DNA of 64,000 nt from Melieria omissa (lineage: Eukaryota > Arthropoda > Insecta > Diptera > Ulidiidae), in contig OZ020267.1 in assembly GCA_963971225.1 (NCBI GenBank), positions 101,246,536-101,310,535 of the forward strand. Reading direction: 5' to 3'. The notes under the pieces are model-generated. The model saw only the letters and a program-made list of their open reading frames with translations. It made no database searches and had not been told where the DNA came from. The translations under genes were made by a program, and so were the position numbers. Within the stretch, counting starts at the first letter, position 1. Each line of letters begins with the position of its first letter. Shown here one piece after another: positions 1-64,000 of this stretch.

Positions 1-105
1 GCTGACAATCAGTTATTTCGATATAATCAGCCAAGTGAGTGATGCGATTAGGAAGGCTGTGTTGGCAGTGGGAAGAAATCGTCTTTGAAGTTGTCGAGTA
101 AGATA

Positions 106-367
106 AGAAAGTAGAAAACTATGTGAGTATAAATAATTGATTAAATCAAAAACTAATTATAAAGAAGTATATTGAGATCAAAATGCAAAAATTATAAAAA
201 TAAAATAAAATAGTAAATTAAGACATAAGAGAGTAGAGCTATGCGAGTAAACAAATTGATCAAATCAAATAAAAATACATAAAATTTAGAATATTAAAAA
301 CTAATTACCAAAATGTAAGTTGAAAACAAAACACGAAAATTATTAAAAAGTTAAAAAAAATAGTAAA
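106..367. repeat. Two diverged A-rich tandem units, about 121-bp period
   Basis: Two adjacent segments start with similar words (GTAGAAAACTATGTGAGTA near 111 and GTAGAGCTATGCGAGTAA near 232). Both run through AAATTGAT-, AAACTAATTA- and TAGTAAA-type words. The copies are clearly diverged. No coding potential is seen. The array ends directly at the solo LTR. Confidence 0.5.
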
Positions 368-538
368 ATACTGTTACGAAAATGACTTCTTTGAGTTCGC
401 TTTGAATTGTGCTTGAAAATAAAACCACTTCAATTATGCAGCGCACTTTATTTACAGATTTACACTTTGCTTGTATCTAAACTTGTTACTACTTTGCTTA
501 TTTAACTAAGATTCGTCCCTCTGCGCTGCACACTGCGG

Positions 539-547
539 CCTTTTATA
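539..547 (-). promoter_or_regulatory. TATA box of the solo LTR
   Basis: The minus strand reads TATAAAAGG about 30 bp upstream of a plausible start region in the LTR. An AATAAAG lies further downstream on the same strand, which fixes the LTR orientation. Confidence 0.6.
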
Positions 548-688
548 CTTGTTTTCTTAACGCGTCGATGTTTCTTGCACATTCTAGTTGTACTTTCTAT
601 CTCGATTGTTCTAGCACAGCTCATCACCTTCGCGAATAATCCTCGCCATATCGATATTATAGCAAGTTTGCCGTAGTCCAAAGTGCAT

Positions 689-702
689 GCCTAAAAGTAT
701 GC
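689..702 (-). promoter_or_regulatory. Su(Hw)-like insulator motif, exact 14-mer, inside the solo LTR
   Basis: The minus strand reads GCATACTTTTAGGC with no mismatch to the consensus shared by the other sites in this window. It lies in the presumed U3 of the solo LTR. In Drosophila, Su(Hw) is a multi-zinc-finger insulator protein that binds such sites, best known from the gypsy retrotransposon. Binding here is inferred from sequence only. Confidence 0.65.
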
Positions 703-755
703 TTGGAAAAGCATTCATGCTTAGCACAGCACAGAGTGCCACATTGTTACAATAC

Positions 756-1585
756 TTATAAAAAAAATAAAAAATACAAATGCAAAATAATAGCTAACGA
801 TTGATTTGTTTTGATGGACTTTTGCCACTGTTATGAGTTTTCTCTTTTGACATGTGATAGTGACACTTTTAGCTTACTTTAGAAGCAAATTAACGGGAAT
901 TTCGGTTCCAGCTTCCATTTAGGATTGAAATATGAAAATAAATCCGACAAGACGAGCTCTAACGAAGAACTTAACTCGCACGTATCAAAATTGATGTAGA
1001 AAAATCCGTTCTGCAGAACAGATTTTTCATTCCAAGTTGACAATGTTCTATTCAACGTATTGAAGTTAGTGACTACTAAATCAAAATCAAAACCAAAGCA
1101 AAACAAATGGATATGTCTCTGAATAATCCAACCACTTAGTCTTTTTCAGGGTTTACCACATTTTCGTGATTTAAAAATGGCGCCCAAACTCGAATTAATT
1201 GACGTTGACGTATCCAGTCAGATCTCCCTTCGTAATGAAGTTCGGTGTTGAGCCTCTGAATAGATTGAAAGCCATTCTGAGAGACCTAACAAGGATGTTC
1301 GATATTTAGACTCTGTGTGAATTGAAAGAGATTCCAAGTGATTCTAAGAGATCTAACGCAACGAATCAAAGTTTACTATATTCATCTCAAAAGCAATGAA
1401 GTTTCTCTGGTGATGAAAAATGAATCATTTACCATAACATTTAACCAAAAAAATGATGATGCAAGCGTATTGAAGCAACACAAACCACATTGAAACCTGA
1501 ACTTCACCAAAAAGTATTATCAGGTGTCTCTGCTTACGCTACGTCTCTGCTTTTAAGTTTGTCACACTAAATGATGATTTAATTA
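756..1585. other. AT-rich non-coding stretch, nothing recognised
   Basis: Only short open frames are present, with no recognisable domain. No repeat structure or RNA gene was seen. Confidence 0.5.
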
Positions 1586-2482
1586 CACAGTGCAACAAAT
1601 TCAAACAAAATTTCGAGGGACAAGGTCAAACCCATCTCATTCGATAGAGGACGAGTTTTTTTTTAAATTAAATGGCGGCTTAAAGCCCCTTCCCGAAACT
1701 TTTAAAACATCATACCTCTTGACTCAAATGTCAGAAAGGAATCATTTTTACGTCAAGTCGATGACACAATATCCTTTTTGGAAAAATGTAATGAAAAAGG
1801 ATATGAAGGACCTCAATAAAATTTTAATCCTTGAATATCCTGGAACCCGTGAGAGCTAAATTTACATAAGTGACTTCTGGTATAAAAACATTCAAAGATC
1901 TATACTGCATATTAATTTCATTTCAATCACTTTAACTGTTAAGCTACTACAGCGTTTTAAAAATTATACACTGCTAAATTCATTTTTTTTGTACAAAATA
2001 TCTCGTAGTTGCTTCCAAAAAACATCGAATGTAGCAAAGCACATTTTTTAATCGTTGTAGAGTCTTAACTTTAAAAGTTATTCACATGAAATTTATAAGC
2101 AGTATAGATGTTTGAATGCTTTTTCACCAGAAGTCGTTTATATAAATTTAGCTCTCACAGTTTCCAGGATATTCAAGGATTAAAATTTTATTGAGGTCCT
2201 TCATATCCTTTTTCATAACATTTTTCCAAAAAGGATAATGTTTCATCGACTTCATTTCATTAGCTTTCATTTGCCGTAAAAATGATTCTTTTCTGACATT
2301 TGAGTCAAGAGATATGATGTTTTAAAAGTTTCGGGAAGGGCTTTAAGCCACCATCTTTAAACTCAATTTAAAAAAAAACTCGAACATTCCGGGAAAAATC
2401 CCTTGGCACTTTTTCATCTACTGAGGTCCTCTATCGAATGAGATGGGTTTGACCTTGTCCCTTTTTTCAGTGTTGCACTGTG
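1586..2482. mobile_element. Foldback-type element with long inverted arms
   Basis: The sequence from CACAGTGCAAC (1586-1596) recurs as its reverse complement ending at 2482 (GTTGCACTGTG). The arms stay similar over roughly 370-450 bp. Shared words include GACAAGGTCAAACCCATCTC near both ends, and the AGGATATGAAGGACCTC segment and its complement nearer the centre. The arms have diverged by small indels. The short open frame at 1590-1859 lies wholly inside the left arm and is not a recognisable protein. A clean target duplication is not evident; both flanks are TTAAT-rich. The superfamily is unknown. Confidence 0.7.
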
Positions 2483-2509
2483 TTATTAATTGACTGGCAC
2501 GACCGCCCG

Positions 2510-2803
2510 CTTAAGCGAGACTAAGGCGTAGCTTCCCGCAACCACCCGTGTTGTTCGTGTGAATTTGTACGCAGGTGGAAGGGACCTACCAGTTTTATGC
2601 CGGTTCCGAACGGCAGGTTGGGAGCTCTTTCATAAGCAATTTTTACTCTCAGAGGTTTGCCGTTTCCAGCTGAGGGGACAGCCACCGAAAGAGAAAACGA
2701 GTTTTCTCGTTACTTTTTTAGGTGTTATTACAGGCAGTATTTGAACCCGGGTCGCTGCCTTCGACTCGCGGTCCAACGCACTAACCAACTGAGCCACGGC
2801 GGC
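2510..2803 (-). mobile_element. tRNA-derived SINE
   Basis: Read on the minus strand, the element begins with a tRNA-like head of about 70 nt (2733-2803). The head has an A-box-like TGGCTCAGTTGG (complement of 2785-2796) and a B-box-like GGTTCAAATAC (complement of 2737-2747), the two internal RNA polymerase III promoter elements. About 230 nt of unrelated body follows, towards 2510. A real tRNA gene is less likely because the head runs on into this body and the acceptor stem does not close well. Both ends are approximate. Confidence 0.65.
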
Positions 2804-2810
2804 TGATGAT

Positions 2811-4885
2811 AGGGCATTCTCAACTGAGTTCTCCCATCGAAGACAGGCTCTCTGTTTTTTATCGACCTCCAACAATCGCTTCGAGCATCAGACAACAACA
2901 GTTAATGTTTTTTCCAGAATATTTTTAATATTTTTGTTCCTTAAACATTAAAATCGTTTTAAAAAAAAGTCTTGACATCAGAGAGAAAAAAATTAAAAAA
3001 TGCAGTTTTGCTATATTTAGGCTTTAGTTTTGAAATGTTTGGATTTTTGTTGGACTGTTTTTTCACTTGTTTCAATCTCTTCAACACTTCACTGCTGAAA
3101 AAAGTTTACAATTTACAATTAAATTTAAAAATTTTATTATTTATTAAAAAAATTTAAAACATTTAAAAAATAGAACTAAAGAATCTGCGTCAGTTTTTCA
3201 AAGATAACATTTTGAAACTCTACCATGAAGGAATAATGGTCTAGAAAAAAAATGGTATATGGAAGTTGAAAGGAATGAGACATATTTGAATCAATAAAGC
3301 ATTTTTTGGAAAATACAAATTTTTATATTTTTACTAAAACCCTTACAAATACATTTTCCTCACTTTTACACTCTCTTCGGGCTTCGTAATGAGGCTTTTA
3401 AGGCCACTGCCTGTACTTGCTGGTTTCCCTAACTTTCCCCAAGTATAAAATTTCATTAAATTAAATTAGATACTTTAGCTTTCAATATTCAAGGCTTCAT
3501 TGCCACTAATGATGTCAAATGTATCACCAACTAAATCTCCTAAACTTTATTCTACACAATTCTTTCTCCTAAAAATCCTCTTAAAAGGCCAAGAATCTCC
3601 TAAATCTAGGAGAAAATTTCCTGATCTGACCACACTGTCCCCCAACCAAATAGTTTTCTATAATTTCTAAAAAAACGTAACCATAGTCTCATAATCGGTT
3701 TACTGTACCAATAATTTGTGTCTGTTTGTTCATATGTAATGCGCCTAGATGATTGTTTCAATTCATTAGATAAAGTATACAAATATTTGGATAAGCAAAT
3801 TGATTTGTCACTGAAACTTCACTCCCACAAGACACAGATGGAACACTTGGACCGCAGATATTGAATACGTATTCAATATGCCTAAATCAATATAACCAAA
3901 GCACAAATTTATACACAACACACTGTTTACATACATCCCAGCCATTCCAACATCACATACTTCACATACTTTCTATTCATGCTGAATGATTGCTTCAGAT
4001 ACTTCGGTTCCATTTCTATCTCCACCTCACTCTATGTGTGCTTCTAGAACTCAAGTTTCTCATACTATTTACTTACCGTGCGGCCCTGTAACTCACTACC
4101 CACATCGTCACTTCCATATGTATAACACCACTTCTACATATTCGTCTTCTTCTCGTTCATCTACTTTAACTTCTGCTTCATGCCGTCGTCATGACAATTG
4201 CCACCTTTTTGGCACTGTCAGCAGTTTTAGCAAACCATTCAAAGCTCACACAACGCTTTGTTCTTTATTCATTTTGACATTTGGGAATACATTTCCTTTT
4301 TTCATTTCATTCTATTTTTTATTTCATTTTCTTTTTTCAATTTGTCGCAGTGATTGAGGAAGTCAACAGTCGGAAAGTATACGATGCGCATAATAAAAAA
4401 ATAAAATGCGGTACACCGAATTGTGGCAGCCAACAACATCCAACAAAAACAAAATTGGGCAACATAGAAGAGTGAAGAGCAAAGAAAAACACTTTTGAGA
4501 ATTACAAGTGCCAGGAAAAAAAAATCACCACTATTCGAGAGAAAAAAGATAATAAAACATAAGAAATGATACGCAGAGGGCAAACACACATCCATGCGGC
4601 TTACAGAAATTTTTGGTGAAATGTGAATGTGTGCTGCTGCCAAGCGACGGCTATGCAAAGACATTGGAAAGCATTGTCGAAAATTCGAAATTCGAAAAAA
4701 TTGCAAAAAAGCCCAAAAAAAGGAAGTATAGAAAAAAAGATTTAGGAAGTAGAAAAATGGCACTGAAACTTCGAAAAAGCGTAAATTCAATTGCTGTTAT
4801 ATTTGCTGTATTTTTTGCTGCTGTTGTTGTTGCTTTTTGTTGCCAACACACACATGATAAACTCTGGCATAGTGCAAGTTGGAAA
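2811..4885. other. Non-coding stretch, no gene recognised
   Basis: T-rich and A-rich single-copy-looking DNA. Open frames around 3986-4357 and 4302-4992 are low-complexity (Ser/Thr- or Phe-rich on one strand, Lys-rich on the other) and show no domain. Confidence 0.45.
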
Positions 4886-4900
4886 GCTGGAAAGATAAAT

Positions 4901-6029
4901 TTTTTTTTTTTTTTTTTTATATTTAACGAGGAGGAAGCATCGAAAGCCTTAACCCCGTCAGTGTGAGACTTTAACACACTAAACCTCCTCACGTCATGTA
5001 CCGATTACCCCTCCGGACACTACCGTCAAGTTTTTCGTCGGAGGGCGGATTTGAGCCCTAGGCTCATCGTTTGTCGCTGTTCTAGTGCGGTTTGTCTCAG
5101 CTGCACTTGCTTGCCCTACCATCTGCCTGTCAGCTAAATAACCGCCCTGTTCGGTTCGTCAACCACACCACCCGGTTGGCACTATGTCCCGTCTGTTGGT
5201 CGCCGTACTAGAGTCGTTCCTCTCTGATGCCTGCGCTGGTCCTCAGCTGCTGTTGCCGGAAGCGCGCCGTCGCTGCTCGGCCTTCCTCAGCTCATTGTAG
5301 ATTAGTACCGCCGAATCGCTCACCGCATTCCATACGGCTCGCGAGTTTGCCATCATGGACGTAAGATTTTGCGGGCTAATGTCCTCTTCCGCCAACGCAT
5401 TGATGTGACGTCGGACCGCTGCAAAACGAGGGCAGTGGAACAGCACATGCTTCGCGTCTTCGTCTACCTGGCAGACCGGGCATAGTGGCGACTCGTCGTG
5501 CCCGAATCGGTGCAAGTAGCTGCGGAAAGCTCCATGGCCGGTGAGCAGTTGTGTTAAATGAAAATTTAACTCGCCGTGGTTGCGCCGCACCCATTGCTCG
5601 ATTTTGGGGATTAGGGTGTGCGTCCACCTGCCCTTTGATGAGCTGTCCCAGCGCTCCTGCCAGCTGAGTATTGACGCCGCTCTCTCCGCCGCCGTTCTGC
5701 CGCCAGGGGGCCCATTGCGCTCCTTTTGGCTATGCAATCGCCTGCATTCATCAGCCAGGATGTCAATTGGGACCATTCCCGCCAACACTAGCGCTGCCTC
5801 ATCCGACGTCGTGCGGAAAGCGCTGATGACTCTCAGTGCGGAGAGTCTGTAGACGCTCTGGAGCTGCCGCCTATTTGCTTTTATTCGCAGTGACGGGGCC
5901 CACACTGGTGCGGCATATAGTAGCACTGAGCTTACTACCTTCGCCAGTAGAAGCCTTCTGCTGCTCCTTGGACCACCCAGATTGGGGAGCATCCTCGAGA
6001 GCGCGCTGCACACTCCCGCTGCCTTCTGC
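4901..6029 (-). mobile_element. 5'-truncated R1-type non-LTR retrotransposon insertion
   Basis: The insertion is bounded by a target duplication GCTGGAAAGATAAAT (4886-4900 on the left, 6030-6044 on the right). A long T run just inside the left copy is the poly(A) tail of a minus-strand element. The retained DNA is a 3' UTR (about 4920-5242) plus the end of the second open reading frame. Truncation at the right edge with a preserved target duplication is the usual product of target-primed reverse transcription. The open frame is intact, so the insertion is fairly young. Confidence 0.9.
5243..6028 (-). pseudogene. C-terminal part of a non-LTR reverse transcriptase ORF2 (truncated)
   Basis: About 260 codons are open to a stop at 5243. 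The reading frame enters from the host target duplication, so the ATG at 6058 is not a real start. The segment matches the region downstream of the reverse transcriptase palm. It has a basic helical stretch (around AKVVSSVLLYAAPVWAPSL) and then a C-terminal zinc-knuckle of the form CPVC-x7-H-x4-C (CPVCQVDEDAKHVLFHC), followed by PRF as in R1-clade and related elements. The endonuclease and RT core are absent, so it cannot encode a working enzyme. The clade call (R1-like) rests on this C-terminal pattern and could be a neighbouring clade such as LOA. Confidence 0.8.
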
Positions 6030-6046
6030 GCTGGAAAGATAAATTT

Positions 6047-7270
6047 GTGTGTGTGCATGTGTGCAGCTTAATATGTCTGTGTTTGGTGTGTGTGTGTATG
6101 TATGTGTAAGTGAGCGCTTTCGCGTATTCACTTGTTATCTAAATTTGACAAGGCGTTGAGGGATGCGATGTCATGGCAGCAGTCAGTGCGCGCACAGCAA
6201 CCAGTCAGCTAGACCGCTTCATATCTAAGTCGGTGGCTGTGTTGTTGTTGATAGAACATGTGTCTGTGTGTGTGTATGTTTTGTGTGTCGTAAAATAAAT
6301 GCGCTGCTTTCTGCTGTGTCGCTTCATGCTTTGATGCCTTGATTTCTTGATAGGGGGGCGAACGCCAGCAGTTGCGTTATTATTTAATATCAGTCAACAG
6401 CAACAGCAATGCTGCAAGTGAGCCGCCAGTGGCTGTAAAGGATTTGCCAGGTTCAGTTTAATAACCTAAGGTTAGATGTTTGTTTTTATTGTGATTTCAT
6501 TAGGGCCCGACTGGCATTTGTCCTGCGATAAGCAACTTTTGTTTTCTGCTCCAAGCTTATTATTTTTGCGTTTCTCTAATGCGTCAAGATTTATGACATT
6601 TGCCTTACAGATTTTATTGCCTGCACGCCTTATTTGATGTGATGTGCCTATACATGGGTTTGTGATAATAAAAGCGAACGAAGCTGTTGCCTAATGAGGT
6701 CAATCACCGAGCGTATGTTATTTGCGTAATTTATCAAAAAACTATGCATGCGCCTCAAAATATGCCACACAGATTGGCAATTTTTTATGACATGTTGGGT
6801 TGAGTTGACTTGAATAAATCAAGTAAGGGGTTGAACTTTTTTTTTATTGTAATTTGCTAAGGATTTGGACTTGATAAAGATTTTGTATGGAATATAAAAA
6901 AGTTAGGTTAGGTTGGGTTCAACTTGTTGATGAACACTGTTGATTTTCTAGCGGCACCAGATGGAGTTTCTTAGGCGTTCAGCGCGAGTGAAATAATGAT
7001 TGCTTAGGATGCTTGTTTTTTTTGGAAGACTAAAGGAGAGAAAAAAGAAAGGAAAAGTAAATTAAGTAATTAAAACAAAATTAGTTAATTTTTGAACATT
7101 ATGATTTCAGTGGCCTAAGGCACTTAGCAAATCATGTCGAGATATTTGGCTTCAGCCGTAGCAAACTTCACGTGAAGGAGGATGAGGTAGGAGGTAGTAA
7201 GAACTAAATACGAAACCGACCTGACGCGCAATCGAGTGCCACTCAATTTTTTTAAATAAGTACTTTCTAA
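6047..7270. other. Non-coding stretch with TG-rich simple repeats and a GGTTA run
   Basis: TG-rich tracts lie near 6043-6110 and 6255-6290. TTAGGTTAGGTTGGG sits at about 6902-6917. No gene is recognised. Confidence 0.45.
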
Positions 7271-8269
7271 TACTTAACTGCCTTTTATATTTTTTCAATG
7301 GGGATGGTCTAGTAAGTTTTTGAAAAATCTGAGATTGTCATTGAAAAGTTTGTCATTTTTTACCATAAACGTGCTTAGAACATTTTGATGTTCAAGCGCT
7401 ATTTGTGTTGATTACACTGACTTGAAAAATTCATCTCAGTCAAAAATGGATTTAACTCGTGAACATTTTCGAGCAATAATGTTTTACGATTTCCGAAGTG
7501 AATTATCTCAACAATAGTGCTTCGATCGCCTTCATTCGGCATTTGGTGATGAAGCATCAACCCTCAAGACAATTTATAACTGGTTTAACAAATTCAAGCA
7601 TGGTCGCCATTGGCTCCAGGACGAATTTCGTTAAGGTCGTCCAAAATTGGTGATTGTGCCAGAAACCATTGATGCTGTGCGTGAACTGATAATGAAATAT
7701 CGTCATGTGATATACCGTGAGATAAAGGCATCCTTGGGCATTAGTTCCACGGCCGTGCATTCAATATTACATAAACATTTAGCTGTCAGAAAGATTTGTT
7801 CTCGTTGGATCGCGCATAGTTTGCAATCGCTCAAAACAAGGTTCGTGTCGGTTGGTGCAAAGAAATGATGGAACAATTTGATCGCAGTACTTCGAAAGAC
7901 GTTTATAAGATCGTGACAGGTGACGAATCATGGATATATGCGTATGAGCCCGAAACAAAACAGCAATCGATCGTGTGGGTCTTCCAAGACGAGCCAAATC
8001 CAACAAAAGTTGTTCGGGCACGCAGCACATCGAAGCAAATGGTCGCCTGTTTCTTTCGCAAAACTGGTCATATGGCTACTGTGCCGTTAACGCAACGTAG
8101 AACCATCAATTTCGAGTGGTACACAACAATTTGTTTGACAGAAGTGTTCAATAAAATACGGAAAAACAACCGCCGACGCCGAATCATTCTTCACCAGGAA
8201 AATGCGCTTTCTCACACATCGGTTCAAACAACCGCTTATTTGATCGAACAAACTATCGATTTAATGGGT

Positions 8270-8505
8270 TGTTTAATCGCTTCGGCGCGGAGCGGGATAA
8301 ATAATACGCGTTGGGTGCGGTTAGAGTTTTCGGTCTTTATTATATGACGTCTGAATAACGAATGTACAAAAGAATACATGAAACATTGAACGAGACAAAC
8401 GGCCGAAGCCGGGGAGCAGAAAATAGGGGGAAATATGAGCACAAAAGGAGAAGGAAAGGAAGGGATTAGAGGTGGGATCGACAGATCACTTGAGACAGCA
8501 CTCAT
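8270..8505 (-). repeat. 3' LTR of the BEL/Pao element (approximate inner edge)
   Basis: The outer edge is set by the junction with mariner at 8269/8270. In element sense it ends CCGAAGCGATTAAACA. An AATAAAG polyadenylation signal lies about 65 nt before the end. The inner edge is a guess placed near the pol stop codon, because no second LTR copy is available to compare. Confidence 0.55.
8335..8341 (-). terminator. LTR polyadenylation signal AATAAAG
   Basis: The minus strand reads CATATAATAAAGACC inside the 3' LTR, about 65 nt upstream of the element end. Confidence 0.5.
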
Positions 8506-8780
8506 TTAGCCATCGCGGCCGCCATTGCATATTGCAATTTAAAATGCCACGGGCCAGTCGGGCGAGGATGTGATGCAGGTGCGGGGGTGCCGTCCATCGA
8601 CGTCTCGTCCTCGGAGGAGTGCTGCTGCAGCGGTTTAGGGGTAGTTACCAACCTGCAAATAGAGTAAGATGTCAGTTTTTTGGGACATACAATTTTTAGG
8701 CTGACATCATGAGTATGGGAAAGCGCGGCTAAGCTACGGGGTTCGCTTAAGCTAAAGCCGGGGAATATGGGAAAATACAT
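8503..8780 (-). pseudogene. C-terminal tail of BEL/Pao pol
   Basis: The minus-strand frame ending near 8503 reads TPKPLQQHSSEDETSMDG and then a short Pro-rich tail ending MAAAMAK. Its position, just before the 3' LTR, and the Lys-Pro-Leu segment followed by an acidic/Pro tail fit the extreme C-terminus of BEL/Pao Pol after integrase. The upstream part of the frame is unrelated to RT or integrase, so only the tail survives. It is non-functional. The assignment rests on position and general character, not on a catalytic motif. Confidence 0.5.
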
Positions 8781-8808
8781 ATATAAATTGGCTGCATTGC
8801 CAAAGGGC

Positions 8809-9159
8809 TTAAAAGCTGTTTAAAAAATAAGCCAATTCAGCTCGGGATAGTTGGGTGCACGTAGGGCTCGAAAGAAGCAGGAGAACCGAACGAGAATGTC
8901 GGTTTGCTCTTCGAGAGGGTGGTGGCCGGCTCTTGGATCCGGAGTTGGAGCTGTGTGAGCATGGGCATTGCTGGAGCCGTTCCACCTGGAGTTTATACCC
9001 GATCAGTCCGACGGCTGCGGGATTTGCAGCGCTTGGAGCGAGTCGCACTGGAGTGGCAACTGTCCTCTTTTCGGACCCGGGATGGTGTCGGTGCAATGAG
9101 GAATTGCGGGGGAATGCAATTTCCGTCAGTTGCTGTGAATGTGGATCGAGTGGCGTCAA
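8809..9159 (-). pseudogene. Decayed BEL/Pao pol fragment in another frame
   Basis: This frame reads PLDPHSQQLTEIAFPR and continues the WLSPLM-containing pol remnant after a frameshift. It resembles the region between RT and integrase in BEL/Pao Pol. It then runs on without recognisable motifs. It shows that pol decay involved frameshifts as well as the large deletion. Confidence 0.4.
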
Positions 9160-11494
9160 GCCAACGCTCTTGTCGAACCCTTTTTCTCTGTTTCATTAGA
9201 GGCGAAAGCCATCCTGCGGGGCCGAAACGTTTGGCAACGAGGGGGGGAATTTGCCGGTTTGGGAATGAGTTTGCAGGAGTGGTGGGTTCAGAATGATTTT
9301 CCATTAATTCCTGGGGTGGAAACCCTACGGGATTGAGGGCGGCAATCACTTGCGAAACGGCTTTCTTTAGGGCGGGAAGATTATTTCGAAGGGCGGGTCC
9401 AGTATGCATATAGCGACTTGGTACCTCTGTGGCACATGTCAAATGCGAAGAAGGGGGTACTGGACCGCTTAATACCCAACCGAATACTGTATGCTGAGCA
9501 AGTAAGCTGCCACATACATTCCGGTGGATACCTTCGAGCATGATCTGCGGGATGAGATCACTGCCAATCACTATATCAATCTGCGCTGTCTCGAAGGGAT
9601 TTGGATCAGCGAGTTCTAGCATGGCGAAATGTTTCATATTGGGAGCGTTTATGTGGGAAGATGGGAGCGAATTCGTAAGCTCTTGGAGCACGATTGCTTG
9701 CACGGGGAGTTTCGTGCTCGATTGGGGGACTGCCAATGTAAAGAAGCATGTATGATTGGCATTTTGCACAATCTTACCGCCCATGCCCGAGATTTGGAAG
9801 GGAGTTTTCTCGATTGGCAATTTGAGGCGTTTCTGGACCTTCGAGGAAATGAAGGTACGCTGAGAGGCTTGGTCGATCAACGCTCGAACCTTAAACAACT
9901 TTCCTGAGTGTTCAATGGACACCAGTGCCGTAGGCAGAAGAGATTGGGTGCCATTATTAGAGCGTAGGGCTTGTACTTTGGGCGTACTTTGCCTTGACGA
10001 TGTGCGGGGTTGCGCATCCGAAAGGGGGGAATGAGTAGCGGAGCTGTTGTGCGTTCGTTTTGGAGCTGTTGCGACCTGTGATCGGTACGAATGTGACCGA
10101 TTGGGCGATTGTGAGGGTTGCGCATTGCCTTTGGGGAAATGAAGCATGGAATGGTGCTTCATTTGACAGTATACGCACGTAAAATTGCTTGTACAATTCT
10201 CAACAAGGTGGGATGTCGCAAGACAATTTACGCAGAGATTGTGCTTCTTAACGTATTTTAATCGACTCTGGGGGGTGAGTCTTTTGAAGCTCTGGCAAGT
10301 CCGTATGGGATGATTTGCGTTGCAGAGTTTGCACGCGAAGTCCCTTTTCACTTGAGTGTGATAATTTAGGGATTTGTGTGGCCGATTTGGGAGGACATTG
10401 GAAGTCGAAGGTTGAGACGGTTTCGGCTTAGAAGGGCGAATACTTTGCAACCGTTCAAGTACCTCATATCTGCCGGTCAGGAACTCATCCATTTGCGACC
10501 AGGGTGGCAGATCCTTCCGGGATGTCAGTGATTGCTCCCATAGAGCGAGTGTCTCTTGGGGCAATTTGGTACAACATATGTAAACCAATAGCGGATCCCA
10601 ATTGTCAGTGTCTACGGCCTGAGAATTGAGAACAGACAGACAATTGTTTATAGTGTTTTGGATCCGCTGTAGCGCCTCACTATTTTCAGTGTGGGCAGGA
10701 GCGATATTTAAAAGGGATCGGATCTGAGTGTCAACGAGTATGCGTTTATTTTCGAAGCGGGATCTTAGAGCTTCCCACGCGAGTCCGAAATTCTCATCGG
10801 TTAATGCAAATTGTTTTACAATAGCACCGGCTTTACCTTGCGTCTTGTATCGGAGGTGATACAATTTTTGGGCTGGAGTGAGCTGGGGGTGGTTAATGTA
10901 AACCGCGGTAAACATGTCCCGAAAGGACGGCCATTGCTCATAGCCCCCGAAAAAGGTTTCGGTATCACAAGGTGGAACTTGTAGGCAAATGTAAGGGGTA
11001 TTTGCTGGTTCTAGGGGTCGAACCGGTTCCATATGCGCAGCGGGCTGGGGGGACTGAGTTTGGAGCATCTCAATGATGTCCAACATCTGAGCCATGCACA
11101 ACTCGTACTGGTCTGTGCAGGCGTCGAACTTTTGCCTAGCCGACTCTTTGAAACCGTCGGGCTGGCTGTTGTCTTCCGCAATGAAGACTGCCTCATGTGC
11201 GCACAAAAGCCTCTCCCATTGAGCTTTTTTTTGCTTAATTTCGACCATCGATTTGGTCAAATCGTCAATGGGAGCCGATGAAAACTTTGTGCATAATTGC
11301 ACGAGTCTATCGGACTCGAAAATAAATTTTGCAACACTAGGATCGGTTGCTTTGGGAATGGAAAGTTTGGAACGCGTGTTTGGTGGCTCCCGAGTGACAG
11401 GAACTGTCAAACGTGCATTGGCTGACTTTGCAGATCTGGAGGAAGGAGTCTCCATTGTGACAAGTTGTCGTTTGGGTGATCGTTCAACAGACAT
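8993..11494 (-). CDS. BEL/Pao gag-protease polyprotein with truncated pol fusion (833 aa)
   Basis: A long intact frame starts at ATG 11494. Residues about 60-330 form the BEL/Pao gag region (DUF1759-like), including YEQWPSFRDMFTAVY and FENKRILVD. Next comes a Cys/His-rich nucleocapsid-like part with CKLCNANHPIRTC, LCVNCLATSHLVENC and CVYCQMKHHSM. An aspartic protease domain of the BEL type (DUF1758/A17-like) follows, with LIDQASQRTFIS as active-site segment and IDIVIGSDL and FGWVLSGP further on. About 80 residues before the end the frame jumps to a piece of pol, RFGPAGWLSPLM, a motif that normally lies after the RT core, and then degenerates. The RT palm is therefore deleted. Gag and protease look intact. 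Autonomous movement is impossible, but use by related elements in trans cannot be excluded. Confidence 0.85.
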   Translation of the reverse strand: MSVERSPKRQLVTMETPSSRSAKSANARLTVPVTREPPNTRSKLSIPKATDPSVAKFIFESDRLVQLCTKFSSAPIDDLTKSMVEIKQKKAQWERLLCAHEAVFIAEDNSQPDGFKESARQKFDACTDQYELCMAQMLDIIEMLQTQSPQPAAHMEPVRPLEPANTPYICLQVPPCDTETFFGGYEQWPSFRDMFTAVYINHPQLTPAQKLYHLRYKTQGKAGAIVKQFALTDENFGLAWEALRSRFENKRILVDTQIRSLLNIAPAHTENSEALQRIQNTINNCLSVLNSQAVDTDNWDPLLVYICCTKLPQETLALWEQSLTSRKDLPPWSQMDEFLTGRYEVLERLQSIRPSKPKPSQPSTSNVLPNRPHKSLNYHTQVKRDFACKLCNANHPIRTCQSFKRLTPQSRLKYVKKHNLCVNCLATSHLVENCTSNFTCVYCQMKHHSMLHFPKGNAQPSQSPNRSHSYRSQVATAPKRTHNSSATHSPLSDAQPRTSSRQSTPKVQALRSNNGTQSLLPTALVSIEHSGKLFKVRALIDQASQRTFISSKVQKRLKLPIEKTPFQISGMGGKIVQNANHTCFFTLAVPQSSTKLPVQAIVLQELTNSLPSSHINAPNMKHFAMLELADPNPFETAQIDIVIGSDLIPQIMLEGIHRNVCGSLLAQHTVFGWVLSGPVPPSSHLTCATEVPSRYMHTGPALRNNLPALKKAVSQVIAALNPVGFPPQELMENHSEPTTPANSFPNRQIPPLVAKRFGPAGWLSPLMKQRKRVRQERWLDATRSTFTATDGNCIPPQFLIAPTPSRVRKEDSCHSSATRSKRCKSRSRRTDRV

Positions 11495-13332
11495 TTTGTT
11501 TTAAAAGCTCGACAAAGGATAGAAAGTTTAAATAAATATATGTGTGTAGGGTATTGGGGAAATAGACGTGTAGTCTTACCGCTTCCGCGCGAACGATTAG
11601 TGAGTATGGGAAGAGTTGGGAATGGATAAATTCGTTAAAACGAATTTGAATATTTGTCGAGCAAAATAAATAATCAAATAAATTAATAAATAGTTTACAC
11701 CTGTGTGTGTAAATTTGTGTATAGGTATGTGTATTGGGAATATATGTATATGGGGAACAAATAAAATTTGTAAATATGAATGGGTAATAAACAGAAATGT
11801 GTATATGGGAATTGGGAATGTATGTAAAATTATTATAATATAAATATAAATTAAATGTGTAGTCAAATGTGTATGAAAATATGTTTTTATTTGTGAAAAA
11901 GTGATTATTTTTTTTTTTTGATCACGTGAATTCGTGTGTATATATGTGTGTATAAATATATTTATTTGGATGTATATATGTGTGTGTATGTGATTATTTT
12001 TGTTAATTGGGAAATAAATATGTATGTGTATGAGTATAAATATGTGTATGTCTAAATATATATATGTGTGTATGATTATTTGTTTTAGTTTGTAAATGTA
12101 AGTAAAAATGTCAAAATAATTTTGTGCACAAAAATTTGTGTGTGCGAGTGGGCGATACTTGTCCCACTGTATGCACTTGGGATGGCAGCGAATGTGCAGT
12201 GAAAGAGTATGTGCAGCACTATTGAAAATTTTCTAAGTCCTAGAAAATTTTTCAATATGCTGCAGAATACGAGTAACTCGTCCCACTGTGCTTGTTTATT
12301 TACTTCTGCTAGCGAGAGTGGAAAAATGCTTAGGCAGAAGTAAGAATATGTAATTGCACTTGGAGGCAGCAGCGGGAGTGCTTGCTGCTTGTGCGTGCGT
12401 ATATCGCACAAAGCGAAACGCGAAAATATATACAGGTGGGAGAGCGCGAGATCAACAGCTGGAGCGCTTGCTGCTGATCTGCGATATGCACAATGCAAGA
12501 GAAAGGGAAATGCGCGTAAAGAAGAAAGATTAGTGGGATGCATGCTGCAGCGTGAGTTTTTGCTGCCTTGCCTGCGTAGGTCGCACAAAGGTGACTGTGC
12601 AAACAAAAAGCGCAAAATTATGTGCAGTAGCGGGAATGCTTACTGCGATAATCGAACGGGGTAGGGGGTACCAGTATATAAATTTTAACTGGATTTTAGG
12701 AAATTTTTTTGTGGGCATGGGTATATATATTCTATATAAATTATATTTTGTGTTAGTGTATGGGAATGAGGAGTGTGTTAATTTTGAATACAAAATTTTT
12801 AGGCTTATCTTGGGGGCCCAGTGCCCGAGTATGGGGATCTTCTCTACGTGATGTGTGTCGTCTGTCCGCTGTTTGTGCGCTGCTATGTTGTGCTGCTTGC
12901 TGTTGTTGTTGCCCTTTTCTTCTTTTGCGTCTTGCTGTGTGTTGTTGTTGGTTGATACGTTGCCCTTCTTTTATTTCTTTTGTGTGTCACTGCACTTTGT
13001 TTGTAATTTTCAAAAGTTGTTAGTGCTGTTCTCTGCTGTAAGTTTGTTGTTGGTATGTGCTGCCGTTCTTTTGTGTGCACTGCACTGTTCAATGTTTTGT
13101 TCTTTTTTTTGTGATTTGTATATTTGTGCACTGTTTTAATATTGTAATCGCACTTTTTTGATTGTTTCACTGTTTGTTTCGTTGTCACTCTTCGTATTTG
13201 GTTTTTTGTCACTGTTTTTCACTATGTTTTTAGTTTTTGTGTCACTTTATAATTGTTGAATATTTTGTATTTTAAATTGTTTTATTTATTTTTATGTTAG
13301 TGTTTGTGTTTCCGCGTCGCGAGTTCGCGGTT
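11495..13332 (-). other. Long 5' leader of the BEL/Pao element
   Basis: About 1.8 kb lies between the gag start and the primer-binding site. It contains TGTGTA/TATATG-type simple repeats (11.52-12.09 kb), a strong hairpin (12213-12263), and several GYGAGTG/AGTGCTTGCTGC-type short repeats (12.1-12.65 kb). Short frames in it are Cys- or Thr-rich and not credible proteins. Confidence 0.5.
12213..12263. other. Long perfect-looking hairpin
   Basis: ATTGAAAATTTTCTA, the 5-nt loop AGTCC and TAGAAAATTTTTCAAT form a stem of about 16 bp. GCAGCA/TGCTGC extends it outward past one bulge. It lies in the leader of the BEL/Pao element. Confidence 0.6.
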
Positions 13333-13346
13333 GGCTCGAAGGACCA
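13333..13346 (-). other. Primer-binding site complementary to tRNA-Tyr 3' end
   Basis: The minus strand reads TGGTCCTTCGAGCC. This is complementary over 14 nt, CCA included, to the tRNA-Tyr 3' end (...GGCTCGAAGGA-CCA) as I know it from metazoan tRNA-Tyr. It marks where reverse transcription of the BEL/Pao element would start. The adjacent 5' LTR is missing: the CCA overlaps the resumption of mariner sequence. Confidence 0.7.
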
Positions 13347-13631
13347 TCCGCCAAACAGCTCTGACCTAGCACCCAATGACTTCTTTTTATTCCCGCACAT
13401 AAAAAAAAAAATCGCAAGCTCAACGATTTTCATCGCCAGAAGTTGCTGCTGAAGCATTTGTTTGGAGGTATCTCAATCGGAGTTGAAAAAGTTCTTCGAC
13501 AATTGGTTTGAGTGCATTCAAAAATGTATAAGTCTTCAAGGAGAATAACTGGAAAAGCAATAAAACCATTTTTGATGATAACAAAATGCATTTTCATCCT
13601 TTTTGAAAAAATATAAAAGGCAACCCTCGTA

Positions 13632-13850
13632 CTACAAAAAATTTTGTTATTTTGAATACGAATTATTTAACACTCGTCGTTTAACACTTCAAAACTATAA
13701 AAGTATCCAAAATTCTTCTTCTTCTTCCAAATTATTATGTGTTGCATAGTTTTGGGATAATCTGTAACAAAATGAATTAAAGCTCAAATATCTTTTAAAT
13801 TCAGTTAAATTGATCTTTTATAAATGAAAAATATGAATAAACATATTATT
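13632..13850. other. AT-rich spacer between the mariner and the motif array
   Basis: About 220 bp of AT-rich DNA separates the mariner end from the Su(Hw)-motif array. No gene or repeat was recognised. Confidence 0.4.
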
Positions 13851-13854
13851 AAAG

Positions 13855-13868
13855 GCATACTTTTGGGC
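13855..13868 (+). promoter_or_regulatory. Su(Hw)-like site, 1 mismatch
   Basis: GCATACTTTTGGGC. First unit of the array. Confidence 0.6.
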
Positions 13869-13935
13869 TTCAGTTGAATTTAAAGGGTTACAACGTTAGC
13901 GTCAAATTCATATAAATTAATTTTGTGTTTTTGTG

Positions 13936-13949
13936 GTATACTGTTAGGC
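13936..13949 (+). promoter_or_regulatory. Su(Hw)-like site, 2 mismatches
   Basis: GTATACTGTTAGGC. Confidence 0.45.
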
Positions 13950-14049
13950 CAAACTTGGATTTAGATACTTAGAGGAACGTTAAATAGGTTTGATTGTGAA
14001 CTTAAGGCAACTTACCCACAAAACTACAAATTTGTACAAAATTTTTGTA

Positions 14050-14063
14050 GCATACTTTTAGGC
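14050..14063 (+). promoter_or_regulatory. Su(Hw)-like site, exact
   Basis: GCATACTTTTAGGC preceded by TTTTTGTA. Confidence 0.7.
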
Positions 14064-14181
14064 TGTTATTGAAATGAACAATTTTGAAGAACGTTGAACT
14101 GATTTTGAATTCAAGGCCACAACTTCGATTTTGAATTCAAGGCAACTAACTCATAAAATTAAAAAATTTTGTACTTTTGTA

Positions 14182-14195
14182 GCATACCTTCAGGC
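14182..14195 (+). promoter_or_regulatory. Su(Hw)-like site, 2 mismatches
   Basis: GCATACCTTCAGGC. Confidence 0.5.
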
Positions 14196-14396
14196 TAATA
14201 TTGATTTAACAATTTTAAATGAAATTGTAATCGTTCAACTTTAAATACAGGGTTCATAAAATATACATTTTTATATTCTTGTTACGTTCCTTTAGGCTGA
14301 TATTAAATTTAAGAATTCTGAAGAACGTTGATTCGATTTTGAACTAAAAGTAACTTAAAAAAGCAACCATAAAATATAAAAATGTGTATTTTTGTA

Positions 14397-14410
14397 GCAT
14401 ACCTTAAGGC
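14397..14410 (+). promoter_or_regulatory. Su(Hw)-like site, 2 mismatches
   Basis: GCATACCTTAAGGC. The identical variant recurs 210 bp downstream. Confidence 0.5.
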
Positions 14411-14606
14411 TAATATTAAATTTAACAATTTTGAATGAAATTGGAATCGTTCAATTTTGAACACAGGTTTCATAAAAATATAAATTTTTATATTCTTGTC
14501 ACGTTTCTTTAGGCTGATATTAAATTTAACAATTCTGAAGAACGTTGATTCGATTTTGAACTAAAGGCAACTTAACCATAAAAATATAAAAATTTGTACT
14601 TTTGTA

Positions 14607-14620
14607 GCATACCTTAAGGC
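14607..14620 (+). promoter_or_regulatory. Su(Hw)-like site, 2 mismatches
   Basis: GCATACCTTAAGGC, same variant as at 14397. Degenerate versions at 14284, 14501 and 14710 alternate with it. Confidence 0.5.
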
Positions 14621-14816
14621 TAATATTAAATTTAACAATTTTGAATAAATTTGGAATCGTTCAATTATGAACATGAGGTTCAAAAAAATTAAAATTATAT
14701 ATTCTTGTTATGTTCCCTTAGGCTAATATTGAATTTAACAATTCTGAGGAACGTTGAATTGATTTGATTTTGAACTAAAGGCCACTAACTCATATAAATA
14801 GGTGTGTACTCTTGTA

Positions 14817-14830
14817 GCATACTTTTAGGC
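14817..14830 (+). promoter_or_regulatory. Su(Hw)-like site, exact
   Basis: GCATACTTTTAGGC, last unit of the array. Confidence 0.7.
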
Positions 14831-14866
14831 TAATACTGAATTTAATAATTCATTAGAGACAACTCC

Positions 14867-15165
14867 GTAAGGTGATTGTTGCCTTCTGAGCTTCTGTTGC
14901 TGATAGGTAAGAGATGGATAACGTAAAGGGTTTGTGTCTTCGATGAGCGCTATTGATGTTGTGATTGCACGTGTACGACTACAGAAAATAAGAATTCGTT
15001 GAGTGCTGCTTAGCCACTAATTTGAGTAGAAAGGATAAAAACTTGCTCCAAGGATGGGAAGCAAATAGAAGGAAGAAAGATTTGGAAAATTTCGGCGCCA
15101 AGCAGTGAGTGCGAATTGAACCCACGACCTCTGGGATGGGAGATCAGTCCGTTTCGTTCGAAAAA
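14867..15165 (-). mobile_element. Probable SINE fragment with tRNA-like T-arm
   Basis: Read on the minus strand, the right end contains GGACTGATCTCCCATCCC and then GTGGGTTCAATTCGC. That resembles the anticodon arm and B box of a tRNA. The A-box side is missing, so the element would be 5'-truncated. The remaining 200 bp match nothing I recognise. The left end is uncertain. Confidence 0.4.
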
Positions 15166-15492
15166 TGAAACGAAGTAAATTTTCTTTAGTTCATTTTTAA
15201 AGTAATTTTTTATAAATTCTTATAAGTTCCAAAAGGTGTTTCAATGAGTTTTCAGTTCTTTTAAAAACAAAAAAACCACACAATTAAAATTCAGTTAAAA
15301 ATCAACTAAACTTCAATTGACTATTTATTACTGAAATATTATTTCAAATATTTATTTTTAATATATATTTAGGCGCAAGAGTCATTAAATTTATTATTAT
15401 TTTTTTATTTTATTATTTAAAAAAAAGATCCTAGAATTAGGTAACAATTCATACAGACTAACAGAATAAAAATTACCGCTAAACTTCATTTA

Positions 15493-16088
15493 CAGCCCGA
15501 TTCTGTACACTTGATAAATTCACCATATTGACTATTTGTCAAGTTTTTATTATTTGTCAAGAATCGGTATTCTATCCCAAAAATAAAAGCTCTTTTCTTG
15601 ATAAATTGTCAAAACTGTGAATGCTATTGACAACAGCATACAAATTGAAATTTTGCCTATTGAAAATGGAAGAATTGTGCATGTTTACACTTTTACATCA
15701 GAGAAAATAAAAAAAAAATTCCGTTACCTCCTCCACGAATTATTTTTTGTATGCAAAAAGCGCCTATTGTGAAACTATTGAAAAAAAAACGCACGAACTT
15801 ATTTCCAGCCCAGCCAGGATTCGATCCGAGGGCGCACGGTATGAGAAGCCAGCGCGTACCCGCTGGGCTATCAAGGCCGGTTTTTTTTTTGCAAAACTTA
15901 CTGTAGTTAAACTGTTTGTCTTATTTTTTGACAATTTAACAACTGTCGCATATTCACCTTATGTTGAATTAAATGAGCTTTTTACTTTATCAATGTTGGA
16001 TCAGAATACGAGCAAAGCTTTTGCTTGATAAAAATCTTGACAAAATTTCTTGATAAAAAATTTGTCAAGAATGCACAGAATCAGGCTG
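15493..16088. mobile_element. MITE with TTA target duplication (Harbinger-like), 596 bp
   Basis: The ends are CAGCCCGATTCTGT (from 15493) and the complement ACAGAATCAGGCTG (to 16088), flanked by TTA on both sides (15490-15492 and 16089-16091). Several CTTGATAAA/TTGTCAAGA words are arranged as subterminal inverted repeats. A 3-bp TWA duplication is typical of PIF/Harbinger elements. No transposase is encoded. A tRNA-like sequence sits in the middle. Confidence 0.7.
15808..15880 (-). other. tRNA-like sequence (A and B boxes) inside the MITE
   Basis: The minus strand has TAGCCCAGCGGG (complement of 15859-15870), which fits the A-box consensus, and GGATCGAATCC (complement of 15817-15827), which fits the B box, about 32 nt apart. 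The arms do not fold into a convincing complete cloverleaf. A SINE head captured by or inserted in the MITE is more likely than a working tRNA gene. T/A-rich runs on both sides would fit a SINE insertion. Confidence 0.55.
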
Positions 16089-18900
16089 TTAATATGCATT
16101 TAAAAATATTAATTTTTTTACTAATGTTTGGTTATTAATAAAAAAATTATTTAAACGTACAGAAGCCATTTTTCGATTCAATTCGAGGAAAGATTGAAAT
16201 TATTTCCGTTTTGTTTTTCCAATGAACATTTCACATTTCACAAAAATCTCATTTTCACAAGAATTATGTGTTTTAAACATATTTAATACAACTTTTGTGA
16301 CATACAATTAGGCGCAGCCGCTGCAGCTGATGCAGCTAATGCAAAAGATTTAAATGACTTTGCTCGGTTTGGGAAGTGCCCATAAAATATCATAAAAAAT
16401 AACAAAAGATAGAACAAAAATTTAACATACGCACCGTCACAGACATTCACACACACATATATATATATATACTTAGAAAGAGTGAGGTTGCTGTAGATTT
16501 TTTTGTTGCAACGCAAAGCGGTACTTAATTTCACAAGCCAACTTTTCCATTAACCCAAACTTTCGCATTCACATTGTTGCTGTTATTATTGTTGTTATTA
16601 TTATGATTATTATTATTATTAGATGTTGTTGTTCTTGTTGCTGGCACTTTTGTTGTCTTGTTTGAAACATTCTTTACCCCCACTGATGTGTACACATTAA
16701 CAGAAATGCTTCCCTCTCCCCTCACTACAGTCTTAGTGTTTTCTTTGCTCTTTCCGTTCTATCCATTTGCTCCTTCTCTCTTTTGTTCCCATTATACACA
16801 CACACACACTTATACACACTATCAGCTCATCCCTCACGTTTTTATTTCATATCCTCACGGCCTCATATCCTTGCGGCAGCTCGCATCTTCAAAGAATGTT
16901 CACAACTTTGCGCCGCTGCCGTTGCACTTTGGCGCTCGCTTTGTTGTTGTTTGCAGTATTAAATGTTTGTTGTTTTTGCTATTGTAGTAATATTGTTGTT
17001 GTAGTTGTGCCATTTCGGCAAGTTGCGCCAAACAATATAAACTTCATAAATTTTCAACAACGTCTGAATTTCACATAACTTTTGCCGCACTTCGTCATTT
17101 GCGCGCTGCGCGCTGTTCACTGAAGCTGTAGCTGCCATCTAACTCCCAACACCCTCTTTGCCAGCCATTTATCTGTCCATGCATTCGTCCGTGCGCCACG
17201 CTCCCCCATGTCCGTCCAAACGTGTGGGCCTGTCTTTCTTTCTCGGCTTAGTCTTTTATTCATACTTTCCAATGCCAGTACAATAATAAAAAAACAACAA
17301 CAACACCAACCAGCAACCACCAACAGCACAACAATGCCACATCCTTTTGCGTCCAACACCAAACTTAGCTGAACGCAACCAGCACAACGACCATTTTTCT
17401 CAAACGGTCCAGCACGGACGTTGCCGGAACTGCCGGCGCGTTGTAAAAATCGTTGAAAGCACAAAATATTTGAAAGCATTTTTGACTTTATGCTGCAATG
17501 GGGGCCGCCCTCAACTTTCGGCTAAATGCCATAATTTTCAATTTGGTTGTCGCCCTAGTTGCTGTTGTTGTTGTTTACGTTGTGCTGGTTGTGCTTGTTG
17601 TTGTGGTTTCACGCTAACAAAACGCACAAACGCAAAAGACGCAGACAACGCGTCCATGCAGCGAGCTGGCGAAAAAGATGCAAGCGGGGGCCATGTGGCA
17701 GTGGGCGGTGCAGTGGGCGTTTGCTGTGCTACAGACACCGAGAGTTATGTCTCACAAGAACGGAAGCGTCGGTTAATTTATTTGCAAAGACTCTTCAGGC
17801 AAATATTTCGACCTGCTAAGTGGAAGGTGGCGGTGCGGACGGGCGGGTGGGTGGGTGCGAAGGCGCGTTGACAAGGTGCACAAAAGTGGCGATGTAACAA
17901 GCGATGCCAAGGTGTATTTTTGTGTGTTTTTTTGTGAGTGAGTGTGGGCGTTGAAGAGGTGTGGCGCGGAATTTTTAGAAGATGAATGCTCTCATAAGTG
18001 GCGACATGAGTAGCGTTGGTGTTGTAATTGTTTTTGTCTGCTGTTATGGCGATGGGTAACGTGTTGTTGTTGTTAGCGGTCTCAGGGTGGTTGGGGAAGG
18101 GGTTCAGGTGACAAACAGGCAAGTAGCGAAGGAGACCCAATTTCAGAAGTTTAAGCGTAGAAAGGAAATGAATCGGAAACATTATTTGTATGTAGTAGTT
18201 TTTCAATGTTTCTTAAGAAAACGGAGACTGTAAAAAAGACTAAAAAATTTCGAATGAGCGGTATGGAGAAGGAAGAAGAAAAATGCACTAGAAAACATAA
18301 AATAGTTGTCTAAGAATTATTGAATATAAATTATGTGCGAGAGATGCGTAATTTGTTATGCTTCTGTGTAAAAAAATTAAGAATTTTCTTTGAAGTGATT
18401 TGAATGAATAAAAGTGATGTGTTAGAGAAGTGTTAGTATTTGATTGAGCTTCTACTTATGTAAGAAAACATAAAAATTGAATTCAGTTTAATAAAGGGAA
18501 ATTTAGTAAAAAAAGCAAAAGAGAATTGATAAAACACTTGGCTCCTCTAACTTGGAAACTTTTCTTGTGACGATCTAATTTAACTTCAAGCTGCGTAATG
18601 CTGAAAAAGCCAACAGATTCTGAGCAAAAGTACACAGTTCCAGTATCGGCAGACAAACCTGGTCAATGGTATAAAAAATATATGAAGTGAAGAATTCTAA
18701 GTAACCAGATGGTCTCTGACTAATGGGTAGAGATATTGCAAGAATATAATTGCCAAATAAGAACTTAGGAAATTTGTTGTGGCTGTCATTCTGAAAAAGT
18801 AGAATTCGAGGAAGAATCGGTCATATACAAGTTAACTTTTTTTTAGTTTTGTACACTAAAAAAAATGAAGAGCCATCAGCTCATTAATTCAAACACCAAT
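16089..18900. other. Non-coding stretch with simple repeats
   Basis: It holds a CA run (16796-16809), TTATTATT/TTGTTGTT tracts (16570-16640 and 16960-17010) and a degenerate Su(Hw)-like match at 16300-16313 (3 mismatches). The open frames at 17117-17871 are Cys/Ala/Gln-rich, overlap on both strands and show no domain. I see no gene. Confidence 0.4.
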
Positions 18901-18919
18901 TGGTTACGTTATAAAAGTT

Positions 18920-19230
18920 TATTTAGGATTCAAGGACTTAACACAGGATTAAGCGACTTAACATTATCCCGACCCAAACTCGACTGCCGTACCCCGGCTC
19001 CAGTCGCAAGCTTCAAACCTTCCGCGTAGGGCAGCGACGCAAGTGTTGCGTAAGCTGCTCGTCTGCGACGGCCCATGGCCTTGACTTCCCACAGATGCAT
19101 TATTGCACCGAATTGTGAAATGTCTCCTGTTACTAAAGGTGCTGACGCTGCGACACGTGCAGCGGTTGGGCATGGGAACGTCGTGCCATCGTGTGTTAAC
19201 TTACATAATATGAGAATGTTCTTGGTCAGG
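18920..19230 (-). other. GC-richer block, possibly LTR- or repeat-derived, unassigned
   Basis: The minus strand is visibly more GC-rich than its surroundings. It ends in ATCCTAAATAAACTTTTATAA, which looks like a polyadenylation region. No terminal repeats or target duplication could be set. It may be a fragment of an LTR or a non-LTR 3' end. Confidence 0.25.
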
Positions 19231-19354
19231 AAAATATTAAAGATTCTGTATGCGCACTTCTAGACTAACACCATTGAATTTTCTACTCTAAAATTGTCTT
19301 GAATTTTCTACAAGACTAAATCCATTGAATTTTCTACTCTAACTTACTTCAGTG

Positions 19355-19640
19355 GCCATAACAACCCGTTACCGGGTTACAGCTTGCTCCAAAAGGTCTC
19401 TCCAGGCGCCTCTGCTTTGCACACCCCTTTACCAAGAGATAATATGGACTCCTCACCTTGGTCCTTCCACCTGAGACACACCCTCTTTCTTTGCCGTTGA
19501 CCTCCAACTAATGTAAACGAATACTTTTTTGCCGCAGCCTCATCGCTCATTTGGCAGACATGGCCAAGTCAGCATAGCCACTGGATGCAGGGGCATATCA
19601 AGGTTTATATCGGAGTCATTGTTGTTACAATGCCATAAAG
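19355..19640 (-). pseudogene. Decayed non-LTR retrotransposon C-terminus
   Basis: The minus strand translates in one frame to LGHVCQMSDEAAAKKVFVYI and, after stops, to GAWRDLLEQAVTR. This matches the order of words at the C-terminus of many insect non-LTR reverse transcriptase ORFs (GHVxRM-DE-AKKVF, a Lys/Arg-rich RW-DQVE part, and WR-LL-QA-TR). Several in-frame stops are present. It is an old fragment without function. No target duplication or tail is visible. Confidence 0.5.
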
Positions 19641-19799
19641 GGAGGCAATGTGTCGTCCTAATGTTGCATAACAAAGAGCTTATGCTCTATGCTTATGTAG
19701 GCTTCATAAGAAGATTGTGACTCAAATCGATTCTAACCTAAGAATGAAATCATAAGTGACAAAAAATGGATCCTAAGTACTTTGACAAAAAGATATAAG

Positions 19800-20960
19800 C
19801 GGTAACTCTCTGAGGCCACAGTTGATTAATTGTGATACCACAAGTAAAGATCAGTCAGACATCTAAACGAAGTGTGAAGTGATCTATGAATATCTATGAC
19901 TGGTCAGAGAGATGAATAGAGAATAAGGTTTCCTGAAAATATTTTCCTTCCCTGAAATATGTTCAAAGTCTTAATGAGGTCACAATCGATCAACTGTAAT
20001 ACCACAAGTAAAGATTGACTAAACAATATCCTTCTTCACTAAAATATTCTTCTTCAGAAAGCCAGTTAGAAATCTAAACGAACCGTTTTAAGTGATCTAC
20101 GCCGATGTTCTTCTTCTCCAGTTTGAGTTCTTAATGAACACATCCTCTTCTTCACAGCTTTCTGAATTCTTTAGGAAAACCTGTCAGAATTCTAAGCAAA
20201 CCGAGTCCAGAGATCTATGACGATCTTTGGATGGTCAGAAAGATCAACAAAGAATGAGGTTTCTTCTCTATTACCCTTCAGTAAAATATCCTTCTCCAGT
20301 GCAAAGCTTTAATGGGCAACAGTTGATTCATTGTGATACCATAAGTAACGAGTGAATCAAAAAAATATTCTATGACCAGTCAAAAAGATGAACAAAACTA
20401 TCTCTTTTCTCTGAAAAATTCGTATGTCTTAAAGACGTCACAGTTGTATAATAAGTAAAACAGAAGTCACTAAAGACTCCAGTTTAAAGCCTTAATGAAC
20501 ACAGTCATTTCTACACAACTTGCTAAAAACTTCAGAAAAACAAGTCACAATTCTTAATGAACCGAGTCCAGAGATCTATGACGATCTTTGACTAGTGAGA
20601 AAGATGAACAATAAATGAGTTTTACGAAAAATATTTTCCTTTTGTAAAATATCCTCCTCCAGTTCGAAGTCTTAATGAAGTCACAGTTGATACATTGTGA
20701 TACCACAAGTAAAGAGGGTCTCAAACATATTCACCTTCACGAAAAAATTATCCTCCAGTTTGAACACTTAATGAACACAGCCTTTCCTACACAATTTCCT
20801 GAGTACTTTAGGATAATCAGTCAGAATTCTAAATAAACGAACCGAGCTGAGTAATTTACGACGATCTATAACTGGTCAGGAAGATAAACGGGATATGAGG
20901 CTTCATGATATGAGGAAAATATTATTCTCCAGTTCCAAATCTTAATGAGCGTCATGGATA
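19800..20960. repeat. Old, heavily diverged tandem array, about 365-bp unit
   Basis: Words recurring in the same order are GTGATACCACAAGTAAAG (near 19830, 20002, 20333 and 20699), GAGTCCAGAGATCTATGACG (20203 and 20566, 363 bp apart), GTCTTAATGAAGTCACAGTTG and TGGTCAGAAAGATGAACA. Units are partly rearranged. No coding content. Confidence 0.65.
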
Positions 20961-22285
20961 CTTCAGGGAAACTACTTAAAATTGAAAACGAATTATGTAT
21001 CACGATTTTTAACAGTTAACAAAGAGGAACAGAAAATGAGATTCCAAGGACATGGAGTCTTTTGCACACTGAGGAAGAGCGCTGAAACATTAAGTACCAA
21101 ATTTCTTCACACTCAACAATAGCAACAAATTTATACTATTCAAAAACATTTAACTAAATTTTTTTAAAGTGGCACTCAAGAAAAATTAGATTTGGAGGAG
21201 CAAACTGTTAAAGCTTATCTTCTGCACAAAATTAGAGCAAACAAGCAGCATTCAAAAACATGGCGCCATAAGCGAAAGTATCGATTGGTGTAAGAGATAA
21301 ACAAGTCACAAGCCAAAGAAATAAAAAAAACATCCGGAAAAAAGGAAAACCGCATCACTGCCCGAAAAAGTATGCAAAGAAAAACATGAATATTAAAAAG
21401 TGGTAAAATGTAGAAAACGACAGCAAAGCACAAAAGAACAATTATAGAAAGATAAATGGAAAGAACAAGAAAAACGTATCGTAGGCTTTTGACCATTTTG
21501 TATCTTCGTCGAAGGATCTTGACACGTTGCGGTTTTTTGCTATTCAACTTTTTTCATCTCACAGCTCTGCACACACACACACAACAATACAATAACACAT
21601 AAACAACAAATGCTGCCACGCATTTTTTCTTCTTATTCAATCTCTCTTTCTCTCTCTTTCATAAACAACGTGAGCACGCATAAATTATGTGAAAAGGAAT
21701 TACGCAAAAAATTTGTTCGTAACTTGCTTTTGTTTGGTGTGTTATCATATTTTTTTATTATCGTTGCTTTGCAGTTATCTCAGTCGATGCTGTGTAGGTG
21801 TCAGCTCGAGTTGAGTGGTTATGTGTGTGTGTGTGTGTGCTTTAGCGTACGTTTGTGAAAAATGTGCCCATTTACATTTTAGATTTCGATTTCTAGGTCA
21901 ATGCGGCATTGTGCGCATCTTCGTGCATTTTAAATGTGCCAGCAAAATATGAAGAAAAATTTAACAAGAACTTTTTCGCTTCATGAAAATATTTCGCTTC
22001 AATTTTGCTTGGTTGTAAAGGTGTGAGTTTGAGCTTTTCATTTTAATTTTTTATTTTTATTTTTACAGAAAATTAAAATATTGAATTACATGAAAATGAA
22101 AAATTATTAAAGACATTTTTTTTGTTATTTAATACTACTGAGACAAACTTTTTACTGACATATTGTCAGGAAGTTTCAGAAAATTAATTTTTTACATTAG
22201 GAGAGCAAAATCAGTAAGAAACTAAAGCAGTTGAGAGGAGATAGGAAATGTTCTTCTGTGGGTCTGAACTTAAGTTTGAATTAAG
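20961..22285. other. Non-coding stretch, nothing recognised
   Basis: A CA run (21570-21582) and a TG run (21822-21839) are present. Short frames have no domain. Confidence 0.4.
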
Positions 22286-22290
22286 CAATT

Positions 22291-22420
22291 CGATGGTCGA
22301 TGGTCGATGGTCGATGGTCGATGGTCGATGGTCGATGGTCGATGGTCGATGGTCGATGGTCGATGGTCTAGTCTAGTCTAGTCTAGTCTAGTCTAATCTA
22401 GTCTGATCTCGTCTGGTCTG
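22291..22420. repeat. Compound microsatellite: 7-mer then 5-mer
   Basis: About 11 perfect copies of CGATGGT (22291-22367) pass directly into CTAGT/CTGGT-type pentamers that decay towards 22420. Confidence 0.9.
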
Positions 22421-22975
22421 ACAATTGGATCACATCGAGACACATCATTAAAGATGAATTGAATGATGAGAACCAAGTATTTCTCCAACGGCTTTAAAAT
22501 AGCAGAAGGTTGCTATTATAAACTGGAGAAGTGTGCCATTTTCAATCAAATTTTTTATAATTAAATCAAAATTATTCATTCGAGGTAACGTCTCACATAG
22601 TTTGTTACTTGAATGTTTATTTATCTAGTATACCTTTTATAGCTAAACGAAAATTTATTTATATCTTATAGTTGAAATAATTGATTTTTGCAAATTAATT
22701 TTCAATTTCCTAATGCACAAAATTTATTCAAAACGTTATGGAAAATGCATCGCACCTGTCAAAAAGTTTTCAATACTTGGAGCTCATCTGCAATTGAGCG
22801 CATAATTTACTAAAAGTTAATTCATTTTTATCAGCCAACTGCGCACAAAAATCTAGCAGCGCACACCAAGCGGAAATTGAAATGTATTCACTATCACACA
22901 CACACTCACACAAACACTCACACCACAATTTCAATTTTCGCTGCGCCATGCGCACAATTCAACAATTTCAATTAA
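22421..22975. other. AT-rich non-coding stretch
   Basis: Lies between the microsatellite and the GC-richer block. CACA- and CACT-type short repeats occur near 22898-22925. No coding region or element is recognised. Confidence 0.4.
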
Positions 22976-23480
22976 AAGCACTTTGCAGCTGTCGCGGCGA
23001 CAGCCGCTGCTGTTGCTGCCACAACAGTTGTCAGTCGAAAGCAGCACTAAAATATTTGATTTTCCACACCCACACTCACACACACACACAAACACACACA
23101 GCCATACGGACACCTTGCGTGCGCCAAATAATCGCTGCTGTCGCTGTCACTGCTGCGGGCTGCAGCTATTTTTCATGCTTTCATTTTGCTCGTCGAGTGC
23201 TTATCCGCTCGACTCTGCTCGCGCCATGTCGTGCGCGCATCCTTTCTGCTTATCGTCGAACTTGATTGTGCTAAATGATTGCATCCGCTTGCGCGCCACG
23301 CTCGCTCGGCACACGTTTTGACGCTGCTTGCTTCTTGGCGGTGCAATTCCCACGCAGCAGACAATTGTCGCGTCAGCGTTGTCAGCATGACTTAAGCTTA
23401 AGACGCGCAACGCGCAGGTCGTTGCCGCGCAGCACTTGGGGCTCTGCCACTTGCTGCCGCTCGCGCCATGTTGTCATTTA
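22976..23480. other. GC-richer, CpG-rich non-coding block
   Basis: This stretch stands out by base composition from the AT-rich flanks. It is dense in CGC/GCG, GCAGC and CTGC words, with an interspersed CA microsatellite (about 23063-23100). Short frames on both strands overlap and show no domain. It could be a regulatory or exon-proximal region of a host gene, but nothing in the sequence proves it. Confidence 0.3.
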
Positions 23481-23950
23481 GCATTGTGCATCCTGAGTGC
23501 TGAGTTGAATTTGTACATTTTGCTTCTTGCTGCATTGTTGCATTTTTAATTTGCGTTTCCTGTCAGTTTTGCCAGCAGTTGCATTGGCCCCGACTGCAGC
23601 CTTACTACACACACACACTAAGAAAATAGAGAAACAAGAATTAAATAGCTGGCTGTCAGCTGCGTAAAGATAATAAAATGCTCAACTACTGATTGCGTCA
23701 GTTTAGTGTCACTGCAGGATGTAATGGGGCCACCATGGTTTGTTGGGACATTTTCAAATATAGATTTGTAAAATGCGAGTGTCAAGTATGATTTCAAATG
23801 GTTTGGTGTTCAAAAGTTGGGTATAGTCGACCCTCCTCACAACCACCACAATTATATATTTTTTCAAATTCAAAATTATTCCAGTCAAACACTTTTACAC
23901 ACTTTTTCAAACACAGAGTTTAAAACTTTTGTCTATTCAATTCATGTCAT

Positions 23951-24345
23951 GACACTCATACGCCACGTTGTACCACACAGTAATTCAGGGCAAATACTCA
24001 CAGTTTACTTTCAGCGCATGAGAGCAAAACTTTCGCATAAATGTTTCTGTTCTTGTTTGAACATTGCGAATCATGATTTCAAGATATTCGGCACTCATAC
24101 GCCACGTTGTACCACAAAGTAATTCAAGTTTACAATCAGCACACGAGAGCAAAACTTTCACATAAATGTTTCCGTTCCTGTTTGATTGCTGCGAAACATG
24201 ATTTCGAGTTATTCGACACTCATACGCCACGTTGTACCACACATTAATTCAAGACAAATACGCACAGTTTCCTTTCAGCGCCCGAGAGCAAAACTATTCA
24301 CATAAATGTTGCCTTCCCGTTTGATTACTGCAAATCATGATTTCC
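23951..24345 (-). repeat. Three tandem units (124-140 bp) carrying TGGCGTATGAGTG
   Basis: Each unit begins CACTCATACGCCACGTTGTA and continues with TTTCAGCGC-GAGAGCAAAACT-type sequence, CATAAATGTTTC and AATCATGATTTC. The 13-bp motif occurs on the minus strand at 23953-23965, 24092-24104 and 24217-24229, always exact. Confidence 0.8.
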
Positions 24346-27330
24346 ACAAATAACAAGTTTTTGTCTTTTCTCATTCATTGTCTATTCTAACTAACCGAAC
24401 CGAAGAAAACTTCTACTAAATACAGTAAAACTACAGAATTATACCTTTTTCGTGTGCATTTCCTCAGTGATTTCGTTCATTCAATTTGACTATAATTTTC
24501 CGCTTGGCCAGCTGAACAACTCAATGAGTGTTCATATCAGCAGAGTGTGGCATGTTGCTGCGGCACATTGCTTTGCTCTATTTGCTTTGAGTAGTTGTTG
24601 CTGCAGATAAGCGCTCGGCAGCGCCCCACTGCTTCGATGCGCATTAACAGCGTTCTGGTTGTGTGCATATCAAATGAAATGATTCGTAGGAAGGGTAGAT
24701 TCACAGGCAGACGTACTCAAAGCATTAAAATAATTTCCCTCTCTCTCTTTAAGATAATAAATTTTACGCATCTTCAACATTCCCTCTTTGGAAATATTTC
24801 ATATAAAATGCAAAATACGCACTTGACAAAATACAGCGACACACACACACACGCACACACATGTGACCTCGGTTGTGATATGTGAAATGGAATTTGTAGT
24901 GAAAATGACAACAACCACAAACAGCTATCCACAGCCAGCCGCCTGTCACACATGTCCTTGTGGGCCTTTTGACTAATGCAATGAGGCAAAAAAATAATAT
25001 AAGTGAATGGAGCAAATAGATATCGAGAGTGTCGAGTGCTATTGAGTCCTTTTAGTGAGCATAAATTAGAATCAGCGTGGGTCGATTAGATATTCGGCGC
25101 TATTTTCACTGTCTCAGCAACAACAACAAAACAACAGCAGTCCCATGTCAGAGAGAGCGGCCAAGTGCTGTTTTAGTAGATTTCAGCAAAAATGCAATAA
25201 ACAAGAAAACTCAAAATGCTAAAAACCTGACAAGCATAAAATTTGTTTACCATTTTTCGACAGCAGCTCGGAACTTGAAGTGTATTGAGAAAACAAAAAA
25301 TGCTCATGTTGAGTTCGGGCCATTCAGCTGTAGTTTCAGCTGAAAGTAAAAGACGAAAGTAGAAGTGAAAAGTTGGCCTTTCAACACGTTGTCCTTGAAG
25401 TGGCTCTAGAACGCCTTTCGAGTGCTCTGATAAGGGCGTAGAAAGCCAAAACAACAAAACTGTTTAATCGGCATTTGCCAAACTTTTGGCTGGGTAGAAC
25501 AACAATAACAACAACAAACAAAAACCACAACAAAAAGGTGCCAAAACAAACGCTTACCGAACAGTTTTAATGCCTAAGACGATATTTGGGCATGGCTTCT
25601 TTGTGCGTTCTGCGCCTTTTGCTTTTCTCTGGCAATAAATGAATGTTTGTTTCGATTGCCAGCTTAGGAAACGACACTGAGCGCTCTTGCGATGAAAATA
25701 TGAGTCACATAGCGTAGGATTTATACGCCGCCCAACAGTGAAACATTTCCTATTTTGGTGCTTATTTATTTTTATAACCCAGCAAATTTAGGATTTACTG
25801 CTGCTGGGCATAATTTTTTCTATTTTCAATATTTGCTTTTATTCTTAAGTATTGTTTGTCGTTGAAGAGCAGTCACTGGCTGGAATAACTTTGGCAAATC
25901 GTTTCCTGCATTTCCCTTAGACTTAAACTTACAAATGGCATTGTAAATGTTGCCATCGTTGTTGTTGTTTGTGTTGGTAGGCATGCCAGCTTGCTATGCG
26001 ACTTTTTGCCACATTCTCGCGCAGCCGCCAAACAGCCATAAGGTGCTGATTTCTATTGAACTCCACCGCACTGACTACCAAAGGCCCACAACCATCCACA
26101 TGGCAACCATCGAGGCGGCGGCTGTTGGGCCCATGGTGGTCGCAAGAAAAGTCAATTTTTATTGAACTTTATGCAGTTTGTTTGACTTTGGCTTTTCCAG
26201 CGAAATTCGCCAAGAAAGCAGCAACACATTTTTGCACTTTGTTTTGTTGTTATGTCGGCCATTTCTTAGCAAAAGAAGTGAAAAAGTCAATCAAAGCGGC
26301 AACATGGCATGCGCTGAATTTTTAATGAGGCTGTGCGACAAAACCAAAAGTTTATTCATTACTGGACAGGGAATGTCAGTCAGTCAGTCAGTCAGTCAAT
26401 GAGTCAGTGAGTGAGTGAGGCGACGAGTGCGGGCAGTGGTCAACAGCAACGGGGCCGGCCAAAGCATGGTAATCATTGGTGCGACGCAAGACAGCACATT
26501 CCAGTCATGTTGAGCAGCGAAACTGCCAAGCGAACTTAGCCGCTCAGTGCAACGCAGCGTGTCAAAACGTGATTTGTTAAGAAGCAAAGCGAGTGGCGAA
26601 AAAAAAAATTTACTCTATAAATGTTGAGTGCAAAAGTTTTGTGTTTTTTTTTCCCAATTTCTTTGGCTTTGCTCGCATATTGGCCACGCATTCATGTTTG
26701 GAATTTGGAACTTTTCAGGCTTGACAAGTTGTCAGTGTTGTTGTGGCTGAGAATTTTTGTCGAAATATTTGCAAAATGCGTTAAAAATGATTGTGTACAC
26801 AAAATCTTCACTATAGTCATTTCGGCTTAATGATGAGCTTGTAGCTTCTTTATTTGTTGCGCTGTTGTTGTGTGCGGCCATTATTAAAATTTTGAAAAGT
26901 AAAAAAGTTGCAGTTGATTTGAAATTGGCAAACGGCATGTGGACAGCAAGTTAAAAAAGTATTTGTCTTTGAAGAAAGAAAGAAAGAAATTTGTTGAGTT
27001 GAAGACAAATTGCAGCTGGTGGCTTTTTAACAAGAATTAAAGTTGATAATCTCGGGTGTTTTGTGGCAACAGAGGCATACAAATCCAGCAATGAACAGGA
27101 TTATTATTATATATTGTTGGTAGGGTAGACAATGTGGTCCAATATGCCATCGTAAGCGGCTTAAAATGACAAAAACATGATTTAATGGACTTATGTACTC
27201 GATTCGTTTGAGAACATAAAATCTTCTGGAAAATGTTTGCTTTTGATGTGCAAGAAATCAAAATTTGAAGATGAACTGTTAAAGAAAACCTTTAGAGATA
27301 TCTTCAGAACACAAAACGTTCTAAAATCAA
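24346..27330. other. Non-coding stretch with simple repeats
   Basis: CA run at 24841-24862; CAGT tetramer run near 26376-26398 followed by GAGT repeats. No gene is recognised. Open frames are short and overlap on both strands. Confidence 0.4.
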
Positions 27331-27338
27331 GTATTACT

Positions 27339-27587
27339 CATAGTATAATTATAAAGTAGTCTAACCTGAACTCTCCCCTCTTTTGAGTACAAATTTTTTG
27401 AAATTTCTTTCACAATATTTCCTTTTGATGTACAAAATTTGTCAACAGAAAACATAGGCGCATATTGATTTGAACACAAAATATTTTCAAAACTCTGTTC
27501 ATACAATTTTCTGTCAATTTTTGTAAATAAAATATAAATACATTAGAAATACTCCCTCAGGTTAGACTACTTTTTTATTATACTATG
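27339..27587. mobile_element. hAT-type MITE, 249 bp, perfect 8-bp target duplication
   Basis: GTATTACT flanks the element on both sides (27331-27338 and 27588-27595). The terminal inverted repeats begin CATAGTATAAT and continue to AAGTAGTCTAACCTGA, with two mismatches in about 31 bp. An 8-bp duplication and CA-starting ends fit the hAT superfamily. The element has no coding capacity. Confidence 0.85.
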
Positions 27588-27595
27588 GTATTACT

Positions 27596-28325
27596 GTACT
27601 ATTTTTTTATGTTAACAACAGTTTTTAATTCTCCAAACAATTTAAAATTTTTAGTTGTGACTCTTTCGCATTTGGTCTGCAGTATCTCTAAAAATTATGT
27701 TTCTTTTTTTAAGCTATTTTAAACATAACACAAGATTTCAATAGGACACGGGGCGTATGAGCAACTAGATCAACTTTTCATGTTATCTGAATCTGCTCAT
27801 ATAAAAAATGTTGTAGAAAGTTATTCACAATGGAAAATATATTTGATATTTAATTCTCATTTGAATGAATACGATTGAATGAATTTAAATGAATACAAAT
27901 TCTTGGCATAACTGAGACCGAAACGAGACGCTTAATACTTCACTTTTCAAAAAGTAAGCAAGCAATGCTGCAAAACATTTACAATTTTAGTGTTATTTAA
28001 CGAAGCGTATGAATCACATTCAAAGCAAATCTCTGAAAAAAAAAAAAAAAATGTATTAAAGTATTTGCTTTACGTTTCACAGCATTCATGCCAATCGAAA
28101 AGTGTTTGCATTATTTTTAATTCTGTTTTAAGTTGTATATATATGAAGAAATAAACAACCATTTGCCCAAATGTTGGTTGCATTTGTAGTAGTGGGTAAG
28201 ATTTATGGGAAAAAGTTGTAAAGATTTAAAGTTATGCCATAAATTGGCATAATTTGTGTAATTTTTCGTACTAGTGGCGAAAAGGTATTACAAATATTTG
28301 CTCTTAAATATTTTCATGGAACAAC
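27596..28325. other. AT-rich non-coding stretch
   Basis: No gene. A near match to the 13-bp motif (GGGCGTATGAGCA) is at 27751-27763, and a weaker one (AAGCGTATGAATC) near 28003. Confidence 0.4.
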
Positions 28326-28870
28326 TTTTATTTATATATTCCATTGAAAGAAATCAGAGTTTAATATTTCAGTTCACTTGAATTAAGTTGACCTTAAAAA
28401 TACTTCTGGCCCACATGGCGTATGAGTGATATTACTTCTAGAAATTTATTTTGATGTTTCAATTCGCCACTAAAATAGAAGAACGCACAATTTTTCCACT
28501 TTTATTTACATATTTAATTGAAAGAAATCAGAGTTTAATATTTCAGTTCACTTGAATAAATTTGACTTAATTGTACTTCGGGCCCACATGGCGTATGAGT
28601 GATTTTATTTACAGAAATTTCTGTTGATGTTTCAATTCGCCAATAAAATAGAAGAAGAAGAAATATTTTTCTTAAATATTTTAATGGAACAATTTTTATA
28701 TATTTTTTTATTTATATATTCAATTGAAAGAAATCAGAGTTTAATATTTAAGTTCACTTGAATAAATTTGACTAAAAAATACTTCTGGTCCACATGGCGT
28801 ATGAGTGATATTATTTTCAGAAATTTATGTTGATGTTTCAATTCGCCACTAATATAGAAGAACGCACAAT
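28325..28870 (+). repeat. Three tandem units (174-206 bp) carrying TGGCGTATGAGTG
   Basis: Each unit has GAAAGAAATCAGAGTTTAAT (28346, 28520 and 28726), then AGTTCACTTGAATAA, then CACATGGCGTATGAGTGAT, then GTTTCAATTCGCC. The 13-bp motif is exact at 28416-28428, 28589-28601 and 28795-28807. AT-rich stretches of variable length explain the different spacing. Confidence 0.85.
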
Positions 28871-31800
28871 CTTTTGACTTTTGTGCTTCCTCCACGCTCC
28901 TCTTTACGCTCATTGAAAAAACTGTTTTAAAATTTTGATTGTGTTAACACATTTCTATGCATTTTTTTATATTCAAATTTAAATTTGTCTCAATAAACAA
29001 ATATTTTTTTTTTAGTAAATAAATGTATTTCCAATTCAACGCAAATTTCTGTAAATCCCATGTCTCAAGAAAAGTTCAAACAAACACGCCAACAATATCA
29101 AAATAATATTACAACTTATTAGTAGCGCTTCGATGAGGTGAGCGAGGTGCCGAACAGAAATCCTGTTTCAACAAAAGAAAACTAAAATGTCTAAGTAAAT
29201 AAAATAAAATAAATCGAATAATCCCAACCGCAGGCGTTTTCATATTTTGTGTCCAAGACAAGAAAGACAGAGTATTTTTTCTTTCTGTTTCGAATAACGA
29301 AACGAGATACGATTGGATTATGAAGGATTACAATTATCCAGCGGTTGGATGCCACTGATTGAGCATACAAATGAATGGAAGTTTTATGTTAACAAGAAAT
29401 GCCAGAAAATGTCTATAAAGAAATGAATAAATAAATAGAAAACCAAATACATAGAAAAAAATCAAAATAACTTAATAAATGTAACAGATACATTTATGTT
29501 TGAGGGGCATTAGGTTGGTTCAGCGGTTCATAGACAGCAAACGTAAGTAATGGGTAAAAGAAAATGCAGACAATCAGCAGCTAAAAAAGCAACAATACGC
29601 GTTGTTATATATACAAGAACTTTTGCTTATAAAAGCAAAGCTCGAGAGCAGCAATGTCAATAGCCCACACTCAGTGGCTCAGCGGCTGGTAGCTCATTTC
29701 ATCATAAAGGCAACGGCCACAGCATGACTTGAAAGCTACCAAATCACACGAAAAAACGCAAACATATACATACATATCTATGTCTGTATATGTAGTCATT
29801 GAGTAGAGGTTAATGCGTTCAATTTGGCAAATGCTACTAGCGCATGTTGCCGCAACGCTGCGTCACACACACACACACACAGACACCGCAACACGTACAA
29901 AGGCACCTTAAGCGTGCGTTTGTTTGTATGTGTGCAGCCAAATATTATCTATCGATGTGACGAAATTACTAGACTAAATACAATAACGGCAATTCATGTT
30001 TTCTGAGTAGTTGTGTACACGTGGGAGTGACTGTGAGTGTTGGTGTGGCAACTGAACGTCGCATAAGATTCGCATGCACACACACACACCCATACAAATA
30101 CATACATGCGTTGCGCCACAAAATCACCTTTCGCCCCCTCGCTACAACATCAGCGCCATCGCCAACGCTTACAACACCAACAACATTTACTCGTAATTCG
30201 CTTTTATCATGCCACGTATCATTTTTTGTATTTTCTTTATTTTATTTGCTGTTGTCTGTTGATTATGGCTGATAGAGGCAGCAAAATGCTGTCAGGAGCA
30301 TGAGCAAAGTTTGACTAAAGTTGAAATTACTTTGCCTTGATTCTTACCGAACTTGTGCAATGCCGTGTTTGGAGTCAGGTGGACGTGGCGGGTGCAAATG
30401 GCAAAACTTTTATGAATGTGTGTTTGTGCGAGTGTGTGTGTGTGGTCATGTTGGTTTGTCGTCTTGTGTGTGTAGTGCGTTCGTTCGTTCTTTTTATCTT
30501 TTTTCACACATTAGTGCCTGCATGCGTAGCAAACTTCACCTCTGCTCAGAGCGCTGGGGGGCTTACGGGGGTCTTACATGCGTAATTGAGGTTTACTAAA
30601 ATCATTAATTTTCTTTCGTTTTATTTTGTTGCATTTTTTTTACATCATCTCGGTTGCTGCAAAATTCGTATTTACTTGTTGTTCCTTTTTGTGATGTTTT
30701 GTTTGTTAGTTTGTTAGATTCAATTTTATTTTTTAGCTAAATTTTTCTTTAAAAAAAGTGAGTGAAATATTGCACTCTCCAGTAAAATCTTGCTCTCAGT
30801 AAAATCGTTAATACTTAGTTGAGTACATCTGTGTTTGTAAGTAAGCTAACAGATAGAAATGAAGAACTATATTGATTCTTTAACGCTGCCTGAGAGCAAC
30901 TTCACCTATTTGTCATCTTATAGCAAAAGCTACGATTGATTTTTGGGTTTAATTTAAGTAGGCACCAACAAATTAATATTTTTAGAAGTGAATTCAAAGC
31001 AAATTACAACAATTTTACTGTTATCTCCAAAATAATTTCTGATAATTTGCAGTGATATCAGAGAAAGTTTGTGTTCTAATTGAAGTCTACGAATTGAGCG
31101 CGTTTAAGCAAAACCCTGTTTCTTTAATAATGGTTAAATAAAATCAAAAAGTGATAATTTTGTATTTTTTCGTAAATATTAAATTATTATTTTGTAATTA
31201 AAAAATATTTATACCAAATTTATTAAACCCGTTTTAAGCTAAAATTGTTGTGGCGTGACGACTTCAAATGTCGTGGCACACTAAAATACCAAAAAGTTAT
31301 ATCAAGTCTCAGGGCAAAATTGGGGGTCGAAAGGGTTAACAAGTTTCGATCATAAATGCACTTCTTTCTCTATAGCCGACATAAGCTGCTCTCCGTACTT
31401 TACACTATAAAGAAACTAGAAAGACACAGAAGGTACTTAAAAGTACAGAGACATTGTTCAAAAAATAAATTTCAAAAATTTAAATAAAATTTTTCACGAT
31501 AAAAAAAGTCACCAAAGCAAAAGTTGGTAAAAATACTAAAGAAAATACAGATAATCAAAAATGAAAAACCCGTCAAAATGAACGCAGTGGTCTTTCTAGT
31601 GTTCACAAACTCCGTCTGAGACTTTTATTGTTCATCTTCTTTCTTTGTTTTAGGCTTTAATTCATTTGAAAATTGAAAATTGTATTGTATGAAAATTGTT
31701 CACCTCTCATCAATACGAAGATACCCTACCACCTTTGACCAATACGAGGATACCTTCATACAATTTGTATGAGAAATTTCGCCTCAGAAAACGAATGTCG

Positions 31801-33076
31801 TATGTTCCATTGAATGTAGTAGCAGATACGACAATCGTTTTCCCAGGAGACGAAATGTTAGCAAAACGATATATATTGAAAACTCAATTCAATAATTGCA
31901 ACATTTTCGTGCTTTACTTTGTGGCTTACGTTGGTCGAAACAAAAATAGCACGAGTCTTAAGCTTTTGAACGGTCATCGATATCCGGTTTTTGTGCTGCT
32001 GACGACTTCAGGAACAAACTTATTTGAGGTATTTGTGCTCGGACCATTTTCAATGTAAAATTGTGATACGAATCAGAAAAACTCGAAATGTATATACAAT
32101 TGGGTAGCTAAATTATAAAAAAAAATTCTTAAGGCAGTGGGTATCCAGGTCGAGATTTAGATTACGTATGGGACTCGAGCAACAGCTGCCCCAGGCACTG
32201 CGCTTAATAAGAAATATTTGTCGAATCCCTTATTTCCTATTGAAGGAGTTCACCTCCCCTAGGATAGTCAATTGATTTCTAGAAAGGCACTAAAACTTTC
32301 CTTGACCGAAAGTAAAATATTTTTAACTCAGAAATGAAAAGTTACCAAGTTATATTCTTAGTGATGAAAGGGTTTAATTCTTTCAACTTCTGTTAGTATC
32401 ATTAAGAACAGAACATCACTATTACTTTATTGATCTCTTTTGTTGTAATTATTTTTTAAAAATTTCGTTTCCAAATTTCCTATCTGTCTAAATTAATGCT
32501 GTGTTTAGTGATCTGTCGCTCCCAATCCTATTCCCATGCTTACCTTCTCCTTTTTTACTCATGTTGCCCCTTTTTGCTGTTACTGTTCGCTTTATTGTTC
32601 CGGCGTTGGTTACTAATTTTGACCAATATTTAATTTTTGTTTATGTCTTTATGTATCTTTTGTCAATCATCGAATACACCACACCATTTCCCTTAAACAA
32701 CTCGCGTCGCCCGAACGATTTCAACACCGTCTATGAACTTTCAGTGAACTTTCACCTTCAGCGCCTAAAATTTTCATTCTCTTTGACTTTACATTAATCT
32801 TCTTAAATTTTTATAGAATTTTTCGATTGCTTTTGTTGTTCTCTTGTCATATCAGTAATTTTACCTTATTGTTGTTGTTGTTAATATCTGAAATAGTTAA
32901 AATCGAAACAACGCTCAGCCCCCAAAAATGAAAATGAAAATACAAAAAAAGCTATAGTTATCATTTAACTGATCAAATCTGTCAATTTAACTTTCCATTT
33001 CAACTGTCACTAATCATTTGTCACTCTTGCCCTTTCACTTCACTTCACTTCACCTCTCCCACTCCTCATCTCCAAG

Positions 33077-33109
<33 letters not shown>

Positions 33110-34758
33110 CTCTCCCACTCGCACATACATCATTCGACGCTCGCATCCAACAATTTTCGTCTGCACGTTTGACCACTTTGTCAGTCATTTAATGCGGCTG
33201 GCTGTCTGTCTCGCTATCGGGCACCATTCATCTCTATTGGTGCGTTCATCTACCACATTTGTCTAACTAACTGTGGCCATCTCGCTCGCACCATTGCGTT
33301 CACATTTCGGTTGATATATTTTCAAATTTTACATTTATGCTGCGCACATGTTTCAGTTGTTTTTCATGATTTAATGTCTGTTTCAGGTTTTTGTTGTTTT
33401 TGTATGGCTTGTGGTTTTTTTTATATACAGTTGACTGACATTGTGTGAAATTCACAAGGACAAACGGATAATATTTTCAAAAATAAATGCGACTCGCTAT
33501 CGATACGCCACAATGAATGTCATCGTTCAAACGCGTATCTGTGTTCAAAAATAATTTGAGGTTAGGTGACACACAATGTGTGGGAACGAACATGTGGCAC
33601 CAATGCGGACATGAAAATCATTCATAAATTTTTGAAAAAGAATTTTTGCTGTTCGTTTATGAAGAATGGTAGACAAAAATTCACAGTAGTAAAAAAAAAT
33701 GCATATTATGGACTGGCAAAGCTGATTATTTAAGCTGCTCTAAAATTTTTTTGGGCACGTTTTCTTGTTTCTTCAAGCCATCATTTTATACATTTTTAAT
33801 TTTACCATTAAAAAAATTGTTAAAATTTGCTGGAAATGCTTTCGTCTTAAAGCGCTCGAATAAATATTGTGACTTTAGGTTATCTTTGCTAAACGTGTAG
33901 GAAACAACAGAAAGTTGCAAAAATCCAAGTGATGCAATTTGCAGAAATTGAGTGTATCCTGCGGATAAATCAATCATTGCTTATCCAACGCTGGAAGCAT
34001 CAGCAACGACTAAGCCAACGTCAAACAGAGCAAAAAGTCAAAGTTAAAAAGAAAAGAAGCAAACAGCGCGAGAAAGCACATAATGGAGATGGGAGCAAAA
34101 CAGCGCTAAACAATTTATGCAGCACACTGGTGTCAAAAGTGTGTACACAGAGCGATAAGCGCATACACACACACACACACATCACACCAGTGTGTGCGTT
34201 GCTGTGATGTGATATAAGAACTAAGAGAAATGCGCGCAGTGGCGGGTTTGTTTGAGGAACTGCAAACGACAGGCGACAGCGAGAGACTTTCAGTGTGCTG
34301 CGGGCAATGGAAAAACGAAACATCCAGGTCTGTGTGTGTGTGTGTGCTTGTGTCATAGTCATATGTGTGCGTTTGTGCTTTAATTGCAATCAACCAAATT
34401 ATAATAGCAAAACGTTGTTCCGGTTGAACGTTTGAACGACTGGCTGATTGGACGGATAGAAGCTGTCAGGAAAGAGCTGCTGTCAAGAGACGTTGCCTGT
34501 CTTATCTCTGGAAGATTTGTTGACTACTTTGACTCAGTTAGGTCTGATGCAACTGAGACCATTAAATCTAGAAAGGTGCTTTAAAACAGTGAGCTGGCGA
34601 GGCATTAATTAGAGGAAAACGCCAGTCTCACAATGTACTAAAGAAGAACTTTTTGCTTTAAAAAACAATCAATAGATAACGTTCGCAGCGGACCTATTTT
34701 TTGAAAGTTGGGCCATGCATACGTTTTATTTACTTCTTGCGATTGTGTGAAATTGTCA
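28871..34758. other. Non-coding stretch with simple repeats
   Basis: CA runs at 29864-29881 and 34164-34180; a CT-rich tract of CACTTCTCATCTCT type at 33035-33125. The frame at 31696-32058 (120 codons) has no recognisable domain and no splice context. Nothing else was supported. Confidence 0.4.
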
Positions 34759-34779
34759 TTAACCCGTCAAATTGAGGTC

Positions 34780-35860
34780 CCTTTGATTCATTAACGAACT
34801 ATAGGAATAATTGAATTTGTATCAGTTTAGTTTATGTTTTTTATGGTAAACTCAGATCTTTTGTACCTTTGATTCATTAACGAATTATAAGAATTAGTAG
34901 TGTTTGAATTTTTTTATTTAGATAAATCTGAGTAATCTGAAATTTATGTTATTTATAGTAAACTCAGTTTTTGGCTTTCTCATAAAAAATGTTTTGCTAT
35001 GAAAAAAATCGTATAGATTTTTTCCCTTAAATTCTTTAAAAATACTAAAAATTAACCGATTTGTAAAAAGTGAACACAGAGTGATTGAAAGAATGCCACT
35101 CTAATTTTGTATTATAATAAACAAAATAAAAAAAATTTTAAATTTTAAATGAAATCCGTTCACCCATTTCGTACCTTTGATTCATTAACGATGCATAGGA
35201 ATTGGTAATCTTTGAATTTTTTGTATTACGATAAATCTGTGTCATCTGAAGTAAATGTTTTTTATAGTAAACTCAGTTTTTTTGGCTTTCTCATAAAATA
35301 TTTTTTGCTATGCCACACCTTTCCTATTAAAACTGGGCTGGCTATAAAAACACAAAACCTCATATGTAGCCTTTTTTCCTTAAATTCTTTAAAAATACTA
35401 AGAACTAAAGGATTTGTACAAAGCCAACCCAGAACGATTAAGAGAATGTTACACTAATTTTGTATTATAATAAAAAAAATTATATTGAAAAAAATTAAAT
35501 CCGTTCACCCATTTCGTACCTTTGATTCATTAACGATGCATAGGAATTAGTAATGTTTGAATTTGTTTTATTACAATAAATCTGTGTAATTTATAGTTTA
35601 TGGTTTTTCTATCACACTTAGATCTTTTAGCTTTTTAATAAAATTTTGTTTTGCTATGCCACGCCTTCTCTATTAAAGCTTGGTGGGGATTAAAAAAGCC
35701 TTATATATAAAATTTTTTAATTAAATTCTTTATAAATACTAAAAATAACCAGATTGGTATAAAACCAACCAACCAAAAATGTTAGAAAAAATTCCACACT
35801 AATTTTGTATTATAATAAAAATCGCATAGGACATTTTAGTACCAATTATGAATAAGTACG
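34780..35860 (+). repeat. Tandem array, unit about 345 bp
   Basis: The word ACCTTTGATTCATTAACGA recurs at about 34866, 35174 and 35518, with a shorter copy near 34781. Each is followed by TAGGAATTRGTAAT, GATAAATCTG, TATAGTAAACTCAG, TGGCTTTCTCATAAAA and TAATTTTGTATTATAATAAA in the same order. The last unit is partial. Moderately diverged, non-coding. Confidence 0.8.
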
Positions 35861-38400
35861 AAATAAACATTTAGACATATTTTCAGTTTTGGCTTAATTC
35901 CGGCATTCAAGTTAATTTATGAGCTTTAATGTATTCAGAGACCAATGGTAGAATCTCATGGCAAATATTTTTGTGGCACATTTTGTCCCTAAAAAATCCT
36001 GTTTTATAGGATATTTATGGCATTTTAGCAAAAAAGGGTCAAATTGACCCATTCAAATAGGAGCTACAGGGTTAAAATGCTCCACAAAAATGTTCTTCGT
36101 AGTATTTTACATCAAGTTGCTGAACACATCATATACCTAAAATGTGAGTTAACATGGTTTTCGTATGCCAATTCACCATAAGAATGTGGAAAAAGGGGAA
36201 AACTTTGAGCCCCCTAAAAATAATTCAGACGCCGATACACGTAAATTGTTGTTTGCCCCTTTTACCAGAATCAGTTGTTAGAACCTTGTTATAAAAACAA
36301 AATTTTATTTTGTTGTGCAGTGTAATTAGTATATAGTAATTTTGTATTCATTATAATGAAACGCATTTAGATCTGTACAAATAGGTCACAGAAGGCGCAA
36401 AAGTGTTAAATAAATCAATGTTTAATCTGTAATTATGGACAAATGCCATAATCGATATTGCGCAAACAAATTTTCTGTGCATTTTTTTCATCCAATTCGC
36501 CCAACAACAATAAACAAAATGTAAAATTAAATCTTTCTCAAAATTTAAAAAAATTCGATTCGCCCAAAAACAATAAAAAATTTAAAATAAAACCTTTCTT
36601 AAAACATCAGTACGAAAGGGGTTAAAAGGTAGTGGATTTAAGAATGATGATGCGAAAAAACATTCATTTTGAGAAGCGACTCTACCAAACTCGACAAAAC
36701 CATCTTTTGTTCTTCGTTTAAGGATTTGAATATTGAAAAATCCTCAACGAAAGATTGAAAGATTTGGGAGCCTGTGAGTTAAGATGAGCTAACATAGGTT
36801 GTAAAGCTGCGCTGATGATTAGCGAGCGATGGCTTATGTGCGGCCAATATTATGGATCTCCATAGATAAGTGATTTTTTGGAGAATTTTCGATGGTGCAA
36901 AGTTCACCGGATCATCTAATATAAACGGCCTTTAGTTGTGAATTTTGTATTCAATTTTTTACTATTAAGTTTGTTATTATTTTCTGAAAACCCAGCCACC
37001 GATAATTGCCGAAGAAGTCAACTTAGACGGAGTAGATACTCCGACTCGTTTCAACATTTCTGAAGAAATTCCCCTGAAGTTGCCGAAGACAATTAAGTTC
37101 TACTTTCTAATGGCTTAACATAAGCAGGGACACCTCAATGAACCCACCAGGTGGTCTGCTTTGATCAATCACCTGACAGGATAACAGAAGGCAGTTAGTG
37201 ACCGATAAAGATGCCAATGAACACAGATTCCTCGGTACTCATATCTATCAAAATTTCCACCTGCTGCGCACAAACATAGATCGATTTATTTATTGATTAT
37301 TTACTTATAACTTATTTTATAAACTAACAAATTTTGACTTCTAATTCCATCGAAAAATGTTCAGTCATTCCAACTGCTCTTCAGCTTAGCTCAGCTGTTA
37401 CGAACATAAACTTTAACGCCTGCAGCTACATACCTCACAAATATTTGTTTGTCTGTGTTTGTGCAGAGCAGCGCAAAATCAAATGCAGCAATCAGCTCGA
37501 CCAATTTTAAACGTTATTGTTTTTATTTATTTTTCTTGTTTTTATTTGTTTGATTTGGACATGAATTGGCAACGTGTAAAGTCAGCAACGCGAGCACATG
37601 TGTGCAGATTTGATTTTCTGCCATTGGCAACAACATTGCTAAAACAATGTCTTTGTAAATAAGCAGCGAAAGGAAACGAAATGAAACGAAAGCGCAGCAG
37701 AGCGAAACGCATTCAGCGAAGTACGCTACTAACTTCGTTCAGCGCAGATTGCATAAGCTCGATGCGACATTTGTTGTTGCTTAAACTTGCAGCAAAATCT
37801 TGTTTCTGTATTGTTTTCGCACAGCCAACGCCCTCAATTGTAAAGTTTGCTTGGCAGTTACTTGTGAAAATTATTAGCTTGTTGTTAGTTAGTGTTTTTA
37901 TTGTTTTTGTGATGGTGCATTGTGCTGTTTTAGTTTTGTGTGCCACCAATACCAGCGACCCTTCTTTCTCTTCATATGCAACATGACACTTTTGCGTACA
38001 CATTCTTTCAGCTTCGAATGAAAACAAAAAATTGCATATAGATAGGCAAATTACATAGTGGGAACGTGTGAGAGGGACCTTGCTTTACATATATGTGTGT
38101 ACGTGTGTGTATGTGTGGGTGTCAATGGTGTAAATTGAGTGCGCGTACGTGCGTTGCAATCCAAGTGTCCACATTGAAGGCGCATTGAAATTGCACGCGT
38201 GCGGCTTCTCTCATCTCTTCAGCTTATGTCTGTTATTGTTGTTGTTGCTGTTGTTGTAGCCATTATCACTACAGTATCCTAAAAGGGCATTGGTTTGCAT
38301 TATTTGTACTCTTAAAACCAAAAATGTTGCTTTGATGCACTAACAATTTATCCATTGAGTTGTAGTGCCTAAAAGTATGCTTTAGCTTTTAGTTTTAATG
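35861..38400. other. Non-coding stretch; perfect 15-bp palindrome at 36036-36050
   Basis: GGGTCAAATTGACCC at 36036-36050 is a perfect palindrome. Two related GATTCGCCCAA-type segments occur near 36495 and 36557. An exact Su(Hw)-like site lies at 38367-38380. No gene is recognised. Confidence 0.4.
38367..38380 (-). promoter_or_regulatory. Su(Hw)-like site, exact, isolated
   Basis: The minus strand reads GCATACTTTTAGGC. It directly precedes the AT hexamer-like tract. Confidence 0.6.
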
Positions 38401-39404
38401 CTTAAAATTAAAATATAAATAAAAATCAAAATAAAAATAAGAATTGAAATTAAAGTTAAAGGTTTTAAATTAAAATTAAAAATAAAATAAAAATTTAAAT
38501 TTTAATTGAAATTCAAATTGAAACTGAATTTAAAATTAAATTTAAAGTTAAATTTAAATTAAAATATATATTTTAATGAAAATTAAAATCAAAATTAAAA
38601 TTAAAACTAACATTAAAATCCAAATTGAAACTGAAACTTAAATTAAAATTAATTTTAAAGTTAAAACTAAAATTATTTTTAGAACTAAAATTAATAAAGA
38701 AATTAATATGAAAATTAAAATCAAAATTCAAATTCAAATTCAAATTCAAATTCAAATTCAAATTCCAATTCAAATTCAAATTCAAATTAAAATAAAAATA
38801 AAAATAAAAATAAAAATAAAAATAAAAATTTAAATTTAAATTAAAATAAAAATAAAAATAAAAATTAAAATTAAAATTGAAATTAAAATTAAAATTAAAA
38901 TTAAAATTAAAATTAAAATTAAAATTAAAATTAAAATTAAAATTACAATTAAAACTAAAACTAAAACAAAAACTAAAATTGAAACTGAAACTGAAACTAA
39001 AACTGAAACTAAAACTAAAATTAAAAGTAATTTTAAAACCAAAACTTACATTAAAATTGAACATGAACTAAAATTTTTAATTAAAATTACAATTACAATT
39101 CAATACAAAACTCAAATTAAAATTAAAATCAAATTAAATTTAAAATTAAACTTAAAATTAAGAATACAATTAAAATTTAAAATAAAAACCAAAAAAAAAT
39201 AAATTTAAAACAAAATTTTAATTAAAAATAAAACTAGAATTAAAACTAAAATAAGAAAAAAATACAAATTATAATTCAACTTGAAATTAATATTGAAATT
39301 AAGATGTAAAATAGAAATAAAAACTAAATTAAAATTAACATACATTTTAACTAAAGTTCAAATTAAAACTTAAATTAATTAAAAAATCCTAAATTTTAAA
39401 CCCT
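38398..39404. repeat. A-rich hexamer-like low-complexity tract, left part
   Basis: Long runs of AAATTA/AAATTC/AAATAA-type hexamers, e.g. AAATTC repeats 38728-38788 and AAATTA repeats 38864-38945. The frames inside (Lys-Leu, Phe-Asn or Leu-Ile repeats) are artefacts. The same kind of sequence resumes at 41849, so the piggyBac-type element inserted into it. Confidence 0.9.
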
Positions 39405-39408
39405 TTAA

Positions 39409-41844
39409 CACTAGAAGTACCGGGTTTTGCTCATACCTACTAGTACCGTGAGCGGTCAAATGACGGTTTTCAGAGTTTTTAACGAAATCGATTGAATCTA
39501 AAGAAATTTTTAATTGTAAGCATTAAAACAATGTAATGTTATTATTTGTTATTATTTATTTATGTTATTGTATGTAAAAAAGTACAGTTTGGAAAAAAAT
39601 GAAGCTCTTATGCATCTTCGTTGCATCTTTGGCATACCATAACGTTACTTTTGCAATGTCCACACATATACATGTTGCATTTTCCGCATTTTTTCATCGT
39701 TTTGTTTTTGTTGCAGAGACCAACTTGACATTGCTTACGCTTCAATTCGTTTATTTTTGTGGGCGTATTTACATTTTCTTTGCTGCCCCCTGGTCTGCTC
39801 AAAGTATATGCCTCAGAGAGCTGTTCAGCAACTCGAAGTATAAATGCTCGTCTGGAAATTCTTTTGTTATAAATTAGTTTGTAAGTAGTATGTGCATTTA
39901 TCATAGCTAGGTCCAAGATATTGCAAAATACATGCACTGGCCAGCGTCGAGTCATTGATCGCACGCTATATTTACGACACATCTGGTCAATAGTGTCAAC
40001 ACCACATTTTGTTTCGTTATAATATATTATGGATTCAGGCTTTTTTTTCTCAGATGTTTGTTCAACGGCAATGTTTCTGTGCAAGCTACTTAGAAGTAGA
40101 ACATTCTTTGACTTTTTACCTTGATATGACGTCAAGGTGATATCATCTGTTTTATAAACGACGCTGCTGTACAAGGGGTCCTTTGCTTTTTTTACAGATA
40201 AAGGTACTTCTTTTCTTTGCCTGTTTAGAGTCCCAACGATACTGGTTTTTCTCTGTTTCAATGCTTTTGCCAGCGATAAGGAAGTAAAAAAATTGTCCGT
40301 TGTGACATTTCTTCCCTTATCTAAGTACGGTTGCAAAAGTCTCAGCACTACATTCTCCCCTACACTCTGTCCTATAGGTAAAGAGGTGTCTTTTCCTGTA
40401 TATGGAATGGCGTTCAAAATATACCTATTTTCTGCATCTGTGGCTACCCAATACTTAATACCGTACTTGTCTGGTTTATTACTCATGAACATAGTAAATG
40501 GGCATCTGCATTTGGATGGGTACAACTGTTCATCTATCGTGATGTCCTGTGAAGGTTTGTAACATGCAATGCAATTTTCAATAAATTTTTCCCATATCTC
40601 AGAAGCTAGGCAGAACTTGTTCGACTGTATCCGATGCGACCTTGTTTCTTTGTCATCGAAGCGAAGAAATTTCATGATTTCCGTAAATCTGTTTCTTGCC
40701 ATAGTTTTTGTGAAGAAAGGAGGGCCCCATGTTTTATTCCACATATCGTTTAAATCAATTTTGTTTGCACCATAGGCGCCGCGAACATACATAATTGCTA
40801 TGAAAGCGTCCACCTCTTCTAAGGACATGCTCCACGAATTGTTACCTGTAACACGACGAGCTTCTTTTTCCGTACTCATTTGAATCAGCTTCAGAATTGG
40901 ATCACTAATAAATAATCTCCAACTACTCAAGGGCGACGCTTCTTCAACAAATCGTTTAGCGTAACCAGTGGGACCACTCAACTCTCTAAGGACATTCTGC
41001 TGACTCAGCCTTCCTCCAGTATTGCCAGTATCTATGCGTAACCAAACTGTTCCATCCTTACTGCGCTCCTCTTGCCCTATTTCTGCTCTTTCTCGCACAT
41101 CATAGGCACTTTGATCAAAAGCTGTAAAGTATTTTGTTTGAATGTGTTTTCATGGCTTCTCTGGATTGAATTATCGCAATATAAAAACATACCTTCTGGA
41201 ACTTCAACGTTCATTTCTTCATCAACAGATGGCAGGTTTTCGTCATCCGTACTTTCACCATTTGAGGACAGCGGAGGCAAATATTCGTCATCAGAACTAA
41301 ATTCTTCACTGCCCGAATTATCTTCACTTTCGTTTTCCGATTGAACAGGAGATATGTTTCTTAGTACACGAATAATTTCGTTACGGGGGAGAGATCGTAA
41401 GCGTGACATCTCGACAATGAAATTCGCAATACTGATGGCCGATAAAATCATGCTTTCACACACAACTCGTAAAACAATGCTTGTATTGTTTTTTTGCATT
41501 CAAATTGTTCATGTATATAAAAAGTCGGTTATAAATTCAAAATAGAACAGTAGGCATGTTCCTAAAATTCAAATTTTGATCGTCTTTGACTTTTTTGTGA
41601 ATGTTATAATTTGATTTCCATGGCTACTTAGTTAACCGTCATTTGACCGCTCATGGTACTAGTAGGTAAAATCGATGATAAAAAGAAAACAGATCGACGC
41701 AGTGATTGGAAAATTTTAGAATATTGAGCTTAGTGCAAAACATTAAAAGTCAAGGAGAACCAGATTCGTAACTTAAACCGTTTTCGAGCTACGGTTGATC
41801 AAAAACTGAAAACCGTCAAATGAACGCTCCCGGTACTTCTAGTG
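39409..41844 (-). mobile_element. piggyBac-superfamily transposon, full length (2436 bp)
   Basis: TTAA flanks the element on both sides (39405-39408 and 41845-41848), the diagnostic target duplication. Both ends read inward CACTAGAAGTACCGGG. After an insert of about 29 bp on the left, both continue to GTCAAATGACGGTTTTCAG-like sequence. A subterminal inverted copy of the CCGTCATTTGACCGCTC and TACTAGTAGG words lies at about 41635-41670. The single gene on the minus strand is open throughout. Intact ends, intact TTAA and an open gene suggest recent, possibly ongoing, activity. Confidence 0.93.
39608..41499 (-). CDS. piggyBac-type transposase, two exons
   Basis: This is the DDE-type enzyme that excises the element at TTAA sites. 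Exon 1 runs 41499-41193, or from the ATG at 41412. A 71-nt intron, 41192-41122, has GTATGT at its donor and TTTACAG at its acceptor. Exon 2 runs 41121-39608 including the stop. The frame is kept across the junction, giving about 577 or 606 residues, close to the family's usual ~600. Exon 1 is acidic and Ser-rich, as is normal. Exon 2 carries the catalytic Asp segments ITIDEQLYPSKCRCPF, VTTDNFFTSLSLA and CGVDTIDQM, so the triad is present. It ends with a Cys-rich zinc-binding tail (CGKCNMYMCGHC and VCQRC). No stop or frameshift is seen. The intron is my inference. Confidence 0.88.
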
Positions 41845-41848
41845 TTAA

Positions 41849-42057
41849 ATTAAAATTTAAAATTTTAGCCAAAACTAAAATTAAAGTAAAAACAAAGTAA
41901 AAAAAAAAATTAAATAAACACAAAAGTAAAACTAAAAAAAATTAAAATAAAAAAATAATAAAAAAGAAATGAAAACAATAGAACATAAAAATTAAAATTA
42001 AAATATAAAAAATAGGAACAATAACATAAAAATATAAAATAATAAATACCAAAAAAT
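41849..42057. repeat. A-rich low-complexity tract, right part
   Basis: Continuation of the hexamer-like AT tract after the piggyBac-type insertion. It ends where the LTR-like unit begins. Confidence 0.8.
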
Positions 42058-42604
42058 TGTAATGGATCCTTGGTTGGGCGCCATTTATGTAATGTGCCCT
42101 TCCAAAAGGACCTGCTGGTATTTAATGTAGTGCAATGCCGAGCGGGTGTGCATGCTAGCTGGGTACCAGGTCTAAGCTCTTCGGGTGTGGGGGGGGTTCT
42201 TGCTCGAGCACCTGCCGCTACCTACCAACAATACACAAAGTTATTCATGCACGTGGGTTTTTCTTACTAGAAAACACCCGTAAAAGAAGAAGATGATATT
42301 CTCACACCGCGGACAATTCTACCTATCAACCGGCCATGCAACTTGACGTACGGACAATCGGACGGACAATACTACTTACGAACCTACTCGTCCACCCCGC
42401 CGGTGTAGAGTATAAGTTCACGCAAGCAGCAGTGAAGCGACAACACCGAGGTGACAACAACCAGAGGGGGACCTAAGGTGGTCAATGGCCCCCGGCTCTC
42501 CCCTTCCCAACCTTAGCGAGAGCGTTTCCGTCTCTCCCGACCCATCCATATGGCAACGACGCTGATCACATTGAATATCTATTTACATTTTATGCATTGG
42601 ATGC

Positions 42605-42830
42605 TTAAGCTAAAATATTGATTAGGAAGCGGGAGTCGCAAAAGACATTTTACAGTTCCGACTTAAATATTAATGAGGAGGCGGAAGCCGCCAAAGAGAA
42701 ATTTAACAACCCGGACTTAAAATATTGATTCGGGAGCGGAAGCCGCAAAAAAATATATACATTTGGTATTCGGACTAATATTTAGAAGGCGAAAGCAGCA
42801 AAAGAGAGATACGAATAAGTTCACTTACTT
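42605..42830. repeat. Four short tandem units of 54-59 bp
   Basis: Units start at about 42607, 42661, 42715 and 42774. They share ACTTAAATATTRATT, GGAGGCGGAAGCCGC and AAAAGA words with different AT-rich tails. They lie between the LTR-like left end and the minisatellite. Confidence 0.65.
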
Positions 42831-43126
42831 AGGATTCTGTCACACTCACGTGTCCTGATCGGCGATCCCTCGTTGTTTGCGCAAACAATTCGGCGATACG
42901 GCGAAGCTCGGGTGAATTCGTGGAGTGCTGGACCTGCTTCCGTTTCTCTGTTGCTGCTGCACAGAGGCGCCAATAACAAAAGGGAAATTAAAGTTACTAA
43001 TATAATAATTCAAACATCGCAAATGGTATGGGATACCGCACAAGGGGGGGGTTCTCGTCCGGCCCCCTTTTCAAAAAAAAAAACGTGATTCGCCGCGGCG
43101 GTGCGTCGGCAATCGAGCCGCTGTGG

Positions 43127-46100
43127 TGGAAGTAGCCCGAACGCTGCTGCTGCTGGCACCGCGCGTGGTGGCTAGGATGAGACTGCCGCGAGCGCGTGCT
43201 GGTGTGGTCAAGCTGGTGCTCACGTGGCTGGCTGCTGCTGGCACCGCGCGTGGTGGTTCTCCGGCAACTTCTCGAGCGCGTGCTGGTGCGGCCAAGCTGG
43301 TGCTCACGTGGCTGGCGCTGCTGCTGGCACCGCGCGTGGTGGCTAGGAGGAAACTTCTCGAGCGCGTGCTGGTGCGGCCAAGCTGGTGCTCACGTGGCTG
43401 CTGCTGCTGCTGGCACCGCGCGTGGTGGTTCTCAGGCCACTTCTCGACCGCGTCCTGGTGCGGCCAAGCTGGTGCTCACGTGGCTGGCTGCTGCTGCTGG
43501 CACCGCGCGTGGTGGTTCTCCGGCAACTTGTCGAGCGCGTGCTGGTGCGGCCAAGCTGGTGCTCACGTGGCTGGCTGCTGCTGGCACCGCGCGTGGTGGT
43601 TCTCCGGCAACTTCTCGAGCGCGTGCTGGTGCGGCCAAGCTGGTGCTCACGTGGGTGGCGCTGCTGCTGGCACCGCGCGTGGTGGCTAGGAGGAAACTTC
43701 TCGAGCGCGTGCTGGTGCGGCCAAGCTGGTGCTCACGTGGCTGCTGCTGCTGCTGGCACCGCGCGTGGTGGTTCTCAGGCCACTTCTCGACCGCGTCCTG
43801 GTGCGGCCAAGCTGGTGCTCACGTGGCTGGCTGCTGCTGGCACCGCGCGTGGTGGTTCTCCGGCAACTTCTCGAGCGCGTGCTGGTGCGGCCAAGCTGGT
43901 GCTCACGTGGCTGGCGCTGCTGCTGGCACCGCGCGTGGTGGCTAGGAGGAAACTTCTCGAGCGCGTGCTGGTGCGGCCAAGCTGGTGCTCACGTGGCTGC
44001 TGCTGCTGCTGGCACCGCGCGTGGTGGTTCTCAGGCCACTTCTCGACCGCGTCCTGGTGCGGCCAAGCTGGTGCTCACGTGGCTGGCTGCTGCTGCTGGC
44101 ACCGCGCGTGGTGGTTCTCAGGCAACTTCTCGAGCGCGTGCTGGTGCGGCCAAGCTGGTGCTCACGTGGCTGGCTGCTGCTGGCACCGCGCGTGGTGGTT
44201 CTCAGGCAACTTGTCGAGCGCGTGCTGGTGCGGCCAAGCTGGTGCTCACGTGGCTGGCTGCTGCTGGCACCGCGCGTGGTGGTTCTCCGGCAACTTCTCG
44301 AGCGCGTGCTGGTGTGGCCAAGCTGGTGCTCACGTGGCTGGCGCTGCTGCTGGCACCGCGCGTGGTGGCTAGGAGGAAACTTCTCGAGCGCGTGCTGGTG
44401 CGGCCAAGCTGGTGCTCACGTGGCTGCTGCTGCTGCTGGCACCGCGCGTGGTGGTTCTCAGGCCACTTCTCGACCGCGTCCTGGTGCGGCCAAGCTGGTG
44501 CTCACGTGGCTGGCTGCTGCTGCTGGCACCGCGCGTGGTGGTTCTCAGGCAACTTCTCGAGCGCGTGCTGGTGCGGCCAAGCTGGTGCTCACGTGGCTGG
44601 CTGCTGCTGGCACCGCGCGTGGTGGTTCTCAGGCAACTTGTCGAGCGCGTGCTGGTGCGGCCAAGCTGGTGCTCACGTGGCTGGCTGCTGCTGGCACCGC
44701 GCGTGGTGGTTCTCCGGCAACTTCTCGAGCGCGTGCTGGTGTGGCCAAGCTGGTGCTCACGTGGCTGGCGCTGCTGCTGGCACCGCGCGTGGTGGCTAGG
44801 AGGAAACTTCTCGAGCGCGTGCTGGTGCGGCCAAGCTGGTGCTCACGTGGCTGCTGCTGCTGCTGTCACCGCGCGTGGTGGTTCTCAGGCCACTTCTCGA
44901 CCGCGTCCTGGTGCGGCCAAGCTGGTGCTCACGTGGCTGGCTGCTGCTGGCACCGCGCGTGGTGGTTCTCCGGCAACTTCTCGAGCGCGTGCTGGTGCGG
45001 CCAAGCTGGTGCTCACGTTGCTGGCGCTGCTGCTGGCACCGCGCGTGGTGGCTAGGAGGAAACTTCTCGAGCGCGTGCTGGTGCGGCCAAGCTGGTGCTT
45101 ACGTGGCTGGCTGCTGCTGCTGGCACCGCGCGTGGTGGTTCTCAGGCAACTTCTCGACCGCGTCCTGGTGCGGCCAAGCTGGTGCTCACGTGGCTGGCTG
45201 CTGCTGGCACCGCGCGTGGTGGTTCTCCGGCAACTTCTCGAGCGCGTGCTGGTGCGGCCAAGCTGGTGCTCACGTGGCTGGCGCTGCTGCTGGCACCGCG
45301 CGTGGTGGCTAGGAGGAAACTTCTCGAGCGCGTGCTGGTGCGGCCAAGCTGGTGCTCACGTGGCTGCTGCTGCTGCTGGCACCGCGCGTGGTGGTTCTCA
45401 GGCCACTTCTCGACCGCGTCCTGGTGCGGCCAAGCTGGTGCTTACGTGGCTGGCTGCTGCTGCTGGCACCGCGCGTGGTGGTTCTCAGGCAACTTCTCGA
45501 CCGCGTCCTGGTGCGGCCAAGCTGGTGCTCACGTGGCTGGCTGCTGCTGGCACCGCGCGTGGTGGTTCTCCGGCAACTTCTCGAGCGCGTGCTGGTGCGG
45601 CCAAGCTGGTGCTCACGTGGCTGGCGCTGCTGCTGGCACCGCGCGTGGTGGCTAGGAGGAAACTTCTCGAGCGCGTGCTGGTGCGGCCAAGCTGGTGCTC
45701 ACGTGGCTGCTGCTGCTGCTGGCACCGCGCGTGGTGGTTCTCAGGCCACTTCTCGACCGCGTCCTGGTGCGGCCAAGCTGGTGCTTACGTGGCTGGCTGC
45801 TGCTGCTGGCACCGCGCGTGGTGGTTCTCAGGCAACTTCTCGAGCGCGTGCTGGTGCGGCCAAGCTGGTGCTCACGTGGCTGCTGCTGCTGCTGTCACCG
45901 CGCGTGGTGGTTCTCAGGCCACTTCTCGACCGCGTCCTGGTGCGGCCAAGCTGGTGCTCACGTGGCTGGCTGCTGCTGGCACCGCGCGTGGTGGTTCTCC
46001 GGCAACTTCTCGAGCGCGTGCTGGTGCGGCCAAGCTGGTGCTCACGTTGCTGGCGCTGCTGCTGGCACCGCGCGTGGTGGCTAGGAGGAAACTTCTCGAG

Positions 46101-49100
46101 CGCGTGCTGGTGCGGCCAAGCTGGTGCTCACGTGGCTGCTGCTGCTGCTGGCACCGCGCGTGGTGGTTCTCAGGCCACTTCTCGACCGCGTCCTGGTGCG
46201 GCCAAGCTGGTGCTCACGTGGCTGGCTGCTGCTGGCACCGCGCGTGGTGGTTCTCCGGCAACTTCTCGAGCGCGTGCTGGTGCGGCCAAGCTGGTGCTCA
46301 CGTGGCTGGCGCTGCTGCTGGCACCGCGCGTGGTGGCTAGGAGGAAACTTCTCGAGCGCGTGCTGGTGCGGCCAAGCTGGTGCTCACGTGGCTGCTGCTG
46401 CTGCTGGCACCGCGCGTGGTGGTTCTCAGGCCACTTCTCGACCGCGTCCTGGTGCGGCCAAGCTGGTGCTCACGTGGCTGGCTGCTGCTGCTGGCACCGC
46501 GCGTGGTGGTTCTCAGGCAACTTCTCGAGCGCGTGCTGGTGCGGCCAAGCTGGTGCTCACGTGGCTGGCTGCTGCTGGCACCGCGCGTGGTGGTTCTCAG
46601 GCAACTTGTCGAGCGCGTGCTGGTGCGGCCAAGCTGGTGCTCACGTGGCTGGCTGCTGCTGGCACCGCGCGTGGTGGTTCTCCGGCAACTTCTCGAGCGC
46701 GTGCTGGTGTGGCCAAGCTGGTGCTCACGTGGCTGGCGCTGCTGCTGGCACCGCGCGTGGTGGCTAGGAGGAAACTTCTCGAGCGCGTGCTGGTGCGGCC
46801 AAGCTGGTGCTCACGTGGCTGCTGCTGCTGCTGGCACCGCGCGTGGTGGTTCTCAGGCCACTTCTCGACCGCGTCCTGGTGCGGCCAAGCTGGTGCTCAC
46901 GTGGCTGGCTGCTGCTGCTGGCACCGCGCGTGGTGGTTCTCAGGCAACTTCTCGAGCGCGTGCTGGTGCGGCCAAGCTGGTGCTCACGTGGCTGGCTGCT
47001 GCTGGCACCGCGCGTGGTGGTTCTCAGGCAACTTGTCGAGCGCGTGCTGGTGCGGCCAAGCTGGTGCTCACGTGGCTGGCTGCTGCTGGCACCGCGCGTG
47101 GTGGTTCTCCGGCAACTTCTCGAGCGCGTGCTGGTGTGGCCAAGCTGGTGCTCACGTGGCTGGCGCTGCTGCTGGCACCGCGCGTGGTGGCTAGGAGGAA
47201 ACTTCTCGAGCGCGTGCTGGTGCGGCCAAGCTGGTGCTCACGTGGCTGCTGCTGCTGCTGTCACCGCGCGTGGTGGTTCTCAGGCCACTTCTCGACCGCG
47301 TCCTGGTGCGGCCAAGCTGGTGCTCACGTGGCTGGCTGCTGCTGGCACCGCGCGTGGTGGTTCTCCGGCAACTTCTCGAGCGCGTGCTGGTGCGGCCAAG
47401 CTGGTGCTCACGTTGCTGGCGCTGCTGCTGGCACCGCGCGTGGTGGCTAGGAGGAAACTTCTCGAGCGCGTGCTGGTGCGGCCAAGCTGGTGCTCACGTG
47501 GCTGCTGCTGCTGCTGGCACCGCGCGTGGTGGTTCTCAGGCCACTTCTCGACCGCGTCCTGGTGCGGCCAAGCTGGTGCTCACGTGGCTGGCTGCTGCTG
47601 CTGGCACCGCGCGTGGTGGTTCTCAGGCAACTTCTCGAGCGCGTGCTGGTGCGGCCAAGCTGGTGCTCACGTGGCTGGCTGCTGCTGGCACCGCGCGTGG
47701 TGGTTCTCCGGCAACTTGTCGAGCGCGTGCTGGTGCGGCCAAGCTGGTGCTCACGTGGCTGGCTGCTGCTGGCACCGCGCGTGGTGGTTCTCCGGCAACT
47801 TCTCGAGCGCGTGCTGGTGCGGCCAAGCTGGTGCTCACGTGGGTGGCGCTGCTGCTGGCACCGCGCGTGGTGGCTAGGAGGAAACTTCTCGAGCGCGTGC
47901 TGGTGCGGCCAAGCTGGTGCTCACGTGGCTGCTGCTGCTGCTGGCACCGCGCGTGGTGGTTCTCAGGCCACTTCTCGACCGCGTCCTGGTGCGGCCAAGC
48001 TGGTGCTCACGTGGCTGGCGCTGCTGCTGGCACCGCGCGTGGTGGCTAGGAGGAAACTTCTCGAGCGCGTGCTGGTGCGGCCAAGCTGGTGCTCACGTGG
48101 CTGCTGCTGCTGCTGGCACCGCGCGTGGTGGTTCTCCGGCAACTTCTCGAGCGCGTGCTGGTGCGGCCAAGCTGGTGCTCACGTGGCTGGCGCTGCTGCT
48201 GGCACCGCGCGTGGTGGCTAGGAGGAAACTTCTCGAGCGCGTGCTGGTGCGGCCAAGCTGGTGCTCACGTGGCTGCTGCTGCTGCTGGCACCGCGCGTGG
48301 TGGTTCTCAGGCCACTTCTCGACCGCGTCCTGGTGCGGCCAAGCTGGTGCTCACGTGGCTGGCTGCTGCTGCTGGCACCGCGCGTGGTGGTTCTCAGGCA
48401 ACTTCTCGAGCGCGTGCTGGTGCGGCCAAGCTGGTGCTCACGTGGCTGGCTGCTGCTGGCACCGCGCGTGGTGGTTCTCAGGCAACTTGTCGAGCGCGTG
48501 CTGGTGCGGCCAAGCTGGTGCTCACGTGGCTGGCTGCTGCTGGCACCGCGCGTGGTGGTTCTCCGGCAACTTCTCGAGCGCGTGCTGGTGTGGCCAAGCT
48601 GGTGCTCACGTGGCTGGCGCTGCTGCTGGCACCGCGCGTGGTGGCTAGGAGGAAACTTCTCGAGCGCGTGCTGGTGCGGCCAAGCTGGTGCTCACGTGGC
48701 TGCTGCTGCTGCTGGCACCGCGCGTGGTGGTCCTCAGGCCACTTCTCGACCGCGTCCTGGTGCGGCCAAGCTGGTGCTCACGTGGCTGGCTGCTGCTGCT
48801 GGCACCGCGCGTGGTGGTTCTCAGGCAACTTGTCGAGCGCGTGCTGGTGCGGCCAAGCTGGTGCTCACGTGGCTGGCTGCTGCTGGCACCGCGCGTGGTG
48901 GTTCTCAGGCAACTTGTCGAGCGCGTGCTGGTGCGGCCAAGCTGGTGCTCACGTGGCTGGCTGCTGCTGGCACCGCGCGTGGTGGTTCTCCGGCAACTTC
49001 TCGAGCGCGTGCTGGTGTGGCCAAGCTGGTGCTCACGTGGCTGGCGCTGCTGCTGGCACCGCGCGTGGTGGCTAGGAGGAAACTTCTCGAGCGCGTGCTG

Positions 49101-49785
49101 GTGCGGCCAAGCTGGTGCTCACGTGGCTGGCTGCTGCTGGCACCGCGCGTGGTGGTTCTCAGGCAACTTGTCGAGCGCGTGCTGGTGCGGCCAAGCTGGT
49201 GCTCACGTGGCTGGCTGCTGCTGGCACCGCGCGTGGTGGTTCTCCGGCAACTTCTCGAGCGCGTGCTGGTGTGGCCAAGCTGGTGCTCACGTTGCTGGCG
49301 CTGCTGCTGGCACCGCGCGTGGTGGCTAGGAGGAAACTTCTCGACCGCGTCCTGGTGCGGCCAAGCTGGTGCTCACGTGGCTGCTGCTGCTGCTGGCACC
49401 GCGCGTGGTGGTTCTCAGGCCACTTCTCGACCGCGTCCTGGTGCGGCCAAGCTGGTGCTCACGTGGCTGGCTGCTGCTGCTGGCACCGCGCGTGGTGGTT
49501 CTCAGGCAACTTGTCGAGCGCGTGCTGGTGCGGCCAAGCTGGTGCTCACGTTGCTGGCGCTGCTGCTGGCACCGCGCGTGGTGGCTAGGAGGAAACTTCT
49601 CGACCGCGTCCTGGTGCGGCCAAGCTGGTGCTTACGTGGCTGGCTGCTGCTGCTGGCACCGCGCGTGGTGGTTCTCAGGCAACTTCTCGAGCGCGTGCTG
49701 GTGCGGCCAAGCTGGTGCTCACGTGGCTGCTGCTGCTGCTGGCACCGCGCGTGGTGGTTCTCAGGCAACTTGTCGACCGCGTCGT
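43127..49785. repeat. GC-rich higher-order minisatellite, about 78 copies of 84-87 bp
   Basis: The basic unit contains GTGCGGCCAAGCTGGTGCTC, ACGTGGCTG, a CTG run of variable length, GGCACCGCGCGTGGTGG, then either TTCTCMGGCAACTTCTCGAG or CTAGGAGGAAACTTCTCGAG, and GCGTGCTGG. Unit lengths are 84, 86 or 87 bp. Variants recur in fixed orders, making higher-order blocks of 427 bp (5 units), 256 bp (3 units), 343 bp (4 units) and 172 bp (2 units). Copies of the same variant are nearly identical, so homogenisation is recent. All three plus-strand frames are open for hundreds of codons, which is a property of the unit and not evidence of a protein. GC content is far above the surroundings. Confidence 0.95.
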
Positions 49786-49931
49786 TCTCTATCTCGTCAC
49801 CGTCCCGTCCGCAGTTCGTTTGTTACAGTTCAGTCGTTGCCACGTCAGCCGTCCGCCAGTTTTGTGTTCGTCTATTACTAGCCTAGAGTGCTCGAAGGGT
49901 TGCATTTTATAATCTTTTACATTACACCACA
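49786..49931 (+). other. Unique segment between minisatellite and LTR-like end
   Basis: It contains TTACAGTTCAGTCGTTGCC, an initiator-like TCAGTC context on the plus strand, and ends TTTTACATTACACCACA. If the unit is a plus-sense LTR, this would be R/U5. The orientation is unresolved. Confidence 0.35.
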
Positions 49932-50677
49932 GGGCAACCATCACAAAATATGAAATTGAAAAAATATGAAATTCCTGCAGTGGCTTCTGGTGCTCGCTTC
50001 TGTCGAGCACCGAAATTTTTGGAATAAAAACTGCAAGGCTGCTAAAAACAAGAATGTCACAATGTCAAAAGCTATAACAAAACCAAAAACCATGGGTCGA
50101 ACATGTTGGCAGTTACCCATTCTTGCTTTTTTCCTTCCTTTACCAGCTACGAGTTGCCAAAAAGCGTTCACAGCCATTCACACTTTAAGACACGATATTG
50201 TATTTGCACCTACACATGCAACACACACACACACATTGCATTTACAAACTGCAGCTAGTGAGCTGAGTTGAGATGTGCAAGAAAACAACAACAGCGCAAT
50301 TGCCTGTTGACTGCAGACAAATATGTCGCTTTATCGCTGCCGTCTGCTTGTAGTAGCTGTTACTGTACACAGTTGTTGCAGTTCTAGTTGCTGCCAATGT
50401 TTTTGTTGTTGTTGTTAACGCCATTGTTATCATTGTAGTTGTTATTATGGCTGTCATTGTTGGAAGGCAAAGCAACATCTACTTTGACAACGGAAATTAG
50501 CCAAAGATTACATTGTGTCGAGGCGATTGGCGTGAGCCGCTTTTGTTTCTGATTTTGTGTGAGAAATCGTATTAAAAGCATGAATGCTTCAACGGATTAT
50601 TTGGGTGTGAAAGAAAGAGTATTGTAGATTACAAAATTTGATGCTGCTATAAGTTACAGTTTGTTCAAACATAGTTC
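49932..50677. other. Non-coding stretch with CA and TTGTTG repeats
   Basis: CACACACACAC near 50222-50233 and TTGTTGTTGTT near 50402-50416. No gene is recognised. Confidence 0.4.
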
Positions 50678-51040
50678 AGGCTTGATTACACGTAACAAGT
50701 AGAGTGACGAGACATCAAAATGGTACTAGGCCGAAAGAATTGGGATAGCGAGCAAAAGCGACGAGTTGTTCAAACGTATTTTGAGACGTGGCGAGTCAGT
50801 TCGGTTTTACAATGCACAAAATGAACTAAGCAACTCGCGCAATTAAACTCAACCGAGCGAAAAGTGGTGTGTGACGCATACCGCATGTGACGAGCGATTC
50901 CGCGTATCGCTGCGAAAAAGAGGAAAATTTAATGGCAAAGTAGTGCTCGGCCTAGCAAACAAAATGTGATTCTAGTGACTCTCTCGCCACTTTCATCGGT
51001 CACTGACTCAATCAAGAACTCGTTACGTGTAATCAAGCCT
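50678..51040. mobile_element. MITE copy 1 of a tandem pair (363 bp)
   Basis: The terminal inverted repeat starts AGGCTTGATTACACGTAACR and ends with the complement ACGTGTAATCAAGCCT. The right flank is TTA (51041-51043); the left flank is TTC, which could be a mutated TTA. The body is about 90 percent similar by eye to copy 2. Confidence 0.8.
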
Positions 51041-51043
51041 TTA

Positions 51044-51486
51044 AGGCTTGATTACACGTAACGAGTCGAGTGACGAGACATCAAAATGGTACTAGGCCGA
51101 AAGAATTGGGATAGCGAGCAAAAGCGACGAGTTGTTCAAACGTATTTCGACACGCGGCGAGTCAGTTCGGTTTTACAATGCACAAAATGAACTAAGCAAC
51201 TCGCGCAATTAAACTCAACCGAGCGAAAAGTGGTGTGTGACGCATACCGCATGTCACGAGCGATGCCGCATGTGACGAGCGATTGCACGAATCGCTGCGA
51301 AAAGAGAAAAATATAACGGTAAAGTAGTGGTCGCTCGGCCTAGCAAACAAAATGTGATTCTAGTGGCTCTCTCGCCACTTTCATCGATCACTGACTCAAT
51401 CAAGAACTCGCCTTACCGTTTAGACGAAACGAGTACTCGTTCGAGTTGCTGTCTTCTCACTCTACTCGTTACGTGTAATCAAGCCT
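51044..51486. mobile_element. MITE copy 2 of a tandem pair (443 bp)
   Basis: It has the same inverted ends as copy 1 and is flanked by TTA on both sides (51041-51043 and 51487-51489). It shares the left TTA with the right flank of copy 1, so one copy inserted into the target duplication of the other. It is longer because it keeps an extra CGTTTAGACGAAACGAGTAC-type stretch near its right end and a duplicated CGCATGTCACGAGCGAT segment. A TTA duplication points to a Harbinger-like source. No coding capacity. Confidence 0.8.
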
Positions 51487-51543
51487 TTAGTGTTGATTTT
51501 ATGGGTAAGCAGAGAGAGTTGGAATTCCAGTCAGTATTTTATT

Positions 51544-51557
51544 GCATACTTTTAGGT
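51544..51557 (+). promoter_or_regulatory. Su(Hw)-like site, 1 mismatch
   Basis: TTGCATACTTTTAGGT. First of three sites spaced 132 and 107 bp. Confidence 0.6.
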
Positions 51558-51675
51558 CAAAGTTTACATGGGCAACAAAATTGTGGCTTTTATTTCATAA
51601 AACTTTTTTGCAAGTATTCAGAGATCATTATTGCTGTTTACCGCTCAAGTTTCAATTTGTAGTCATTTTTACATT

Positions 51676-51689
51676 GCATACTTTAAGGC
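51676..51689 (+). promoter_or_regulatory. Su(Hw)-like site, 1 mismatch
   Basis: CATTGCATACTTTAAGGC. Second of the three-site cluster. Confidence 0.6.
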
Positions 51690-51782
51690 AAAAGTTTATT
51701 TCCATTAAGAATATGATTGATTTTATCCAATACAGGTTGATCAGAAAATTTAGTGAGGTAGTAAATTTGCAGTAATTTCATT

Positions 51783-51796
51783 GTATACCTTTAGGC
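51783..51796 (+). promoter_or_regulatory. Su(Hw)-like site, 2 mismatches
   Basis: ATTGTATACCTTTAGGC. Third of the three-site cluster. Confidence 0.5.
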
Positions 51797-51899
51797 TATT
51801 TTTATAAGTTGTTGTTGTTGTATAACAGTTGGCTGTTTTTATAAGTTATACTAGTAATTAATAAGAAATAAATTAATATATTAAATTAAATTAAATATT

Positions 51900-52070
51900 G
51901 ATAATATCGTTACCCTTACTTCCTACGTGTCCTGGGATCCAAATAAGTCTCAGGCTATTATATTTGTCTGAATTTGCAAGACTTGATCCTTGTAGAGGTG
52001 GTTGCAGGACTAAGGCCAGGAGCGCAGCTTGGTTGTCGCTGCAGACCCAAATGGATCTGCCTCTCTATTA
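51900..52070 (-). pseudogene. RNase H fragment of a non-LTR retrotransposon
   Basis: The minus strand reads IWVCSDNQAALLALVLQPPL and further on LRLIWIPGHVGSKGN. That is the order of motifs in the RNase H domain at the end of several non-LTR retrotransposon ORFs: catalytic Asp in SDxQAA, and the W-PGH-G--GN motif near the C-terminus. Stops close the frame outside this piece, and the rest of the domain is absent. It is an old fragment. No tail or target duplication is visible. Confidence 0.65.
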
Positions 52071-53630
52071 GCTTTCTACTAAAATTACTTAATTTCACAT
52101 TTGTGACACATAAAAGCTTGAAGTGATCAACATAATCGAACAGCAATAAATCCAGTGATTATTAATAATGGTTCAGTAATTATAAAAACCTTATGCATCA
52201 CCAATCATCCTACAAAATATGCATTAAAATTTAAATGATAAATAAACAGATACAAAGGTATTAGCTTCCACTGAAAATTTTAAAGATATACAAATTTTTT
52301 TAATATTTTTATGAGCTCACAGAATGTAATTTATTTAAACTTTTTGTCCATATGTGAGTACGGATCCAATGTGTTAATTGAAACAGTATGTTTTTATTGT
52401 TATTTTTAAAACTAACAACATTCATTGCACAATTCTTTTACAACACTTTAACGCAACTATTTACTTTTCACTATATTCAGCAATTCATAAAACACACACA
52501 CACTCAATCACTGGCGCCAGTGCAGCAATTCATTAAAAATCCAGCAAATGTGTAACTGAAATTAATTCGATTTCTGTTTTATTTGATTTATTTTTGGCAA
52601 AAAATATTACATTTCTCTATACAAAAACAAATTTTTTTTCACAAAATCAAAACATTACATTCATTCGCGCATCAAATGTTGCAGCATTTATCAACTGCGG
52701 CACACATCAGTTCAACAGCTGTCACTACTCATGGCAATTTTTTGCTTTTGACATTTTTCAAAATGTCTCTTCAACCCTCGATTTTCAGCATAACAATTGC
52801 TGGCTGTTGCAGCAATAATAAATAAAACATGAAAAAAACTAAATGTATTTTCATGATTTTATGTTATATTTTATATATGAAAAAAATTGCATGAAAAACA
52901 TTGAAATTGCTAAACAAAAAAATTCAATTTGCAGCTGCAAAAATTTTATACGAAAAACCTTTTAAATAAAAGTGGCATTACATTGTTGTGAGGCAAAGTA
53001 CATCGACGATATAAGTAAATGAAAATAGTGCAATGAAAAATATCTTGCAAAATTGTTGTAAATCTAAAATAGAACTAAAACAACAACGCTTTTTTCGCAT
53101 AAATTTATTTTGGGAATTTATTTAAATTTACATAAAAACACTATACAGAAATATTTGCCATGGTTTTGTTATATGAAAGCTGTGACTATTTGCATAGCTC
53201 TGAAATAAGAATGAATCAGAAGTGCTCTGTTTTGCATGAACGAAATTTTATTGTATAATTGCAAAAATTCATGTGAATATTTTTTTTTTAATTTAAATTT
53301 GTGCGCAAATTGAAACGCAAATGTAACTCAGTGAATTTAATATATGGTAAGATTCAAAATTGCAGTTAAATTTTTTAGCTGTTTTTAGCGAAAACACTTT
53401 AATATGCACATTGAAATACTTGAACTTAGCTGAAATTTTTGTGAATTTTTTATATTTTGTAAAATTTCACAAGCAATTCTGGACTGTTGGTTTTAATTTT
53501 TTGTGGGAGCAGTTAAGCATTCTTCATGAATTCATGTTCCCTGTTTAGGCGCTTTAAATCTCCCCGACTTCCTAAAAAATCTGTGTAGATTCTATGGAGC
53601 AAAGCAGCCAAAGCAGTGATCGCTTCTCAG
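52071..53630. other. AT-rich non-coding stretch, nothing recognised
   Basis: Only short frames; no repeat family identified. Confidence 0.4.
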
Positions 53631-53639
53631 CACACCAGA

Positions 53640-53790
53640 GCCAAATGTCTCAGAACTTATTGGTGCAAACACATACACAGAGAAAGTGGGATTTGAGCAG
53701 ACACACAACAAATGGTCCGTCCTATCATTGTTTTCCACACAATCTGGACACAGCGCACTGTCAGACAAGTCTGACGAATTTACTTAGTAG
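53640..53790 (-). pseudogene. Probable non-LTR ORF2 zinc-knuckle fragment
   Basis: The minus strand reads DSALCPDCVENNDRTDHLLC followed by VCSNPT. CPDC-x8-H with a following Cys pair resembles the Cys/His knuckle at the C-terminus of non-LTR reverse transcriptase ORFs, where SNPT commonly follows. The frame is short and flanked by stops. A chance match is possible. Confidence 0.4.
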
Positions 53791-53982
53791 AGCTTAAAAT
53801 TTTACTTAGTTGAGCTTAACAATTTGCTGATTGCATTCTAAAGTTGGCATCAATTACGTCTCTACGAGACCAAAGCATGGCCGTGGTTATCGATGATAGA
53901 AGACAAGTTATTTCTTAGACGCTTTAGTTGGTCTTTTCAAAAATTACTAGTGATGCAGTAAATTTACAATAATTTTTACATT

Positions 53983-53996
53983 GCATACTTTGAGGC
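53983..53996 (+). promoter_or_regulatory. Su(Hw)-like site, 1 mismatch
   Basis: CATTGCATACTTTGAGGC. It faces the minus-strand site at 54234. Confidence 0.55.
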
Positions 53997-54233
53997 TGAA
54001 GTTCATATGATTAAGAACATTGTTGCTTTTGTATTCACAGAGCTCTGTGCCATGGGGTCCATGCTCAAAGGTCCATCTCTCGTCCCATGATATCTGAAGC
54101 TGTGGTAAAGAAGAAGAAAGACAGATAGACGATAGAACGCTTTCATGCCACTAATCCGCTTTACAAGAACTCCCCTCACCTCCCCTCCCCTAACGCTCTA
54201 CTTTGCAACTTTTCGAGGTTTATGTTCAATTTA

Positions 54234-54247
54234 GCCTAAAAGTATGG
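54234..54247 (-). promoter_or_regulatory. Su(Hw)-like site, 1 mismatch
   Basis: The plus strand reads GCCTAAAAGTATGG, the complement of the motif, 251 bp from the plus-strand site at 53983. Confidence 0.55.
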
Positions 54248-54249
54248 TA

Positions 54250-56050
54250 CAAAAATTACTATCTATAAGCACCTGAATTGATTTGAATATAAAAATACAG
54301 CAATCATTGTTACTTTTGAGTTACTGAAAACTATTTTATGTAAAATAAAATTTGTTATATCTTTGCCCATTTTCCATTATGAAATATTTTCTACTCGTAA
54401 GCACTCAACATAAACCAATAGTGCGCATAAATTTTAAATGGTTTACAACAAACTCTCAGTGTCTGAAACCTGGACTAAAGTTGTCTTAAAAATATTTATT
54501 GCATCTAAAAAAACAAAAAAATGTTAATAACACTTTTAGTACGCAGTTAAATTTGCCAGCAGAAAACTTTTCACTTCCACAATCAACCAACCAGCCAACC
54601 AAGCAATGCACTCACCCCACCCACCGCGCGTGCTCACTGTGCCAACTGACCACAGCAGACATCAGCGAAAAGTGTTTTTTTTTACAGAACTAAAAACACG
54701 GTTGCACTTTATTTCGAGTGTGCGAATTATTTGCGCAAACAAATGCCACTGCAAAAATTTGCACAAAAACAAAAAATTCCAACAAAAACGGAATGCTGCA
54801 AAAAATTAAAAGCATATAAAATATTTTACTTCGAAAAAAAAATTTATAAATAAATTCACACAGCTAACGGTGGCAAAAAAACTAGAAAATTAAACGTAAA
54901 GCATAAGCAAAGCTGCAAAAAATGAAAAGTGCCAAAGTGTCCGCATGTGTATGTGTGTGTGTGTGCGCGTCAAATGGAATGCTGGAAAAAATTGAAAAAT
55001 AGAAACATAAAAATCACAGAAAATACCAAAGAAACAACAATGCAGCGAGACCATAATGTGGGTCACACTGACAGTCGCTCGCCGCACAGTGCGGCATCGT
55101 GTGCAATGTGCGAGAATAAAGAGAAATCACAAATGAGCGAGGCACCGCCGACACTGCTGTGAGCACCGCTGTGCTGCACTGCGGCCACTACGACAACAGA
55201 CGTTGTTGGGCTGTGGGCTGTGGCTGCAGCTAAAATATTTGCATTAAAATTTATTTCAGCAAAACAACTGAAAAATACTTCTTGCTGCGCTGAAAAGTAT
55301 ACTAAATAAATAAAAGTTTTGAAATTTATAACAGTTGCAGGCTTTTAGGCGCCAAAGTAGTGGCGTTGCACGAAGGTGCAAAGAGAAGTGAAATTTGTGT
55401 GGGCGTTGAGGAGGAAGTGGCGGCGAAGGTGAGTTGAAAGGAGTGGGGTTAGAGTTGGGGGTAAGAAGAAGAGCAACTGTACGAGCATAGATAAGGAATG
55501 AGTCTGAAGTCTGAAGAATATCCGTTAGTGCGCTGAAAAGTATACTAAAGAAATAAAAGTTTTTCAAGCGCCGACGTTGAATGAAGATGCAACGAGAGGT
55601 GAAAGCCATAGCCGGATGAGGAACGACAAAGTGCCCCCAAGCCAAATTCGATTGTTATATTTTTTTTAAATATTATTTTTAGGAAAAGAAGCAATAAGGT
55701 TTAGTTCTTAATAGTTAATAAATAATTCCCGATGTGGGAGAATCAATTAAAATTAAAATTGTAATAAAATTCTATTATAAAAATTATTATAAATAATTAA
55801 TTAAAAAAAGTTATGGAATTAATTTTTTTTTCGATTAATTTTCCGATTTCCAGGAAAATCGGTGGAACTCTGAAAAAATTAAATAAAAAATAAAAAATTT
55901 GTTGTATTTTAAAATTTTTGTATTCTCTTCTTCTTCTTTCTTTTTGTTATTCTTTTTAAAGAATTTTTTTATTCAGTTAAAATTTTGGTGCAACCTCAAA
56001 ATATTGTAACGATGGGGCACTCTGTTGCTGTGCTATGCATGAATGCTATT
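54250..56050. other. Non-coding stretch with a diverged direct repeat
   Basis: GCGCTGAAAAGTATACTAAA followed by AAATAAAAGTTTT occurs near 55289 and again near 55532. TG run at about 54947-54965. No gene is recognised. Confidence 0.4.
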
Positions 56051-56054
56051 AGAA

Positions 56055-56068
56055 GCATACTTTTAGGC
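56055..56068 (+). promoter_or_regulatory. Su(Hw)-like site, exact
   Basis: GCATACTTTTAGGC followed by CCGC. Confidence 0.6.
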
Positions 56069-56880
56069 CCGCACTTTAGAGTACGGCAAATATGCTATAA
56101 TTCCGATATGGCAAGGATGGTTCGCGAAGGTGATGAGCTGTGCGAGAATGTTCGAGCATTGTCCAATTGGAATGTGCTAGAACAGTCGGCGCGATAACCA
56201 GACAGGTGTGTAGATTTGTAAATAAAGTGATTGCTGGTTTTGGAATGCGGTTTGCGTTGAGTAATTGAAGTGGTTTTATTTTCAAGCACAATCCAGATAC
56301 GAACTTAGAGAAGTCATTTCCGAAACAATATGTTTTATGTAAGAAGTGAACCAGAAAAAATTTAGAATTTTTAAGGACACATTAAAAACAGTAATAGTCT
56401 GATTTTACTAAAGTAAATTGCAACTTATTATTATTATTATTTCACTTCGGAGTATTTTCTTTGTGTTCCATTCTGATTGATTGCAGTGAAATAGGCATTC
56501 CCAGGCAACTGCTTGAAGTCCGCCTTAGAGTAGGTTTCATCATCGAGAATCATGTAATCGAACTAGGTTACGTAATCGTCATACAGTTTTTGAGCCCGCG
56601 TCTTCGCTATTTTTTCTTTTGCTTCCGACCGGTCAGGCACTTTCTCCTGTTCGTAGGTCCTTAACCCTTGACTTCGCTAATATCGCATCTCTACTTATTT
56701 GAACAATTAAAATTTTTTTTTTTAATTTTTTACATTTCTTTTGATATTAATTTTTTCAAGAAAATATATTTTTAATATTAATTTATTCAGTACAAATATT
56801 ACAACTTTAAAATAATTTATGCAATTAACACAGTTCAACTTTTCAGTCATCTGAATTTAACATAAAAACAAAATTTGTTG

Positions 56881-56894
56881 GCATACTTTTAGGC
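56881..56894 (+). promoter_or_regulatory. Su(Hw)-like site, exact
   Basis: TTGGCATACTTTTAGGC, paired with the weaker site 108 bp downstream. Confidence 0.65.
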
Positions 56895-56988
56895 AGCCGT
56901 TCAAGTACCTAATAACTTCAAAGTATACAAGCTCACTTGAAAAATGTTTGTTGCATGAAACAAGATACATGAATATTATATGTTCTTA

Positions 56989-57002
56989 GCATACTTTCCG
57001 GC
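56989..57002 (+). promoter_or_regulatory. Su(Hw)-like site, 2 mismatches
   Basis: TTAGCATACTTTCCGGC. Confidence 0.45.
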
Positions 57003-58490
57003 TTGTAAACTTTTTTGCTGAAATTTATTGCGAGGCCAACTGCCGCTGTTTAAAAACTCATCAGCTTTAAACATGCCCATAAGACAATGCTGTGCAAATG
57101 AGCGTAAAAATAGCATTTCCATTGCACACTGCTGGGCGAGAGGGCGGCGCAGACACAACATGAAAACAGCATGTTTGCGCTAATGTCACTGGCGGCTGTC
57201 TGTGTGTGTTTTTTTTGCGCTCGCATTTTAAATAAAATGCACGTCGCTGCCAACTTTAATTGACATACATTTCACATATGCACATATGTAATTGCGGCCT
57301 AAGCTGCCGCTCGCTTTCATTCGAACATCTCAGCTCGCAGGCTGCGTCGGCTTGTGCTCGTTACGAGTAGAGCTTCGCGTTTTCAGCTTTGTTTGGTTTG
57401 TTTTATTTTATTTTTTGTTTCTTTAACTGCTTTTGTGTGTACATATTTTGCTGCTTTTTGTCAACATGCCAACATGTCTTCCTTCCGGTTTCCGATACAC
57501 ATACACACACACACATACATATGCAATATGTATATTGTATATAATAATACATACGAGGATTGTGCAATACAGCAAGCAAATTCGCAATCACTGCTCTTCG
57601 CTCTGCTCCCACTTATTTACATTTGTATGTGTGAAACTCATCAACAACTGCGGCAGCAGCAGCATCACTTATGTCACACTTACACACATTCATGCAACCA
57701 GCAACAAATATGTGTTCATTTGTATGTCAGCTGCTTATAATTTTAATGCCAAGCAGCGACGAGAATAGAAAAAATCGCCTAAGCAGATAACATGAAAAAA
57801 AGTTGCGAAAAAATTCACACCCTAAGAAAAAGTTCGCAGCGAAAGCAATGCAAGATGTAAGGCCAGAAATTTACATGAATGAGTTTGGCGCTTGAATGTG
57901 GTGTACGCTTGCATCAAATACGCATACATGAACACAAACGCACACTCACACACACACACACATAAACTCTTACATATGTCTACATGTGAGGCAGAGCAGT
58001 CACATAAATTCCACCATTCAGCATTTTGCGTTGCTTACTGTTGGCTGACTGCTTACATGCTCAATAGCAACAACAACAATAACAACAACAACAACAATAA
58101 AAACAGCAGCAAAAATGGCAACTAGGGCGGTAATGGCAACACAAGATGTAGGACAAATTATTTATAAGTACGTAGATTTGTTCCATTTGTACGTGTCTGA
58201 GCGGGGCAACAGACGACAGACGTAGAGTAGAGAAGCCGGAAATGAAGAGGGGGTAGCAGAGATGTTTCCTGGCTGCTTGGGTATTTAATTCAACAGCTTT
58301 GCATTGTTGCTGTGTGGCATTTCTATTCTCCGATGTTCTTTGTTTTTGTCTTTGTCTTTTGTTTTGTTTTTATGATGACACTTGAAAGTTTACTGACATT
58401 TTTGGGTATTTTTGCTGAGAACAGAAATTTTCTTTAATTTGTTCATAAGCAACGAATGCGTTTTAATGTATAAAATTGTTGATTATATTA
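57003..58490. other. Non-coding stretch with simple repeats
   Basis: CA runs near 57503-57514 and 57945-57962; AACAACAACAAT tract 58067-58100. No gene is recognised. Confidence 0.4.
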
Positions 58491-58496
58491 AAATTT

Positions 58497-58510
58497 GCCT
58501 AAAAGTATGC
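58497..58510 (-). promoter_or_regulatory. Su(Hw)-like site, exact
   Basis: The plus strand reads GCCTAAAAGTATGC. A degenerate plus-strand match (3 mismatches) lies at 58576. Confidence 0.6.
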
Positions 58511-58670
58511 TATATAAGTGAGGCTCGACAAGCATATGTGATCTGTTGAGTTGGAAATTAAAACCCATTTCAATTGCATAGTTTGAGGATGAGTTGGATT
58601 TGGTATAAGATTGACTGGTTTGTAAATTTGAATTGACAGTTTTTATGCTCAGGCTAAAGACATGAAGACT

Positions 58671-59045
58671 TTAGGTTAGGTTAGGTTAGGTAGGTAGCAG
58701 CAACTGCGTGCTCTCTGAGCCCACACACGTAGCGCTATGTGCCGTTTTGATGTCGCCTTCTCGACTGAGGTGGAAGAAGATACTGGGTCTTAAAGCCAAC
58801 CCGCATCGTCCAAATAGGACTTGATGCATTTCAGTCTTGTCTCAATCAGATCAGCTAGAGAGCTAATCAGACTCTTCCCCAAGGAATTTAGTCTTTTAAA
58901 AGCTAAGGCATGGCAGCCGCAGAGGAAGTGTTCGAGTGTTTCCCTCTCGTTGATTTTCCTGCAGCTTCTGCAAAAAGGGTTGTGGGGGATTCCTAATCTC
59001 GCCACGTGTAGACCAATTGGCCAGTGACCCGGTTAGGTTAGGTTA
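58671..59045 (-). mobile_element. Non-LTR retrotransposon 3' fragment flanked by TTAGG/GGTTA runs
   Basis: (TTAGG)4 lies at 58671-58690 and (GGTTA)3 at 59031-59045, both in the same orientation. Between them is the end of a minus-strand non-LTR ORF and its 3' UTR. The left run would be the element tail and the right run part of the target duplication, or both could be pieces of a TTAGG-like target. The 3' UTR resembles the segment after the GGTTA run at 61986. Confidence 0.65.
58790..59005 (-). pseudogene. C-terminal fragment of a non-LTR reverse transcriptase ORF
   Basis: The 71-codon frame contains LGIPHNPFCRSCRKINERET and then LEHFLCGCHALAFKRLNSLG. This is the C-x2-C...H-x4-C knuckle and following Leu-rich segment seen at the C-terminus of R1- and Jockey-like ORF2 proteins. 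The frame ends naturally at a stop (DDAGWL). The RT is absent because the insertion is 5'-truncated at about 59030. The first Met is incidental. Confidence 0.7.
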
Positions 59046-61778
59046 ATGAGAGAAGGTTGTGTGTGACATGCAGCGCACGTTCACTCGAAGGACAACATTT
59101 CGCCTTGTGAGTCTTTGATTGTTTTCTCATTTTCAATTTTTCAATTCGGTCTCCAGAAGATCTGAGATTTCTACTTCTGCCGTGCGCTATCGAGACCTGT
59201 CAGGAAGAGTCGGCTGAGTCAATGCAGTCGGCATTTCTACAGAGCCAAGCATGTTGTGGCGTTTCTGCCTCTTCTCTCTCTCCATAGCTTTTGTAAGCAT
59301 CAGTGGACGAGAAATGCCAAGTGAGCATAAACACAGAAACTTAGTGTCCAGTGATGACTACAAGACTTTACTTCAATAAATGAAATTACAAAAAGCAAAA
59401 ATACTAAAAAAACAGCCCCAAACCTTTCATACACAAGAAAATAAACTTGTTGAAACCAATCTACCAAGAAGTATAATTAAAAAATATAAAGCAGTCTCAA
59501 TCCATCAAGAATTCCTCTTTCCACACAAGAAAAACGATTAAAACGTCCAACAAACATTTTCATTCTCTCCTTTTTTGATTTTTTTGGTTTATTTCTACAT
59601 CCATCCGCTCTAACTGGTTACATTAAAAAGTACTTTGAAATTTATTGCCTCTCGTTTTATTTTATTTCAATCGAAAAACATTTTTTTTTCATTTCGTCTG
59701 CAAAGCATTTTCAGCAATTGTCAGCTATTAACTTTGACGGCCAGCACATTTATTTTTACAATAAATATTAATTTGTGCACTTGACCCGCTTTGGCTCGAA
59801 TCGCCAAGCATATTGCTTGACTTATTTTTCAGCATAAGCTAAAATTATTGAGCATCATTTACGTCACTCCCGGCTCGTTTGCACAATTTTCGATATATGC
59901 CAAAAAATAAAAAAAAAATAAAATAAAACAGCGAAACACCATTATTGCTGCTCAATAAGCCATACAGCAACAAATGACCACACATCAGCAACATCAGACA
60001 GAAGAAAGGAAAAAACAAAAAAAAAACCACATTTACTTAGGTACATTTCAAGCCTCCGCCCTCGCATTTACGAAGCATTGTTGCGTCGATTTGAGTCGAG
60101 TAGGTTGAAGTCGAGTCGAGTGGGGTGCCGTGAAAATGTAAAAGGTGGAGGCGGAGGCGGAGCTTTTGCACCTTTTTAGCGACGCATATAAATGACGGGC
60201 CATCACACGCTTATCTGGGCAAGTGGCGACACACACACACATACAAATAACAAAAAGCGCTATGCCAACATATGAGACTAAAAATAGCTGCAAAGACCCT
60301 AACACAACGCAATACAATACAATACAACAACAACAAAAACCCTGTTTTTAAACTGGCACAAAGCGCAATGCTTGAGCTTTACAGGCAGTGCAAAAATAAC
60401 TACAACAACAATAACAACAACAACACATAAACAAAACAACTATAAGCCAGCCAAAAGAAAACGTTGCCGACGGCGCCATGATGTATGCAAGAACTTTTTG
60501 TTTTAATGGCGGTTAATTTTTTAGTTTTACTTTGTTGTCTTACACACACAAACCCACACATGCACACACACACACACATAAACCCAAATTCACGCTCTCA
60601 ACGTTGCCTTCAACGTCTACCACAAACATTTGCCAGAGTTGTTGGCAACGAAACAAAAAAACCGCAAAAGAACCGAAAGACAGATGAACGTTGGTATGGA
60701 TGAAGTCTTTAAGCAAAAATCCTTAAGTACATGTGGAAGGTGTTGTTGGGCCTTAAGTGTGATGCGAGTCTTTGTAAAGGCAAAAGTGGGCAGGTAAAAG
60801 TGGGCAGACACCACTAGTGGCACTAAGTGGTGGATAAGAGTTGGAAGCTGGCGAAAAGTAATTGAGAATTGTTTGTGTCCTGGGCCCAAAGCTGTTGAGT
60901 AGAGACGTTAGATTAATTGCGTGAAAGTGTGCCAAACAGGTGACGCGCCAAATGGGTGAAAATTAAAAACAAAAGATAAACTGCGCGAAAGCTGAAAAGA
61001 AATGCGCAAACGACAGATGAATGGAAAAAATGCGACGGTGACAATAAAATCTACGCAGATTGTATTTAATTAAATAAATTGTTGGTGAAGTGGCAAATTT
61101 AGGTCACTGGCACAATAGAAGATGAGCCGAAACATGGCGCAAAATGAAGCCAAATTAAATTTGTTTGTTTTGTTTTTTTTTAGTAGTCTAAGCAAATAAA
61201 TCTCGAGTGAAGATGGCTTAGAGTGAAATGAGTTTCAGTAGCGCGAAATTAAGAAGTTAGTGTAGTAAGACGTTGCTAAGTAAGAAATCAGCATATTTCA
61301 CAGCACTTTGAAATATATAGTCAGATGTTCTAAGATGACTAAGAAATCAGCATATTTGACAGCACCTTGAAATATATAGTCAGATGTTCAAGTATTCAGT
61401 CTATGTAAGTACAAAATTTCTTTCTTTCAAAAGAAAATAAACTAGAATTTAGACACAAAATGTGTTCAAGATTCATAAAAAACAATTTGTAATAGATTTA
61501 GTTGATTTATAGAAAGAATTTTAATTAATTACTTTATTCATTTTTTTTAATTTTTTTTTAATATACAAATATTTTCTTCTTCTTCTTAAATGTCTTTCAT
61601 TCAGTTTGTTGTTAAAATCAACTTAAATGTGATTATACTTATACAAATCGATGCCATTGAAAACAGCGAAAATTTGTTTGCGCGCCCCACAGTATGCTAA
61701 ATTATGCAAAATTTTTTACAAATAATCAAAGATTTCATTCAAATTTTTACAGTTAAACCAACCTAAATGTGAATTGAC
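59046..61778. other. Non-coding stretch with simple repeats
   Basis: CA run at about 60561-60578; AACAACAAC tracts near 60325 and 60405. A 59-bp tandem duplication lies near 61281-61390. No gene is recognised. Confidence 0.4.
61281..61390. repeat. Recent tandem duplication, 59-bp period
   Basis: TAAGAAATCAGCATATTT begins at 61281 and again at 61340. The two copies, down to ATATATAGTCAGATGTTC, differ at about two positions. Confidence 0.85.
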
Positions 61779-61860
61779 TTAACCCTCATCCGCCGTTCAA
61801 AAAAACGCACACATAAGATGTTCGGGTGATATTTCACCCATATGGTACTTTGCATTGTTT
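61779..61860. mobile_element. Possible end of a piggyBac-type MITE
   Basis: TTAACCCTCATCCGCCGTTC starts at 61779 and is followed by GGGTGATATTTCACCC, an imperfect palindrome at about 61825-61840. A TTAA followed by CCC fits a piggyBac-type end. The other end was not found; it may lie beyond the nested insertions or outside the window. Confidence 0.3.
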
Positions 61861-61985
61861 TAATGAATTTTTTGACCAATTATAATAAAAAATAATTTGT
61901 TATCTTTAATCTTTATTATCTTTGTTATCATACAGATAAATAAGTTGAAAAATTTTTCTATATTTTTTTGCAATGAGGGCAACTA

Positions 61986-62080
61986 GGTTAGGTTAGGTTA
62001 TTATGGATGCCTCGGTAAGAGACCCACTCGGAGGCATATTATGAGACCCGTTGTGATATACCAAAAATTTCACCCGTTTT
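61986..62080 (-). mobile_element. Short non-LTR 3' end with GGTTA tail
   Basis: (GGTTA)3 at 61986-62000 is followed by CCTCGGTAAGAGACCCACTC and GGAGGCATATTATGAGACCC. Aligned by eye, this shares GAG-CCCAC and CCGTTKTGAT words with the 3' UTR after the TTAGG run at 58671, so both are likely one family, severely 5'-truncated here. Confidence 0.5.
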
Positions 62081-62097
62081 TAAATGTGTATATAATA

Positions 62098-63707
62098 AGG
62101 GAGAGGGCTGGGTTGTGAACCAGGCTGGGGTGTGAACCATTGCCATTTTTTCTTTCCCTAATTGACATATCGCCAATCTTTCAACTGTCAATTTTGTCTT
62201 ATGCTCTCTGCTTTTGTGGTTACACCGAAGTACAAACATGTATTGCTTGTGGCAGCAATCGAGTTTGAAAGACATCGTGTTTGAAAATCGACTGCGAAAA
62301 CTTCTTGGCTTTTTTTTAAAGTGCTATCTTAGTGACTGAGCTTATTGCAAAAAGGTTTGTGTAATACATGTTTATTTAGTGTTTTGATTCTATCTTACGA
62401 TGCAATATTTGTTTATGTCGAATTATGATTGAAAGTGTCGTTTATTTTAAAGTTTCCAAAATGGCATCGTGGTTGGGCTGTGAACCACTGAAGTGGCTGT
62501 GTTATGAACCACCTGCTTTTCGTACTACATTTGTTCTAACACTGTCAAATATGGACGGATATATTAAAATAAAGTAATTTTATGTAATTTCACCCGATTT
62601 TCTTGAGTTCACTTGAAGTGAGCCAATGCGAGAACGCATTCGTATTTCACAAGCAAACATTGCGACACCGATTAGGATGAAAATTAAAAAAATTGAGCAC
62701 TTTCATTCATTGCGATTTTTTGGCCTAAGGGGCCGTTCACATATTACGTAACGCTCTTAGGGGGGGGTTCAAAGGTGTGTTACGAAGTGTTACGACGGGG
62801 ATGGGGGGGTCATCGACTGCGTTACGTAACGTCGAAAAAATACCCAAAAATCAGCACCTGAAATTCAAATTCGCGCGCGGATTCGGTAAAGTTGGCAATG
62901 AAACAAACAATCTTGTGGCAGCACTGTTTTCGGTCTATGCACGTCTGTGCCTGCTCACTTCTCGTTTGATTATCTGAATCGTTACGATTGTTTCTGTTTA
63001 AAATATTTTTCCTAGTTGTGAACCTTATGGCATAAGTGACTTTCTCTGTTATGGCGGCAAGCCACAGATATTACTATTCAAAGAGAGTCCTTATATATTG
63101 ATCATTCAAAATTATGTATTTAATGTACCCGGATTATATCGAAAAACATTTAAATTTACGCTTATAATCATAATTACGGTATTTGGATGGTTATAACATT
63201 AAAAATATTGCTGGCTACATTATACACTTTCCATTATAAAAAAAAAAACCCGCGTTACGTTATTAGGGGGGGGGGTAGTGAGGTTTGTTACGTTGTGTTA
63301 CAACCAGGGGGGGAGGGGTCAAAAAAGGTCGAAAAATGCGTTACGTAATATGTGAACGGCCCCTAATTGGCGTCATTATAACTTTTTTTCACCTCTTGAG
63401 GCTTCCTGATTAAATAAATTCTCAATGTACTTAAAAATTATGGGTGTTTTCTTCGTATTTTCCGACTTTAATAGGGATTTTCCAGATGGTTCACAACCCA
63501 GCCACTTTTTTGAAAAAGCGAAAAATCACGTTCTCAGAAAATTGGACGTAGAGAGTTAAGTTTCAATCAAAACGGTAATCTGTCTTCATAACAAAGTTGC
63601 GTTATATATTCACCTTTCCAACGGTATCTTCGATTTTTCGATATCTTTATTCTGTGAAAAGTTAGAGCCAAAAAACAAAACCCGGTTCACACCCCAGCCC
63701 TCTCCCT
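62098..63707. mobile_element. Inverted-repeat DNA transposon (TA target), about 1.6 kb, non-autonomous
   Basis: The ends read AGGGAGAGGGCTGGGKTGTG and complement, flanked by TA (62096-62097 and 63708-63709). The inverted repeat covers about 24 bp with one mismatch. GTGAACCA-containing GGCTGTGTTGTGAACCA-like words recur inside (62106, 62124, 62472 and 62494) and as complements near 63486 and 63684. No transposase frame exists. It hosts a second element at 62729-63363. Confidence 0.75.
62729..63363. mobile_element. MITE with TAA target duplication, 635 bp
   Basis: The ends are GGGGCCGTTCACATATTACG and its complement, matching over at least 26 bp, flanked by TAA (62726-62728 and 63364-63366). 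G-rich subterminal stretches (GGGGGGGTTC and AGGGGGGGGGG) occur at both sides. A 3-bp TWA duplication fits a Harbinger-like family. It lies wholly inside the larger inverted-repeat element, so it is younger. The 66-codon frame at 62777 has no known domain. Confidence 0.85.
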
Positions 63708-63709
63708 TA

Positions 63710-64000
63710 CTGTTTTTCGAACATATGGGCATCTCCCAGTGGCACGGACGCGACATTCGCACGCTTTCAATTACACCAAAAACAAGAAAGAAACACAAAA
63801 AGTCGATATGTTTTTTAGTGTTTTAACGCGCTGAAATTGTGCTACATTTTAGAAATATATTTGAAAGATTTAGTACAAATTAGTACAAAATAAAAAGCAA
63901 TTATGCAATGAAACGGACGCGACAAAAAAGAGAAGTTTTTTTGAAGCTCTTATAGAAATATACAAAATTTAGCGATTTTTGGGAACTTTTTTTTTATATA
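63710..64000. other. Window end, nothing recognised
   Basis: AT-rich non-coding DNA. It may continue the element that starts at 61779. Confidence 0.3.

Follow-up and report, generated by a model that had tools for sequence, protein, structure and literature searches.

A 14-bp word that matches the core of the Drosophila Su(Hw) binding site, GCATACTTTTAGGC, recurs through a 64,000-nucleotide stretch of the Melieria omissa genome (hereafter the window). Its copies have probably been spread by an LTR retrotransposon and by repeated tandem duplication, and in part kept by selection. Su(Hw) is a founding insulator protein, and the word would be the recognition site of the fly's own Su(Hw) zinc-finger protein. 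Sites would have arisen along three routes. An LTR retrotransposon whose U3 region includes a single site upstream of the promoter would disperse copies; short segments around a site would be tandemly duplicated, repeatedly and at unrelated places, producing arrays mostly in one orientation and often with ~105–130 bp spacing; and isolated sites would occur as in Drosophila.

A scan of the window recovered all 18 sites of the initial annotation with the same coordinates and mismatch counts (seven exact, five with one mismatch and six with two). Two further two-mismatch matches, at 6752 (−) and 55337 (+), brought the total to 20 at up to two mismatches. By comparison, 100 dinucleotide shuffles of the window gave a mean of 0.63 matches (SD 0.73, largest 2), close to the ~0.4 that had been anticipated, and 200 letter-permuted 14-mers gave a mean of 0.31 (maximum 3). 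When the A after TTTT was freed (GCATACTTTTNGGC), 26 matches were found against 2.75 expected. Fifteen of 20 arbitrary 10-kb stretches contained no site at up to two mismatches, and an Rfam scan of the window returned no match at gathering thresholds. The 20 matches are not 20 independent events, because two share an LTR family, those from 13936 to 14817 belong to one array, and four (51544, 51676, 51783 and 53983) have weak flank similarity in common. Eight (6752, 13855, 38367, 54234, 55337, 56881, 56989 and 58497) lay outside related groups in the window, their similarity to any other site covering at most 25–48 bp around the motif, A/T-rich simple sequence excepted. Given this kinship, the matches represent about 11 contexts, five of which hold the exact 14-mer: the LTR, the array, and the sites at 38367, 56881 and 58497.

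The word had been taken for the core of the Drosophila Su(Hw) consensus, and a matrix of Drosophila sites does detect it. The matrix was built from 15 ChIP-derived D. melanogaster sites in Table 1 of PMC2374998, of whose 20 rows five were left out (three flagged as neighbours, one lacking a match and one duplicate). Scored against shuffled controls, as the initial annotation had proposed, the window gave 17 matches of at least 14 bits, where 200 block shuffles averaged 0.725 and never exceeded 5. Among 100 column-permuted matrices, one or more outscored the true matrix in the window, the highest count being 20 against 17. The top score was 23.5 bits in the window (at 14050) and 25.9 bits in an array elsewhere (L097). 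The Su(Hw) site is described in PMC5825117 as having an AT-rich upstream module and a GC-rich downstream module. The 20 window sites, several of them related copies, were T-rich at −9 to −4. Among 37 representatives of flank groups, T was modestly favoured at −7, −6 and −4, and A+T was raised only at −9 to −7; after related copies are collapsed, the upstream module is weakly seen. The searched word ends in GGC, and the 37 representatives showed no conserved letters directly 3′ of it.

The same genome encodes a Su(Hw) orthologue with Drosophila-like finger residues where readable, at C1:40683278-40686012 (−), in six colinear blocks over residues 14–779 of Anastrepha Su(Hw). Its best block was 88% identical to the Anastrepha protein (289 bits), and the best match elsewhere in the genome reached 112 bits. 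The nearest relatives were Bactrocera, Anastrepha and Rhagoletis (85–87% over 251–252 residues), followed by Lucilia (83%) and the tephritid Eurosta (81%). Contact residues could be read in most of fingers 2–9, with finger 6 interrupted by an apparent intron, finger 10 read in part and fingers 1, 11 and 12 unread; RYHR in finger 4 and VEVR in finger 8 were identical to Drosophila. These residues are largely stable across Drosophila, Lucilia, Glossina and Bactrocera. The matrix scores and the orthologue together suggest that Su(Hw) would bind the sites.

Two of the exact sites lie in solo LTRs of one family. The first LTR (372..751, −), 380 bp long, has TG...CA ends and lies between two copies of a 4-bp target duplication (ATAC); TATAAA is at LTR position 205 and AATAAA at 300. 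Its site (689..702, −) is at LTR position 50, ~155 bp upstream of the TATA. The second (56005..56327, +), shorter at 323 bp, is flanked on both sides by the target duplication ATAT and carries its site at 56055..56068 (+). The family is numerous: a first look at the genome gave 3206 candidates, of which 40 were scored, and a sample taken at one end of a chromosome extrapolates to roughly 2,700 exact motif copies in it.

The largest cluster in the window (13744..14830, +) comprises ten motif positions in one orientation, with neighbours 81–132 bp apart except for one gap of 210 bp. It opens with a three-mismatch position at 13744 and includes decayed positions at 14284 (four mismatches) and 14501 (five). 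Next comes a one-mismatch site in a GGGC form (13855..13868, +), whose flank had no detectable similarity to the tandem array that follows. This array (13989..14850, +) has a ~105-bp unit organised as a 210-bp dimer, as found with TRF (14124–14850, 3.4 copies, 83% matches). A genome query with 13989–14850 matched nothing but itself, which rules out the array as a dispersed satellite. The array form of the site is GCATACCTTAAGGC. A two-mismatch site at 13936..13949 (+) belongs to a decayed unit (13907–14083 is 71% like 14679–14850); it is followed on the same strand by an exact site at 14050..14063, two-mismatch sites at 14182..14195, 14397..14410 and 14607..14620, and the final, exact site at 14817..14830.

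Downstream, three sites in one orientation (51544..51796, +; starts at 51544, 51676 and 51783) are 132 and 107 bp apart, and a one-mismatch site at 53983..53996 (+) lies in a segment (53961–54030) that is 79% like 51654–51724. Another one-mismatch site (54234..54247, −) is part of a 25-bp match to array unit 14040–14064. The exact site at 56881 and the two-mismatch site at 56989 (56881..57002, +) share a strand at a distance of 108 bp. The two-mismatch site at 55337..55350 (+; GCAGGC, matrix score 17.9) sits just past a 53-bp repeat; the second copy of this repeat is without the site. No repeat context was found for the two-mismatch site at 6752..6765 (−; matrix score 15.5). An A-rich simple repeat lies ~20 bp from the exact site at 38367..38380 (−), which has no other flank relative; the last exact site is at 58497..58510 (−). 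A search with the piggyBac ORF gave no close named relative.

In the 490-Mb genome the exact 14-mer occurs 6,613 times (3331 and 3282 by strand), and the same word read backward 0 and 1 times. With N at the free position there were 7,419 copies against six for the backward control; in 6,613 of these 7,419, TTTT is followed by A, a share that the LTR family inflates. The genome mean is therefore one exact copy per 74 kb. The initial annotation had allowed that the window might be typical; its seven exact copies in 64 kb are ~8 times the mean, in a stretch singled out for them. Flanks were clustered for 99 of 100 listed exact sites (C1:9072974 was left out). The LTR family accounted for 41, another repeat for 11, and local arrays or pairs for 21, with 26 ungrouped, which rules out a single repeat family for all sites. 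In all, 106 exact sites fell into 37 flank groups; the flanks of neighbours closer than about 380 bp physically overlap, and the grouping of such neighbours therefore reflects nearness. The word is thus carried by an LTR family and by many unrelated local arrays, consistent with the suggestion that it may have spread as a binding site.

Clustering extends well beyond the window. Among the 100 listed sites, 26 had another within 1 kb (2.2 expected, maximum 8), and 15 of 17 neighbours at this distance shared a strand. Groups of several sites, as in gypsy, were present at 13744–14830 and 51544–51796 and at loci L010 (spacing 43/75/118), L011 and L097. Direct pairs with starts 100–130 bp apart numbered 53, at 37 loci, against one locus for facing pairs, the inverted control, which is chance level. 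Spacers of different pair loci were unrelated in sequence, in a comparison that omitted two of the 53 pairs, both from an already represented locus. The search demands exact motifs at both ends, so pairs alone cannot prove selection. Flanks were further compared for 20 pairs from 20 of the 37 loci, chosen among loci with one listed pair. In nine, the flanks were no more alike than those of different loci, although both motifs were exact.

That the motif is kept while its surroundings diverge, as first claimed, held for some contexts only. It holds between contexts and within two loci: the motif reached at least the 90th percentile of conservation at 7/7 sites in L011 and 16/27 in L010. The nine dissimilar pairs fit it as well. 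In the window array, none of six sites exceeded the 69th percentile, and two half-units have lost the motif. In the LTR copies the motif was at the 77th percentile; 17 of 20 copies keep it exactly, other columns are also 97% conserved, and these copies, chosen by flank, are the best-scoring and perhaps the youngest. Conservation above the flanks at every site is ruled out by the array and the LTR. The initial annotation had also named the opposite outcome, a repeat passenger conserved at the level of its flanks, and this is true for part of the sites, because neither of these two contexts shows excess motif conservation. Selection may nevertheless preserve part of the sites while spacer DNA decays.

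These two contexts also favour the view that real Su(Hw)-type words are passive riders on LTR copies and tandem duplications, unselected outside a minority of old host sites, as does the finding that two dispersed repeats hold 52 of the 99 sampled exact sites. This appears unlikely given that the same word is flanked by unrelated spacers at 37 loci, that in L010 and L011 few stretches are conserved as well as the motif, that nearly half of the compared direct pairs have flanks as unlike as those of separate loci while facing pairs are at chance, and that about a quarter of sampled sites join no flank group. A different protein could instead bind the word, the arrays being old satellites whose protein box is conserved, comparable to the CENP-B box in centromeric satellites. 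Their predominantly single orientation and similar period would suit this, as would the frequent A after TTTT, if the LTR-inflated figure is taken at face value. We consider it improbable, since the Drosophila matrix scores so highly in the window and in L097, the genome encodes a Su(Hw) orthologue with similar fingers, and 37 loci with unrelated spacers, together with a window array matching only itself, are unlike one satellite family. It is very doubtful that the arrays descend from the 5′ leaders of retroelements, as gypsy-like insulators that outlasted their elements. The leaders of Drosophila retroelements do contain tandem repeats with arrays of protein sites, those of gypsy being for Su(Hw), as described in PMC7168160, but the spacers of pair loci do not match one another and the window array has no second genome copy, which speaks against a mobile source, as a recently mobile one would leave related copies in the way the LTR family does.

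Spread by the LTR and by tandem duplication, with partial selection, thus remains the preferred reading, and its novelty lies in the arrays, local site clusters of a kind rare among Drosophila's own sites. The core GCATACTTTTNGGC is common to both flies, and isolated sites in unrelated DNA are found here too. According to PMC2374998, occupied Drosophila sites are generally single, single sites are able to insulate, and the Adh region has only two pairs of strong sites within 300 bp; here, 23 of the 100 listed exact sites have a neighbour within 500 bp. For the two-site 1A-2 region, the deletion from its natural place covered in PMC2493044 showed no insulator role there. The gypsy insulator is, like the clusters here, a homotypic group of Su(Hw)-type sites in AT-rich DNA. 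Its 12 sites are packed into 340 bp (PMC2374998), a tighter spacing than the 81–132 bp of the window cluster or the 105–130 bp often seen here, and the array units here, unlike those of gypsy, vary from locus to locus. By analogy with this 12-site cluster, the array sites may act jointly as insulators or boundaries. Mobile elements also multiply architectural-protein sites in mammals, where retroelements spread CTCF sites (PMC3368268), and an insulator is described in the Idefix LTR (PMC7168160). Here, unlike those cases as described, the U3 of a fly-element LTR contains a Su(Hw)-type site, for which no precedent was found in searches of an open-access library.

It is possible, though we put it forward tentatively, that in this lineage Su(Hw) insulators are built time and again, each independently, from one host site whose surroundings are tandemly duplicated. 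Near-perfect copies would form first and their spacers would then decay, selection keeping only the site, its orientation and the ~105–130 bp spacing, so that clusters unrelated in sequence yet alike in architecture would stand at dozens to hundreds of loci. It has so far been hard to probe the contrast between the many clustered sites of gypsy and the solitary ones of the Drosophila genome. Many independent host arrays, with an LTR scattering thousands of sites, would provide natural replicates. Array length, orientation and spacing could be compared with boundary strength inside one species, and the pace of decay in motif and spacer would give a direct measure of selection.

A scan of the window confirmed each of the 18 places at which the initial annotation had placed the Su(Hw)-like word GCATACTTTTAGGC with at most two mismatches, and found two further such sites, 6752(-) and 55337(+). 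The total of 20 compares with a mean of 0.63 in shuffled sequence, and with a mean of 0.31 (maximum 3) for letter-permuted words (200 permutations). Seven copies were exact: 689(-), 14050, 14817, 38367(-), 56055, 56881 and 58497(-). A long degenerate (TTAAAA)n array, 38402-39378, begins about 20 bp from the site at 38367. The host assembly (490,334,835 bases in 164 contigs, with the window at C1:101246536-101310535) contained 3331 forward and 3282 reverse exact words, against 0 and 1 for the word read backwards; with the free position open, counts were 3749+3670 versus 2+4 for the backward control. The genome mean is one exact word per 74 kb, and the window's density is eight times as high. 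Twenty 10-kb stretches at intervals along C1, picked regardless of the motif, together contained 21 words within two mismatches of the consensus (permuted words: mean 1.04, maximum 6); one stretch, L097, accounted for 14 of them, and 15 stretches had none.

Identification of the word as a Su(Hw) core was borne out by scoring with a 20-bp matrix independent of the window, built from 15 of the 20 rows of D. melanogaster Su(Hw) ChIP sites in Table 1 of PMC2374998 (e.g. GTTGCATACTTTTAGGGATA). Seventeen window positions reached at least 14 bits, whereas 200 shuffles of the window in 2-kb blocks averaged 0.725 such positions and never gave more than 5. Column-permuted matrices (n = 100) averaged 0.68 on the window and reached a maximum of 20, which makes shuffling and letter permutation the safer controls. 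The 20 window sites were T-rich at -9 to -4 upstream of the core, as expected of the AT-rich module of the Su(Hw) site, which is bound by fingers 10-12 (PMC5825117), though several of these sites are related copies; the preference was weak in 37 flank-independent representatives. A 53-bp repeat occurs at 55268-55320 and 55511-55563 (85% identical), and each copy includes TTAGTATACTTTTCAGCGCA, a weaker Su(Hw)-like site on the minus strand (17.4 bits).

The D. melanogaster Su(Hw) query was 99% identical to D. sechellia Su(Hw). Orthologues were found in Lucilia, Glossina, Musca, Anastrepha, Rhagoletis, Bactrocera and Teleopsis, with contact residues largely in agreement in fingers 2-9 and divergent in 1, 11 and 12. 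Using the Anastrepha protein, one clear locus was identified in the host genome, C1:40683278-40686012(-), in six blocks (residues 14-198, 191-333, 330-381, 378-442, 488-706 and 703-779); stops in the alignments of the first and third were taken for putative introns. Host finger residues, read from 961 bases of this locus, were identical to Drosophila in fingers 4 and 8 (RYHR, VEVR). Fingers 5, 7 and 9 read RDNA, SVAK and QTQG (Drosophila: RDNS, AVAK, QTQT), fingers 2 and 3 read SMSR and SNLL (TTSR, SALL), and finger 6 was interrupted by an apparent intron. Apis and Anopheles are described in PMC2374998 as having no clear Su(Hw) orthologue.

The window sites were sorted into contexts by flank comparison. 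Site 689 lies inside a solo LTR, 372-751(-), of 380 bp with ATAC flanking both ends, in which the word, TATAAA and AATAAA occur at internal positions 50, 205 and 300; site 56055 lies inside a second LTR of the family, 56005-56327(+), of 323 bp with ATAT at both ends. A cluster at 13744-14830 comprised ten positions in one orientation, at steps of 81 to 132 bp with one gap of 210 bp, including degenerate members with three (13744), four and five mismatches. From about 13989 it was recognisable as an array of 105-bp units arranged as 210-bp dimers; at 13855 and 13744, ahead of the array, spacing was kept and unit similarity was undetectable. Searched against the host genome, 13989-14850 matched itself alone. 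The third context, 51544/51676/51783 with 53983, was defined by 76-82% similarity across 38-71 bp, and the similarity of any remaining site to another extended over no more than 25-48 bp about the motif. Directly upstream of the 51544-51783 cluster, 50678-51486 contains two near-adjacent copies of a repeat with inverted end sequence aggcttgattacacgtaacgag, perhaps a small DNA transposon.

Other elements were also present. A GC-rich tandem array, 43143-49782, comprises about 78 units of 86 bp with higher-order periods of 343 and 427 bp and long open frames on both strands; 44-48 kb is 68% GC, the rest of the window being mostly AT-rich. A piggyBac-like element, 39408-41850, has matching terminal sequences next to TTAA-like ends (by eye) and a transposase-domain ORF, 39608-41149(-) (Pfam PF13843, E 8.8e-73), whose closest relative is 64% identical. 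A minus-strand ORF of 835 aa, 8993-11500, matched Pfam DUF1759, a domain of BEL/Pao retroelement gag. Two fragments, 5243-6067 and 7820-8347, gave weak Pfam matches that fell just short of the cut-off: zf-RVT, a tail of non-LTR reverse transcriptases, and Transposase_1, of mariner type.

Outside the window, 99 of the 100 exact sites listed, all from one chromosome end (C1 0.28-9.09 Mb), were clustered with the window's seven by their 190-bp flanks, motif masked. The 106 sites formed 37 groups. Among the 99, the window's LTR family held 41, local arrays or pairs 21 and a second dispersed repeat 11 (L013, L014, L016, L028, L035, L063, L064, L066, L070, L079 and L080, with the word mostly in the setting GATTGCATACTTTTAGGCATAAATAAAATAAATTTTG); 26 were ungrouped. 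Scaled to 6,613 exact words, an extrapolation from that one chromosome end, this gives about 2,700 LTR copies and 1,700 ungrouped sites. The LTR estimate is of the same order as the 3,206 first-look candidates, 40 of them scored, returned by an LTR query excluding the motif.

Among the 100 exact sites listed, 26 had a neighbour within 1 kb, where uniform placement expects 2.2, and 15 of 17 neighbours less than 1 kb apart shared a strand. In L010, a 3.9-kb span carried 27 one-strand sites (two mismatches at most), split into two blocks by a gap of 1.8 kb; most steps measured 43, 75 or 118 bp. L011 had seven sites spaced 109-126 bp, and L097 a largely degenerate one-strand run with a period of about 124 bp. 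Genome-wide, direct pairs of exact words with starts 100-130 bp apart numbered 53, over 37 loci, and facing pairs occurred at one locus. Word counts predict about 1.4 and 0.7 by chance, so direct pairs are far above chance and facing pairs at chance level. Between loci, spacer starts of direct pairs gave no match except one of 14 bp, the motif itself; within loci, spacers matched at 6 of 11 having several listed pairs. At 20 single-pair loci, the 60-bp flanks of both sites were compared, with flanks across loci as reference. Similarity exceeded the 97.5th percentile at 10 and stood at 95.5 at one, while nine showed ordinary similarity (percentiles 11.6 to 91.3) with both words exact. One of these nine pairs, that of L129, may belong to a dimeric array, since the near flanks of its first site recur around a third exact site. 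A 431-bp tandem duplication, L012:3295-4159 (99% matches, a two-mismatch site in each copy), may represent a nascent array. The duplication at L067:100-430 (211-bp step), with two opposed sites 78 bp apart per unit, departs from the one-orientation rule.

The initial annotation also held that the motif is kept while its surroundings diverge, which was supported for some contexts only. Three arrays were self-aligned and 14-bp windows ranked by identity, the sites having been picked for consensus likeness, a mild bias toward motif conservation. At least the 90th percentile was reached by 7/7 sites in L011 and 16/27 in L010, where five fell under the 80th; in the window's array, 0/6 exceeded the 69th. 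Among LTR copies detected through their flanks only, the 20 with the best scores included 17 with the exact word, but their other columns were 97% conserved as well; these copies may be young. From these percentile ranks and the LTR column conservation, putative selection on the motif is supported for L010 and L011 only, and for neither the window's array nor the LTR.

For Su(Hw), clustering is known from gypsy, and the sites of the Drosophila genome itself are mostly single. In the open-access literature, where absence is weak evidence, no description was found of host arrays that are numerous, independent and built of unrelated units, or of an LTR-borne Su(Hw)-type site in thousands of copies; the nearest parallel is offered by CTCF sites, which mammalian retroelements have dispersed (PMC3368268). 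Judging from sequence, Su(Hw) would most likely bind each word, and arrays would offer several sites within one to four kilobases. Arrays would form strong boundaries, and single sites weaker boundaries or repressor sites. The gypsy 12-site cluster blocks enhancers in Drosophila transgenes, with four reiterated gypsy sites needed (PMC2374998, PMC5825117). A simple rule of strong arrays and weak singles is at odds with single Drosophila host sites able to insulate in transgenes (PMC2374998) and with the two-site 1A-2 region, for which deletion in place is reported to reveal no insulator role (PMC2493044). By analogy to gypsy, the LTR site would be placed where the element could shield or tune its own promoter.
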